Shown in pieces: positions 1-64,000 of a stretch of 64,000 nucleotides of DNA. The stretch is from Siphonodentalium dalli (Eukaryota; Mollusca; Scaphopoda; Gadilida; Siphonodentaliidae), in NCBI GenBank assembly GCA_032622095.1, contig CP136064.1, forward strand, positions 256,721,863 through 256,785,862, read 5' to 3'. How positions within the stretch are numbered: position 1 is the first letter of the stretch; the number at the start of each line of letters is the position of its first letter. Made by a program: the position numbers and the translations under genes. Below the pieces are notes generated by a model. That model was given only the letters and a program-made list of their open reading frames with translations. It did not search any database and was not told where the DNA came from.

Positions 1-498
1 TTTCCAAATTTTGGCGGCCATTTTGGCGGCCATTTTGAGTCAAGGTAACAATTTATTGTTCCAGTGAGTTGAAATATTCATAGGTAATGATATGCCTCAC
101 CTATATTACAATATTTGGCATATTTCTTGTTGAAATATGACTAGAATCCCAATTGTGATATTTTGTGAAATGTTATACCGCATTCTGTAAACGTCATATT
201 TTCAACTTCCGGCGGCCATTTGGGCGGCCATTTTGGATGGGGAGTTTCAATTTAGTCCTATATAAGTGTCATTATGTCTTAGCTTCACGAAAATGTATAC
301 ATTTGTATTAAATTTACATGATTTTCCCGCTATAATTTGCATCAAACTGACTTAGGGCCATCTTGTCTGGAGTCTACACGGCCACATTTTTTTTCTTGTT
401 AACATTACTTAATATATATCTTTATTGCCTCCATTAAGGAGAGTGGTTGTTTATACAAAGTTAAGTCCCAGGGGGGTGCAAGGGCACCCATATTAGCT
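1..498 (+). repeat. Right arm of a long-TIR foldback transposon, cut by the window edge
   Basis: This segment matches the right arm of the 4.8-kb element at 57.9-62.7 kb (about 62,010-62,666) in the same orientation. Shared landmarks are the GGCGGCCATTTTG motifs, the run TGAAATATGACTAGAATCCC, the text around TGGAGTCTACACGGCCAC, and the terminal stretch with AAGTCCCAGGGGGG and TATTAGCT. It lacks about 150 bp that the other copy has (near 62,190-62,337) and is diverged at 405-460, so it is an older or separately degraded copy. No coding potential is visible. The left part of the element lies outside the window. Assignment rests on my reading of shared text; the boundary is good to a few bases. 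Confidence 0.8.
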
Positions 499-519
499 AA
501 TTTCCAACTGATGGTAATT

Positions 520-851
520 TCAGTCCAAGAATTTTACCAAAAAGTACGAAAATATATTAATGTTGGCATAAAAACCAACACTCAAAGGCTCCCAAGTATC
601 TCTCTGAACACTTTACCAGAGTTAGCTCTTACTGCAAATATGAATTAAGATCAGAGCAACAAAAAATCACAATCCCTCATGTAGGTCCTTTTGGATCGGA
701 CGGTTTCTGTTATACAGGAATAGTACTCTGGAATGATTTTTCTAACAAAATTGACCCCAAAGGTAACAATACAGTTTGGACCAAGGCTATTCACTCAGAG
801 TGTTTTAATAGATATAACAAATCTGAATGTTATATCTGTAAGTACTATTAA
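520..851 (+). pseudogene. Non-LTR retrotransposon (LINE) ORF2 C-terminal tail, relic
   Basis: Reading from 591 gives 86 codons to a TAA at 849-851. They begin PKYLSEHFTRV, continue through YELRSEQQKITIP, and include TGIVLWNDFSNKI. This is the usual end of CR1/Jockey-type ORF2 proteins (a 'YxLR...', then a 'GxxLWNxL' box, after the RT/thumb region). Upstream, in another frame, 520-590 reads FYQKVRKYINVGIKTNT, which continues the same family after one frameshift. There is no RT core here. The preceding element arm ends about 20 bp upstream, so the LINE was truncated or interrupted. Not functional. Confidence 0.7.
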
Positions 852-970
852 CAAAGTAGGTGATTGTGTAGTTTCATGATACACTTAGAAGAGTTTGCTT
901 TGTATATAACTTTTATTTAATGACAAGGGTGAGGGTAGCCTTTGACTGTGGTGTCATCCAGGTCGAAGGG

Positions 971-994
971 AATAATAATAATAATAATAATAAT
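971..994. repeat. (AAT)n microsatellite forming the 3' tail of a minus-strand LINE
   Basis: Eight AAT units. On the minus strand this is (ATT)n, placed directly after a 3' UTR with the text GGCGCTTTAAAAATGCTATA. CR1-type LINEs end in such short tandem repeats instead of poly(A). It marks the 3' end of the element whose ORF is at 1194-3392. Confidence 0.75.
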
Positions 995-1193
995 GTATAG
1001 CATTTTTAAAGCGCCTTATCCCATGAGGCCCAAAGCGCTCAATGATACAACAGATGACCGAGCTCCAGCACATTTAAACACATATACGCATGTACACACA
1101 AACAATAACTACAATGAAATAAATCAAACAATTCATATACAAATCAGGATGAAGGCTGTGTGTATTGTATAAAACAATGCAGGAAATGTGTGC

Positions 1194-3392
1194 TCAGCTT
1201 TGGTCGTCGTCGTTGCCATAGTGAAGTTTAAACAGATACGTTTTGAGTTCTGTTTTGAAAGAGTCCAAAGTAGCAAAATTCCTAAGTGTAAGCGGGAGTG
1301 AATTCCAAAGGTTTGGGCCGTAGCATTCAAAAGATCGACGACCATAATTAACAAGGTCACGTTTGGGGACAGCAAGTAATATTTTATCAGCTGACCTTAA
1401 GCCTGGTTTACCAGGTACATAGCATGAAAGAAGAGATTCGATATATACAGGGAGGGGCGAGAGACAGTCAAATTTCTTACAACATAAGACAGCAATTGTA
1501 TAGTCAATGCGGGCTTGAATTGGTAGCCAGTGCAGTTCTTTGAACATTGGTGTCAGGTCAGAAAATTTAGGCTTCTTAAGAATCACACGAGCAGCAATGT
1601 TCATCATACGTTGAAGTTTATCAATTTCTGTCTTTGGTAAGCCAGCCAGAAGTGGGTTACAGTAGTCAATCTTGGAAAGAACAAATGACGAAACAAGAGT
1701 TTTAGCAGCATCGGTGGTTATGAATGGCCTGATGTGAGAAATTCTCCTTATATCCAGAAATAGACTTCTGCATAAATTGTTTATGTACACTTCCATTGAC
1801 AGAGTACTGTCCAGGTGAATGCCCAGATATCTGGCACACGACGATGGCTTTATGTCGGAATCACCTATACGAATGCAGTCCAAATGGGTGTTCTTAATTC
1901 TGTGATCAGTTCCAAATAACATTATCTCGGTTTTGTCATCATTTAAACACAGTTGGTTTGCGCCCATCCAGTTCTTCACTGCCGTTATACATTGCTGCAT
2001 TTCTGAGATATTGTTTGCGAACTCTGATGGTGAGCTGGGCGTATAAATCAGTGTATCGTCTGCGTACATGTGGTATTGTAGATTTCTCTGTGTGATGATT
2101 TGCCCCAATGGCTTAGTGTACATGAGATAGAGCACGGGCCCAAGGACTGATCCCTGGGGGACACCAAAGGATAGTTCATATGGTTTGGAACAGAATTCTC
2201 CACACTGAACAGTCTGGATTCTGCCTGATAGATATGACTTGAACCATTGGAGAACTTTCCCTGAAATTCCGAATGTTTTGTTAAGGCGTGAAATTATGAT
2301 GTTGTGATCCAAAGTATCAAAGGCAGCAGAGAGGTCGAGAAATGAGGCTATAGTGACATTGTGGTCATCTGCTGCACAAAGCAAGTCGTTGGTGACGCGG
2401 ACAAGCGCAGTTTCCGTACTGTGGTGTCGTCGATAAGCTGATTAGAAAGGTTCATTCATGTCATTATCCTCCATATGTTGTCTGAGTTGATAGAGTACCA
2501 CGCGCTCAAGAAGCTTGGATATAAAAGGAAGGTTAGAAACAGGTCTATAGTTCTTGAGATTGTTCCTATCCATGTTTGGCTTTTTCAGCAGTGGTTTAAC
2601 CACAGCTTGTTTGAAGCAAGTGGGAACTATACCGTCTTCCAGGGATGTATTCACTATCCTCGTAAGAAAAGTTACTAGTTGGTCGTTATGCTGTTTAAGA
2701 ATGAGTGATGGTACAGGATCCAGAGAACACGATTTTGATGGCATTGACATGAGAACACGTTTGACCGTCTCTGTTGTAACACTTTCAAACTTAACAAATT
2801 TGGTTCCGGTGAATTCCTCAAACTCAGCTTCTCCTGCAGACACTTGTTGTATATTCGCACGAATTTTGGTAACTTTGTCTTGGAAAAATGTGGCAAATGT
2901 TTCTGGGAGTGTATCCATGGGAATGTCACTGGGTAGAGTAGAACATTTACCTTTGCCCAGCATAGTGTTGGTAATGTTGAACAGTTTCTTGGTTGATTTG
3001 CAATTTGCTAATTGTTCACTATAAAAGTCAGATCTCGCATGCTTTATCAACTCGCTTACACATGTATTCATTTCCTTGAAAATTTCGCGGTGAACAGTTA
3101 ATTTAGATTTTCTCCACATGCGCTCCACCTTTCTGCGTTCTCGTTTCTTATTCAAAATTTGGGAAGTTAGCCATGGTGCAGATGTCCTGTTGGTAATCTC
3201 ACGTGTCATCGTGGGTGCATGCTTATTAAGAATAGAAGACAGCTGGTCATTGTAATAAACTGCCAAGTCGTTGCAGGAGTTCAAGTTTGTGGAAGATAGG
3301 AATGCTTCACGGATCTCCGATGAGAATTTACTTAACACGATGCTTTTGAGATTCCTTGAAGTGACTTTACGTTTGGGTGCAACAGGTTTCAC
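1194..3392 (-). pseudogene. CR1-like LINE ORF2 (linker + reverse transcriptase), one nonsense codon
   Basis: The minus strand is open in one frame from 3392 to 1194 (733 codons) except for a single TAA at 2439-2441. It falls between MNEPF and SAYRRHHSTETALVRV, where the family normally has Gln, so a CAA to TAA change is likely. Order of domains: basic linker (about residues 1-210); RT finger/palm with KPLLKKP and NLKNYRPVSNLPFISKLLE; catalytic motif A in FLDLSAAFDTLDH; motif B in FGVPQGSVLGP; catalytic YADDT; thumb with MMNIAARVI and LHWLPIQARI; C-terminal tail with GRRSFECYGPNLWNSLP. The N-terminal endonuclease is missing, so the copy is 5'-truncated near 3,400. The RT would copy its own RNA at a nicked target. 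The preserved frame implies recent insertion. Confidence 0.9.
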
Positions 3393-3852
3393 ATTCCGGA
3401 AAGAAAATCACATGTCCATGGTGCACTGCGATAAGTTGGTGCTACCCTTATTATCACCACATAGCCACCGAACCTACACAGTTGTCAAAGACACCCTCTC
3501 ACCTATTTTATTCGATATATCTCTCCAGTGTTTTTTAACTCTAGTGGAATATTTGCCGTTTAGCTCACTGTCACCTATCGTGACTTTAATTTCAACTAAC
3601 AATATGCATTTCATTTGTTAAATAAAACATAATATATTTTCAATCCAGTGGTTTGTGATGGTAGGAAGCGTATGGGTGTGTTCCGGTCTCTCGTGTGGCT
3701 TGAATCCGTTGGGGACCATAATGGAAATAAATGGTCTTAGGACTGTTTTCTTATGCTATCCCCGATGGGTTTTGTCACCTGTTAGTGTCGGACAACTCCT
3801 TTACAGTCTCATACCCTGTATAAACGCCATACCCATGCTGGGCATTGGTCAA

Positions 3853-3899
3853 CTGCGGAAGTGGTGATGTACCACATGATACATCACATCCTTCCGCAG
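3853..3899. repeat. Short imperfect inverted repeat
   Basis: CTGCGGAAG...CTTCCGCAG bracket a 47-bp palindrome whose arms also share GTGATGTA/TACATCAC. It could be a mini-foldback. No terminator or gene context supports a regulatory role. Confidence 0.5.
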
Positions 3900-3904
3900 G
3901 TGAC

Positions 3905-4091
3905 CTATGTCCAGTAATAAATCAAATAATTTGATATTCTACATCTTTACAATTTCTGTTAATCTGTTACTTGTTACATGTATATATCACATATATATAA
4001 TGTATTCCTGTTTATTTTTATCTGTATATGTAGGTTGTCCTACACCAATATGTGTCTTAAAGACCATCAAAACGTATCTTATCTTATCTTA
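3905..4091 (+). repeat. Probable LINE 3' UTR ending in (TATCT)n
   Basis: An AT-rich stretch ends with TGTCTTAAAGACCATC followed by TATCTTATCTTATCTTA at 4075-4091. A short tandem repeat after a brief UTR is typical of CR1/RTE-like 3' ends. A related GATAA repeat on the other strand ends the LINE relic at 53.4 kb. No RT sequence remains upstream, so this is a severely 5'-truncated copy or a look-alike. Confidence 0.4.
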
Positions 4092-4777
4092 ACGCATTCC
4101 CCATTAATAATTCAATATACGAGAACACATTCAACCAATTTTATTATTGTATTATCCAATTCGTGTTTCATAATTTCGTGCACCTATATGTATTGTTGAG
4201 TAAAGTTTGGCGGATTTATTGCATGGCACCCCTATTCCGACAAGCGCGCTGTGTATGCGTATTGGCGTATAGTGGTCAGCTTAATCCGACATGAAAAATT
4301 CAGTGATGTATTGTCTCACTCCAAACGGTGGGTAATTACCTATTTCTCTGAACGGTATTGATGTTGTGAAACGACCCAAGCGCGCTCATAACACGTACGC
4401 GCTTCGCGCGTCGTTGTCATTCACGTGCTGGAGTCTTTCCACAACATCCATAACTCAGTAGGTAATTATTATATCAAAGTCTCAAACTAAATTTGGAATT
4501 GACTTATTGAGTATCAGTTGTCACCTGTTGATTTGTATTTGACATATACATGTTTTTACACCAAACAGTCGCCCATACATGTGATCATTTATTACAGATG
4601 CATCAATATTAAAGCCAGCGAAATGGAACACGAAGAAGTCGTTGGTATGTATCTGATTGGTCGAAATCACGTGCCGGTCCACAAATTCCATGGTAATCAT
4701 TCGTCCCATTCCCATCCCTACAAGTAAGAACCCGATAATAGAATCAGGTTGAAGGTAATGGACGAGATCTTATTTTA

Positions 4778-5553
4778 ACGAACCAAAGCCGGACGCTTTG
4801 GGTCGTATATAGACCACATCTGATTTTGGGACGTCACCAATTATTACCCGCAATAATATGGGTGTTTACTGCTATGCTGATCTGGCCGTGCTAATGGATG
4901 GATGTGGTTATCTCGCAGGACAACACGTTTCAGGTTTCAGGCGATGCGATTTAGTTTAGGAAATTGTAGTATGGCTGCTCTGGCCGTGTCAATGGAGCTA
5001 TATTGATGGGGATATCTCGCAGGGCAACACATACATTTCGGGGTCCTTTCACTGATGTATCTTCACGGATGTCTCATTGTTGAAGTGTAACTTTTATGAC
5101 TGCGTTAATTGCTTTCTTCAGGTATGAACAATGGCTGGGCAACTCTTGAAGATTTTATTGTATGCGGAACACAATGAATATTATAATAACTAACTTTGCT
5201 GATGACGTATGTCTCAGGTGGAATGTAGATTAATAGAATTTTGGTCCGAATTTAGAAGCTTTCTAGACCAAAATTCTGGTGTGGTGAATGAGAAACCTGC
5301 AGTAATAAGCCGTAGTTTTTTAAGTAATTTGAAGGATTAGTTGTTTTATAAACGGAATTGTGAGGCGGTGCATTCATGAAACCAATATATTTATGTTATA
5401 ATGTATACATATGCCTAATAATATGATCTTGACTGCGTTACCATTTCTGACTATGGTTTTCTTGTTATCCAACACGACGCTGTTATTTTGAATTTATGCC
5501 AGCACTTTTGTTATACAGAAGATCGGTGGGTGTAAAGCATTAATGTCGTAATC
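4778..5553 (+). repeat. Dispersed repeat E, copy 1, interrupted
   Basis: 4778-4847 (AACGAACCAAAGCCGGACGC and following) and 5472-5553 (with AGATCGGTGGG and AAAGCATTAATGTCGTAATC) are adjacent in the second copy at 38,014-38,169. Here they are separated by about 620 bp. The intervening 4848-5471 contains a diverged tandem duplication around TCTCGCAGGACAACAC (4875-4927) and TCTCGCAGGGCAACAC (4973-5035). Either this copy has an insertion or the 38-kb copy has a deletion. Confidence 0.6.
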
Positions 5554-5585
5554 GGAAAATTTTGTTACTGTGTCTATCGATTACT

Positions 5586-6230
5586 GTGACACTCCACAGT
5601 TTCAACAGGCAGGGGCCCAGCAATGGGAGGGGGCATAGATTCATTGAAATTTATCTGGATTATGATTCCAAACCATATAGACAATATATATGTGCCTGAA
5701 ATTCGTACAGAATAGGCAAACAGAATTTGATACATAATGCCCATAATATATGGGCTATCAAGAGTTATGGCCTTTGATCTTCTGATCGAAAATGTGATTT
5801 TATTCAAAAAATGACAAAAATATTGCATTTTCATACCCAAGGGGCACGAATACCAGATTTTTCGAGCATGGTCACCCATGTTGGTTCAATGGCATCTAGC
5901 TTCCAACATCAACGTGAACAAATTTCAAACTTTCGCCGTTTACAATTCCAGAAAATCAATTTTTAATGCAGATGACAAATTTTTGGGTGCTAAAAAATTG
6001 ACACAGTATCTAGAGCCACTGTTTCGCAGAAAACGCTACTGCTGTCTATGAGTGGGGTCAGGGTCACTTGCACTTAAATTTTTCATCAGTCTAGAACATC
6101 TTCTAAACTTACACAAATTCATATCCCACCTTGTCTCAATATACATACCACATGAATTGTGCCAGAAACCACTAGCACTTTATATCTATAAAATAACCCC
6201 TACTGATCATTCGAAACTGTGGAGTGTTAC
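5586..6230. repeat. Short TIR element with GTGACACTCCACAGTTTC ends
   Basis: An 18-bp terminal inverted repeat (GTGACACTCCACAGTTTC at 5586; its complement with one change at 6213-6230) encloses about 610 bp without a convincing ORF. The first 300 bp match 7471-7780 inside the giant inverted repeat, and so also 14,060-14,390 in reverse, showing that this is a repeat family. Non-autonomous DNA element is the best guess. No target duplication was recognised. Confidence 0.55.
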
Positions 6231-8818
6231 CTTAAGAGATATGCAATATCATTTTCCGGTCATCGGGACTACATAACCATATTGCTGATTAAAATTATAT
6301 ACGACACCATGTATTACTTCAATTATTAGAAATTATAACAGTTGGGGTTTTACGGTCACCCCCATGCTTTTGCCCCATTTTGTTAAATTTCAAAGCCAAT
6401 GACGTCATGTTTAACGTACTGGCTAAATAGGAACGTTCCACCACCAATTCAAGCTTGAAAATGTTTTAAAATGTTAAAAATGCAGATGATAAATTACTTC
6501 AGAATGCTTTTTTTTTCTTCAATAATCATGTTACATCATAATAATTCATATGTCACTACTAAGTTAATACATGTATTCCCAAAAACACTGATTGGGTTCA
6601 GGTCTGATTCAATATAAAGAGAAAGCCATTTAAATTCTCTAAGACTGTGACATCACATAAACAATATGTTGCCAAGTGAAACACAGCTTGGACAACATAA
6701 CTTGATCAATCGCAGTCATTGATATGCTTTAAATTGAATATTCTGATAATTTCATTGTGTTGCGTCTTGTTAAATTTAGTTTTATCAACTATAAAACATG
6801 ATGCAATAAAGACACACATGTAAATGGTGTAGCCTATGCTGTGTCAGCAACTACATTGTCAGTTAGATACCAACATACATGATAGAGAGAGAAATGAAGG
6901 AACTTCCGGAATTAGTTGAAGTATTGGGTGGCTCCTCAGTGTGCCTAATGCTGCCTCTGAAGATAAATAGCTGTTATGATTATTAAAAACTGTCAGTTGT
7001 ATTGTGATTATCTAGGGGTAACAGCATATACTGACAATGACCCCCTCCCATTTCCCCAATATTCTTGACATGGTCTTGGTTAATGCAGATGTCCACCACT
7101 CTAACAACACCCCCACCCCACTGGCACTGGGCACAAAATATTATGTTTTGATGAAAACTCAACAAACTTGAATTTGACACTTATATAGATCTTTTTCATA
7201 AATACTAAAGTAGATTCACACAGAAAATTGCACCAGAATGTTGAACTTGATTTGTATAATTTTATACGGATTTCACTAAACACACACAAAATCTTGGCAA
7301 GTGAGATTGGTCACCCCCCACCCAATAGCCAGTCTACACTAATTTAGTAAAGTTTGCAACTAATATGGGCTATATGGTATTGGATGGGATATTTTACACA
7401 AAAGAGCTTTATTTAGTGAATTAAAGTGAAGCAAATGAAAAAATGGTGATATTTTAGGCAGATATTTAAGGTGACACTCCACAGTTTCAACAGGCAGGGG
7501 CCCAGCAATAGGAGGGGGGGCATATATTCATTGAAATTTATCTGGATTATGATCCCAAACCATATAGACATAATATACATGCCTGAAATTAGTACAGAAT
7601 AGGCATTCAGAATTTGATACATAATGCCCACAATATATGGGCTATCAAGAGTTATGGCCCTTGATCTTTTGATCGAAAATGTGATTTGTATTCAAAAAAT
7701 GACCAAAATATTGCATTTTCATACCAAAGGGGCACGAATACCAGAATATTTCGAGCATGGTCACCTATGTTGGTTCAAATGCCTCTTAGTCCATAAGCCA
7801 GGCTCCCCAAAAATGGGAAGTGGTACCAATTTGGAGGGCAAATTCTACCAAAAGTTTTCTGAAATCTCATAGTCTGAAGTTTATGTCAGTGTTGGGGCAC
7901 ACTGGGACAGTGTACCTTAGTGTGGAAAATGTGTGTTTCCATGGCAACGGAGTGTGTTTTTGGCCGGTATAAAACATATGCCTATAATGGTCTATACCAA
8001 GAACGTTTAATGCAGTAACTCTATCTTGGCATTGATATGGGGTGCTATCCTTGGTGGGCTTTAATTTGACACTGGAGATTTCATCACCATATGTCAAGGT
8101 CAAAAACAAAGGTCAAGGTCATTGACCAAAATATTAGCTTTTTTCATATCGGGTCATACATTTTCTACCCACTGAGTTTATATATCAGTTTTGAGTACGT
8201 TATCTTTACTCGGAAATAATCTAGAGCATATAGGCTACACGGAGAACTGTGCTATGGTTGCAACTGGCAAGCCAGTCATGAGATAACGTCCTCTAAACTT
8301 TATGGCCATTTTCCAAAATAGGTCAAAATCAGTTATTTCCCAAGATATCGTGCTTTTGTGTATATTATAGAGTTATTTACTTATATGGGGTCCGTTAGGG
8401 GTTGAATTGTGAATTTATTGACTAAAGCACGAAACTTATACAAATATTTACTTAGTTATAGGGAAAACTTTTTTGAGGGCGTGCCCAGGTGGGTGGTGTT
8501 GTTAATTGTTAACCCTTTGAACCCGATACGCTAAAATATTAGCGTAACTCCTATTTTACGTCAACCCGTTACGCTAATATATTAGCGTAGATAATATTAG
8601 CGTAGAGACAAGTGTTTTATTAATCTTTGTTTTCATATCCCAAAAAAACACTCTCAGAGGATGCTATGTTCAATGAAAGCGCTGCTAATTGGCAAATTAG
8701 CTATCGCAACACCACGTATTTCATACAAATAAAATAAAACGGCAGTTAGGCGGTTAAATTCACCATTACTATCACATGACAGCCATGTGACTGATATAGG
8801 AAGTAAAGAGTCGCTATA

Positions 8819-8820
<2 letters not shown>

Positions 8821-8864
<44 letters not shown>

Positions 8865-8897
8865 ACACGCACACTCACACACACACACACCCCTCCC

Positions 8898-8948
<51 letters not shown>

Positions 8949-8968
8949 CCTCCCTCCCTCCCTCTCAC
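8821..8968. repeat. Compound (CT)n/(AC)n/(CCCT)n microsatellite
   Basis: Long CT runs, ACAC runs and a CCCTCCCT block in the left arm of the inverted repeat. The reverse-strand ORF across it is pure simple repeat. Confidence 0.95.
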
Positions 8969-9225
8969 ACACATGTCATAAACAGAGAATATATAACACT
9001 ATTGTAGTATCATTGTTTATGTTGGAAAATGTGTATTCATATGCATGTTCATCAGACAATATATTATGTTCATAAGTCCAATTAATGCCGATTCCATGCA
9101 GTTATAAATTCACCCTGCAAGATAATTATACACATTATTTTGTTATTAGAGAACATGTAGCCATACTACTATGTAGATTAAATGCTTCCGATCTGGGCGT
9201 GCATGCATGCGTCGGTGTGAGGCTG

Positions 9226-9358
9226 ATACAGACCCTGACACATGCATACGGACCCTGACTTTTATACGGACGACCGAATGTTACGGACCCTGGCTAATAC
9301 GAACCTCGGCTCATACGGGCCCTGGCTTAAACGGACCCCATACTGATATGGACCTCAA
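9226..9358. repeat. Degenerate 17-18-bp tandem repeat (consensus near ATACGGACCCTGGCTTA)
   Basis: About eight diverged units in a row, each with TACGGACCCTG or a close variant. The same block lies reversed at about 11,832-11,966 in the other arm. Confidence 0.8.
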
Positions 9359-10571
9359 TTAAAATATGCAATTTTATTTATATTTTACTTTATTTAAATA
9401 TATTAACATAACAGTGTAGGCCTGTGATTGAAGGATACAATATAATGACACAGCTGGTTTTATCTAGTATCTGTACATGTTCGAATATTTGTCTGTCTGC
9501 ATGTCCACTATTTTTAGAAATAATGAGGCCATCTATAAGACTAATATAGGTAATATTTACCAGAAATGTAACGGTGTGGTTTATAGAACTAGCAAATGTG
9601 TCTCTATCGTGATGGCGCGGATGGGGTTCGGGGCTCTTTACACAAAATAATAAAAGAAATATTTGACGTCGGTTACCACAAAACATGTATATACACGTCG
9701 GGACACAATGAAAGAATACAAGTGTATCAGGCATTTATAAGACATAATACGTTTTACATTTACACTATATATGGATCGATATTTGGTCTCATTCATGGTC
9801 CACTTATCAATACCTGCTATTGACGTAGCAGAACACGTGCTGTGCACATGTAATTGCATTGAATTAAACAAAAGACACTAGCGAATTTGCGATACCCGTC
9901 TGATAGGACGGGAACGGGTACGGGTAAATCGATGAACATCGTCATGGTTACTTGTGTACTTTCAATGCAGCTCATAAAGCAATAGCGATTTGGAACGGGT
10001 AGATGTGTCCTGTTGACCGGTAACCTTTTACTACGATTTTCTCACTCAAAGGTTCATGAATTACATGAAATTCCAGTCAGCAATGCGTTAACCTATTTAT
10101 TGCAAGATGTCATGGGCACACATCATGCATTGATAAATTTATAAAGTTGTCATTTTAAACCAGGGTTCTATGTTCAAATTCTCGAGGCGGCTTCTAGCAC
10201 TTTTTTCACTAACAACGTTTTTCACTACATTAATGATAGGTTGTGGTTGATAGAGTTAGTAGATAGTGCTATAGACGCAGTTTCGACCAATTGCAGGGAC
10301 GTGTCTATAGATTGTATCCGCGTTAGGAGGGGCGTCCACCTTCTAACTACACCCCATTTTCACACACTCCCCATCCCGTTGGGCTTTGATTTTCCCAACT
10401 GGTCCCTCACATCGGCCTGGATGGTAGCATATTCTAAATGAATCAGTAGTTTTTTGTTACTAGCCGGGGGTAGGTATAATCCATTAGGCCGACCATTACA
10501 AGAAAATGTGCAGATCTGAGCCTGAACAATCCTAGTATGCTAATATTTAGTGGTCTAACGCCATGCAAATT

Positions 10572-10621
10572 GGCCAGTCAGAAACCGATCATTAATTTAA
10601 GAAAAAAAACAAATCGGGGTG
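10572..10621. other. 50-bp spacer of the giant inverted repeat
   Basis: Unpaired centre between CCATGCAAATT (10,561-10,571) and AATTTGCATGG (10,622-10,632). It includes an A-rich run and no gene. Confidence 0.85.
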
Positions 10622-11831
10622 AATTTGCATGGCGTTAGACCACTAAATATTAGCATACTAGGATTGTTCAGGCTCAGATCTGCACATTTTCTTGTAATGG
10701 TCGGCCTAATGGATTATACCTACCCCCGGCTAGTAACAAAAAACTACTGATTCATTTAGAATATGCTACCATCCAGGCCGATGTGAGGGACCAGTTGGGA
10801 AAATCAAAGCCCAACGGGATGGGGAGTGTGTGAAAATGGGGTGTAGTTAGAAGGTGGACGCCCCTCCTAACGCGGATACAATCTATAGACACGTCCCTGC
10901 AATTGGTCGAGACTGCGTCTATAGCACTATCTACTAACTCTATCAACCACAACCTATCATTAATGTAGTGAACAACGTTGTTAGTGAAAAAAGTGCTAGA
11001 AGCCGCCTCGAGAATTTGAACATAGAACCCTGGTTTAAAATGACAACTTTATAAATTTATCAATGCATGATGTGTGCCCATGAAATCTTGCAATAAATAG
11101 GTTAACGCATAGCTGACTGGAATTTCATGTAATTCATGAACCTTTGAGTGAGAAAATCGTAGTAAAAGGTTACCGGTCAACAGGAAACATCTACCCGTTC
11201 CAAATCGCTATTGCTTTATGAGCTGCATTGAAAGTACACAAGTAACCATGACGATGTTCATCGATTTACCCGTACCCGTTCCCGTCCTATCAGACGGGTA
11301 TCGCAAATTCGCTAGTGTCTTTTGTTTAATTCAATGCAATTACATGTGCACAGCACGTGTTCTGCTACGTCAATAGCAGGTATTGATAAGTGGACCATGA
11401 ATGAGACCAAATATCGATCCATATATAGTGTAAATGTAAAACGTATTATGTCCTATAAATGCCTGATACACTTGTATTCTTTCATTGTGTCCCGACGTGT
11501 ATATACATGTTTTGTGGTAACCGACGTCAAATATTTCTTTTATTATTTTGTGTAAAGAGCCCCGAACCCCATCCGCACCATCACGATAGAGACACCTTTG
11601 CTAATTCTATAAACCACACCGTTACATTTCTGGTAAATATTACTTATATTAGTCTTATAGATGGCCTCATTATTTTCTAAAAATAGTGGACATGCAGACA
11701 GACAAATATTCGAACATGTACAGATACTAGATAAAACCAGCTGTGTCATTATATTGTATCCTTCAATCACAGGCCTACACTGTTATGTTAATATATTTAA
11801 ATAAAGTAAAATATAAATAAAATTGCATATT

Positions 11832-11966
11832 TTAATTGAGGTCCATATCAGTATGGGGTCCGTTTAAGCCAGGGCCCGTATGAGCCGAGGTTCGTATTAG
11901 CCAGGGTCCGTAACATTCGGTCGTCCGTATAAAAGTCAGGGTCCGTATGCATGTGTCAGGGTCTGT
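11832..11966. repeat. Mirror copy of the 17-18-bp tandem repeat
   Basis: Reverse complement of the block at 9226-9358, with units such as CAGGGTCCGTA. Confidence 0.8.
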
Positions 11967-12221
11967 ATCAGCCTCACACCGACGCATGCATGCACGCCCA
12001 GATCGGAAGCATTTAATCTACATAGTAGTATGGCTACATTTTCTCTAATAACAAAATAATGTGTATAATTATCTTGCAGGGTGAATTTATAACTGCATGG
12101 AATCGGCATTAATTGGACTTATGAACATAATATATTTTCTGATGAACATGCATATGAATACACATTTTCCAACATAAACAATGATACTACAATAGTGTTA
12201 TATATTCTCTGTTTATGACAT

Positions 12222-12245
12222 GTGTGTGAGAGGGAGGGAGGGAGG

Positions 12246-12296
<51 letters not shown>

Positions 12297-12329
12297 GGGA
12301 GGGGTGTGTGTGTGTGTGAGTGTGCGTGT

Positions 12330-12369
<40 letters not shown>
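12222..12369. repeat. Mirror copy of the compound microsatellite
   Basis: (AG)n/(GT)n/(AGGG)n tract matching 8821-8968. Small length differences from the left arm are normal microsatellite drift. Confidence 0.95.
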
Positions 12370-12373
<4 letters not shown>

Positions 12374-12691
12374 TATAGCGACTCTTTACTTCCTATATCA
12401 GTCACATGGCTGTCATGTGATAGTAATGGTGAATTTAACCGCCTAACTGCCGTTTTATTTTATTTGTATGAAATACGTGGTGTTGCGATAGCTAATTTGC
12501 CAATTAGCAGCGCTTTCATTGAACATAGCATCCTCTGAGAGTGTTTTTTTGGGATATGAAAACAAAGATTAATAAAACACTTGTCTCTACGCTAATATTC
12601 TCTACGCTAATATATTAGCGTAACGGGTTGACGTAAAATAGGAGTTACGCTAATATTTTAGCGTATCGGGTTCAAAGGGTTAACAATTAAC

Positions 12692-13353
12692 TAGTTTTCT
12701 ATGCAGGTCCGTGTGGACTTTCCACTTCCTAAGATTCATGTATTACCACAAAGTTATGCATGATGATGGGGATTGCTTTTACGACTAACATACTAGAGGT
12801 AGTGGAATATGAGCCAAATTATAAAAAATAGACCAAATATTACCTTTTTCCAATGACATTGACTGTAGCAATTGACCTTGACCCTATAATGCATATAGCC
12901 CAGTCCATTGATGGATTCTTAATGGCAATATGAGTTGACATCATTTTTTCAAACAAAATTAGGCTCAGGTTTCCAGCAGTTGGATTTTCAATAATAATAT
13001 TTGATGCCGTTGTCATGGAAACCAGATTTTATCTCGACAGTTTGTCAGACCTCTCACCGGGCATCCCCAAAAAGTGTCCATTATAACTACGGAACACATA
13101 CGTGAAGTTTCATGATTTAGTTACTAAAGTCACAAAATTGCAGTTATTTTGGTCTTGATGGTAATGCATCGTCGCTTATGTACTGTCACAATTACCACAA
13201 CAAGGTAGTACTTAAAATGCAGATTAAAATGTGACTAAAATGTGCCATACAAAAATAAAAAGGTTCGTTGATTCTCAAAAGCGGCATTGTTTTTATTTTT
13301 CTTCAAATATATTGTGTCGTTGTCACGGAAACCTGGGTTTATAATGACATTTG
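12692..13353. repeat. Segment present only in the right arm of the giant inverted repeat
   Basis: In the left arm the text jumps from GTTAATTGTTAACC directly to GTGGTGT (around 8500). In the right arm 662 bp lie between the same flanks. The segment carries a diverged duplicate of adjacent arm sequence: GTTGTCATGGAAACC near 13,010 against GTTGTCACGGAAACC near 13,318, each followed by similar text. A left-arm deletion between related repeats is therefore more likely than a right-arm insertion. Confidence 0.75.
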
Positions 13354-15023
13354 ACACCACCCACCTGGGCACGCCCTCAAAAAAGTTTTCCCTATAACTA
13401 AGTAAATATTTGTATAAGTTTCGTGCTTTAGTCAATAAATTCACAATTCAACCCCTAACGGACCCCATATAAGTAAATAACTCTATAATATACACAAAAG
13501 CACGATATCTTGGGAAATAACTGATTTTGACCTATTTTGGAAAATGGCCATAAAGTTTAGAGGACGTTATCTCATGACTGGCTTGTCAGTTGCAACCATA
13601 GCACAGTTCTCCGTGTAGCCTATATGCTCCAGATTATTCCCGAGTAAAGATAACGTACTCAAAACTGATATATAAACTCAGTGGGTAGAAAATGTATGAC
13701 CCGATATGAAAAAAGCTAATATTTTGGTCAATGACCTTGACCTTTGTTTTTGACCTTGACATATGGTGATGACATCTCCAGTGTCAAATTAAAGCCCACC
13801 AAGGATAGCACCCCATATCAATGCCAAGATAGAGTTACTGCATTAAACGTTCTTGGTATAGACCATTATAGGCATATGTTTTATACCGGCCAAAAACACA
13901 CTCCGTTGCCATGGAAACACACATTTTCCACACTAAGGTACACTGTCCCAGTGTTCCCCAGCACTGACATAAACTTCAGACTATGAGATTTCAGAAAACT
14001 TTTGGTAGAATTTTCCCTCCAAATTGGTACCACTTCCCATTTTTGGGGAGCCTGGCTTATGGACTAAGAGGCATTTGAACCAACATAGGTGACCATGCTC
14101 GAAATATTCTGGTATTCGTGCCCCTTTGGTATGAAAATGCAATATTTTGGTCATTTTTTGAATACAAATCACATTTTCGATCAAAAGATCAAGGGCCATA
14201 ACTCTTGATAGCCCATATATTGTGGGTATTATGTATCAAATTATGAATGCCTATTCTGTACTAATTTCAGGCATGTATATTATGTCTATATGGTTTGGGA
14301 TCATAATCCAGATAAATTTCAATGAATATATGCCCCCCTCCTATTGCTGGGCACCTGCCTGTTGAAACTGTGGAGTGTCACCTTAAATATCTGCCTAAAA
14401 TATCACCATTTTTTCATTTACTTCACTTTAATTCACTAAATAAAGCTCTTTTGTGTAAAATATCCCATCCAATACCATATAGCCCATATTAGTTGCAAAC
14501 TTTACTAAATTAGTGTAGACTGGCTATTGGGTGGGGGGGTGACCAATCTCACTTGCCAAGATTTTGTGTGTGTTTAGTGAAATCCGTATAAAATTATACA
14601 AATCAAGTTCAACATTCTGGTGCAATTTTCTGTGTGAATCTACTTTAGTATTTATGAAAAAGATCTATATAAGTGTCAAATTCAAGTTTGTTGAGTTTTC
14701 ATCAAAACATAATATTTTGTGCCCAGTGCCAGTGGGTGGGGGTGTTGTTAGAGTGGTGGACATCTGCATTAACCAAGACCATGTCAAGAATATTGGGGAA
14801 ATGGGAGGGGGTCATTGTCAGTATATGCTGTTACCCCTAGATAATCACAATACAACTGACAGTTTTTAATAATCATAACAGCTATTTATCTTCAGAGGCA
14901 GCATTAGGCACACTGAGGAGCCACCCAATACTTCAACTAATTCCGGAAGTTCCTTCATTTCTCTCTCTATCATGTATGTTGGTATCTAACTGACAATGTA
15001 GTTGCTGACACAGCATAGGCTAC

Positions 15024-16780
15024 TATCCGAAATCATATCATGACTGTAAGATAATAAATTAGAAAGTCTGCATTTTATTTTGTAGTTTTTTTATAGCCAT
15101 TTTCACAACTATTTATTGTTTAAGGAAAAGTCATCATAAAACAACATAATGTCTGAAAAAATGAATCGATGTTGAGCGTTTATGTCTGTCAGATTATTGC
15201 AAACGTGGTTGAATAATATTTATGTTGTTTTATGTTGTTTTAGTTCCTTCACACGACAAAAAATGTTCTGCAAATGTCCACCAAAAAATTAAAATATGCA
15301 ATGAAAAATGTTTTATTTATTTTCTCCATGTCATTCATTTCAGAAATTCAGATAGTAGACCGAGTGTAGACCCTAATCGGGATAATAAGCTCGATAATGC
15401 AGTTGTTTTGCAGATACTTCCTATCAAACCAGGGGGTGGAAACAAGTTTTTTCCGGGCACGTATGGCGGGGTGGGTGGGTGGATCGATAGGACCAACGAT
15501 TTTTTTTTTCCGCAACTCAAAAATATTTTTCCTGCAAGTCTTTTTGACTGTTTTTGCAATAAATTTGGCTTAAAACACATCTATATGTCACTATTAACAT
15601 AAATGACAAATTTCATGATGATCAGACAAAAAGTATTGCCTGTAGCCCATGCTAACGGATTGAATTTTGAAATCCTAGATGGCTGCTGGCAGCCATGTTT
15701 TTTTTAACCGAATGACCCCAAAATGACTTGTTCCTATTTACATGTCAATGTTAACATCCATGACTAATAGTATTCACAGAAACTCATATACAGCTGTTTA
15801 CAGTGAATTTCCCCCCGCAAATCTCTGTTTTAGTGTTAAAAGGGGATGTCAAAAAATGGTGGGAAAAAAACTGCCGAAAACGGAAAAACATTTGGACGCG
15901 GGGGTGGGTGGGTCCCAACATGGGTCGATCAGTAAAAAATCAGTATACGTCCCTGCAAATTTTTTCCGACTCCCCCTGATCAAACTCTCTAATGACCTAC
16001 GTGACAAATGGTTTTTTTTTCGGGAACATTGATGATAATTTTTTGTCTTTGACCATTTTTGGGACAAACCCACCCCTTTACCCAATTTTCCCCCGTTTTT
16101 GGTAATGTTTGTCCAGCCATTCTTTGACACCAACCCCCTAGTAGCACACACACACAAGGATTTTCAAGAGAGAAAACAGTGAATGTTTTTCCTGGCATAC
16201 TATAATGATATAATTGCAGCATGCTGACTAACAAGAAGCAACAGTTGGCCACTTAATAAGACTAAATGATATTTTATTATTATTCTCTTCATTATATGCT
16301 TGACTTGAGTTATTAACTTATATAATAACTTTCTTTTCTTTTTTCAACCATATGAAAGTTAAGCATTTAATTACACGCACTAATTAAATTTGAACCTATG
16401 TTGTAAATGTGAAATGTCGAGAATGTTTACCACTTCCTCACTGAAATTGTTTGAAATAAATTTTATTACATCCAGAGCCATCAATGCAAAGTGTTGGTAT
16501 TTCAGTCAATCGCATTGTTGTGTGTGTGTAATAAATACAAAACCGCACAATAGTGTGAATCAAGAGAACGTTATTACACACTCATTTGTCATGCCGTAAG
16601 TTGCAACTCCATACATCTAAGGTTAGTATGTTGTGCTACAACAAACGTGTGTGATAACTCACCTCAATCAATGTGTGTTTTTTTTACTCGTATTCGCCTT
16701 ATGTATACGTAATACTATATTATGAAATATTATAAATATTCACCTTATTTTCATTGATGTGAACTATACTCTCCTGCAAT
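15024..16780. other. Intergenic, no convincing gene
   Basis: Low-complexity AT-rich DNA. Two G-rich stretches (about 15,425-15,485 and 15,835-15,960) share wording such as GGGTGGGTGG and TTTTTTCCG and look like diverged copies of one repeat; part of it recurs near 17,645-17,700. The ORFs here have no domain I recognise and run through homopolymers. Confidence 0.5.
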
Positions 16781-17451
16781 AGTCAGTGTTTCTGTCTACT
16801 ATTACAGGTTGTATATGTTATTAGTCAGTGTTTCTGTCTACTATTACAGGTTGTATATGTTATTAGTCAGTGTTTCTGTCTACTATTACATGTTGTATAT
16901 GTTATTAGTCAGTGTTTCTGTCTACTATTACAGGTTGTATATGTTATTAGTCAGTGTTTCTGTCTACTATTACAGGTTGTATATGTTATTAGTCAGTGTT
17001 TCTGTCTACTATTACATGTTGTATATGTTATTAGTCAGTGTTTCTGTCTACTATTACAGGTTGTATATGTTATTAGTCAGTGTTTCTGTCTACTATTACA
17101 TGTTGTATATGTTATTAGTCAGTGTTTCTGTCTACTATTACAGGTTGTATATGTTATTAGTCAGTGTTTCTGTCTACTATTACAGGTTGTATATGTTATT
17201 AGTCAGTGTTTCTGTCTACTATTACATGTTGTATATGTTATTAGTCAGTGTTTCTGTCTACTATTACAGGTTGTATATGTTATTAGTCAGTGTTTCTGTC
17301 TACTATTACAGGTTGTATATGTTATTAGTCAGTGTTTCTGTCTACTATTACAGGTTGTATATGTTATTAGTCAGTGTTTCTGTCTACTATTACAGGTTGT
17401 ATATGTTATTAGTCAGTGTTTCTGTCTACTATTACATGTTGTATATGTTAT
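16781..17451 (+). repeat. 42-bp minisatellite, about 16 units
   Basis: Near-identical 42-bp units containing TTAGTCAGTGTTTCTG and TTTCTGTCTACTATTACAG. Two unit types differ at one base (ACAGG or ACATG), in the order g t g g t g t g g t g g g g t across the 15 full units. Because 42 is divisible by three the array is open in frame, giving a repetitive 14-residue pattern (YMLLVSVSVYYYRL), but there is no supporting protein context. Each g-type unit resembles a 3' splice site (pyrimidines, CTACTAT, ACAG|G). Confidence 0.95.
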
Positions 17452-17681
17452 TTGTTCAGTTTGATATGGTAGTGATTGCTTGTGAATTTTTTCCCATGCG
17501 TTTTAAGTGTCAATGGACTTATAGTGACAGTAATTTACAAGATACTAAGTACTGACTGTTTGCAAGTAATATGGATCTTAACTGACATTATTTCCAAATA
17601 TTTAAGACTTAAAAGAGTAAAAAAGAAATTCACTTTGGTATCCCTTGAAACGTCATACGTGCCCGGAAGAAAACATTTTGA

Positions 17682-17699
17682 CCCCCCCCCCCCCCCCCC
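17682..17699. repeat. Poly-C tract (18 C)
   Basis: Homopolymer next to GTGCCCGGAAG, a context partly shared with the G-rich repeat near 15,440. Length in the assembly is uncertain. Confidence 0.8.
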
Positions 17700-18120
17700 A
17701 CCTGACGTTCACCGAATATTTCGGTAGCCAACTTATGGATCAGGCGTCAAATGTCAAACTCGGCGTGTTGGAGTAACGTTGCGATTGGTGGAAACTGTCA
17801 GTTCAAGGGTCATGCATAAACCCCTGATGTTCCACGTGCTCTTACACCCTAAATTTGTTATCTTAACCCAGCTGTCAATGGTGACGGTGACATGGTTATT
17901 TGAACGTGGCGTTGTAGCCAATCAGATCGATTGTTAAAACCAGTTGTGGGGACAAAATGTTATGTCACAAATATTACAATGCAGAATACGAATATAAAGC
18001 AGCCACACATATTCAAGAACGATGGAAATAAAAGGTCAGCAGACCACAGTGTCCCCCGAAAACGTGGCAAGTCGATGCCGCTTTGTTGAAGAAATTAAAA
18101 TTTGTTTTGAAATTTTCTTA

Positions 18121-18440
18121 GTTGAAAAGGGTTAATAACTCCGTAAAAAAAAACATTTCCGTCATCTATATACATGTTGCACATCTCCAATATGTGGGTA
18201 ACAATACTCTGAAGTTTCAAATATCTACGATCAAAACTGTAGGAGGAGTTGATTACACCACGAAGGTACCCTCATACAGAAAATTATAAAAAATGTTGAA
18301 AAGGGTTAATAACTCCGTCAAAAAATAATTTTTCCGTCATCTATATACATGTTGCACATCTTCAATAATTGGGCAACAATATTCTGATTTCAAATCTCTG
18401 GGATGAAAACTGTAGGAGGAGATGATTACACCATGAAGGT
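18121..18440 (+). repeat. Tandem duplication of about 174 bp
   Basis: Two diverged copies begin GTTGAAAAGGGTTAATAACT at 18,121 and 18,295. They share ATCTATATACATGTTGCACA and AACTGTAGGAGGAG. The second copy runs into ACGGACAAACGGACGG. No gene is visible. Confidence 0.85.
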
Positions 18441-18736
18441 ACTCAAAGGTGTGACGGACAAACGGACGGATGTACTGGCCAAAGTATACTTGTGGGGTGA
18501 CTGCACATACCCATGAATACTTGTGGGGTGCGATCTTTTGTTTGAGTAAATTGTGGGGTGCAACCCACAACTGACGATTTTTTAAAGAGCGTATTTTTAA
18601 AGAGCGGCCCCAAACTCTTGGTATCTGAAAACATAATTTTCATTTCATAAACGTATAGTAAATGGGGTTATCCTTTATAATCGGTTGATGGTTCTGAGCC
18701 CTTCCGTGACTGGGGCTTCCTGGAATTTTGCGAAAA

Positions 18737-18912
18737 CCCTGTGTCAATGCATTATCTTATATATGCAAGTCTCCCACATGGATCCTCGCATGTATAAGAA
18801 AATACATGGGCCTAACAATATTTGCCTTCACCTTGTAAGCCAGTGTATTCACTTATATATATGCGAGGCTCCTTATGGGAGAGTCGCATATATAAGAGAA
18901 TGCACTGGCACA
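18737..18912. repeat. Diverged double-hairpin core
   Basis: Two decayed hairpins (18,737-18,810 and 18,842-18,912) of the CCAATGCATTCTC / CTTATATATGCGAG type, separated by CCTAACAATATTTGCC. Neither the TTAA nor the TGTGACCC shell surrounds them, so this may be a free core or an old element that has lost its shell. Confidence 0.75.
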
Positions 18913-19397
18913 ATCATGCTATTTAAAGGGTTTGATACAGTATCACAACAATCACTTGTATCAAATTTCAAAAAGAAATTCAGGACTGATTTTGAGAAAA
19001 TTCATTTCAAAATACCAGCAAATATTGGCAATACGTGCATCTGGCCATTCAAGGTACTCAATCCGATCAGACCGTCCCCATATCATCAAGATACAACAAC
19101 AACAACATTTCTGCAAAATACCCTTTAGTTATCAGAATCGATTTATTACAACAAAAATAATGCTAACCACTGTCAACTATGGTATCAAAACTATGGTATG
19201 TTAAAAAAAATATGGCCGTATTATCACAAATGTATCACAAATTTGACCGTACTACCACTTGATTTTATATAGAGTTATCCATCTTCATCCGCAATTTTGT
19301 CCTAGATCCTCCGTTTGACAACGTGTTTCTGTGCCCATATTATTACACATCTCGAGAAATAACAAACTTCAAAAATCGATATCTGATCACTCTGAGC

Positions 19398-19490
19398 TTT
19401 GATGGGTGGGTTCCTCGACTCGAATAAAATATTTTTTACCCCCAAAGCCAAAGAAATAGTAATTTTGGAGCGTCTGATCGGATTGAGTAC
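19398..19490 (+). repeat. Dispersed repeat F, copy 1
   Basis: The text GATGGGTGGGTTCC...GACTCGAAT...TTTACCCCC...AAGCCAAA recurs at 29,003-29,092. It overlaps the first ATG and about 30 codons of the open frame of the HtrL/YibB-like exon, which argues that those codons are not protein-coding. Confidence 0.75.
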
Positions 19491-19521
19491 ATTTAAGATC
19501 ATCCAATTCGATTCATTTCAG

Positions 19522-20421
19522 CTAAAGTTCAGTGCATCCAGTAATCTAAAGCATGATGACATCACTTTTGTGACAGCATTCTTCAACCTCGGGAGCTTCC
19601 AGAAAGGACCCAATATTGAGTACGTGTACACACCGGATATGTACTTAAAGTGGATGTCCGGATTCGCCAATATGAAAAATCCTCTCGTTGTGTACACTGA
19701 TGACGGAGTAACAGCATCCATGATGAGGGATATAAGAAGAAAGTTTCAACATATAACCAGGATTATAAAAATATCACGGAAATCGTTGTGGGCATTTGAT
19801 ATTTCTAAAGAAATTAAAGATATATATTCTCAAGAAAACTATCCAAAGTTTTATCCTAACACCGTGAATGAAAACTATTCTTGCTCTATGCATGCCAAGT
19901 ATGAGCTGGTTAACAGAGTTGCGCAAGAAAATATGTTCAAGACGAAGTACATCGGATGGATTGACATGGGATATTTGAGAGATATTGTTATCGAAGGGGA
20001 TGACGTCATGTTTCCGTTAGTACCGCTCGACGCAGACGACACAAAGGTATCCTTTTCCCAGATCGATGAACCGGAAGTAGGTGTGACTAAAGAAGAGATT
20101 ATTTTAACCAATAAATTTTGGGTAGGTGGCGGAATGTTTTATGGGATACCGGAAGTTGTGATGACGTTTACGAAGGACTACATGCGCGCGATAAACGAAC
20201 TTATCAAAAGACGACTAATAAACACTGACCAACAGGTTATATACTCCTTATATGCTGGTTGCCTAGATGTGAAACCGAGGGTGCAAATACACGCGCATAC
20301 TAGCCATAGAGATAATGTCGTCTGGAAATGGTTTTATTTGGGATATCTACTCCGAGAACCGTGGTTGATATCTACAAGGACTAACTTGTCACTCGCATAT
20401 TACATGCATAGCCAAATGTGA
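19522..20421 (+). CDS. HtrL/YibB-domain protein, terminal exon
   Basis: The open frame runs from 19,399 (340 codons) to TGA at 20,419-20,421. A good 3' splice site (ATTCATTTCAG) ends at 19,521 in phase 0 and the first 30 codons lie in a dispersed repeat, so I start the exon at 19,522, leaving 299 residues. The protein resembles the HtrL/YibB family: ITFVTAFFNLGSFQ near the start, VVYTDDG (about residues 97-103 of the long frame), YIGWIDMGYLRD (about 184-195), and FWVGGGMFYG. Bacterial members lie in LPS-core gene clusters; the family fold is glycosyltransferase-like, but the reaction is unknown. The D-D and WID motifs would suit a nucleotide-sugar site (inference). Upstream exons, perhaps with a membrane anchor, were not found. 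No clear poly(A) signal closes the gene. Confidence 0.72.
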   Translation, partial: LKFSASSNLKHDDITFVTAFFNLGSFQKGPNIEYVYTPDMYLKWMSGFANMKNPLVVYTDDGVTASMMRDIRRKFQHITRIIKISRKSLWAFDISKEIKDIYSQENYPKFYPNTVNENYSCSMHAKYELVNRVAQENMFKTKYIGWIDMGYLRDIVIEGDDVMFPLVPLDADDTKVSFSQIDEPEVGVTKEEIILTNKFWVGGGMFYGIPEVVMTFTKDYMRAINELIKRRLINTDQQVIYSLYAGCLDVKPRVQIHAHTSHRDNVVWKWFYLGYLLREPWLISTRTNLSLAYYMHSQM

Positions 20422-20468
20422 TATGGATAATAATCTGGACTCACCCCATTATTTTTGCGCTAACACTG

Positions 20469-20539
20469 CGCCAATGCATTCTCTTATATATGCGAGTCTT
20501 CTAAAGGAGGCATCGCATATATAAGAGATTATATTGGCC
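20469..20539. repeat. Single hairpin module
   Basis: One palindrome with CCAATGCATTCTCTTATATA and a variant loop (TCTTCTAAAGGAGGCA). No partner hairpin or shell is adjacent. It lies about 50 bp upstream of shell-B copy 1. Confidence 0.8.
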
Positions 20540-20588
20540 TAATGCATTGACAAATATGATATAGATAGTAATCTGGACACACCCCATA

Positions 20589-20792
20589 TGTGACCCGCCA
20601 TATCAAATCCAGTCGTAAGTCGGGATTTTTTTTACCCTGTGCCAATGCCAATGCATTATTAAAAATTGTTAGGCCAATGCATTCTCTTATATATGCGAGG
20701 CGACCTATGGTCGACTCGCATATATAAGAGAATGCATTGGCACAGGGTAAAATAATCCCGACTTACGACTGGATTTGATATGGCGGGTCACA
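20589..20792. mobile_element. MITE shell B, copy 1 (one hairpin mostly deleted)
   Basis: Terminal inverted repeats of about 45 bp begin TGTGACCCGCCATATC, run through CAGTCGTAAGTCGGGA, and end in GATATGGCGGGTCACA. Inside is the core, but hairpin 1 is reduced to CCAATGCCAATGCATTATT; hairpin 2 (20,673-20,744) is intact. Non-coding. Confidence 0.88.
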
Positions 20793-21062
20793 AATAATGA
20801 AACTGGGGGTCCACCTTCACGTTTCATTAGGATTAACATGATTGTCATTTCATCCGCATAATGGCTTACTAAAAACAATATGATACCTTGTCTGCCTTCA
20901 AATTATCAAGGTATATTCAGCTAGTATATCTATAACTCTGTATGACTATATCGGATACTTTTTACGTGAAATTTTGCGTTAGAGTAATGAATAAATTTAT
21001 TTAAACAAATGTACATGAGGTCCCATTCAACCATTGAGTAGTTTTGTCTATATGTTTATTTT

Positions 21063-21092
21063 CTGGAATGGCCTGGAATGGCCTGGAATGGC
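21063..21092. repeat. (CTGGAATGGC)3
   Basis: Three exact 10-bp units. Confidence 0.9.
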
Positions 21093-21175
21093 CGCAATAA
21101 AATAAGCTGTGCCTGAGTTTTGTGTCCATTTCAGTAATGAATAAATTTATGTAAACAAATGCATATGAGGTCCCC

Positions 21176-21236
21176 AGAGGGTGAATTTAGTGATGCTAAG
21201 TAGCACAGCGGTCTATAATCACCAAATTCACCCTCT
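21176..21236. repeat. 61-bp mini-foldback
   Basis: AGAGGGTGAATTTAGTGAT and ATCACCAAATTCACCCTCT form 19-bp arms with one mismatch around a 23-bp loop. It interrupts the AATGAATAAA direct-repeat array. Confidence 0.75.
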
Positions 21237-21334
21237 GTTGACCTATATCATTTTCAGTACAACCGTATTTAGATTTTAATGAATAAATTTATTTATACCA
21301 TAAGTGTCCATGTTAGTGTGTGTTGTAATGTTGT

Positions 21335-21450
21335 AAATTTCAGCTGTACACCCTATTATGGGTATAAATTTCAGCTGTACACCCTATTATGTGTATAAAT
21401 TTCAGCTGTACACCCTATTATGGGTATAAATTTCTACTATGGGTGTAAAT
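21335..21450 (+). repeat. 31-bp tandem repeat, three units plus partial
   Basis: Units AAATTTCAGCTGTACACCC + TATTATGGGTAT start at 21,335, 21,366 and 21,397, with one G/T change, followed by a degraded partial unit. Confidence 0.9.
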
Positions 21451-22479
21451 ATTCAAACGTCATTCCATGGGCTAATCGTTTATACATGCTGCGTGTAGGG
21501 TACTTTGTGGGTAGGCGCCCCATTATATGGGTGTGTGACTCCTATTCAGTGGGTGATTATATCACGCCTATTGTATACCCTTAAAGGCTCACTAAATTAG
21601 TTCTCCTTAATTGACAGGCATCTCCTGCACGGGTTAATAATCTGGGGGCACGTTTCAACTTTCGGGTCTCTCTTCGGATACAGAAAACAGCAATAGGGAT
21701 CTTATGCAATAAAAGATATCGCAGTCACATAGAGCCGGTGTTTAAAAATCCAACACCACTTAAATTCCATATGACCTGTATCATCTTCAAATCGCACTGT
21801 TCATGTACGATGGAAAAACAGAAATCTCCGGCCGTATTTCGAAAATGATTTTAAGAACGTGTATATTCCTATATCAACCACACGACAGTCCGGCAACTTG
21901 GCTACTACAATTCCATCTGGACAGTACCTATCTAGAGTCCGGAAGGCGACTTTCGTTTGGTTTTCTTTTTCTTGTCAGTTTATTGGGGTCCAATTTTTCG
22001 AAATTATGTTACTGGCACAGCTCAATATTATGTCATCTTGGTTTGGAACACTGTTGGGGACGTGCATAACATTTGCGATGGAATTTTCTTAAAACCTATA
22101 GTATTTCCCATTGCTGCAAAGATGTTATCAAACATAAAACACGAGAATAACAGAACACATACTGCTCATGAAAATATAGATGCTTAAATTGAGAATTTGG
22201 GCCGACGAATCATCATAGAGAGGGGTCTATTTTGATTCACCGTTATTAATGGATATCTGGAACGCAGGATGTTATGTAAAACTATCATACAAACATTCAG
22301 AGATTTTGTTCGTATAATCTAGCTCTTTCCAAAAGATCGATATTACGTTTTTATAACGGAATATAACAATACTTATTATATATGAGCATAAACTTTCGTC
22401 TAAAAGTCCCATACTAAATCATACGGAAAATAATTTGATAAATCACGATATCTACTTGATTTAATAGGCAAGATGGGTT

Positions 22480-22852
22480 AAAGTGATGTGAAACACTCCG
22501 GTATGGTGAACAAATATAAATGGAGAATAATTTTGTTCAAAGTAGTAATTTTTACAAATAGTATATTCAAATTGACAACACACACCATCATTCTTATATC
22601 TGAATTAAATGCAGTGACTCTCGGTGGCGAAATCGTTTTCGTTAGTTTATCGCCGATATATGCGCCCCGGATCGAGTAGTAAATATTTACAATTGAGCGT
22701 AGTTCTGATGATGTTTTCTATGGAGTGGTACCGTCGATTTGCTTCAAATTTTCGTCGATGTTAGTAGAATGTTACATGCCTCCAGTTGCCGTAGCGCCCG
22801 AATACTAACTGATCAGTTTCACACACCCGAACAAGTACATAATATGTCTTTA
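22480..22852 (+). repeat. Dispersed repeat D, copy 1
   Basis: A stretch of about 370 bp matches 47,045-47,405 end to end, from GAAACACTCCGGTA through CGAGTAGTAAATATTTACA to GAACAAGTACATAATAT. Divergence is moderate with small indels. No ORF is conserved between the copies, so it is probably a non-autonomous element. Ends and class are unclear. Confidence 0.8.
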
Positions 22853-22886
22853 ATACCAAGACTTTGTCAGGCGACGTACTGAGTTA

Positions 22887-23286
22887 TTAACCCTTTACCC
22901 AACATAAGGGCCCTGTGCCAATGCATTCTCTTATATATGCGAGTCGACCATAGGTCGCCTCGCATATATAAGAGAATGCATTGGCTTAACACATTAAAAA
23001 TTATAAAATTGTTAAAGAATGTAAGAAAAAATGGTAAAAAGTGTTAAAAAAAGATTTTGTTTAGGCCAATGCATTCTCTTATATATGCGAGGCGACCTAT
23101 GGTCGACTCGCATATATAAGAGAATGCATTGGCACAGGGCATAACTGTAACTATCACAATGTGGTCAAGGAGCCGGTTCCAATGATATCCATATTTGTAT
23201 GGTTCTATTGAGACAGACCGAAGATATTTTAGGCTGTTGAAGCTTTATTTGGCCGGTTTTGGCCGGTTTGTTGGGTAAAGGGTTAA
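22887..23286 (+). mobile_element. TTAA MITE shell A, copy 1
   Basis: A 400-bp element bounded by TTAA at both ends, with TIR CCCTTTACCCAACA / TGTTGGGTAAAGGG. The TTAA target and CCC start match the piggyBac superfamily (inference; no transposase). Inside are hairpin 1 (22,916-22,986), an AT-rich spacer, hairpin 2 (23,063-23,136), and an asymmetric tail of about 150 bp with GGCTGTTGAAGCTTTATTTG and a doubled GGCCGGTTTT. Confidence 0.92.
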
Positions 23287-23475
23287 TGGGAATTGTAAAT
23301 CACTGGGTTTTTCCAAGGATAAAGTATCTACATTGTTGTTCATTTGATGGATCCATGTATATATACACGAGTCAGTAAGGTGTTTCAGGCCTATATGTGG
23401 CTTGGCAACATTGGTAGATATAGAGGATTTCACATGAGTTTCTATTTTATACGGAATTTATCAACCGAGTTCACT

Positions 23476-23519
23476 AAATTCGATTTGAGCCGAGGTTTAC
23501 CGAGGCTCAAATAGAATTT
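23476..23519. repeat. Short hairpin
   Basis: AAATTCGATTTGAGCCGAGG faces CCGAGGCTCAAATAGAATTT across TTTA, with two mismatches. Confidence 0.65.
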
Positions 23520-23775
23520 AGAGGACGAGGTTGATAACTTACGCATAAAGTAGGACGAGTGTGAGATACCTTTTATCACATGATCAAATAAACCCGAAGC
23601 AACGCGAAATATTCATCGAAAACAACAATCATAAACTACAGCGATCGCAAGTTATTTGAAGAACGCCGTGACGTCATCGCACGCGCTGTTATTAAACGTG
23701 TCTATTACCGATAATTATGAAACTGCTTTTATGGCCAAATTATGTGATAAAATATAATAAAACACTTATTGAATT

Positions 23776-23866
23776 GTTTCGAGGTTGACATGAGGATTTG
23801 TCAATCCTTGGAAGTTAATATTCACTTCGGCCTGCGGTTGATAAATCCTCATGTCAACCTCGAAAC
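23776..23866. repeat. Hairpin with 24-bp arms
   Basis: GTTTCGAGGTTGACATGAGG and its complement CCTCATGTCAACCTCGAAAC enclose about 45 bp. With the hairpin at 23,476 it may delimit one decayed element, but that is a guess. Confidence 0.7.
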
Positions 23867-24543
23867 CATGCAATAAATGTATAATAACAAATTTTCACCA
23901 CCCTGCTTGACACGAGCAGTGTATGTCTGTTATTTCAGCACTGCGTGTAAACTTCGTTTAAAAAGTATTTATTCCATGTAATGTCATTATATATATACAG
24001 TTACAACTATAAGAAGAATCAAGATTTCATAGATCGGACCCGACAGCAAGTGTATGTGCTTATATTATTCGTTTCCGTGGATGATTTCGCCCATCCCACC
24101 ACGCGGCAGCAGCCAATATTAAAGGATGAGTCTGTGTTTGTGTTTTGTGATATCAGGTGTTGATAACGAGCACGTGGATACAAGAGATTACATTTTATCT
24201 ACCATTTCATACGAAATTCCCTGATACAATTGGCGATAACGAATTGGCGATAAAAACATTCGTATCGTTACTGCAGTTGCGATCCAAGGTGCTCGTGACG
24301 TCGTTGACTGGTTCAAAATCATGAATGAACTGACATCACATAAATCGCGTGAAAAATCAAAACGACATTCCAACGTATATTCTTGCGTACTATAAACAAA
24401 TATTTCCAAGGTTTTAACATTATTTGATTGCCTACCATCATGGGTATTATGGTATAACATATCACAGAGTAACTAATATGTTTTTGTTCAGTATTTATTA
24501 TAAGTGTAAGAGATTGTGTCCATTGAATACAATTTCCGTTAAC

Positions 24544-24650
24544 TTGCAGGTTGTGAGAATTTAGCAAAGCGAGCTAATCGCGTGACACAGATACATTTGC
24601 AGGTTGTGAGAATTTACTCAAGAAAGCTAATCGTCGGACACAAATTCAGC
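24544..24650 (+). repeat. 53-bp tandem duplication
   Basis: TTGCAGGTTGTGAGAATTTA begins both copies (24,544 and 24,597); later text AGCTAATCG...GACACA is also shared. Confidence 0.75.
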
Positions 24651-24722
24651 AGTTTTTGGCATTTAAGAAACTCCTAAAATGTAATTTGTGCGGTGGATTC
24701 TGTCACACCAATGGTAGATAAA

Positions 24723-24889
24723 TGTGTTATATACACAATGTGTTTGTAACGATTAATGTATCGCGACTCGGCTAGTTTCGTGGCCATATAGCGACTCGGC
24801 GACCAAGGTCGCCTCGTCGCTATATGGCCACGAAAACTAGCCTCGTCGCGATACATGAATCGATACAAATACATTGTGTATATAACACA
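24723..24889. mobile_element. Foldback MITE, 167 bp
   Basis: An almost perfect palindrome centred at 24,805 (GGCGACCAAGGTCGCC). Arms contain TGTGTTATATACACAATG, TATCGCGAC, and GTGGCCATATAGCGAC. Its loop-proximal GCGACC resembles that of the main hairpin family (GTCGACC/GGTCGCC), but the arms are otherwise unrelated. Confidence 0.85.
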
Positions 24890-25249
24890 TATATATGCAT
24901 GCGTGGTGGGAAAGGCTGACGATAGGATACTGCAGTTTTCTTGTATAAACTTATAGTGTAGTCGTTGCGGTGATTTTGGAAGGTGAACCTAGAAATAATT
25001 GTTATAAAGCCAGTTTTTGTGTCATCTTGACCGGGAATGTTTGGACAATGTAACATAATGATGTCTACTAAACTTAAATTCGCTATCATTCGATAAGTAA
25101 GCTGGCAGTTTGAAAAATAAGGCTCAAATTTTGCATATTTCTAGGAAAACTAGGCATCAGCCTAGTACAGTGGAACTGTGGTGTCGGAATTATGCTGAAG
25201 TCACATTCTCACGACCAACAGTTAGAATTTAATATATAGAGGTCATGGG

Positions 25250-25472
25250 TAGTTCGAACTATGTAACAGGGTGCTTTTATGTTAAGTATTGGTATGATAA
25301 GCTAATGTGCACCCTGATAAGTTGATCTGATGGTGCTGTTCCTGTCATTCTCAAATTAATCATTAATGTGAGAATGACAGGAACAGCACCATCAGATCAA
25401 CTTATCAGGGTGCACATTAGCTTATCATACCATTACTTAACATAAAAGCACCGTGTTACCTAGTTCGAACTA
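25250..25472. mobile_element. Foldback element, 223 bp, with arms of about 103 bp
   Basis: Arms run from TAGTTCGAACTA at both ends to GACAGG...AATCATTAATG in the centre, with few mismatches (GTAACAGGGTGC against its partner GCACCGTGTTAC). The ends are themselves 12-bp palindromes. No ORF. Confidence 0.88.
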
Positions 25473-27104
25473 TCCTGCCTGCCAAGATAGATGACTATTT
25501 TGACAGGTTGTGTGCCAACTCTGACACAGGATAGTTGGAACTGGTATGTCTAAAATTTATTATAATATGGGGACTTATGGTTGGTCATTTAAGTCCCAAC
25601 CCTTTTTCGTATATATGCTCGGTCGGGATTTTAGCCCGGCACTTCTAGTCTACTGCTCTCTCAAAAAGTATCAACTATATATATCGGTGCTGTTCAACTG
25701 GCTCGGTGTTTTTCCGAAAGTTAACTATCTCAGATTATTTCTTGAAAATAAAAATACCAAACACAACAACTCGACTACTTTGTGAAGACAACACGCGGTC
25801 ATACGTCCATATACAACGGGAAGAAGTTCTACTCTATCACAACAACAACATATCCAAAATCCGCTAAAATCCGCTTTGGGGAATTTTTTTTTACAGTCAT
25901 TTGAATACAGGGCGTTTCGTCATTATGCCACACAATTTCGTATTGCAGATAAATACAAACAGTTTATGTTAGCTCAAAAGTCACTTATGCGTGGCAAGTT
26001 CGCATGGATAATTGTCATATGATGATACGATAGCATGAGCCACCACAGTGTAAGCCATATGTTCCCCCACCAATAAGAGCGTTGAGTAAAACGCCAATGC
26101 ATGCGTGCGCACCATATGGGTGGCACTGTGTAGGAACTGTTAATTCGGAAGTCGTTCTATCGCCGGTTTGTGATGGATCTTGACTGATTTGTGACGGTTC
26201 TTTATGATCGAAATTATACATTTTCCCGAGATTTGACAGTTAAAACGTTGAGCTATCTAGCTGATAATTCGATTATTTGTCCATTCCCCTCATAATCCGT
26301 GGCCCCATTGGGCAAATTTCATTGTGCGAGTCATAACAACGACGAAAACCGGGAATTTTGATATCTGTTTGGGTTCTCTCCTGATCGAATCGGTTCTCTC
26401 CCCATTTCATCGGATCTATACGGATAATACTATGGCTAATATTTGGCAGGATGCATGGTTCAAACTGACCATGTATAGGTGCTAGAATTTGTTATTTCTT
26501 GATCGCACTTGTTCTGCTGTCCACGACAATCTGACCGGCAATCACTCAGGGTTTGCTCTAACTTTTAAGCGTCTATATAGACAGTGAAGCCATGCCCACT
26601 CAGAGTCATGTTATGAGATACCTGATTACAACCGATCACGCAATTAATTAAATAATTTTGTCATACTAGTAAAGGCTATCTTTTGTAATAATAAATTAAT
26701 TAAAATTGGATGAAGTGAAATCAAAAAGTATTTGATCACCAGTCATGCTTTGACTTACTAGTATAGTCGCCCCGAACATGCGAGATCACACTCGGTGCAA
26801 CTGGTCTTGGCCATGAGTAGTCACGCTTCCTCGGGGATATTCCGGAATGTAAATACCGGTACTAATATTACACCTTTAAAAGTGACTCAATCAACCATGG
26901 AAGTTTTACAAAGTCATGTGACCATTGGTCAAAAGAGTACAAGTGAAGTCGGGCCCATATAACGATGGCACAATAAGAAGACGACCCGACGCGAAGTCGA
27001 CCTGAAAGAAGTCGGCCCCGATGATTAGATAGGAATTGAATATTATTCATATTATTTTTAATGAGCGCGGTGGACAATTACACTTTAAACGAACATGTTA
27101 TTAA
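25473..27104. other. No gene recognised
   Basis: AT-rich DNA with short ORFs only (longest near 25,546-25,785, 79 codons, no known domain). 26,124-26,175 is an inverted match to 28,952-29,003. Confidence 0.5.
26124..26175 (+). repeat. Repeat G, inverted partner at 28,952-29,003
   Basis: GTAGGAACTGTTAATTCGGA and CTATCGCCGGTTTGTGATGG match the reverse complement of the later segment with a few changes. The partner abuts dispersed repeat F. Confidence 0.65.
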
Positions 27105-27144
27105 CGACCCCGCTCGGCGCGCTTGTGCGCCCGAGCTCGGGTCG
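27105..27144. repeat. GC-rich hairpin in AT-rich context
   Basis: CGACCCCGCTCGGCGCGC pairs imperfectly with TGCGCCCGAGCTCGGGTCG. A further ACGGGGTCGT at about 27,785 could pair with ACGACCCCG here and mark the ends of a larger element. Confidence 0.5.
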
Positions 27145-28951
27145 TGTATAGGTAACAGGCGGGCGTGCGTATTTGTGACGTCACACATAAATTACAGTAT
27201 ACCGTGAAGGAGAAATTTTTATTCACACTTCCGGCAGTGGTTTCACAAAATCGCGGAATCAGATATGAAACGAATTTTCTACTTCACAACTTCTGATATG
27301 TGGCAATGGACAACTTATGTATTTATTTATTTATAAACAGTAAGTTGTTATGAATATGTCCTACATAGGTTCATATTAGATCAGTTTCATTTGTTAACAA
27401 AATGAAGGCAGTTACGGCGTAATGACGTCAAAGCGTCATTTGTCTCTGCGGGCTAGAATCCAGACATGGCTGAACGTGTCATGTCGTCTTCGCGGACAAC
27501 TGATGTCACCTCACTATTGATCAGCCATATATTGATTGATGTATTGATTGATCGTTTAATCCGTGCTCATACACACGTAATCTGAGTTAATTATAATATC
27601 ACATCAAGTTTTACATGTAAATGCAGCGAAGTGTTGATTTTTTCTGAAGTCAGCAGCCAATACGATGTTTATGTTTACTACTTCCCACTTCATATCGGTG
27701 TTCATTTATATTAAAGGTTTAACTATATAATAATGATTATGTAAAGCACCCGTATTCAATAACAATAGAATTCTTACTATTATGACGGGGTCGTTCTATA
27801 TGCCTTGCATATTATCATATTACAATGTATGTATGTAGATAAGTGGAGATTTTCTTCAATCATTGTTCTAAAATCAAACTAAGAGAACAATTTCAACATA
27901 TCGTTGGTGTGAAATTTCCAACTAATCTAGTGCAAGGTATGAAATTTGTAACAGTTGAAAAATTTGACCAAAGTTGGGAGCAGATACCAATTAAGAACCC
28001 CCTCCCTGTACATGCCCCTCCCCGCCCATCACCATATCACACAGGCCACGTCATAACCCATCAATGATTCCGTTGAACGTGATTTCATAAGATATTTCCA
28101 TGTCTGGGCGACATACATGTGTAAATGTCTCTTAGTTGGGACTTTCGAGGAGGAAATATGTTTGTGCTTGCATCGAAACATTGTCCCACCTGGATCTTTC
28201 AACAATGGCACTGTATTAATTAAATGAATATAACATCTCATAATCTCCTGAGAGTAGATTTCTATTACCATTGGTCATTTATATAGGCGGGCATGATTAT
28301 GATATTATACCCCTCGGGACTTTCAATATTTGGTTTCTGCCAATCTAAAGTCACCTAATCTCCTGTATTGGGTATTTATTGTATTATATCTAAATATACC
28401 TTTTGTGTTATGTAAATGGCATATAAGCTACAGTCACTATCTGGTTTAAAATGTCAGATACACAAAACGATATTCGGACCAAAGTGCAGAAATCGTTCGA
28501 ATAAATCTCATGTATAGAACCGTCACAGCCATGATTGGCTTGAAATAGAACCATGACACGTACACGCGTTGAATACAAGGCTACTGTTCCAAATTCTCAA
28601 CCCCTACCGTAATATTTATTCAGCTATTTTACAGAAGAATAACTCGGTTATATTTTACACTCAGTGTTCGCCTTTAGAATGCGTTTCATATGGTATACGC
28701 CACCAAAACACAAAGGAAATGCGATTACGTGGCTTGATTTTCAGTGAAAACATGTTGATATTTACGCGTTAACTCGCTCATTCCGAGTTAATTGTTATCT
28801 AGAGTTCTGGTTTCGATAACACGGCAAGTCTGCAGCCTCTGTTCATTCAGGAAAGTATAATAAATTCAATAGATCTGTAATTATGCGTGATTTTGTCCGG
28901 AAAATGATTATTTTTTACTCATAAGCAAACCGTAACAAATAAGTCAAGAAC
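27145..28951. other. No gene recognised
   Basis: Only short unsupported ORFs. A minor ATTGATTGATG repetition sits near 27,534. I see no exon pattern or RNA gene. Confidence 0.5.
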
Positions 28952-29092
28952 ATCACAATACCGGCGATAGAATGACTTCCGATGTAACAGTTCCTACATA
29001 GTGATGGGTGGGTTCCTTGACTCGAATCAAATATAATTTACCCCCGAAGCCAAAAAAATAGTAATTTGGGAGCGTTAATTCGGATTATGCAT
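28952..29092 (+). repeat. Repeat G (reverse) joined to dispersed repeat F, copy 2
   Basis: 28,952-29,003 is the inverted partner of 26,124-26,175. 29,003-29,092 matches 19,398-19,490 in direct orientation (GATGGGTGGGTTCC, CCCGAAGCCAAA, GGAGCGT). Confidence 0.7.
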
Positions 29093-29430
29093 CTTTATCA
29101 AAACTTGACGCTAAACATTGGAGACGCATGCACAGGAACGATACATTTGATTCATGTGTAAGTTTTCTAGTTGAGTTCCAGGGTGAGTGGTTGTACATGC
29201 AGTGGAGTGATAAATTAACCCTCTGTACGGTTTTTCCTCCACCCATAAATTTGACAGTGTCGTGATATGGACTGGCAGGACAATAAACCCCAATATAAAA
29301 CCAGACCATGCCATGGCATAAACTTCATGTAGGTATGCTAGTTTACTACACGCAATAGAATAAGGCGACAACGTTAGTACAATCACAAGCGACAGATTAG
29401 CCTTTACCTATAAAATACTCATATCTTAAA

Positions 29431-29563
29431 GATGGATTATCTCTTTAAATAACAAATTTATAATAGTTGCGTGGGTATAACATAATAAAAATGAACTGAA
29501 GACCCCTGTCCGGAAAGGCTTCTATCAATTAATATTGATTTTATTTCGAAATATTATATTGGG
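29431..29563 (+). repeat. Inverted repeat flanking a LINE, left copy
   Basis: GGATTATCTCTTT, CCTGTCCGGAAA and ATTTTATTTCGAA recur in reverse order and orientation at 33,549-33,678. The LINE at 29.7-33.4 kb therefore lies between the arms of an older foldback or TIR element. Confidence 0.7.
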
Positions 29564-29870
29564 ACCGTTTATTTGTCTATTTTAGAACAGACCATTCGAG
29601 TGATACCATATAGCGATAGAGAGCATTATGCTGTCCCTACGTACCGAACCTCAAATGTTCCAGATTGATTGGTTGTATTGTTTTATTCCATAGTTATAAG
29701 CGATAATGAGTATACCTTATTATACCTTATGCTGTTAGTGGACGCTGGCTTGTGCCTCTATGTCCACGTCTTCTATGTCTGGTTCCCCGAATTCACCAAA
29801 TTCAGCCCCTATATTTTTGAGTCTATCCAACGCCCGACTCGTCTGAGAACTTGTCAACCCTAATTTGGCT

Positions 29871-31545
29871 TAGAAATCAAGTCTCACCTCCTGTTCTTTC
29901 CAATAATCGTCGAGTCGATTTTTGAAATGGTTTAATGTATCGGCGTTGACTACCTCTTCTGCTAGTTGGTTCCAGGGCTCCACAACTCTCTGACTAAAAG
30001 TATGTTTTCTTGTGTCTCTTGTTGCCCCTTCTAGAAACAGCTTGAAATTGTGGCCTCTGGTTTTGGATTCGGGGTTCCGTGTCAGTATATTTGCTACTTC
30101 CGGGTCGTATGTATTGAATATTTGTAGAATTCTATCATATCTCCTCTATGTCGTCTGTAGTGCAGGGTGGGAATCTTTAGTTTTTTCAAATCTGTCTTCG
30201 TATGGTAAATGTTTTAAAGTAGGAACTAGTTTTGTTGCTCTGCGTTGGACTTTCTCAAGTTGGGTGATGTGTTTGATCAAATATGGTTTCCATGCCGGCT
30301 GAGAGTACTCTAATCTTGGTCGAACCAACCCTTTATACAACTTTGTCATCATGCCTTCATCTAGATGTGTAAACGATCTTCTAATCATCCCCATCACTGA
30401 TTGAGCGCTCTGTGCTTTTTTCATTTATATGTTGTTCGAAATTCAAGTTTTTATCTGTGGTGATGCCTATATCTTTCTCGCTGTCGACCTGCTTCAGTGT
30501 AAAGGTTGTTCCATCAAGTCCTTTCAATGTATAATTTGGGGTATATCCTTCTTTTCCAATGTTCATCATTACACATTTCTCAGGATGAAAACGAAGAAGC
30601 CATTTATCAGACCATTTTTGTAGTTCATTTAGATCTTGTTGCAGAATTTCCACGTCATCTGGTGTTGTTATCTCTCTGAATATGTTGGTATCGTCAGCGT
30701 ACATCATGACATCAGACTTTGTTGATCTTGGTAAGTCATTTATATAGATGACAAATAGGAGGGGTCCAAGTACGCTTCCTGTGGAATCCCACTGATGACA
30801 TCATAGAATTTCGATTTCTCCCCATTAACAACTGCTCTTTTTCTTCTTCATCTGAGAAAATATTTAATCCACCCTAATATGTTACCTTTGATCCGTATGC
30901 TTCTGTTTTGCCTATCAGTCGACGATGTGGCACAGAGTCAAACGCCTTCATGAAGTCCATGTATATTACATGTGTTGGTTGATTATTTTCTATTGACTTT
31001 GTCCATCCTTCAAGTGTATTTAGTAACTGTAATGTCGTTGAGCGTCCTTTTATGTATCCGAATTGATTTTTGCTGAATAATTTATTATTCCTCATATGGT
31101 CCATGATCCTGTCTCTTATAACTGATTCTAATACTTTGCAGACTACGCTGGTGAGGCTGAGTGTTAGCTTTAGTGGCTCCTCCTTTTTTATATATTGCTG
31201 ATATGTTTGCATCCTTCCATTCGTTTGGTAATTGTCCCAGTCTGAGGCTGTTATTATATATTATTGCTAATGGCTTGCTTAATTCGTGAGATAATTCATT
31301 CAATATTCTCGGATGCATCCCACCTGGTCCTAGAGATTTGTTTCGATTTAGCTTCGATAGTCTGATCTGAATTCCTTCTGCTAACACTTCCAGATCTTCT
31401 ATTTCATGTTCTATTGTCAGGTCTTCAAGTTGTGGAATCTTTCCTTGTGGCTCGTTTGTGAAGACGCTAGAAAAGAATTCTGCTAGTACATCCGCTTTCT
31501 CTGCATCTGTTGTTGTTATGCTAAATGTTTTAAGGATCTCTGCAG
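29871..31545 (-). pseudogene. LINE reverse transcriptase half, minus strand
   Basis: CR1/Jockey-like ORF2 from the end of the linker to the C-terminus. In order: TDAEKADVLAEFFSSVF; HPRILNELSHELSKPLAII; GQLPNEWKDANISAIYKKG; a frameshift; KLTLSLTSVVCKVLESVI; motif A VIYMDFMKAFDSVPH; a one-base loss inside the GIPQ(G)SVLGPLL box near 30,780; catalytic MMYADDTNIF; thumb LEYSQPAWKP and LEKVQRRATKL; tail to a stop near 29,871 (EQEVRLDF). The 3' UTR extends to about 29,700. Upstream, at about 31,545, the sequence switches abruptly to the antisense of the plus-strand LINE half. Inactive through at least three frameshifts. Confidence 0.85.
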
Positions 31546-33443
31546 AAATATTGACGTAGAAGACCCACAAGAAATAAAAATGATACAGTTGGTGAGGTTG
31601 GGAAAGAAGACAGATGACCAAGACAGACCACGTCCCTTGAGAATAACATTTGAAGATGAATCTGCAAATGATAAAATACTGAGAACTGGGCCAAAGTTGA
31701 AAGAAAAGGGATTAAAAATCACCTTTGCAAATGATTTATCAAAGAAGGACAGAGAAGACAGGAAGAAATTAATAGATGAAGCAAAGAAGAAGACGAAAGA
31801 ATCAGATGGGGAGTGGTTATATCAGGTTCGGGGCCCTCCATGGACTCTGAAGAAAGTAAATAAAAAAGAAGCGAGGTAGGCCTCAAAAAGAGGAAATTTG
31901 TAAATACGTTAGATGCACCAAATGCACCAAAACATTTGCACAAGGTGGAGGGACTAGACATTTTATCCCTAAATGCAGATAGTCTGTCAAACAAAATGAA
32001 TGAGCTCAGACACTTAGTTGAAGAAGAGAAGTATGACATAATCTGCATCACAGAGGTTAACCCTTTACCCAACAGAAGGGCCCTGTGCCAATGCATTCTC
32101 TTATATATGCGAGTCGACCATAGGTCGCCTCGCATATATAAGAGAATGCATTGGCTTAACACATTAAAAATTATAAAATTGTTAAAGAATGTAAGAAAAA
32201 ATGGTAAAAAGTGTTAAAAAAAAGATTTTGTTTAGGCCAATGCATTCTCTTATATATGCGATGCGACCTATGGTCGACTCGCATATATAAGAGAATGCAT
32301 TGGCACAGGGCATAACTGTAACTATCACAATGTGGTCAAGGAGCCGGTTCCAATTATATCCATATTTGTATGGTTCTATTGAGACAGACCGAATATATTT
32401 TAGGCTGTTGAAGCTTTATTTGGCCGGTTTTGGCCGGTTTGTTGGGAAAAGGGTTAAGTCGAAGAAAAGTAAGGACATCCTACCTGCGTTATATACCTTA
32501 GACGGTTACATCATGATCCACAAGAACTTAACCAGTAACAAAGGAAGAGGAGTCTTGATGTATGTGAAGGCGAATATCTCTGCAGAAGAGCAAATTATAA
32601 ACGAAGAACTGAGTGAAGCTGTACGGATAACAGTTAAACTAGAAAAAGGGACAAAATGCTGATATGAGTTGTATATAGCAGTCCTAACACAAGTACAGAA
32701 GAAAATGATGACAAAATAAACAAAACAATAAAGGAAATATGCAGAAATCGGGATTATTCACACATTCTCCTCGTGGGAGATTTTAACCATCCATCCATTG
32801 ATTGGAAAGTTCAGACAGCTAAAAACAAGAAAGGAGAAGATTTCATCAATACTGTAAATGAAAGCTTCTTAACGCAACACATCCTAGAGCCAACAAGAGG
32901 AAGATTAGGATAGAGGGCAAGTACACTAGATCTGGTACTGACAAATGAAGAAAATATGATTACCAACATAAAGATTTGCAGCCCACTAGGAAAGAGTGAC
33001 CACTCCATGATTGACTTCAACTTCAAGCAAGTGATACACACAAATAAATAACTTAAAGAAAAAAGTCTACTCGGCTGGAAACTAAACACAGATGAAGAAA
33101 GATCTTGACATTGTCTGGAACAATTTTTTAGAGGACTGCAAAGTTGAAAGAAATATACCAGAGAGAACAAAATCAACAAAATCTAAAAACAGAATGCCAC
33201 TTGACAAAAAAAACCAGGGAGCTTGTGAAGAAGAAACATAGAATGTGTACAAGATACATGGAAAACAGAACAGAAGAGAATTATAAAAAGTACACTCGCC
33301 TGAGAAATCAAGTAAGGACAGCAACAAGACAGAAACAGATAGTACACGTGAAAGACATTGCCGACAAGGCGAAAACTAACCCCAAAAAAATCTGGGACTA
33401 CATAGCGAGACGCTCAAAAACAAGAAATGGTGTGGGAGTATAA
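31546..33443 (+). pseudogene. LINE ORF1 end + endonuclease + linker half, plus strand
   Basis: 31,546-31,879 encodes the end of a gag-like ORF1 (RPRPLRITFEDES, KKDREDRKKLIDEAKKK). From 31,936 an APE-type endonuclease begins (ILSLNADSLSNKMNELR, YDIICITEV), is interrupted by a TTAA MITE at 32,057-32,457, then resumes (KDILPALYTLDGY, GRGVLMYVKANI). After a frameshift near 32,660 it shows the endonuclease boxes LLVGDFNHPSIDWK and LDLVLTNEE...GKSDHSMIDF. 33,144-33,443 is the basic linker (KTNPKKIWDYIARRSKTR). It stops just where the minus-strand half begins in the protein order, so the two halves look like one inverted copy. It would have nicked target DNA when intact. Confidence 0.8.
32057..32457 (+). 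mobile_element. TTAA MITE shell A, copy 2, inside the LINE endonuclease
   Basis: Same architecture as the 22.9-kb copy (TTAACCCTTTACCC ends, two hairpins at 32,085-32,155 and 32,237-32,310). The right TIR carries one change (GGGAAAAGGGTTAA). Removal of the element and one TTAA joins GAG-GTT-AAG in frame (Glu-Val-Lys), matching the endonuclease frame on both sides. This proves an insertion with TTAA duplication. Confidence 0.95.
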
Positions 33444-33548
33444 TTAATGTTTATTTGTGACAAAATTACACCATAAAATTTCTGGTCTCTGTTAACAGTA
33501 ACCACTATTGTTCGTTGCTAAACAACCACACCTTTTCTTTTAGACCAT

Positions 33549-33678
33549 AAAATATTCGAAATAAAATGAATATTAATCGATAGAAGCATTTCCGGACAGG
33601 AATATTCGATTCAGGTCTAATATTTTATACCCCGGTAACTATATAATACATGTTTACAAAGAGATAATCCACATTTAA
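33549..33678 (-). repeat. Inverted repeat flanking a LINE, right copy
   Basis: Reverse complement of 29,431-29,563, with CGAAATAAAAT, TTTCCGGACAGG and AAAGAGATAATCC. Confidence 0.7.
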
Positions 33679-33696
33679 AAGTGTTGAACTTTTTTA

Positions 33697-33860
33697 ACTG
33701 AACATTTCCCGGCAAAGAAAATGTATAATTATTCTCTTGTAGTGTCTGTCGTCCGCTTTATTTCCTGAACACCCCTTGAAATGAATAATAGATCATTCCT
33801 ATTATTACTTTCATAACTGGGTGGGAGCGTTACCTAGACTCAATGCATTCGATGGGGATT
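33697..33860 (+). repeat. Family C palindromic element fragment
   Basis: TGAACATTTCCC, GTCTGTCGTCCGCTTT, GAACACCCCTTGAAATGAAT and TAACTGGGTGGGAG match one arm of the 45.8-kb element and fragments at 37,270-37,436 and 63,411-63,578. Confidence 0.6.
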
Positions 33861-35117
33861 CATGCAAAATAACATAAACGTCTGTAAAAACACTACCAAC
33901 AAGTATATGAAATGGATGTGTCAATGACACTGTAGCGCACTGTGGAGAGGGGATAAGTTCATACATTAAAGTCACTGGAGCGATCAGAAATGCAGAAATG
34001 TTAAATGCTTAAGCTATACTAGAGATCACCCCAAAGATTCATATGATGTTTGTTGAGGGTTGTATCAGGAATCAGAATGTGGCCTGTAGGGTGTGCGTAA
34101 GGATTTAGTCATGCAAACAATAAACTCCAGGATGGCTGCCGGTTGCCATGTTTTTTAATAAAAATTTTACTTTGGAAGTTAAATTTTCAGAGATAATAGT
34201 AAAAAAAATTATAAAGTCGAATTTCTGAATATGAAAGCGAAAATTTTGAATTTGAAAATCAAAATTTTGACTTTGTTTCTTATCTACCATGTCCATAATA
34301 CGTCTCCGTAATGTGCGCATGTTCTTCGTAGTGGGTGCTGTTTTTACAGACTTTTATAATTTTTCACATTTACCCACTGCGAGTGCCTTGTGTCCCTTTA
34401 ATCGCCTTGCATTTATATCGACCGCGAAGGCGGTATCTTGAGAGTACAGTCGTACCCCACCTCCATAAACACGCTTAGTGCAGATATGACGCATAAAACA
34501 AACGTAATATGCAAATAAAACCCTCATACATTGTAATTGAGATAAACGTGTTCTCAATGTAATGTACATGTCCCCTCGTTTTATGTCGATTTAACACATC
34601 TGCGCATGCGGGTAAGCTTAAGGTGGTGTTGTGGTGATCCAATGCCTTTACCTCTCTGTTTCTCATAGAAGATTGGAAATACAAGATTCGATAATTTATT
34701 AAAATGTGTAGCGTCATATAGTACATACTGATCTAATGCTATAAGCGATGTAGCAGTCACATTATTAGCCAGGTTTAGCAGCACGTACATCTAACTTGTA
34801 CCGTGTGGCCACTGCCAACAAAAGTCACGTGACCATTCCGCGCACATATACACGGTTAAACTGTTAAGTTTTTAGCCATATGTGCAGCATAGGAAACGTG
34901 TATAGCACCGAAGAACGACCCAGTCTTCTAATGACAAAACGGTATGCAGGCTGAATGACAATGGGATTTGTCTGAGCTGGAAGAGCTTATTTTAGTTGAA
35001 GCATGCTAAGCGCATCGGAGATCACGGCTTGTTTTCACAGCCGACTATTTTTCATATGTGTTGTCCTACAGGTTGTGTTTGGTGACGTAAAATCACGTGA
35101 CGTTTCCCCACCAAGTA
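33861..35117. other. No gene recognised
   Basis: AT-rich; ORFs short and unsupported. 34,125-34,155 (GATGGCTGCCGGTTGCCATG) resembles 15,678-15,700 and may be a small shared repeat. Confidence 0.5.
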
Positions 35118-35249
35118 TACAGTAATGCCCAAAGTAATTGACCACTTAACCACAGCAGAATTATGGGTAATTTTTCAGGATTTAGTCAGAAATATGGCTT
35201 GTTGCCATTCATCAGAGAGAAGTGGTCAATTACTTTGGGCATTACTGTA
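35118..35249. mobile_element. TA-flanked MITE, 128 bp
   Basis: TIRs CAGTAATGCCCAAAGTAATT + GACCACTT (35,120) and the exact complement ending at 35,247, each bordered by TA. TA duplication and CAGT ends are typical of Tc1/mariner-derived MITEs (inference). Confidence 0.85.
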
Positions 35250-35654
35250 CCTCATTAGCAATACCATATAAACACGTTGGTTATACCACAGTTGTTGAGC
35301 AATAATGTCGGTTCTACTATATTTATATATACGTGCTGCATTTTACTTACTCTTCAACTTGTTCTCCCAAAAATCAGCACGTTATCCTCATAATAACTTA
35401 GTATAAGTTCATTGTGAATGAATGAGTTTATTGCTAGCCACGAATTGACATGGAACATGCAAACATATCTACATATATACAAAAGCACCAAAATATATCG
35501 ATGCTCATTAGGGAACATCAGCAAAAATACACATGTGTCCAATATACATTCAAGATATATACACTGGTAACTCAACACCGCTACACACAATTATGAGCAG
35601 ATGTTGATCTTGCACCGTCCATATACTTCACACCAACATCGAAATTCAAAGGAA

Positions 35655-36156
35655 ATTGTGAGCGGACAATAACGGGAATATGTGACCCGCCATATCAAAT
35701 CCAGTCGTAAGTCGGGATTTTTTTACCCTGTGCCAATGCATTCTCTTATATATGCGAGTCGACCATAGGTCGCCTCGCATATATAAGAGAATGCATTGGC
35801 CTAACAATTTTTTTAAATAAATGTTTCTGACAATTTTTAGGACATAAAATAAAAAACACCCATTACCCTGCAGGGAGCCCCACACATATATAGAAGCATA
35901 TAGAAGAGTGCCGTCTGCTCATGTTTGTCTGGGGCTCTGAGTGGGTGAAATTATAAAATTGTTAAAGAATACAAGAACAAATTATTAAAATTGTAAAAAA
36001 TTGTTAGGCCAATGCATTCTCTTATATATGCGAGCCGACCTATGGTCGACTCGCATATATAAGAGAATGCATTGGCACAGGGTAAAACAATCCCGACTTC
36101 CGACTGGATTTGATATGGCGGGTCACAATAATTGTGAGCGGACAATAACGGGAATA
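35655..36156. mobile_element. MITE shell B, copy 2, between 26-bp direct repeats
   Basis: The element at 35,681-36,127 has TGTGACCCGCCATATC ends and hairpins at 35,733-35,800 and 36,008-36,078. The spacer includes CCTGCAGGGAGCCCC and TTGTCTGGGGCTCTG. The flanks 35,655-35,680 and 36,131-36,156 are identical over 26 bp (starting ATTGTGAGCGG, ending ACGGGAATA). That is far longer than normal DNA-transposon target duplications. Confidence 0.9.
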
Positions 36157-36689
36157 TATCAACTCACGACTTACCAGATGTACGCTATTTAAAATGTGTT
36201 TCCATTGTGGCCCGCGCCATAAACGGAATAACGGATAAGAGTCCACTGTCGGCTTAATTCGGAATAAAAAAATCCAATAAGAATCTATGTTAATAGTGTA
36301 TAGGTCGTTTATTAACCTACGAAGATAAGTTTATATCTTTGCTGGAGCGGCTTTCTTGCCATGTCCCCATTCTACGTCTAGTGCGGCGAAGCGTACTCAG
36401 TACCAGTGGCTTTGCTGGGGGATCACAAATTGGCGCGAGATTTCAGTGGCATTCCACTCAGCAGTCACACGCCGCTTAATTCGAAACCTCGCGCTACTGT
36501 GGGAACAGGACCACCCGACACAGTGACAACCCGATCCGATCGACCCGAAAATAAATCGATCCGAGACAAACCGACACAGGGACAACCTTACCCAAATAAC
36601 TTCTGTATTTAATGTATTTAATTTAATTTAAAAAAATGAAACGTGGGATACACCTTACGGTCAGACAACAAACATATGAAGAGATAGTA

Positions 36690-36790
36690 CAAATGCAGAA
36701 TGATTCACCACGGTCGTATGTTGAACTTATTATCTGAACATTTCCCAAGGGAATTACTCGTCAATTAGTATTTAGTAAAGAGAGGGTTAA
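36690..36790 (+). repeat. Family C fragment ending at TTAA
   Basis: TTGAACTTATTATCTGAACA, TTTAGTAAAGAGAGGGTTAA matches the right part of the 45,813-46,077 element. Confidence 0.65.
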
Positions 36791-36849
36791 ATAAATGTTA
36801 TGCAACGTCAGCTACAGCATTGGCCCTTTCAAAACTAAAGCATCATGTA

Positions 36850-37436
36850 TAGTTATTCCATAGGAAATGCTCAGATAATATATGTGACCCGCCATATCAA
36901 ATCCAGTCGTAAGTCGGGATTTTGTTACCCTGTGCCAATGCATTCTCTTATATATGCGAGTCGACCATAGCTCGCCTCGCATATATAAGAGAATACATTG
37001 GCCTATATAGAAGCATATAGAAGAGTGTCGTCTGCTCATGTTTGTCTGGGGCTCTGTATTGGGTGAAATTATAAAATTGTTAAAGAATACAAGAAAAAAT
37101 TATTAAAATTGTAAAAAATTGTTAGGCCAATGCATTCTCTTATATATGGTCGACTCGCATATATAAGAGAATGCATTGGCACAGGGTAAAACAAATCCCG
37201 ACTTACGACTGGATTTGATATGGCGGGTCACATATAAGTTCAACAAACGACCGTTTGTTGAACTATCTAAACATTTCCCTCAATAAATAAATATGGCTCC
37301 TTTTGCACTAGTGTTTATCTGTCGTCTGCTTTTACCACATTAACATACCTCCAAAATTAATGACTAATCGACAATTCCAATGTATGCTGTTTATCTGAGT
37401 GGGAGAATCTATTTAGTTAGTATAAGAAATGGTTAA
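36850..37436 (-). mobile_element. Family C element carrying a nested shell-B MITE (copy 3)
   Basis: The shell-B element spans 36,883-37,232 (hairpins 36,934-37,003 and a shortened one at 37,125-37,183 lacking its loop). Its flanks GGAAATGCTCAGATAATA and TAAGTTCAACAAACGACCG together rebuild the centre of family C (compare AAATGTTCAGATAATAAG at 45,972). The join implies a TA duplication with element ends TATGTGACCC / GGGTCACATA. The C element ends GGTTAA at about 37,436. Confidence 0.8.
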
Positions 37437-37590
37437 TAATGAAAGGTATTTTCGTTACTGGTCCCTTCAATTCCGTGATTTCGAAGTCAACATAAATTCT
37501 TGCGTGGTCAAGCTGGCGTACCCGGATAAAATAGCTTTTGTTGTGTAATTTTTATAATCAACTTGCCTATTCTACCAGTGATATCATGTC

Positions 37591-37989
37591 TTAACCCTTT
37601 ACCCAACAGAAGGGCCCTGTGCCAATGCATTCTCTTATATATGCGAGTCGATCATAGGTCGCCTCGCATATATAAGAGAATGCATTGGCTTAACACATTA
37701 AAAATTATAAAATTGTTAAAGAATGTAAGAAAAAATGGTAAAAAGTGTTAAAAAAAGATTTCTTTAGGCCAATGCATTCTCTTATATATGCGAGGCGACC
37801 TATGGTCGACTCGCATATATAAGAGAATGCATTGGCACAGGGCATAACTATAACCATCACAATGTGGTCAATGAGCCGGTTCCAATGATATCCATATTTG
37901 TATGGTTTTATTGAGACAGACCCAAGATATTTTAGGCTGTTGAAGCTTTATTTGGCCGGTTTTGGCCGGTTTGTTGGGTAAAGGGTTAA
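37591..37989 (+). mobile_element. TTAA MITE shell A, copy 3
   Basis: 399 bp, TTAA at both ends, hairpins at 37,619-37,690 and 37,768-37,841, tail as in copy 1. Very similar to the 22.9- and 32.1-kb copies. Confidence 0.93.
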
Positions 37990-38013
37990 GTTAATTGTCG
38001 AAAATGAACTAAT

Positions 38014-38169
38014 AACGAACCAAAGCCGGACGCTTTTGTCGTATATAGACTATATCTGATTTTGTGACGTCACCAATTATTATCTAATACGACACTGCTG
38101 TTTTGAATTTTTGCGAGCACTTTTGTTGCACAGTAGATCGGTGGGCTTAAAGCATTAATGTCGTAATCT
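38014..38169 (+). repeat. Dispersed repeat E, copy 2
   Basis: Continuous version of the two pieces at 4778-4847 and 5472-5553. Confidence 0.65.
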
Positions 38170-39353
38170 GAAATAAAAGTGTGCGTCTTTCAATGGCCGG
38201 CGTTCCAAAATGAGGGGAGTTACTATCGGAATTATGCACAGTGAAGTTCATTCGTAGCTGCGGTTTACATTTTGTTGAGAACATAATTATAACATATTAT
38301 GGACTGTCAAATATTTGCATTGGACTGGCTTAAAATATAAATGTCGCGTGCAATGGGAAAATCCCAATCATTCTGGCTGGGCTGGAGACAATACTGGAAT
38401 CGAAATCGAAATTCGTGATGCAAGCAGACGTTATTATATTGCGTTTAAATTATCCTAATATTACATAGTACATACGTGAATATGATAATCCTCAGATATC
38501 CTTCTATTTTCATGAATCGACAAGAAACACATACATATGAACAAAGCAGAAGATACATTCAGGTTATCGCAAATTCGGTCGATGGTGAAAGCTACATGCT
38601 GACGTTGTTCGTCGAGTTTCGTTGAAATCGACATAATGACATTTTATGAATGAAATGAACATGATGAAATCGACAAGCTTCTTCGTATAGTACACATCTC
38701 AATCGGATTGCGCACACAGCGTCAATAATATAATGGTTAATTTCAGTAAAAATACTCCCCTCTAGACAACAACCAACAGTCTTGAATTTTGAATACTTTT
38801 AGTTTGATGTTGGTAGTTTATATTCTGTAATAATTCGTACCAAAGGAACGGCTTTTAAAAGTTTTTCATTTAGGTTTTAAGTCTGAGTCGGTGAGCTCGT
38901 AGTCTGTTAGCATTGTGAATCTCTGGTTTCTCACATGCCTTGGTGTATGATATGATTGACCTAATTTATACGTGAAATTGCTATAGGACCCACTCTGTCG
39001 ATGAACCCGTGTGCATGTCTGCATGGAGTGTAATATATCATAATCACACCACGATATAAGGCATAACTTAATATTATTTGATGGGAATACGCATCTATGA
39101 AGTTATTATATAGGACTAAAAAGACACATATATATCCTAGCTTATGCGTGTGTTTAGCTGTGGTTCGTTAATTACGCTAGCGTCATATTATCAAAACGAT
39201 GTCACAGTTTTCGTGAGAATAAAATGAGAATTCCCGTTCTATAGGAATTTCTAAAAGTAAATTTCATCGTGCGCAGATATATATGACCATTTATTAAATT
39301 TAAATGCTTCCCCATTAAACAGTGGGAAATTGCCACAACGAAAATATCATATT
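38170..39353. other. No gene recognised
   Basis: AT-rich, no ORF over 60 codons with recognisable content and no repeat I could match in the window. Confidence 0.5.
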
Positions 39354-39813
39354 TGTGACCCGCCATAACAAATCCAGTCGTAAGTCGGGATTTTTTTTAC
39401 CCTGTGCCAATGCATTCTCTTATATATGCGAGTCGACCATAGGTCGCCTCGCATATATAAGAGAATGCATTGGCCTAACAATTGTTTACAATTTTAATAA
39501 TTTGTTCTTGTATTCTTTAACAATTTTATAATTTCACCCATACAGAGCCCCAGACAAACATGAGCAGACGACACTCTTCTATATGCTTCTATATAAGTGT
39601 GGGGCTCCCTGCAGGGTAATGGATGTTTTTTATTTTATGTCCTAAAAATTGTCAGAAACATTTATTTTTAAAAAATGATAAAAAATTGTTAGGCCAATGC
39701 ATTCTCTTATATATGCGAGGCGACCTATGGTCGACTCGCATATATAAGAGAATGCATTGGCACAGGGTAAACAAAATCCCGACTTACGACTGGATTTGAT
39801 ATGGCGGGTCACA
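39354..39813 (-). mobile_element. MITE shell B, copy 4
   Basis: Ends TGTGACCCGCCATAAC and GATATGGCGGGTCACA; hairpins 39,404-39,473 and 39,692-39,764. The spacer is the reverse complement of the one in copy 2 (GGGGCTCCCTGCAGGG), so this copy is inserted in the opposite orientation. Confidence 0.92.
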
Positions 39814-40087
39814 TGTATTGTCTAGACAGACATTAAAGATATCATATTAATATTCAAAAATGATATCTTCACTGTAGCTTTCTTCCGGTATAAGCAGCTG
39901 AACTGTAGCTTGCCGAGTGATGTTATGACGTCATCACTTGAAAGCGTTTTGCTACCTATCCGCTGATCAGTTTCCGTGAATTGTTTACTTTGTTGTGCTA
40001 TTATAATTGAAAATGCTACATAATGTATCAACTTTAACCATTAAAAATAATAATTATCGACATGGTTGAAGCATATAATAAATAGAA

Positions 40088-40216
40088 CACATATGGTGTT
40101 TTGAGTGAATCGCATATTATTTCATTCGTGACTATAGTAGTGGAAATATAAATTTTGATATTTTCACTGCTAGTCACGAATGAAATAATTATGGTATTCA
40201 CTCAAAAACCATATGT
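40088..40216. mobile_element. Foldback element, 129 bp
   Basis: Arms with ACATATGG, TTTTGAGTGAAT and TTATTTCATTCGTGACTA, and their complements, with several mismatches. Centre near TATAAATTTTGATA. Confidence 0.8.
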
Positions 40217-40701
40217 ATCCTCTATATATCACACCTCCTTAATTCTTACAATACAGACTCGATATCGGATCAGACTGTCACGCAATTAGATGCCGCCAGC
40301 CAAGATCTCACAGCGTCGCCACCTCGCGCGGTTTCGATTTAACGCTGTTCAAACACGTATTTTACAACATTCCTGTAAATTGGAGAAACTAAATGTACAA
40401 TACTAATTTTTGCGCATACAACATCAGTTGGTTACGGTTATGTGAGAAACATGCTAACACAAGCCTTGGCGCATGTATTTTGCCGATAAGTACCAGCTCG
40501 ATGTGGAACTAGATTTTGTCCAGGTGTCAAATAGTGCCGTTAGCGACAAAGCGGCTTATACACACGTAAACAGTTTAATTAATTTATTTTAATTAAGATT
40601 AGTTAATATAATCTGTTCATCTCAGATCTATCGGTGACATTTAAATTGTAATATCACATTCAACGAAAGACAGCTGCTTTACATATCAGAAACTGGAGCT
40701 T

Positions 40702-41101
40702 TTAACCCTTTACCCAACAAACCGGCCAAAACCGGCCAAATAAAGCTTCAACAGCCTAAAATATCTTCGGTCTGTCTCAATAGAACCATACACATATGGA
40801 TATCATTGGAACCGGCTCCTTGACCACATTGTGATAGTTACAGTTATGCCCTGTGCCAATGCATTCTCTTATATATGCGAGTCGACCATAGGTCGCCTCG
40901 CATATATAAGAGAATGCATTGGCCTAAAAAAAATCTTTTTTTAACACTTTTTACCATTTTTTCTTACATTCTTTAACAATTTTATATTTTTTAATGTGTT
41001 AAGCCAATGCATTCTCTTATATATGCGAGGCGACCTATGGTCGACTCGCATATATAAGAGAATGCATTGGCACAGGGCCCTTCTGTTGGGTAAAGGGTTA
41101 A
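40702..41101 (-). mobile_element. TTAA MITE shell A, copy 4 (reverse)
   Basis: Starts TTAACCCTTTACCCAACA on the asymmetric-tail side (AAACCGGCCAAA twice) and ends GGGCCCTTCTGTTGGG. Hairpins 40,853-40,922 and 41,004-41,075. Confidence 0.93.
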
Positions 41102-41821
41102 AACTCGAAACTCTTGTTTGTTATTAATAATACCAGATATTTCGTGTTGTCATTATTGGATTGAATCTATTTTTATTCCCGGGAATTCCACCTGTTTCTG
41201 TCTGTGCTTTCACATAGTGAGTTACCATGGTTACGGCGAACAGAGGGATTATTCTGGTATAGATTGGCCACCAGATGCCTATAACAATATAGTTCAAACA
41301 GGATATATTTATTCTCAATGGACTGATTCGCAAAGGGAAGGAATCATTATAACTTAGTGATATATTCTTAGGTCCGTTCAACCACACAGTGTCAGTTACA
41401 CCGCACACTTCTTCGAATTCCATATAGCAGATTGGATCTGATTATTGATCGGGCGGTTGTGCGATGCAATTCATAATTTCTGTTTCGCCAATGATGTAGT
41501 TATCATGTGGTGTGCATTCTGACCAAGGATTTTTTTTAATGAATGTTGTGATGTATGAGTTGGCATGAAAATATCATTCTGGCAGCGACACACTGCCTTA
41601 CGTTCAATTATTTTACGCAGCAGAGAAACATTCTTTCAAATAATCTGTTTAAAGCGGCTCATAGTCTTCATCCTCGGATTGAAGCAGATATAGTAATATC
41701 TAGTTGTGTGATATTCAGGGTATTAACGTGCAATACCTACATACTGGGATTTACTATTTCGAGTAACAGGAACGGAACGAGGAACAGGAACAACTTCCGA
41801 GTAACATGCAGAATGACTATT

Positions 41822-42292
41822 TCGAGTAACAGGAACGAGGAACAGATATATAAGCTCATATTTCTCGCGTTTTACGCTATGAAACAATCCATATTATACA
41901 TAAATCGAAAGGATAGCCCCTCCACTTCATGATTAATGCAATATTTAAACACTACTTTTGATAATTATGCGTATAATTGGCCAGGAACGTCGAGCGGTGA
42001 ATCGGAAATTAGCTAAAAACGAAAAAAATCCGATTACCGGGAATGAGGAACAGAGATATAAGCTCATATTTCTCACGTTTTACGCTATGTAACAATACAT
42101 ATTATACATCATTCGAAAGGATAGCATCTCCCATTCGTTAATATTGCAACATGTAGACACTACTTATGCGAACAAAGCGTATAATTGGCCAGGAACGGCG
42201 AGCATTGAATCAGAAATTAGTTCAAAACGGGAAAAAATCCGAGTAACAGGAATCAGGAACAGAGATATAAGCTCATATTTCTCGCGTTTTAC
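41822..42292 (+). repeat. Tandem repeat of about 209 bp, 2.2 units
   Basis: GAGGAACAGATATATAAGCT / GAGGAACAGAGATATAAGCT begin successive units near 41,834, 42,044 and 42,251. Each has TTTCTCGCGTTTTAC and GTATAATTGGCCAGGAACG. Short GAGTAACAGGAACG repeats lie just upstream. The ORF across 41,555-41,932 is repeat-derived. Confidence 0.85.
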
Positions 42293-42448
42293 AAATAGTC
42301 AAGGCAACACATAAGATGGTGTGTCACCCGATCATCGAATTTATGGGACCATATTTTTCTTGAGGCTGAACTATTCCCTTTTGAGAATCCCGATTGGCCG
42401 ATCTCTAACAGGACGCAAAATAAATTTATTACCACTTTACCCACCCCC

Positions 42449-42870
42449 TATTTGAGGGTATCACCCCCCCCCCCTTTGCGGTACGCGGGATTCAGGGTGT
42501 TTTGAAGCCGTACGCGGGATTCATACCCCCGAATTAACTGGTATTCAGGTTCAAGCAAAACATCTTGGACGCAGGTTTTGATGGCGCAAAATAATATTTT
42601 TGTGCTAGTTATCTGTATGAATGAGTGGGTAGAATAGTAGCTTCTTGGGCATATTCAACCACTATGCCATCATAAAGTATCATTAATCATATCATAACGG
42701 CCTCATAACGCCCATAACGTGACCGGCGTCAATTTGTATGTCATTTATCGCATATTATTTCTTAACATGTATTCAGGATTCACCCCCCAATATTAACTGG
42801 TATTCAGGATTCACCCCCAAAATTAACTGGTATTCAGGATTCATGGGGGAGGGGGTGATACCCTCCTATT
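42449..42870. repeat. Element with inverted ends GAGGGTATCACCCCC and 29-bp internal repeats
   Basis: TTTGAGGGTATCACCCCC at the left faces GGGGGTGATACCCTCCTA at the right. Inside, ATTAACTGGTATTCAGG recurs at about 42,533, 42,793 and 42,823, with GTACGCGGGATTCA twice near 42,480 and 42,511. Probably a non-autonomous element. Confidence 0.65.
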
Positions 42871-44059
42871 TCGGCAATTTGTAACGAAACACCCACGTCC
42901 CTGCGTATATGTGTTTCTATGTATTTATCGACCCATTCTGATTCCCGGATTATATCAAATAGTTATTATGTTTAATTCGATGTTTTAAAATTATGAGTCG
43001 GTTAAACTATGCAGATCATATATAAGTATGTACAAACTTCACTGCTGATAGGAACATGGAGAGAAATAGATAAACTTCTTATATTCATTATTGATAGTTC
43101 TCCAATAACGAAATTTCGCGTGTTTAAACAATTGTTATGTAAACTAAACTGGTACATTGATTTGACAACAAACATCGCTTAAAATTCAAATATTTTATTC
43201 AGAATATGGATGATTTTCATAATATTGTTCAATGTTTACCGTAAACTTTCGATTATACATTGGTATCGTATTGAATAAATTTGACTTTTTCTGTAATTCC
43301 ACCGTACCAGTTATGTTTACATAACAATGGTTTTTAAATGAGAAATCTCATTATTGGACTGAAATCAATAATGAAAATAAGAACAACGTCAGTTATTTTG
43401 TTCATGTACTTATTGATGATATTACAGATTTGTATGTTATTTCGTATGAACCCACTTCGAATACCTTGAGTCCCTTTAAGAGTGCCACCAGATGCTTCTC
43501 TTGTCGTCGTGTAATTTCTTGTAACTATGGAAACGGAAACCGGAGATTGTGAGAAAATATGCCCGACTTCATTCATGCAAAAACGACGGAGAATGACGGA
43601 TGCGGATGCACAATGGCTACGATAACGATTCACATTGGATATTTGTAGAAAACCTGTTACATGTTGTCCAGATAACTGGATAATTCAGTGCACTATTGTG
43701 TGAAAGTCACAATAACACTTTGAAAGAACTATTGAGGTATCGATGCACGTTGGTTATTGTTACGGATTGGTAATTCATACTGATCATAAGGACATCAGAA
43801 TTTCAGGAAGGGCTTGAGAAATGTTTTGTCTTAACATATTATGCATCAAATACCAGATTGATATATCAAGTGCCCTCTAGTTGTAGTAATTTCTTGCGCA
43901 TGTCACAAACTTTAGAGAGTTCGGAAATAAAGGAATAAAAATAATTTCAATTGGATATTTGATCAATTTACCGCCGTCATCATCTAGCGAAATCTCTTCA
44001 GAAGAAACTAGAAAAGTTGCCGTGTTCGATAATGAACAAATAGTGCACTAAATTACATG
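42871..44059. other. 5' flank of the UGT gene, no feature recognised
   Basis: AT-rich DNA. The reverse-strand ORF at 43,334-43,633 has no family I know. I could not pick out a TATA box or start site with confidence. Confidence 0.45.
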
Positions 44060-44170
44060 TGTATCGTTACCATACCAGTGTGCATCGTTACCATACCAGC
44101 GTGCATCGTTACCATACCAGTGTGCATCGTTACCATACCAGCGTGCATCGTTACCATACCAGTGTGCATC
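44060..44170 (+). repeat. 21-bp minisatellite just upstream of the UGT start
   Basis: Five units of ATCGTTACCATACCAGTGTGC, alternating CCAGTGTG and CCAGCGTG, ending about 100 bp before the ATG at 44,270. It could fall in the promoter or 5' UTR; no regulatory role is shown. Confidence 0.92.
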
Positions 44171-44269
44171 TACTCGGTCATCCTCTGTGAAAACTAATTC
44201 TACTCATTCCTGTTTTATGTGACGGACGAGGATTGTTCGTGAAAATTAGTTTGTAATATAGGAGCGGAC

Positions 44270-45784
44270 ATGGAAGCGTATCTTCTGCCACTTGTGCTAT
44301 TTTGTCATTTCCACGCCACATTTGGCGCGAACGTACTATTAATGACGCCCCCACTCTACAGTCATTGTATGAAATTTGGACACATTGCTGACTCTCTAAC
44401 AGAACTCGGTCACAATGTATATGCCTACATCCCGACGAACTGGGACTCGTCGAAATGTTTGGACAATAAGAACATCAAGATTATAACATACCGATATAAT
44501 CATGAAGTTGTCGAAAACATATTAACTGATTTTAGTAAGAGTGGGACAGGAGTTGGACCACGGAAAATGTTGACAACATTGAGAGCATCAAGTAAAGAGC
44601 TGTGTTCTGGATTACTGGGCGATGGTGAAAGTTTAATTAAAGTTCGGGAATCTAACATTGACTTCGTTATAGTGGATGCTTTTCCTGGATCGCGTTGCTT
44701 TTTCCTGGTTCCTTATAGACTAGGAATCAGATACGCATCATTGTCGATGACTTTCAACTGGTTCGAATCTGGAAAACCTTTTCTGCCAAGCGTTGAACGT
44801 TTGTTCATGTCTACATACCCACCGCACATGACGTTCTTCCAACGCTTCAATAACGCCATCGGGACTCTTCTGAAGCCGTTCGTCTTTCCATATATTATAA
44901 TGAACACAGAAGAATTTGAATTCGCACCGGAACTCTCATATCTTCAGTACATATCCCTGATAAGGGATTCCCAACTATTTATTCAAGACGATGACGTCAT
45001 TCTGTCAGGGCCGACAACTGTGATGCCAAATACTGTTCATACCGGTGGATTCTCCCCGCGCGATGGCGGAAATCTGTCTGCAGAATTCAAACATTTCATC
45101 GATTCTTCGTCTAATGGTGTTGTTGTCGTGTCGTTCGGCAGTATGCTTGACCTTGCTGGCGACACGAAATTTGACATTTTCAAGCATGTCTTCGGCAAAC
45201 TCAAGGTCAAGGTCATATGGAGGACGAATGCTCCCATTAACTCACCAAACATTCTCGCTACATCGTGGATGCCACAAAACGCTATTCTTGCGCACCCAAA
45301 CGTCAAATTGCTGATATTCCACTGCGGGAGGAATAGTTTCTATGAAGCTCTGTACCACGCCATCCCCATGTTATGTCTGCCGATCGTTGCCGACGAGCTT
45401 TCAGTTGCAATTAACGTGGAGTATCGCGAGATTGGGCGTTGGATCCAAACAGACCATCTCACAAACGAAACTTTCGAGGCCACAATGAAAGACGTTCTAA
45501 GTAGACCTTCTTTCAAAAGGAATATACAGAGGTTTTCTCGGATATATAGAGACTTGCATAAAGAATCTGCTGGACGAATCGCCGCTCATGCATTAGATCA
45601 CGTGATTTCTCACGGATCCGCTCATTTGCGACCACATTCACTTGATATGTCGGCGTCAGCGGCCCTTCAGATAGATATTTTATTATCAATGTTCGTCATT
45701 GTGTTCCTGCTAGCAATTGTATCGTGCTATCTTTGCTGTTACTGTTGCAAAAGATTGATGGGACACAAATATAAAAACGACTAG
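44270..45784 (+). CDS. UDP-glucuronosyltransferase-like membrane glycosyltransferase
   Basis: An intronless 504-codon ORF, the usual UGT length. These ER enzymes move a sugar from a UDP-sugar onto small lipophilic acceptors, mainly for detoxification. Residues 1-20 form a signal peptide (YLLPLVLFCHF). His32 and Asp136 (VIVDAF) are placed like the catalytic His-Asp pair. The UDP-binding signature runs from W333-MPQ through H351, N355-S and E359 to D375. Residues 470-488 are a transmembrane helix, and the tail KYKND fits the KxKxx ER-retrieval pattern, so the body faces the lumen. Unusual: HCGRNS replaces the usual HGGxNS, and D375 is followed by Glu where most UGTs have Gln that contacts the sugar. 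That may change sugar choice or weaken activity (inference). No neighbouring UGT copy is present. The ATG is the first in frame before the signal peptide. Confidence 0.93.
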   Translation: MEAYLLPLVLFCHFHATFGANVLLMTPPLYSHCMKFGHIADSLTELGHNVYAYIPTNWDSSKCLDNKNIKIITYRYNHEVVENILTDFSKSGTGVGPRKMLTTLRASSKELCSGLLGDGESLIKVRESNIDFVIVDAFPGSRCFFLVPYRLGIRYASLSMTFNWFESGKPFLPSVERLFMSTYPPHMTFFQRFNNAIGTLLKPFVFPYIIMNTEEFEFAPELSYLQYISLIRDSQLFIQDDDVILSGPTTVMPNTVHTGGFSPRDGGNLSAEFKHFIDSSSNGVVVVSFGSMLDLAGDTKFDIFKHVFGKLKVKVIWRTNAPINSPNILATSWMPQNAILAHPNVKLLIFHCGRNSFYEALYHAIPMLCLPIVADELSVAINVEYREIGRWIQTDHLTNETFEATMKDVLSRPSFKRNIQRFSRIYRDLHKESAGRIAAHALDHVISHGSAHLRPHSLDMSASAALQIDILLSMFVIVFLLAIVSCYLCCYCCKRLMGHKYKND

Positions 45785-45812
45785 GTACATACAGATGTAC
45801 ATGTATAGTGTA

Positions 45813-46077
45813 TTAACCCTTTCTTTATGGTATGGTTTCTCCTATTCAGTAATAAATGTATAGACATTGGAATGGTCTATTATTCATCTCGAGGAATGTT
45901 CAGGCGACAGCAGACGACAAGCAGATGGACAGGTGCTAAAAATGCAAAAGAATTCATATTAATTGGTGGTAAATGTTCAGATAATAAGTTCAACAAATGG
46001 GCTATGGTTGAACTTATTATCTGAACATTTCCTAATGGAACCACTCGTCGATGGGTATTCAGTAAAGGAAGAGTTAA
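45813..46077 (+). mobile_element. Family C palindromic element, TTAA-bounded
   Basis: 265 bp between TTAA 45,813-45,816 and 46,074-46,077. Ends TTAACCCTTTCTTTA and its imperfect complement. The centre is a hairpin, AAATGTTCAGATAATAAG ... CTTATTATCTGAACATTT. It inserted 29 bp downstream of the UGT stop codon, so it may lie in that gene's 3' UTR. Related fragments: 33.7, 36.7, 37.3 and 63.4 kb. Confidence 0.82.
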
Positions 46078-47044
46078 AGGTCCATCGCGGTTTGAAGCCT
46101 TAAATTACTCTTTTGTTACAACTATGTACATGTAAATATGATAGAATAAAATAGACACTGGGTTCTGATTTGTTAACAGCTATTGTCACCTTTCGCTAAT
46201 TGAACTACTGCTGATAATAATTACGAATAGGGTACTACGTCAATAGAATTTGTGTTCTTTCTATCAGTTGTCGTTTTGCAATTTCCGTGGTTACGATTGC
46301 GGGTTCGAGAAGCCAATCATGGGCACGTGACCATTGCTTGCAATCATCAATCCAACCACTGACCTGATAACAACATTTATTAAGCTGTCATGTTAGATTG
46401 ACCAATCAGAATATAGATCTAATGACAGGAGATAAGGGCATGATATGTTCACCTTGATTGATACCGACTCCATATTGAACAAATTTGACTTACTAGATTA
46501 CTGAATTTCGTACAAGTAATTAAAATAATTCTCACCTGGAAAGCATGATAAAATCGTTGCAGGACTCTTTGAATCCATATAGTACAGTGTCGTGAAGTTT
46601 GAACGGTACTATTTTCTCATAAACTGACTCGTAGTCGTCAATTCTACGGACAGATTTTTGGGCCGTCCGAAAAAATTACGACTACTATTATAGCTATTCA
46701 CAATTCTGATTAGTAGTAATTCATTGTGCGAAAAATGTCCTTTGTCTGTTTTATATATATACGAAATAAAACACTATACACCTCTCCTCTGTAAATTATC
46801 ATGGCCAAATAACCTTTTGTATTGAAGTTTGATTTGTGTGGTGTGATGTGTGTGACGAATGTCAAAACATTTAGTACAGTTCTTTGGCTAGATACGAATA
46901 TACAAAATTTCAAGGCAGATTCGAGCTACACAATATTAATTAATTGTTTACATAAAATGTTACCCCAAATCTCAACCTTTCTTATTTTAAAGGCACGAAT
47001 GACCTTGGTTGTATGTTATAATTTAAGGAAAAAAGTTAACAAAT
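46078..47044. other. No gene recognised
   Basis: AT-rich, short ORFs only, no repeat matched. Confidence 0.5.
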
Positions 47045-47405
47045 TAAAGTGATATGAAACACTCCGGTAGAGTGACCAAATAGAAGTGGAAAATAATCTT
47101 GCTCAAAGTAGTAAATTTTACAGATATTATATCCATTTTGACAACACAGGCCGTCATTCTCATATATCAATTAAATGCTGTGCCGCTCGATGGCGAAATC
47201 GTTTTAGTAGTAAATCGTCCCGAATCGAGTAGTAAATATTTACAATTGAGCGCAGTTCAGACGATGTTTTCAGACGATGGTACGGTTGATTTGCTTCAAA
47301 TTTTCAGCTATATTAGTAGAATGTTCCATTCATCCAGTTGGCATAGCGCCTGAATACTAACTTATCAGTTTCACGCACCCGAACAAGTACATAATATATA
47401 TTTAA
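47045..47405 (+). repeat. Dispersed repeat D, copy 2
   Basis: Matches 22,480-22,852 from GAAACACTCCGGTA to GAACAAGTACATAATAT in the same orientation. Confidence 0.8.
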
Positions 47406-50400
47406 GCATTTCCTCAAGAATATACTAACAGTATATAGTATCGTGATAGTATGAATCTGATATTACTCACAAAACACACTTTGTGTGAACCTATCATTTG
47501 TGTTTATATGCAACACACAAAGCGTGTGTGTTAAGCAAAACATTCAACACCGTGGCTATTTATTTTGGGAGAGTGAATCACGATGATCCATTAGTGTGTG
47601 CTATATCGGTATGTTGTAAACAATATGGTGTCAATTTTAACCACAATTCCGTTATTGGTGTCTCTCCGGTATTCAGTGTTTTGCGCAATCGCACACTCTT
47701 TAAGCACTGCACTGCAATATGGCTTGTGTTTACTAACAAGACGTACGATCTTGTCAATAACACGCTATTTACGCGATATATATGATCGGTATAAGAACAA
47801 AATATGTCTATATTCTAATATGCTTTATGTTTATGGCGGTTTAACGGGTGTGACTTTTTAACAAGAATACACATCGCGAATGCCATCCGTATCATTAAGT
47901 AGATTCAGGACCTGAGCTGCATGCTGAAAACAGTATACACTAAGGGTACGTAACACATCTGGCAATTATTCATGAAATTCCGCATAGATGTCCATCAATT
48001 GCACACTTCTGAATGATCAATTTTGAAAATACAGAATATGTGTATTGGATTAATTTACCGCTTATTAGACTATTGAAATGCAACGAGTTATTGCACAATT
48101 AATTCTTGTCATATATCTGAAGGTTAATTTTGGGCAAATATCAGTTGCATAAGATACTAAGGAATTACATATATATTACTGAGCATGTAGTAAGTTACCT
48201 ATTTGGGCATGCGCATTTTATAAATTGCTTGACGTTGATAACCTATCAGATTAAATCGATCTATATGACGAATTTGTAAAATTTTCAGGCATATTGTCTA
48301 GCGTCTGAACGCATCCTATAAACGTTTACACTGAGGCATATGAACATTATTTACATTATTGTACTCTAAACTTCTAAAGGAAATTTTTCAGATTTTGATT
48401 TAAAAAAAACTAATGAGAGCGACCAATTGAGCCATGCATAGTAATCGGTGATGCACGGTTATTTTATAAGCAGATTATTTAAATTGCATCCTACATGTAC
48501 CATAGCTCTCTGTGGTGGATTACATAAATAGATGTTAGTTGGTTACTTAGTTGGCTCGGGTTTAGCGCCGTTTTACCACCTAATTACACGTGTGATAAGT
48601 CAGGAATATCTGAAACAAATATAATCAACAAGTACAATTAGTATATGTAAACATATATATAATTATCAATTCTGTTCTTATGGTACGTTTACATTGTTAA
48701 ATTGTTACTCGGGCTTCTCGTGCGACTTTCATTCTTTCTTCGAACCATTATCAACTGGTGTAAGAATAAACTGCTTTGGTCTGCTGGTAGTTGATTATTT
48801 TTTTTGTCTGGCCTAAACTGACATGACTCATAGTGAATTGTCAATTGCCAGAGTACTGATAAGAGCGCGTTCACTATCAGTAATCATGTTGTGATCACAG
48901 CAATCTGCGACACATGACTTCACACAGATCTGTATAAAGATCTACAGCAATGTTAAAGTACCTAATATTCATTATCATTATATAACTCTGCAAAAACGAG
49001 ATAAACAAAAACATGACGGTGAGCATTGGAAACGGTCAAAGCTTTGCAGGATATTCTGAAAAACAGATTTAAATTAAAATATTTGAATTTACCTGCGCAA
49101 TCAGCGATATTTATTGGCAAATCAACCGGGGGGGGGGGGTCAGGTAGAAAATGGTGCAAAAACAAATATTTGTTTCCGCACGGTTTATGGGAGCCACCCC
49201 CAAACTCATTTCAATTGACTCTACCAAGCTTTTCCAATTAATTTCCAGACTGTTCTGGTATATTATATTATACTGTTCCGTTCCCTAGATGAATATTTAA
49301 TCCATATCCACTATCCACTCTGATCCTACCTAGATACATGTACATTTATAAATCGCTAGTAGGAAGTTCAAAGTTCAACATGACTGAAAAAAATGTCCCA
49401 ACAGCTTGTCAAAATTAATTTTATCCTCCTAATTCAGCTTGATTGAATATATATATAAGCTTCTCACATGCTCAGGTATGCCCATATGCACATGCAGTAC
49501 CTGTCTAATATACCTGGAAATACGAATATACCTGAACATACCAGAATATAACATGAATAAATGTGCTGGTGGTTTGCAGAGATGTCTCAGCCAAAGATTA
49601 ATGTTGTTGAATATTGTTCATCGGGTCCAGCACATCTACTGAATGGGCTGAATGTCTCAAATCATGATAAGATAAATGTGCCCAAGCGACGTAATGAAAC
49701 ATAAACAAACCCACATATATCTGCACATATGCGTTTACGGAAAATATACATATATGACTGCGAAAATGGGTCACATAAATTGCTGCTAAAAATAAATATA
49801 TTAAAACAAATTATTAAAAATAAATGACGTTGCTCACTGCTGAATTTCCCATATTACGAAGTCGAGACCGATATATCCGTCTGCCATGGTCAACCGGGTA
49901 GCAGTTTTATCCTATTGGTTACAATACACCAAATACAAATTAATAGAGTGATTTCCCCTGGCACTACCAAGCTAGGATCAGCATAAATCAAATTCTGGCA
50001 GCTGAATGGTCAATGATACATGGATGAAAAGTGCACGAAAAAATGCACAAAAATGTGTTTCCCGTCGAGAAACATCAAATATAACCACATGGTAAACGGT
50101 TATGGCTGTGCAAGTGGCGAATAATTTATGGGAGGTGTTTGTGTTTTTTTCGATGTCATTTTTTTCTCAATTTTAAGGGTAGTGTGACGTTACACTGTAC
50201 CACGCTAACAAGTACTTTTGGGCACATTGCTGTGTGTCTAAAAGGACGTTCTTTAATTTCAAATACTCGTGCAGGGTCAAAGCTTGCCTGCGAATATAGG
50301 CCAGCGGGATTTGTTAACACTGAGGCCTATGTAAATCATTTGGTGTATTGTAACCTTTTATCCCACTGCTGCGGTAAAAGGATTCGTAAAATTTCAAAAT

Positions 50401-50464
50401 GGGAACAACTGGCTATCTGCGTAAATTAACGTAAGTGAAATTGCACGGTGACACGCGCTTCGCA
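47406..50464. other. Long stretch without a recognised gene
   Basis: AT-rich DNA. Notable only for a 12-G tract at 49,128-49,139 beside a GTTTCCGCACGG context similar to the C/G-rich repeats near 15.4 and 17.7 kb. ORFs up to 96 codons have no known domain. I checked for tRNA-like cloverleaf text and found none. Confidence 0.5.
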
Positions 50465-50517
50465 TCAGACGATTGAAGTTAAGCAACGCCGAGCCTACAT
50501 AGTATTTTGATTGGGAC
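50465..50517 (+). pseudogene. 5S rRNA-like fragment
   Basis: The stretch GAAGTTAAGCAACGCCGAGC followed by TAGTATTTTGATTGGGAC lines up with the 3' half of eukaryotic 5S rRNA (consensus ...GAAGTTAAGCAACGTCGGGC...TAGTACTTGGATGGGTGAC) at most positions. The 5' half and the last part of the gene are not recognisable. It may be a decayed 5S pseudogene or the remnant of a 5S-derived SINE. Confidence 0.65.
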
Positions 50518-50739
50518 ATTTTCCCCAATCGGTAAATGTAATGCCAAACATGGGCAATGCCATTGTCATTAAGAACATGTTTAGCTGTGATACCACATAC
50601 CGATGTAGATCACATATAGATGTGTACATATATGCTTTGAATGCATGATAGAGTCACGACACAGTTCAACTTACTTTGGTCAACCTGATCACTGGGACCT
50701 GTAACTAATATAGTTAGTATGTCATATAATTATGTGTTA

Positions 50740-50906
50740 TATATAAGGATTAACTGTCATGTGGACTGTTTTTATGGAGATGTAACCGTGAGGTAAGTGG
50801 ACATAACTTGTGTAAAACCCGAAGGGTTTTACATACAAGTTATGACCACTTACCTCCCGGTTACATCTCCATAAATATAGTCCACATGACAGTTAATCCT
50901 TATATT
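50740..50906. mobile_element. Foldback element, 167 bp
   Basis: Arms AAGGATTAACTGTCATGTGG ... GGAGATGTAACC ... GTAAGTGG and their complements meet at AAAACCCGAAGGGTTTT. Few mismatches. Confidence 0.88.
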
Positions 50907-51225
50907 TATATACATTTAGCGAAAAAGCCACTTTTGTAAATGTATTTAAATCGAAAAGTGTATTGTGACAAAAACAGCTCAAAATACCCATAGCACCCTT
51001 GGCAAAAGTTAATAGGAACAATTTCTCTTAATATTGAAACCCGATGATGTATTAAGTCAATCCTGCGCGAGTCCAAATGCGCCCAAAACATTACGCGTTC
51101 GTCTTTCCAAACCCAATGGCGTATCGATGGTGTTATGAGCTTGGTGTTATGAGCCGTTGCGCATTCACCGAGAAATAACTGCAACTAGCCACGTGGGCGC
51201 TCTTTAAAACACTTCTCCAAATATG

Positions 51226-51478
51226 TCCGTTATTTCGTCAAAGACACCTTTTCAAATATCTCCGTTATTTCGTTTATTAAAATAATTTCATATTTATATA
51301 TTTCGTTCTATATTTCTCCCTATTTCGCTATTTCGCTGTATGTTCCTATTTCGAGTTTTCGTTCTATTTCGCTATTTCGCTATTTCGCTGTATTTTCCTA
51401 TTTCGATTTTCGATGTATTTTCCTATTTCGCTTTTTCGTTTTATTTTATATTTCGATATTTCGCTATATTTGACATAT
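51226..51478. repeat. Degenerate (TATTTCGC)n tract
   Basis: Repeated CTATTTCGCTATTTCG and TTTTCCTATTTCG blocks. The apparent Phe/Tyr-rich ORF is repeat-derived. Confidence 0.85.
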
Positions 51479-52049
51479 TATGGGATATGGTATTATATGA
51501 TACCCAACATTCTGATATTCAATCGAACATCACGTGCCTCCCGTGGTCGCGATTGTATACCAAGAGCCATCATATCGTGGACTCCGATAAGATATCTCTT
51601 GGTAGTCAAGCTTGTGCGTATTGCCTGCTTTCAACATATACAAAAATGGGATAATTATTTATAGTGAAAATAAAAGTCAACCTATTTGCCCACGTTTCGT
51701 GGTGATTATGGATTTACATACTATATATTATAATTTCTCACATCTATACCCGCGACGAATGCCTCACGTCCCTTTAGCAATCGGCGACATGTTCCTTGTG
51801 GGTGTGTGTAATGAGCTGGATTGTGTAGATAAGCTGATAACACGCACCCAATATACGGTAGAACTGATTATTGCATCGCTGATCGGGCTACGCGGTGATG
51901 ATGTAGTTACGACCTGCCCGATACATGTACAGCTACCGCACAAGTAAGTGGAGTGCTATGTTTCGTTGAAAAAGGACAATGTCGTCGGAGGATGGATGTT
52001 GCCGTCAGTTCATTCGCAAGCGAGGTGAAGTCACGGTTAGTTTATGTGT

Positions 52050-52192
52050 TACCAGCAAATAAAATAATTGAAATTATGCCCCTTAATTGGTATTTGTGTA
52101 GGGAAACTAGAGTCACCATAAAAAATTAGTTTATGCTGACTCGAGTTTCCCTACACAAATGTCAATAAAGGGGCATAATTTCAATTATTTTA
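52050..52192. mobile_element. Foldback element, 143 bp, plus duplicated right end
   Basis: Arms TAAAATAATTGAAATTATGC and TTTGTGTAGGGAAACT with complements. The right end (TTTCAATTATTTTATGAACG) is repeated directly at about 52,207. Confidence 0.82.
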
Positions 52193-52558
52193 TGAACGAA
52201 TTATTATTTCAATTATTTTATGAACGAAAAAAGAAATGCATAGATTGTTAATTCCGCGACCATTTGTGTGCGATTGTTCGCCAATCATATACGTTGGTCG
52301 CCAACTTGGGGAGGGTTGGTGTTACGCCGAGTTTTTGAATAACTGACGAGTTATGTCGTACATGTAGCTCACGATTTCTGAAATAACAATCGCTGAATTC
52401 TGTGGGAGCTCACGAGTTCTGTAGTAAATTCAACGAGTTATTTAGTAATATGAGGTCATGATTTCTGTACTTTTTTTTTCAAAAGACGCGTTTGGGCTTT
52501 ATACATTATTATATAGTAAATTCAATGTTTATTTGTGTAAGATTGTACGTGGCGGATG

Positions 52559-52958
52559 TTAACCCTTTACCCAACAAACCGGCCAAACCCGGCCAAATAA
52601 AGCTTCAACAGCCTAAAATATCTTCGGTCTGTCTCAATAAAACCATACAAATATGGATATCATTGGAACCGGCTCCTTGACCACATTGTGATAGTTACAG
52701 TTATACCCTGTGCCAATGCATTCTCTTATATATGCGAGTCGACCATAGGTCGCCTCGCATATATAAGAGAATGCATTGGCCTAAAAAAAATCTTTTTTTA
52801 ACACTTTTTACCATTTTTTCTTACATTCTTTAACAATATTATAATTTTTAATGTGTTAAGCCAATGCATTCTCTTATATATGCGAGGCGACCTATGGTCG
52901 ACTCGCATATATAAGAGAATGCATTGGCACAGGGCCCTTCTGTTGGGTAAAGGGTTAA
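52559..52958 (-). mobile_element. TTAA MITE shell A, copy 5 (reverse)
   Basis: Bounded by TTAA; hairpins 52,712-52,780 and 52,861-52,930; same orientation as copy 4. Confidence 0.93.
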
Positions 52959-53422
52959 TGTTGTTGTATATATAGCTCAACTTGATGGTGGTCATTCGGC
53001 ACCCCGCCGTTTCTCGACTGATCGGGTCGTTGAAAACAATTGATATACAGGGATAAATTGTACCGATTGTTGTCACGGGATAAGTGCCGTTTACCTCAGA
53101 CGTCTTAAGTAGGCACTAATAAATGAATCATATAAAGAGCGTTCCTTGTCAGCTTAGAAAATATAAATACACAGGAGAACACGCGTGTGGCAGTTGGTTT
53201 GGTGATACGACACGAGTGTTCGCGTGGACGGGTAGAACGAGAAGCCGAGTCTCGAGTTGTATCCTTCCGTCATGGCACAAGTGACGCGTCGACAAACCTT
53301 ATTAACTCACGCTTCGTACTGTTTGGTAACACAACACCTGTCCTTGAATCTGAGAATTAAAAACAAACAGACTAACAATGTGTATTTAGGTAGATACACG
53401 ACGTGTTTTGGCATGTGTGCTG

Positions 53423-53960
53423 AGATAAGATAAGATAAGATGATTTATTGCAATAGACCAATGGAGGCAGTTGCAAATAACAGTTAGTACATGAAAAGTT
53501 ACACATTAAAATAAAATACATGTAATAGGCATATGTACGATATATAATCCTTAGTATTATAAATTAATACTTTCAACGTGTATTTCCCCATATTGCCATT
53601 CTGTCTTTTTAGAAAGAATAACCGGATCATGTTACACAAGGAATTGATTATTTGTTTGTCCTTGTTTTTCATTATGAAGATGAACTTATCATCATCACTC
53701 ATGTTTATGAAATCTATGCTGTGCAATATTAAACAAGTCTATTCTAAAATCAGCGTACGCACTGCAATCCATAATAAAATGTTTTTATGTCACGGTTCAT
53801 CTCACATGTGACAAATTCTGTCTTTTAATGGCATTTTCGGTTGCGTTGTGTCGACCCTTTTCTATAGCTAAAATATGATTGCTAACACGTAGTCGAGTGA
53901 ACATCTCTCTTGCCTCTGACGATCGAACGTGCCTGAGGTACGGTTCTATATCATAATTGT
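53423..53960 (-). pseudogene. LINE 3'-end relic (zinc-knuckle-type tail)
   Basis: On the minus strand, from about 53,960: YLRHVRSSEAREMFTRLRVS, HILAIEKGRHN, then DLFNIAQHRF and DDDKFIFIMKNKDKQIINS. These are the typical end of certain LINE ORF2 proteins after the RT, where a Cys/His cluster is followed by a helical 'FxxLMSxxD' box. It closes with (TATCT)n (53,423-53,440). Several frameshifts and stops. No RT core is present. Confidence 0.65.
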
Positions 53961-54084
53961 GTGATGATGCTTATTTGTATAGGTGTGTCATAATAAGTAA
54001 TATACTGCTGTATTGTATTCGCTTTCATCGATAAATACATACTGGTTTTGACATCACACCTAATTGCTGTTATATATCGATGAA

Positions 54085-55480
54085 ATGAAAAAAATTAGAA
54101 TTTTATTTTTTTTAATAATAATGATTGCAGCAGCCTCTTATTGGATCACAGAACCGAAGACAGAGACCACTCCCCCGCAAAGATTACGAAGTAAGTGTAT
54201 CATCCTATGGATCATATTGTAACACTCTTGGTGCCTACATATTATGCACCAAGCTGTAAGTGCTATGGCAGCCTATACATTCTGAAACATTGGTTTATTG
54301 AAAACCACATTTCAAGTAACAAGGACCAGCCAATCCTGTTATGAATATTAGTTATCTCACACGTCTGACAAATTCGCTTTTTTTTTGCAGAATCGATGGA
54401 CAAACTGTTCCAAAATCATTTAAAATAAGTATCTTTTTCCCGTATAACACCCCACCCCAATAATACATAACCGTGAATTGATTACAGGTTTGACCTCCTG
54501 GTCAAGTGGTCATTGATATGATACGTTATATTTTAGTCATTTTTGCGGTGTTCGGATAATCTGAACATATCTAGGAAAAGGCATGTTCGTGCATGTATCA
54601 AACATTTAACATCATATATATATTGCGAACTATTTTAATACTGGTTGCATTAGTTGTTCCAAAATCGAGTTCAATAGAGATGTCTATTCGTGTAGTTTTG
54701 CAAACACCAGCGCAGCCATTATTGATTTTCTTTTAACCCTTTACCCAACAGAACGGCCCTGTGCCAATGCATTCTCTTATATATGCGAGTCGACCATATG
54801 TCGCCTCGCATATATAAGAGAATGCATTGGCTTAACACATATTAAAACTGATAAAATTGTCAAAGAATGTAGAAAAAGATTATAAAAAATGTTAAAAAAT
54901 GTAAGAAAAAATTATAAAATTGTTAAAGAATGTAAGAAAAAAATGGCAATTTTTTTTTTTAGGCCAATGCATTCTCTTATATATGCGAGGCGACATATGG
55001 TCGACTCGCATATATAAGAGAATGCATTGGTACTGGGCATAACTGTAACCATCACAATATGGTCAATGAACCGGTTCCAATGATATCCATATTTGTATGG
55101 TGTTATTGAGACAGACCGAATATATTTTAGGCTGTTGAAGCTTTATTTGGGCGTTTTTGGCCGTTTTGTTGGGTAAAGGGTTAAATAATTATGTTCTTGA
55201 ATGATTCATACAGGCAATGGCTTTTCACCCAAATCGCTCGGATTAGTCAAACACCACAAAAATGACAACTTAATTAAACATAACGGTACTTTTTTCGTAA
55301 CGGCATCAGTTTGCCCTACCATCATTATAGCTAGTATGCAAGACCACAGCATCATAACAGACTAGCAGGATCACTTGATCAGGGTGTACTAGTTATTTTC
55401 CTTTGTTTCAGAGTCTCAATTACGATCAGGGACACAACAAGCCGTACGAGATTTACGCACAGAAGCAAGCTGAAGAACTG
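54085..55480 (+). CDS. Candidate small-exon gene start, type II membrane protein
   Basis: Exon 1, 54,085-54,190: ATG, then MKKIRILFFLIIMIAAASYW (signal anchor), a Thr/Pro-rich stem, and a perfect donor GTAAGT in phase 1. Exon 2 would start at 54,391 after TTTTTTTTTGCAG and reads KSMDKLFQNHLK; its end (AAAATAAGTATC) lacks the G of a normal GTAAGT donor. Exon 3, 55,412-55,480, lies between CTTTGTTTCAG and GTAAGA and reads SLNYDQGHNKPYEIYAQKQ. Phases fit if exon 2 ends at the AAA. The layout suits a Golgi enzyme, but no catalytic domain follows before the LINE at 56.4 kb, so identity is unknown. A shell-A MITE lies in intron 2. The gene may be dead. Confidence 0.38.
54733..55184 (+). mobile_element. 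TTAA MITE shell A, copy 6 (long spacer)
   Basis: 452 bp, TTAA-bounded, hairpins 54,761-54,832 and 54,962-55,033. The spacer is about 50 bp longer through duplication of the ATTATAAAATTGTTAAAGAA unit. The tail is more diverged (TTGGGCGTTTTTGG). Confidence 0.92.
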
Positions 55481-56423
55481 GTAAGAACTACCAGGCAGGC
55501 ATTGTTTGGGTCAAAATGAGTACCGAACGCTGTCGTAACCCCATAGTCAGTTACCGAGGTGCATGGCTACGGGTTGTTTCTGAGAATACAAGTGTTTTAT
55601 AATTCCTACAAGAGCGTTTGGTAGGGCTTTAATTATTCATCGCGAATTCAATGTATCGCGATACCCTTTCAAACAATGTGCGTATCGTATCGTGTCATGT
55701 GCATCGCGATGCATAAAATTAACTAATTCCTGAAGATGGGCGTATGCATAAGCAATGTACTCTCAAGTGTACATGTTTATTATGTGTATTTGAATCATCT
55801 AGCTAACTCCATCTCCAATTACTATACTAATCTGATCATTCAGGTCGTATTTATCTGGAAGCACTAATTTAGTGTATCGTGATATGTCTTGGACAAAAAC
55901 AAGGTACATGGCTATAAAAACGTATCGTTGGTCATGTATCATGTGTCGTATCGTATAGTGACCAAGTTACAGCCCTAGCGTTTGGCTCTTGTCGATTTTG
56001 TGAATAGTGGACAAGTGATTGACTCCAGTAAGTCAGACATGGGCATGTGGAGTAATTATGTAAGTACTGCACATAGTTAACGACATATTTTGACCCCATA
56101 ATATGACAACGTAAGAGTGTACTAGTCTTATTTGAAGTTTTTAGGCGTCGTGTCGCTTTAGGCAGTCATTACGGAAACAACCCTGTCATATGGACCAGGA
56201 CAGTTGATATGACCGATTTATAACAACACTTATCTTCGATAAACAAAGCTAAATAAACATATTCAATTGGACATCGGCAAATATTTGTTAATAATGAGCC
56301 GTTGACCCCAGATGAGCAACCATCTTACCGATATGTTGAGGTGATGATATCCCCCCCCCCTTTGGCGAGGAAGAGGCGGAATAGCACCAAGGAGTGTTAA
56401 CATAATGTCTGTACCAAATTACA
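55481..56423. other. No further gene recognised
   Basis: Possible intron of the 54-55-kb candidate. No further exon was identified. Confidence 0.4.
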
Positions 56424-57858
56424 AATAGGATCGCTCAACGTAGGTGGTATTCTGATAAAAGTGATTGACCCTGAATTCCATGATTTTCTTTCCTCGTATT
56501 ATGATATATTTGATATATTATGATATATGTTTTCAGGAAAACAAAAAACCAATATACCTGGTTTTCAAATATTATTCATCCAGAATAGAAAAACTATTTC
56601 TAGATATAGATCAGGCGGAATTGCACTTTTAGCGAAAAGAGAACTACATGGATTAGTCCAGACAGTAGACGGTTTCTGTGATTATGTTGCTTGGTTCATA
56701 ATTAATGGAACTAACCCCGTTGTTGTCGGTAACGCGTTCATCCTACCAGAATGTAGTTTCTATAGCTCATCGGATTGCTTTCAGAAAATGTACAGCTCCA
56801 TTGTGGATGTTTAGTTGAAATGGAATACACTAATTATGATTGGAGATTTCAACCCCAGAACTGCTAAACTTATTGACCATATTCCTTCAGAAAATGAATT
56901 TGCCAAATCACTCGAGCCAAGAGCCTCACAAGACAAAAAAAAACGAATAAATTCGGATACCAGTTGATTGATTTATACGAACCCGCCGACCTATATATTG
57001 GAAATGGTAGACTGGGATCAGATAAAGGTATCGGCCATGTGACATGTAGGAATGTGAGTGTTGTGGATTACCTCCTATTCAACGAGAGCTCTCTGACCCA
57101 TAGCACAGATTGTTCGGTCCAAGACCATAACAATCTCCTGGCTTATGTACATGGATCAATCACATTCATAGTGTCTGTGTCCCAGAATTCTGGCGATTGC
57201 GGAAATGTCCCTGATGAAATAGCCGCATCTGACCATATAAAAAATATATCGCCTAATCAAATTACCCAAGGGAACCCGGAATGTCTGGTAATTTTGTAAG
57301 CTTTCTTGATTACGAAGCCATAGATAGACTGGTAGTTAATCTAGATGACCTTGAGGATAGATATTGTGTTGTACCATCGGACATTTCTGATGTAAATGAT
57401 AGACTTAAATGTTTATACATCAATGCCGCCTCTTCCACACTTGGCACACGAATTTCATCAAGCAAGAGATCTAAAACTAAAGGGCGTAATCATTTACCAT
57501 GGTTCTCAAAAGATTATAACAATTCCAGCCGACAGTATCGAAAAACGCGGAAACAGTTTAGAACTAACCCAACCGCCAATAATAACCATAATATGATTGA
57601 AGCCAGAAATAATTGCAAACGAATTTTGCGTCTAAATAAACGTAAGTTTGACTCGAGTATGACAAATAAGATAAAACAGTCAAAATCCGAAAATGTCCGC
57701 AACTACTGGAAACTGATCAATTCCGTTATTGGCAAAAATAGAAAATCAGAGAAAATGCCATCATTAACAGAGTTCTATGACTACTTTAAACATAAGAATA
57801 AGGCTGCCCCAGTCGTGAATGTAGGACATAGCCTGAACTCACAATCACTATATTCCGG
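56424..57858 (+). pseudogene. LINE ORF2 5' part: endonuclease and linker
   Basis: From 56,424 the frame opens with QIGSLNVGGI, an APE-endonuclease start. It continues PEFHDFLSSYYDIF, a stop, IPGFQILF, RSGGIALLAKREL (56,527-56,814), IMIGDFNPRTAK (56,834), then LIDLYEPADLYIGNGRLGSD and VSVVDYLLF (56,964-57,299). The linker WFSKDYNNSSRQYRKTRKQ ends at FYDYFKHKNK (57,281-57,858). Frameshifts near 56,815, 56,940 and 57,290 inactivate it. A 4.8-kb element interrupts the frame at 57,859; the RT resumes at 62,671. Confidence 0.85.
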
Positions 57859-60800
57859 GAGCTAATAGGGGTACCCTTGCACCCCCCCCCCCTCTGGGAC
57901 TTAACTTCACCCCACTCATTTTGTTCCTTATTATGTCCTTCAACTTTTAAGCAATGTTAACAAGAAAAAAAAGTGGCCGTGTAGACTCCAGACAAAATGG
58001 CATCCATCATGGCCGCCGTTTTTCAGCCCAGACCCTAAGTCAGTTTATGCAAATTATAGCGGGAAAATCTTGTAAAATGTATACAAATGTATATATTTTC
58101 GTGACGCTGAGACATAATGACACATTTTTTAGCCAAAATTTAAACTCACCATCCAAGATGGCCGCCAAAATGGCCACCGGAAGTTGAAAATATAACATTT
58201 TTTCACAAATATCTTCTAGATCAATTCATACTGTTTGGAACTGGTTGAGTAATGCAACTTAATTTTGTGTTTTGTATATTAACTGAGCATTGGAGCAACG
58301 AAATATGCAATTATTGGGGTCCTAACCCATTCCGATCCCTCAACAATTCGATTTTACAGAATGCGGTATAAAATTTCACAAACAATCCCAATTGGGATTC
58401 TAGTCATATTTCAACAATAAATGAACAGAACTTTGTAATGTAAGTGAGGCATATCATTAACTATTAATATTCCAAATCACTGGAACCAAAATTCTTATTT
58501 TGGCTCAAAATGGCTGCCAATATGGCCGCCAAAATATGGAAAATGGTAAATATTACACCAGCGTGTCCTGCAATCGCTTACAAGTTGTGGTTGATGTATA
58601 AAATTGGCTATTCGGCATTCTATACATTGAATACTAACATGTATGATGCACCATGGTTAATTGTTACTATTGTCACCCCTGACATCGTCAAAAATATTGG
58701 ACTTTTCTCTCAAAAAATTGACATAAATATGGGAAAAAATTCACTTTTCAGGTTTGGACCATTTTTTCAGGTAAAATATAACTATCTTTGGATTGAAAGG
58801 TGTTTATTGTTTTGGTCTATTTTAAATGTATCACACTACAGTGTTTATAGACTGAATTGCTCAAGATGGCTTCCAAAATGGCAACCAAATTTGTAGAATG
58901 TTAATTTTTTTTACATATATCCCGAACATTCTCTGCATTATCCGAAAAGGTAGCATATTGTGACTCACTTGGTTATTATACATGTTATCTAATTAACTGA
59001 CAACTACATGTTCTATTCTGGTTGTCGCAGTTCCTTTTGGAGCATGACAAATTCATTTTAAAGTATGCAATTTTGCTGAGAACCTCTTTTGTAATTTTGG
59101 CCACATTTATTGAAAGGAAATGGGCAGAACTTTGATACAGAACTGAGATGGACCATAATCTTTGGCTATTCTGGTCCATTATGATAAAAAAAAATGTCAA
59201 CATGATACAGTGTGGATGCCAAGATCATAGCCAGGGAGTTACTCTATGCTCATATGTGAGGTGAATAGGTATACAGGGAGTTATTGTATGTCATGACTGA
59301 TGTGAGTAGGTATACAATGCGTGACTATATGGTTATTAGTGGGTTGTCCATGGTAAGATGCATCTATGTATACAGGGAGAGGTCATGGTCAGGTGTGAGG
59401 TCAATCGGTATGCATGGAGTGACTCTATGGTGGATGATTGTGTATATTCAGTACGGGTGCAACCGGTGTACCTGTATGGTCATTGGTGTGGTGTATGGAT
59501 ATAGCTACATGGTCATCTATGTGTTGATTATGTGTATATGGAGTGACTGTAAGGTCCTGGGAGGTATGTGCGTGTGTTGTCTGTATGGTCATGGATGGGG
59601 TGTGTGGATAAATAGGGAGTGATTTTATGGTTACGGGTAATGTGTACAGGTATACATGGAATAACTGTACGGTCATGATTGAATATGAATACCTGGAGTA
59701 AGCTGGTGGACATTATCGAGGGTGTGGTTATATAGGGAGTGTCCGTGTGGTAATGGTGGGATGTATATTTATATATCTCGTGGATGTATTATCATTTGTG
59801 GGTGTATAAGGCTTAGCTGTATTATCATGGATGGCGTGTATGATTATGCAGTGAATTGCTGAATTGTCATGTGTGAGGTGTATATGCAAGTATGGAGTGT
59901 TTGAGTGGTCGTGTGTGCGGTTTTTTGTATATCTGGAAGGGCTGAATGGCCATTAGTGAGGTTTACATGTATACCTGGAGTAAATCTATAGTCTAGGGTG
60001 AGCTGCATATGTATATCGAGTGGTTATATGACTATGTGTGTCAAATAGGTATACAAGTAGTGACTGTATGGTTAATAGTGAGATGAGAACATGTAGGTAT
60101 ACAAGACAGTAGTGACTGTATGATCACAACTGTAATGAACATCTATACAGGGGGTGACTAAATGGTCATGTGTCAGGCGTATGAGTATACCTGGTGCTCC
60201 TGTTTGGTGACTCGTGGCGGTATGGTCATGTGTAGGTTATACCAGTATAACACGTGTTGCTTTATTGTCATGGGCGAGGGATATGTGTATATAGCGAGTG
60301 GCTATATGGCCATGGATGAGGTGCACATGCATACAAGGAGTGACTATAGTGACATGGATGGGGTGTATTAGTATATCTTGAGTGGCTATTCGGCTATGGT
60401 GTGACAAATAGGGATACAAGGAGTGACATGGCCAATGTTGAGGCGAATATGTATACAAGGATTGACCATGATCATGTATGAATGTTTTGAATAGGTTCAC
60501 ACGGGGTGACTATATGGCCATAGGTCAGATGAAGGAGTATACCAGGTGACATGGGTGAGGGTATGAGTATGAAGCGAGTGGCTATATGGCCATTGGTGAG
60601 GTGCATATGTATACAGGAATGACTTTATGGCCATTGTTGTGGTGTTGATGTAGATATTGATTGTCTATTTGACCATGCGTTTGGAGAATAGGTATTCAGG
60701 GGGTGACCTTATGGCCAATGGTGAGATGAATGGGTATACAAGGAGTGACTATATGGTTATGGGTCATGTTTAGGAGTATACCCGGTGTGCCTGCAATTGT

Positions 60801-62666
60801 GACGCATGGCTGTATGGTCATCCGTGGTCATGGATCAAGTGTACATGTATACAGTGGGTCACTATATTGTTATGTCTGTGGTGTGTATGTATATATGTAA
60901 TGACTGTGTGCTAATGGGTGGCTATCGCTTTCCACGCTTAACACCCCCATCTACATAAACATCATCAAGATGGAGAACTCTCTGACATGACCTCTTTATT
61001 GATTAACATACCCTTGAGTTATTGTAGAAAGCGATAGCCACCCAAGATACAACCCACACATTACCCAAGTCACTCCATATGTACATAAACACCACACAAA
61101 TAACAACATAGTAACCCACTTTATACACATACACCTGAGCATGCAGCCATACTTGGTTATACCCGTACATACCACAAATGACGATACAGCCACGAGTCAC
61201 CATGCATGAACACCAGGTATACACCTACACCCGACGCATGACAAAAAGTCACTCTATGTATACATATTCACTACATTCACGATCATACAGTCACTCATTG
61301 TATACATATTCACCTCACCATGGACCATACAGCCGCTACATGTATACCTATTCGCCATACACATGACCATAGCGTCAATCCAGGTAAACATATTAATCTC
61401 AGTTCCGTCTCAAAGTTCTGCTCATTTCCTTTCAATAATATGGCCAGAATCACAAAAGAGGTTCTCCGCAAAATTCCATACTGCAACTTTAAAATGAATT
61501 TGTCATGCCCCATACGGAACTGGAACAAATATAATAGAACATATGTGTCAGTTAATTAACTAATACGTAAAATAACCAAGTGAGTCACAATTTGCTATCT
61601 TTTTCGGATAACGCAGAGAATAATGTTCTGAATATGTTAACTTTTTACAAATTTGGTTGCCATTTTGGAAGCCATCTTGAGCATTTCAGTCTTTAAACAT
61701 CACAGTGTGACACACTTAAGATAGACCAAAACAATAAACACCTTTGATACCAAAGATAGTTGCAGTTTACTTGAACAAATGGTCGAACCCTGAAAAGTGA
61801 ATTTTTGCCAATATTTTTGTCAAGTTTGTGAGAGAAAAATCCCATATTTCTGGTGATGTCAGTGGTGACAATAGTAAAAATGATCCATGGTGCATTAGAC
61901 ATGTTAGTATGCAATGTATAGAATACAGATTAGCCAATTGTATACATCAACCACAACTTGTAAGTGATTGCAGGACACGCTGGTGTAATATTTACCATTT
62001 TCCATATTTTGGCGGCCATATTGGCAGCCATTTTGAGCCAAAGTAAGAATTTTGGTCCCAGTGATTTGGAACATTAATAGTTAATGATATGCCTCACTTA
62101 CATTACAAAGTTCTGTTCATTTCTTGTTGAAATATGACAAGAATCCCAATTGTGATTGTTTGTGAAATTTTATACCGCATTCTGTAAAATCTAATTTTTG
62201 AGGGATCGGACCCCAATAATTGCATATTTCGTTGCTCCAATGATCAGTTAATATACAAAACACAAATTAAAGTTGCATTACTCAACCAGTTCCAAACAGC
62301 ATGAATTGATCTAGAAGATATTTGTCAAAAAAGGTTATATTTTCAACTTCCGGTGGCCATTTTGGCGGCCATCTTGGATGGTGAGTTTAAATTTTGGCTA
62401 AAAAATGTGTCATTATGTCTCAGCTTCACGAAAATATATACATTTGTATACGTTTTACAAGATTTTTCCGCTATAATTTGCATAAAACTGACTTAGGGTC
62501 TGGGCTGAAAAACGGCGGCCATGATGGACGCCATCTTGTCTGGAGTCTACACGGCCACTTTTTTTTCTTGTTAACATTGCTTAAAAGTTGAAGGACATAA
62601 TAAGAAACAAAATGAGTGGGGTGAAGTTAAGTCCCAGGGGGGGTGCAAGGGTACCCCTATTAGCTC
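57859..62666. mobile_element. 4.8-kb foldback DNA transposon, CCGG-flanked, non-coding
   Basis: Ends GAGCTAATAGGGGTACCC and its exact complement, both bordered by CCGG (57,855-57,858 and 62,667-62,670). Arms of about 1.3 kb (57,859-59,170 and about 61,390-62,666) mirror each other, including AAAATGGCATCCATCATGGC and TCCCAATTGGGATTCTAGTC with mutations. The middle is degenerate minisatellite. No transposase ORF. Removing it with one CCGG restores TAT-TCC-GGA-CTA in the LINE frame. A 4-bp duplication is found in several DNA-transposon superfamilies, so I leave the class open. Confidence 0.88.
59171..61389. repeat. Degenerate minisatellite core of the foldback element
   Basis: Repeated GTGACTATATGGTCATGGGT / GAGGTGTATATGTATACAGG-type units, about 50-60 bp, run forward to about 60,930 and reversed from about 61,035 (ACCATACAGCC, GTATACATATTCACC). 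The switch is at a hairpin: GGGTGGCTATCGCTTTC (60,916) and GAAAGCGATAGCCACCC (about 61,029). ORFs here are repeat artefacts. Confidence 0.78.
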
Positions 62667-62670
62667 CCGG

Positions 62671-63410
62671 ACTACTAGACATATCACTTGACATATCACC
62701 ACTTAACACTGATTTCGTGTTACAAAAACTAGAAGATGTGGTTAAATGCCTAAAAATCGGTAAGTGACCAGGTGTGGGTGGTGCATGTCAGATTATAATA
62801 AGATAACATTCGATCACTTGGCCCCAGTTTATTTTCGACTCTTCAACCTGATACTCAGGACCGGGGCGATTCCAGAAGAATGGGGTACCGGTATTATTCA
62901 CCCAATTTTCAAATCAAAGGTCGCAAAACAACCCGATAATTTCAGACCCATAACACTAATTAAATGTAGTTGTATTTCAAAGCTATTATCGGTTATCTTA
63001 AGCAAACGAATATATTCATTCCTCCAACTAAATGACCTTTTATCGGAAAATCATGCAAGTCAGCTTTCGAGAAAACTACTCCACTACGGATCACATTTTA
63101 CACTTCATTGCTTGATGGTTCGGAAGAAATCAAAACAAAGCCTATACTGCGAATTTATAGACCTTTCGAGCGCATCCGATGGTGTCTGGTGAGTAGGTCT
63201 ATGGACAAAGCTTCTTGATATTGGAATAAACGGCCGTATCCTCAGAGTGATCATGAATATATACAATGGAATAAAGTATTGTGTCTCCGTTGGCAATCAG
63301 TTTTCATCCCCCTTACCATGTGATACTGGAGAAAGACAAGGTGGAAACCTCTCCCCTATCCTGTCCTCGATCTACCTCAACGGTCTTGAAATATTTCTGT
63401 CCCGTTCGAA
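62671..63410 (+). pseudogene. LINE ORF2 3' part: reverse transcriptase, truncated
   Basis: Continues the 56.4-57.9-kb LINE: LLDISLDISPLNTDFVLQKL, KIGK-stop-PGVGG, a short frameshifted patch, FRLFNLILRTGAIPEEWGTG, IIHPIFKSK, PDNFRPITLIKC. Motif A is FIDLSSASDGVW (usual form FIDxxKAFDxVW), followed by a stop at 63,190-63,192. Then LLDIGINGRILRVIMNIYNG and motif B GERQGGNLSPILSS. The YADD box is missing because family C sequence takes over at about 63,411. Inactive. Confidence 0.85.
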
Positions 63411-63578
63411 ACATTTCCAGCCATAGAATATGAATCACTCTGCTCTTGTATTATCTGTTTTTTCTGCCTTTTGTCTGCATTTTTCACGTGAACACTCCTC
63501 TAAATTAAAAATAGACCGTTCTCATCAATACTTTTATAACTGAATGGAAGATTACATTCAGTATAGAAAGGGTAAATT
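63411..63578 (+). repeat. Family C fragment truncating the LINE
   Basis: AACATTTCC, TTTTGTCTGCATTTTTCACG, AACACTCCTCTAAATTAAAA and TTTATAACTGAATGG match the 33.7- and 37.3-kb copies. It ends near AAAGGGTAAATTAA. Confidence 0.6.
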
Positions 63579-63761
63579 AAGAGTACTGTGTCAAAGCGCC
63601 ACCTCAATAAGAAATAAATTACTTCCGAATGCTTTGGACAAATAATTTGTTGATCCGTTTCATTTTCTTTCAGTCAGAGTTCAGGTTGGAAGTAATAAAA
63701 TGGGTTGTGACTTTCGCCGTCGGATTCCTGACAGCAATGGTCAGTTCCACGATGATTATTT

Positions 63762-63840
63762 ATCCCTCTCTCTCTATATATCTCTATCCCTTTCCTCTTT
63801 TCTCTCTTTCTTTCACTCTCTCTCTCTCTCTCTCTCTCTG
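63762..63840. repeat. (CT)n microsatellite
   Basis: CTCTCTCT tracts with TATA and TTTC interruptions. ORFs over it are artefacts. The rest of 63,579-64,000 shows no gene. Confidence 0.95.
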
Positions 63841-64000
63841 GAGAGTGTTTGGTGGTTTATGTGCCAACCGGTCCTGAAACAGTGATGTGGGGACACTACT
63901 TTCCAGTGGCGTTAGAAGCACGTGCCAAATTAATAGTAATGCCCCGACGCACTGTCTATCGGTAGCCCTTTTCAGAATATGAACTCTCTCCACGCAACCA

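Follow-up and report, generated by a model that had tools for sequence, protein, structure and literature searches.

A double-hairpin module common to two MITE families with dissimilar ends

How does the same pair of hairpins come to lie within two MITE families whose ends are unlike? The question is raised by a 64-kb stretch of Siphonodentalium dalli DNA (analysed whole, and called here the window), in which a profile search (nhmmer --max) finds 22 copies of a 69-bp hairpin spanning positions 18,743-55,031, in good agreement with the initial annotation, which had counted about 22 hairpins of about 70 bp at 18.7-55.1 kb. The profile was made from 20 of the 22 loci, including three relics, so that the relic matches are partly by construction; independently of the profile, the half-site GCCAATGCATTCTC is matched 42 times with at most two mismatches, against 0.40 expected by chance. 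No hairpins beyond the 22 were found in the window by the profile search, the hairpin module has no match in Rfam at the gathering threshold, and exact-match scans of viral contig and prokaryotic genome contig collections gave no further copies. Nineteen of the 22 lie within ten composite MITEs: 12 in six TTAA-flanked, piggyBac-like elements (family A) and seven in four elements with TGTGACCCGCC ends (family B); the other three, older and diverged, are outside both shells. We consider it probable that these are two MITE families which each carry the same non-coding double-hairpin passenger at one fixed site, each founded once and amplified by the transposases of the shells.

Alignment of the copies upholds the positions and numbers reported earlier for the six A and four B shells. 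The suggestion of at least two modules standing alone is also sound, these being a hairpin pair (iso1) and a single hairpin (iso2). The features, with hp1 and hp2 as the two hairpins of a core, are:

Composite A1, 22887..23286, forward strand: TTAA at both ends; 24-bp left shell, 229-bp core (hp1-spacer-hp2), 147-bp right shell
Core as in A1, 22911..23139, forward strand: CCCTGTG-hp1-AT-rich spacer-hp2-CACAGGG
Composite A2, 32057..32457, forward strand
Composite A3, 37591..37989, forward strand
Composite A4, 40702..41101, reverse strand
Composite A5, 52559..52958, reverse strand
Composite A6, 54733..55184, forward strand: the A copy that has diverged most; longer spacer of tandem repeats; private variant CATATG common to hp1 and hp2
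Composite B1, 20589..20792, forward strand: TGTGACCCGCC shell; only hp2 intact, with hp1 and the greater part of the spacer lost
Composite B2, 35681..36127, forward strand: one copy of a perfect 27-bp direct repeat on each side
Composite B3, 36883..37232, forward strand: hp2 14 bp short (55 bp left); spacer shortened
Composite B4, 39354..39813, reverse strand: inverted repeat whose 142-nt arms are 96% complementary and stand 176 nt apart
Stand-alone core iso1, 18738..18912, forward strand: two diverged hairpins (18743-18811 and 18839-18909), 27-bp spacer, neither shell
Stand-alone single hairpin iso2, 20466..20541 (hairpin 20470-20538), forward strand: between 46-bp direct repeats, 40/46 identical

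The 69 bp fold as a single hairpin of 32 pairs. As DNA, the 75-nt piece at 22911-22985, with the consensus hairpin, folds at -36.1 kcal/mol (z -14.3); the three relic hairpins give z of -2.6, -9.2 and -6.5, values that speak of physical potential only. The motif GTCGACCATAGGTCGCC, taken at first for the loop, is instead a T-C mismatch, a 5-bp apical stem and a 3-nt ATA loop; iso1 and iso2 are both diverged, with an apical stem different from that of the A and B hairpins. Pairing of the hairpins around a spacer is true of the eight composites (of ten) that have two full hairpins and fails in B1 and B3, where hp1 is absent and hp2 cut to 55 bp, respectively; in all eight, and in iso1, hp1 and hp2 have opposite orientations.

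All six A copies (399-452 bp) have TTAA at both ends, with the CC[C/T]T motif and the 12-19 bp terminal inverted repeat of the definition in PMC2872659, and CCCTTTACCCAACA is exact at both ends of five of them, as a 14-bp terminal repeat, with one mismatch in A2. Judged by its TTAA and CCCT ends, shell A would be served by a piggyBac-type transposase. It resembles piggyBac/TTAA MITEs in TTAA, CCCT ends and terminal repeat, but differs in its foreign double-hairpin core, which lies off-centre between asymmetric shell arms of 24 and 147 bp. The four B copies are small (204-460 bp), carry terminal inverted repeats of 45-46 bp on each side and are never flanked by TTAA (0/4); their left/right flanks (ATA/AATA, ATA/ATAA, TATA/TATA and ATT/TGT) are AT-rich and of no constant length. 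Shell B is presumably of the foldback, or long-terminal-repeat palindromic, MITE type; it shares the long inverted repeat with foldback-type MITEs, but each of its arms has a second, complete hairpin. A scan of 10 of the 16 window ORFs of at least 130 aa revealed no recognisable transposase.

The claim of one core within two shells stands: all 150 hairpin positions are the same in A1, A4 and A5 as in B4, and no similarity between the A and B shells is detectable (lowest p 0.37 of eight comparisons). The interior is in this sense more conserved between the families than the ends, with 0/150 hairpin differences against dissimilar shells, and the spacers of both have AATTATAAAATTGTTAAAGAAT in common; the spacers diverge by 17-30% between A and B, a range partly inflated by tandem-like spacer units. 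The shared core might extend slightly further right than drawn, as in the 20 bp after GGCACA A1 and B2 match at 10/20 positions (p 0.02, one of nine comparisons), three of these ten matches being the GGG. Identical hairpins, a single architecture and AATTATAAAATTGTTAAAGAAT in both spacers would also suit a common composite ancestor of A and B, followed by replacement of the outer shell or by its divergence past recognition. We regard this as improbable: hairpins identical at 150/150 positions within dissimilar shells are strongly contrary to gradual divergence, the asymmetric 24 + 147 bp of shell A contrasts with 45-46 bp per side in B, and the option that remains, an abrupt replacement of the shell, is the same event as a transfer of the core.

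The core-shell junction is identical in all six A copies, and likewise in all four B copies, while the DNA flanking the composites differs among copies. With a single junction per family, each composite was therefore founded once and then amplified, and the earlier picture of a core that repeatedly parasitises MITEs gives way to one founding event per family. The other route named with it, a module exchanged through recombination, may still apply. A TA duplication of the core had also been proposed, from the edge TTA/CCCTG...CAGGG/TAAAA (slashes mark the core edges) that is present in 4/4 B copies. TA at these edges is not proof of duplication, because a palindromic arm would in any case place TA at either edge; GG stands before the core in 6/6 A copies (GG/CCCTG, and CAGGG/CATAA or CAGGG/TATAA on the right) and AA before that of iso1. 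The sequences at the left and right core edges are AAGGG or AACGG and CATAA or TATAA in A, TTA and TAA in B, and AAAA and ATCA in iso1. The A and B edges revealed no convincing or constant target duplication for the core, and none was found in the 80-bp flanks of iso1, the one unbroken stand-alone core, which has no right-hand GGG; iso2 has no hp2 to supply a right edge, and its 46-bp flanking repeats are perhaps a tandem duplication. At the A core a 3- or 4-bp duplication (GGG or GGGC) is conceivable.

These edges bear directly on the idea that the core was a palindromic MITE in its own right, with CCCTGTGCCAATGC ends, nested once each in the ancestors of A and B before the composites spread. 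Sequence shared by A, B and the relics starts at CCCTG or one of its variants, neither iso1 nor iso2 is enclosed by an A or B shell, and MITE-in-MITE insertion is among the events described from carrot (PMC3695323); but the edges in A, B and iso1 are without a consistent target duplication, the right-hand GGG is missing at iso1, and the scanned ORFs (10 of 16) yielded no transposase. As a complete account we hold this possible but rather unlikely.

One core in two shells of no detectable similarity, together with diverged cores outside both, shows that the module predates the composites and that its context has changed at least once. The module may have originated in B, which would then not have been invaded, because shell and core of B4 form one uninterrupted inverted repeat (142-nt arms, 284 of 460 bp); in A the core is plainly an insert. 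A fuller version of this, that the hairpins are native to the long terminal repeats of B and that the B interior passed once into A through recombination or gap repair, is helped by the unbroken B4 arms, by spacer edges in B (CTAACAAT) that are by eye closer to iso1 than those of A, and by the plainly off-centre position of the core in A. It is nevertheless doubtful, as iso1 and iso2 have no B terminal repeat (a B profile matches only the eight known arms above the inclusion threshold), as 24-60% of random window pieces score as well against the B repeat as the iso1 flanks do, and as no B shell sequence was found in A.

Other readings of the relic flanks were rejected. An old degenerate B shell around iso1 (TTTGATA...TCACA on the right and CGTGAC on the left, by eye) gave p 0.25-0.52 against shuffles in local alignment, with scores as good in 24-60% of random pieces; the resemblance of the iso1 right flank to the left of A (AACCCTTTA, p 0.0055) and the borderline one of the iso2 left flank to the right of A (p 0.049), each one of 16 flank comparisons, were taken as chance; and a third shell common to iso1 and iso2 was set aside, there being no inverted flanks and a p of 0.34 in free local alignment of the left flanks. 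In the 20 bp before the core, at the same offset, iso1 and iso2 agree at 13/20 positions (p 0.0004, one of nine comparisons), and an old form of the core may extend about 15 bp further left.

Hairpin columns are less variable than shell columns (8/286 against 24/261, p 0.0017, A and B pooled; 6/150 against 19/171, p 0.021, in A alone; 2/136 against 5/90, p 0.12, in B2-B4), with B1, in which hp1 is deleted, and gapped columns excluded from divergence and variability counts. These tests take the two hairpins of one element as independent columns, perhaps wrongly, and as proof of selection or exchange the conservation of the hairpins would be only moderate. In the alignment, each of the six variable hairpin columns of family A departs from the rest in a single copy only, so that these variants carry no tree signal. 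Covariation of the hairpin tip was assessed on 12 of the 22 hairpins, leaving out nine exact consensus copies and the truncated hp2 of B3: three pairs changed on both sides, a number reached by 40/500 shuffles, and the covariation score was reached by 0/500. The both-side changes are all in relic rows and would be suggestive only; among the A and B hairpins of this alignment no change is matched across the stem.

One way to account for such hairpins is movement without a transposase, in which an excised stem-loop inserts by local homology, as in the zebrafish Angel model (Izsvak et al. 1999, as given in PMC8268682 and PMC12628747). The strong fold (z -14.3), the lack of a clear target duplication, the lower variability of hairpins than of shells (8/286 against 24/261, p 0.0017) and the one private variant present in both A6 hairpins agree with it; but a single junction per family (6/6 and 4/4) is contrary to frequent entry into MITEs, all eight full composites and iso1 have hp1 and hp2 in opposite orientation, and the aligned A and B hairpins are without compensating stem changes, and we give this model little credence. 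We think it similarly far-fetched that the double hairpin is a transposase-independent, self-templating hitchhiker which jumps or is template-switched between unrelated MITEs and is kept identical across them by continuing exchange, with drift in the spacers and shells. Were that true, the module would parasitise other parasites and have no need of matching ends.

According to our preferred explanation, two near-perfect 69-bp hairpins, in inverted order around an AT-rich spacer, lie at one fixed internal place in each family; each composite family would have been founded once, and the composite would then have been copied as a unit by the transposase that recognises its shell, of piggyBac type for A. 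The A core begins where the terminal repeat ends on its inner side (...CGGCC/CTGTG in A6); because its edges have short CC/GGG stretches in common and lack a clear target duplication, we lean, for A, towards a module captured in the repair of a double-strand break or gap and copied from an existing module. B might have been made in the same manner, or might be the native home of the module. We give about equal odds to repair capture and to the nested transposition of a palindromic MITE of greater age; the odds of these readings overlap, since the nested, B-native and common-composite alternatives differ from the preferred explanation mainly in route.

Some observations count against that explanation: the window holds no empty A or B shell (0, against 10 filled), the continuity of B4 fits an element that always had its hairpins, and all copies come from a single 64-kb window.

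These composites suggest that a DNA segment can move from one mobile element to an unrelated one and then be copied with each. A young module that is exact within two dissimilar shells, with relics outside them, offers a case for separating capture, nested transposition and shell swapping within one genome. If the hairpins truly stay identical across shells amid drift, then either the elements exchange them or amplification depends on them.

The closest precedent appears to be the CMITEs of Acropora corals, which, as described by Wang et al. (2010; PMC2872659), have differing terminal repeats and an internal region more conserved between families than the termini, with TTAA sites and CCCTTT-type ends; the origin of that region is there called a mystery, and a new element, CMITE-IN, is described as having arisen by CMITE insertion. 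The shared interior, and TTAA with CCCTTT-type ends as in shell A, are common to both systems. The CMITEs are, however, all of TTAA/piggyBac type in that description, which shell B is not (0/4 with TTAA), and their interior is a 75-bp block whereas the module here is two 69-bp hairpins; the published 60-bp CMITE interior consensus has a best match of 12 bp in the window (E 0.36), which is not meaningful. Likened by its description, ATon-I of Aedes aegypti (PMC3422177) is also a short non-autonomous element with a putative subterminal stem-loop at both ends, but it is of 112 bp, in one family, and its relative ATon-II is described without stem-loops. MER6, a mariner-derived MITE with a SINE V domain (PMC6887750), likewise has a conserved module of other origin as passenger; that module is from a SINE and is described in MER6 and its variant, whereas ours is palindromic and in two families with different ends. 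The nested DcSto MITEs of carrot (PMC3695323) resemble our composites in having one MITE within an unrelated one, but are described with TA or TTA target duplications marked, whereas the core here has no convincing one and its composites were amplified. The interiors of MITEs are called controversial in origin in an Anopheles paper (PMC3212995), and, as an interior common to MITE families is already known from corals, we would see the arrangement reported here as an interesting variant rather than as something wholly new.

The window holds 22 separate hairpins by profile search, in line with the roughly 22 near-perfect ones claimed in the initial annotation; the profile was made from 20 of the 22 loci, relics among them, and nothing further in the whole window rose above its inclusion threshold. 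The half-site GCCAATGCATTCTC is matched 42 times at ≤2 mismatches, where shuffles predict 0.40 over the whole window. The consensus hairpin is 69 bp long (a 27-bp perfect outer stem, one T-C mismatch, a 5-bp apical stem and a 3-nt loop) and folds as DNA at -36.1 kcal/mol, against a mean of -6.9 for 200 shuffles. The two hairpins of a pair, hp1 and hp2, lie in opposite orientation in the eight composites that have two full hairpins and in the stand-alone pair iso1.

Ten composite MITEs carry this hairpin-spacer-hairpin core, six in one shell and four in another as claimed, and we regard the shared passenger module as real. Composites A1-A6 (399-452 bp) are flanked by TTAA in all six copies and have CCCTTTACCCAACA at both termini (exact in five, with one mismatch in A2); their core is off-centre, the shell measuring 24 bp to one side of it and 146-147 bp to the other. 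Composites B1-B4 (204-460 bp) are bounded on each side by a TGTGACCCGCC shell repeat of 45-46 bp and have AT-rich flanks with no constant target duplication. No similarity between the A and B shells was detected in eight comparisons (lowest p 0.37). The DNA beside each composite differs between copies (30 bp per side compared), thus the composites are separate insertions; the core-shell junction is identical within each family (A 6/6, B 4/4), which is most simply explained by a single founding event in each. A and B copies are interleaved, and the core loci, 12 in all (18738-55184), cluster mildly: they occupy 36 kb out of 64 kb (P 0.010 under uniform placement). Around B2 there is a perfect 27-bp direct repeat (35654-35680 and 36130-36156, the right copy 2 bp past the element), a score reached by only 0.6% of random flank pairs; this could be an old tandem pair, or else a target duplication of unusual length.

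The inverted arms of B4 (142 nt, 96% complementary) run unbroken from shell through hairpin to spacer; in A1 an inner 80-nt inverted repeat forms the core, and a separate outer one of 26 nt the shell. The proposal that the core carries a TA target duplication is unsupported: it draws on shell B, where the palindromic arm yields TA on both sides anyway. The shell repeat of A6 reaches ACGGCC on both sides, and on the left the core adjoins it directly (...CGGCC|CTGTG) with CC common to both, while GGG at the right edge is assignable to shell or core. Such edges are consistent with joining during repair, though the core in shell A may have a target duplication of GGG or GGGC. Inside the B4 spacer (39545-39607) an 11-nt inverted motif, GAGCCCCAGAC / GTGTGGGGCTC (91%), may point to one more palindrome, the third, nested there.

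A1, A4 and A5 have the same hairpin sequence as B4 at 150/150 positions, and all 18 A-B pairs (B1 excluded) show 0-5 differences in 136-150 positions. Within A, 6/150 hairpin columns vary, compared with 19/171 shell and 19/78 spacer columns; pooling A with B2-B4 gives 8/286 vs 24/261 (Fisher p 0.0017). A1 and A6 differ at 12/171 shell and 4/150 hairpin positions. Assuming that the A and B cores separated before the insertion of A6 and that hairpins change as fast as shells, ~10 differences are predicted between the A1 and B4 hairpins where 0 are observed (Poisson 3e-5); using the hairpins' own slower rate (4/150), the chance of zero is ~0.02. This hints, short of proof, at exchange of hairpins between shells or at selection that keeps them unchanged; the zero A1-B4 differences would also follow if the core was transferred late. 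Copying from one hairpin to the other within an element fits A6, where a private variant is common to hp1 and hp2.

The stand-alone modules, of which the initial annotation claimed at least two, were found as the iso1 pair (18738-18912) and the single hairpin iso2 (20470-20538), neither with a detectable A or B shell. Both are hit by the hairpin profile at E 2e-18 to 1.5e-20 (better orientation), having themselves been among its members. Where A and B have the apical stem CGACC...GGTCG, these relics have one of the CTCC...GGAG type or a variant, and the A and B cores look nearer to each other than either is to the relics. The relics still fold, more weakly (z -2.6, -9.2 and -6.5). Two apical pairs are altered on both sides of the stem, therefore the tip stayed paired while its sequence changed, although three relic hairpins make this no more than suggestive. 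A 46-bp direct repeat (40/46) bounds iso2 (20404-20449 and 20542-20587); B1 begins one base past the right copy, and the left copy spans the stop codon of the first of the ORFs listed below, which make the window look like animal nuclear DNA, probably from an invertebrate:

19396-20421, HtrL_YibB-like ORF
44270-45784 (as scanned), UDP-glucuronosyltransferase ORF, Pfam E 1.6e-56
1194-2441, minus strand, ORF with reverse-transcriptase domain
30381-30800, minus strand, ORF with reverse-transcriptase domain

Palindromic stretches are common in the window (GC 0.36-0.40), and the composite finding is therefore less surprising. Self-palindromes of 135-229 bp, with 76-95% identity to their own reverse complement, lie at 25247-25475, 50738-50908, 24718-24894, 52059-52193, 40078-40229 and 23744-23898; this genome therefore seems to have many fold-back MITEs. 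A large near-perfect palindrome spans 6829-15023 (8501-12691 is 98.4% identical to its reverse complement; 6829-8499 and 13354-15023 are inverted at 99.2%; 662 bp are unpaired on one side), and is either real or an assembly fold-back. There are also a ~1.3 kb inverted pair (57851-59149 / 61396-62674, 89.7% identical) and a tandem repeat of a 42-bp unit (16780-17460), with 98% matches over its 16 copies and no stop codon in at least two frames.

Related arrangements appear in several reports. Acropora coral CMITE families have different terminal repeats, TTAA sites and a common 75-bp interior, more conserved than the ends, whose origin the authors call a mystery; they also describe one element that arose when a CMITE inserted (PMC2872659). 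Each end of ATon-I in Aedes has a putative stem-loop in its subterminal part (PMC3422177), MER6 has a SINE domain (PMC6887750) and carrot Stowaways contain nested MITEs (PMC3695323); a model in which palindromic MITEs amplify by way of stem-loops is traced to Izsvak et al. 1999 (PMC8268682, PMC12628747). The same arrangement was not found in our literature search, which covered part of the journals. On comparison, the CMITE interior differs in sequence from our core, and, unlike these precedents, the module described here is a double hairpin in its own right and spans two shell types that differ in their ends and in target behaviour.
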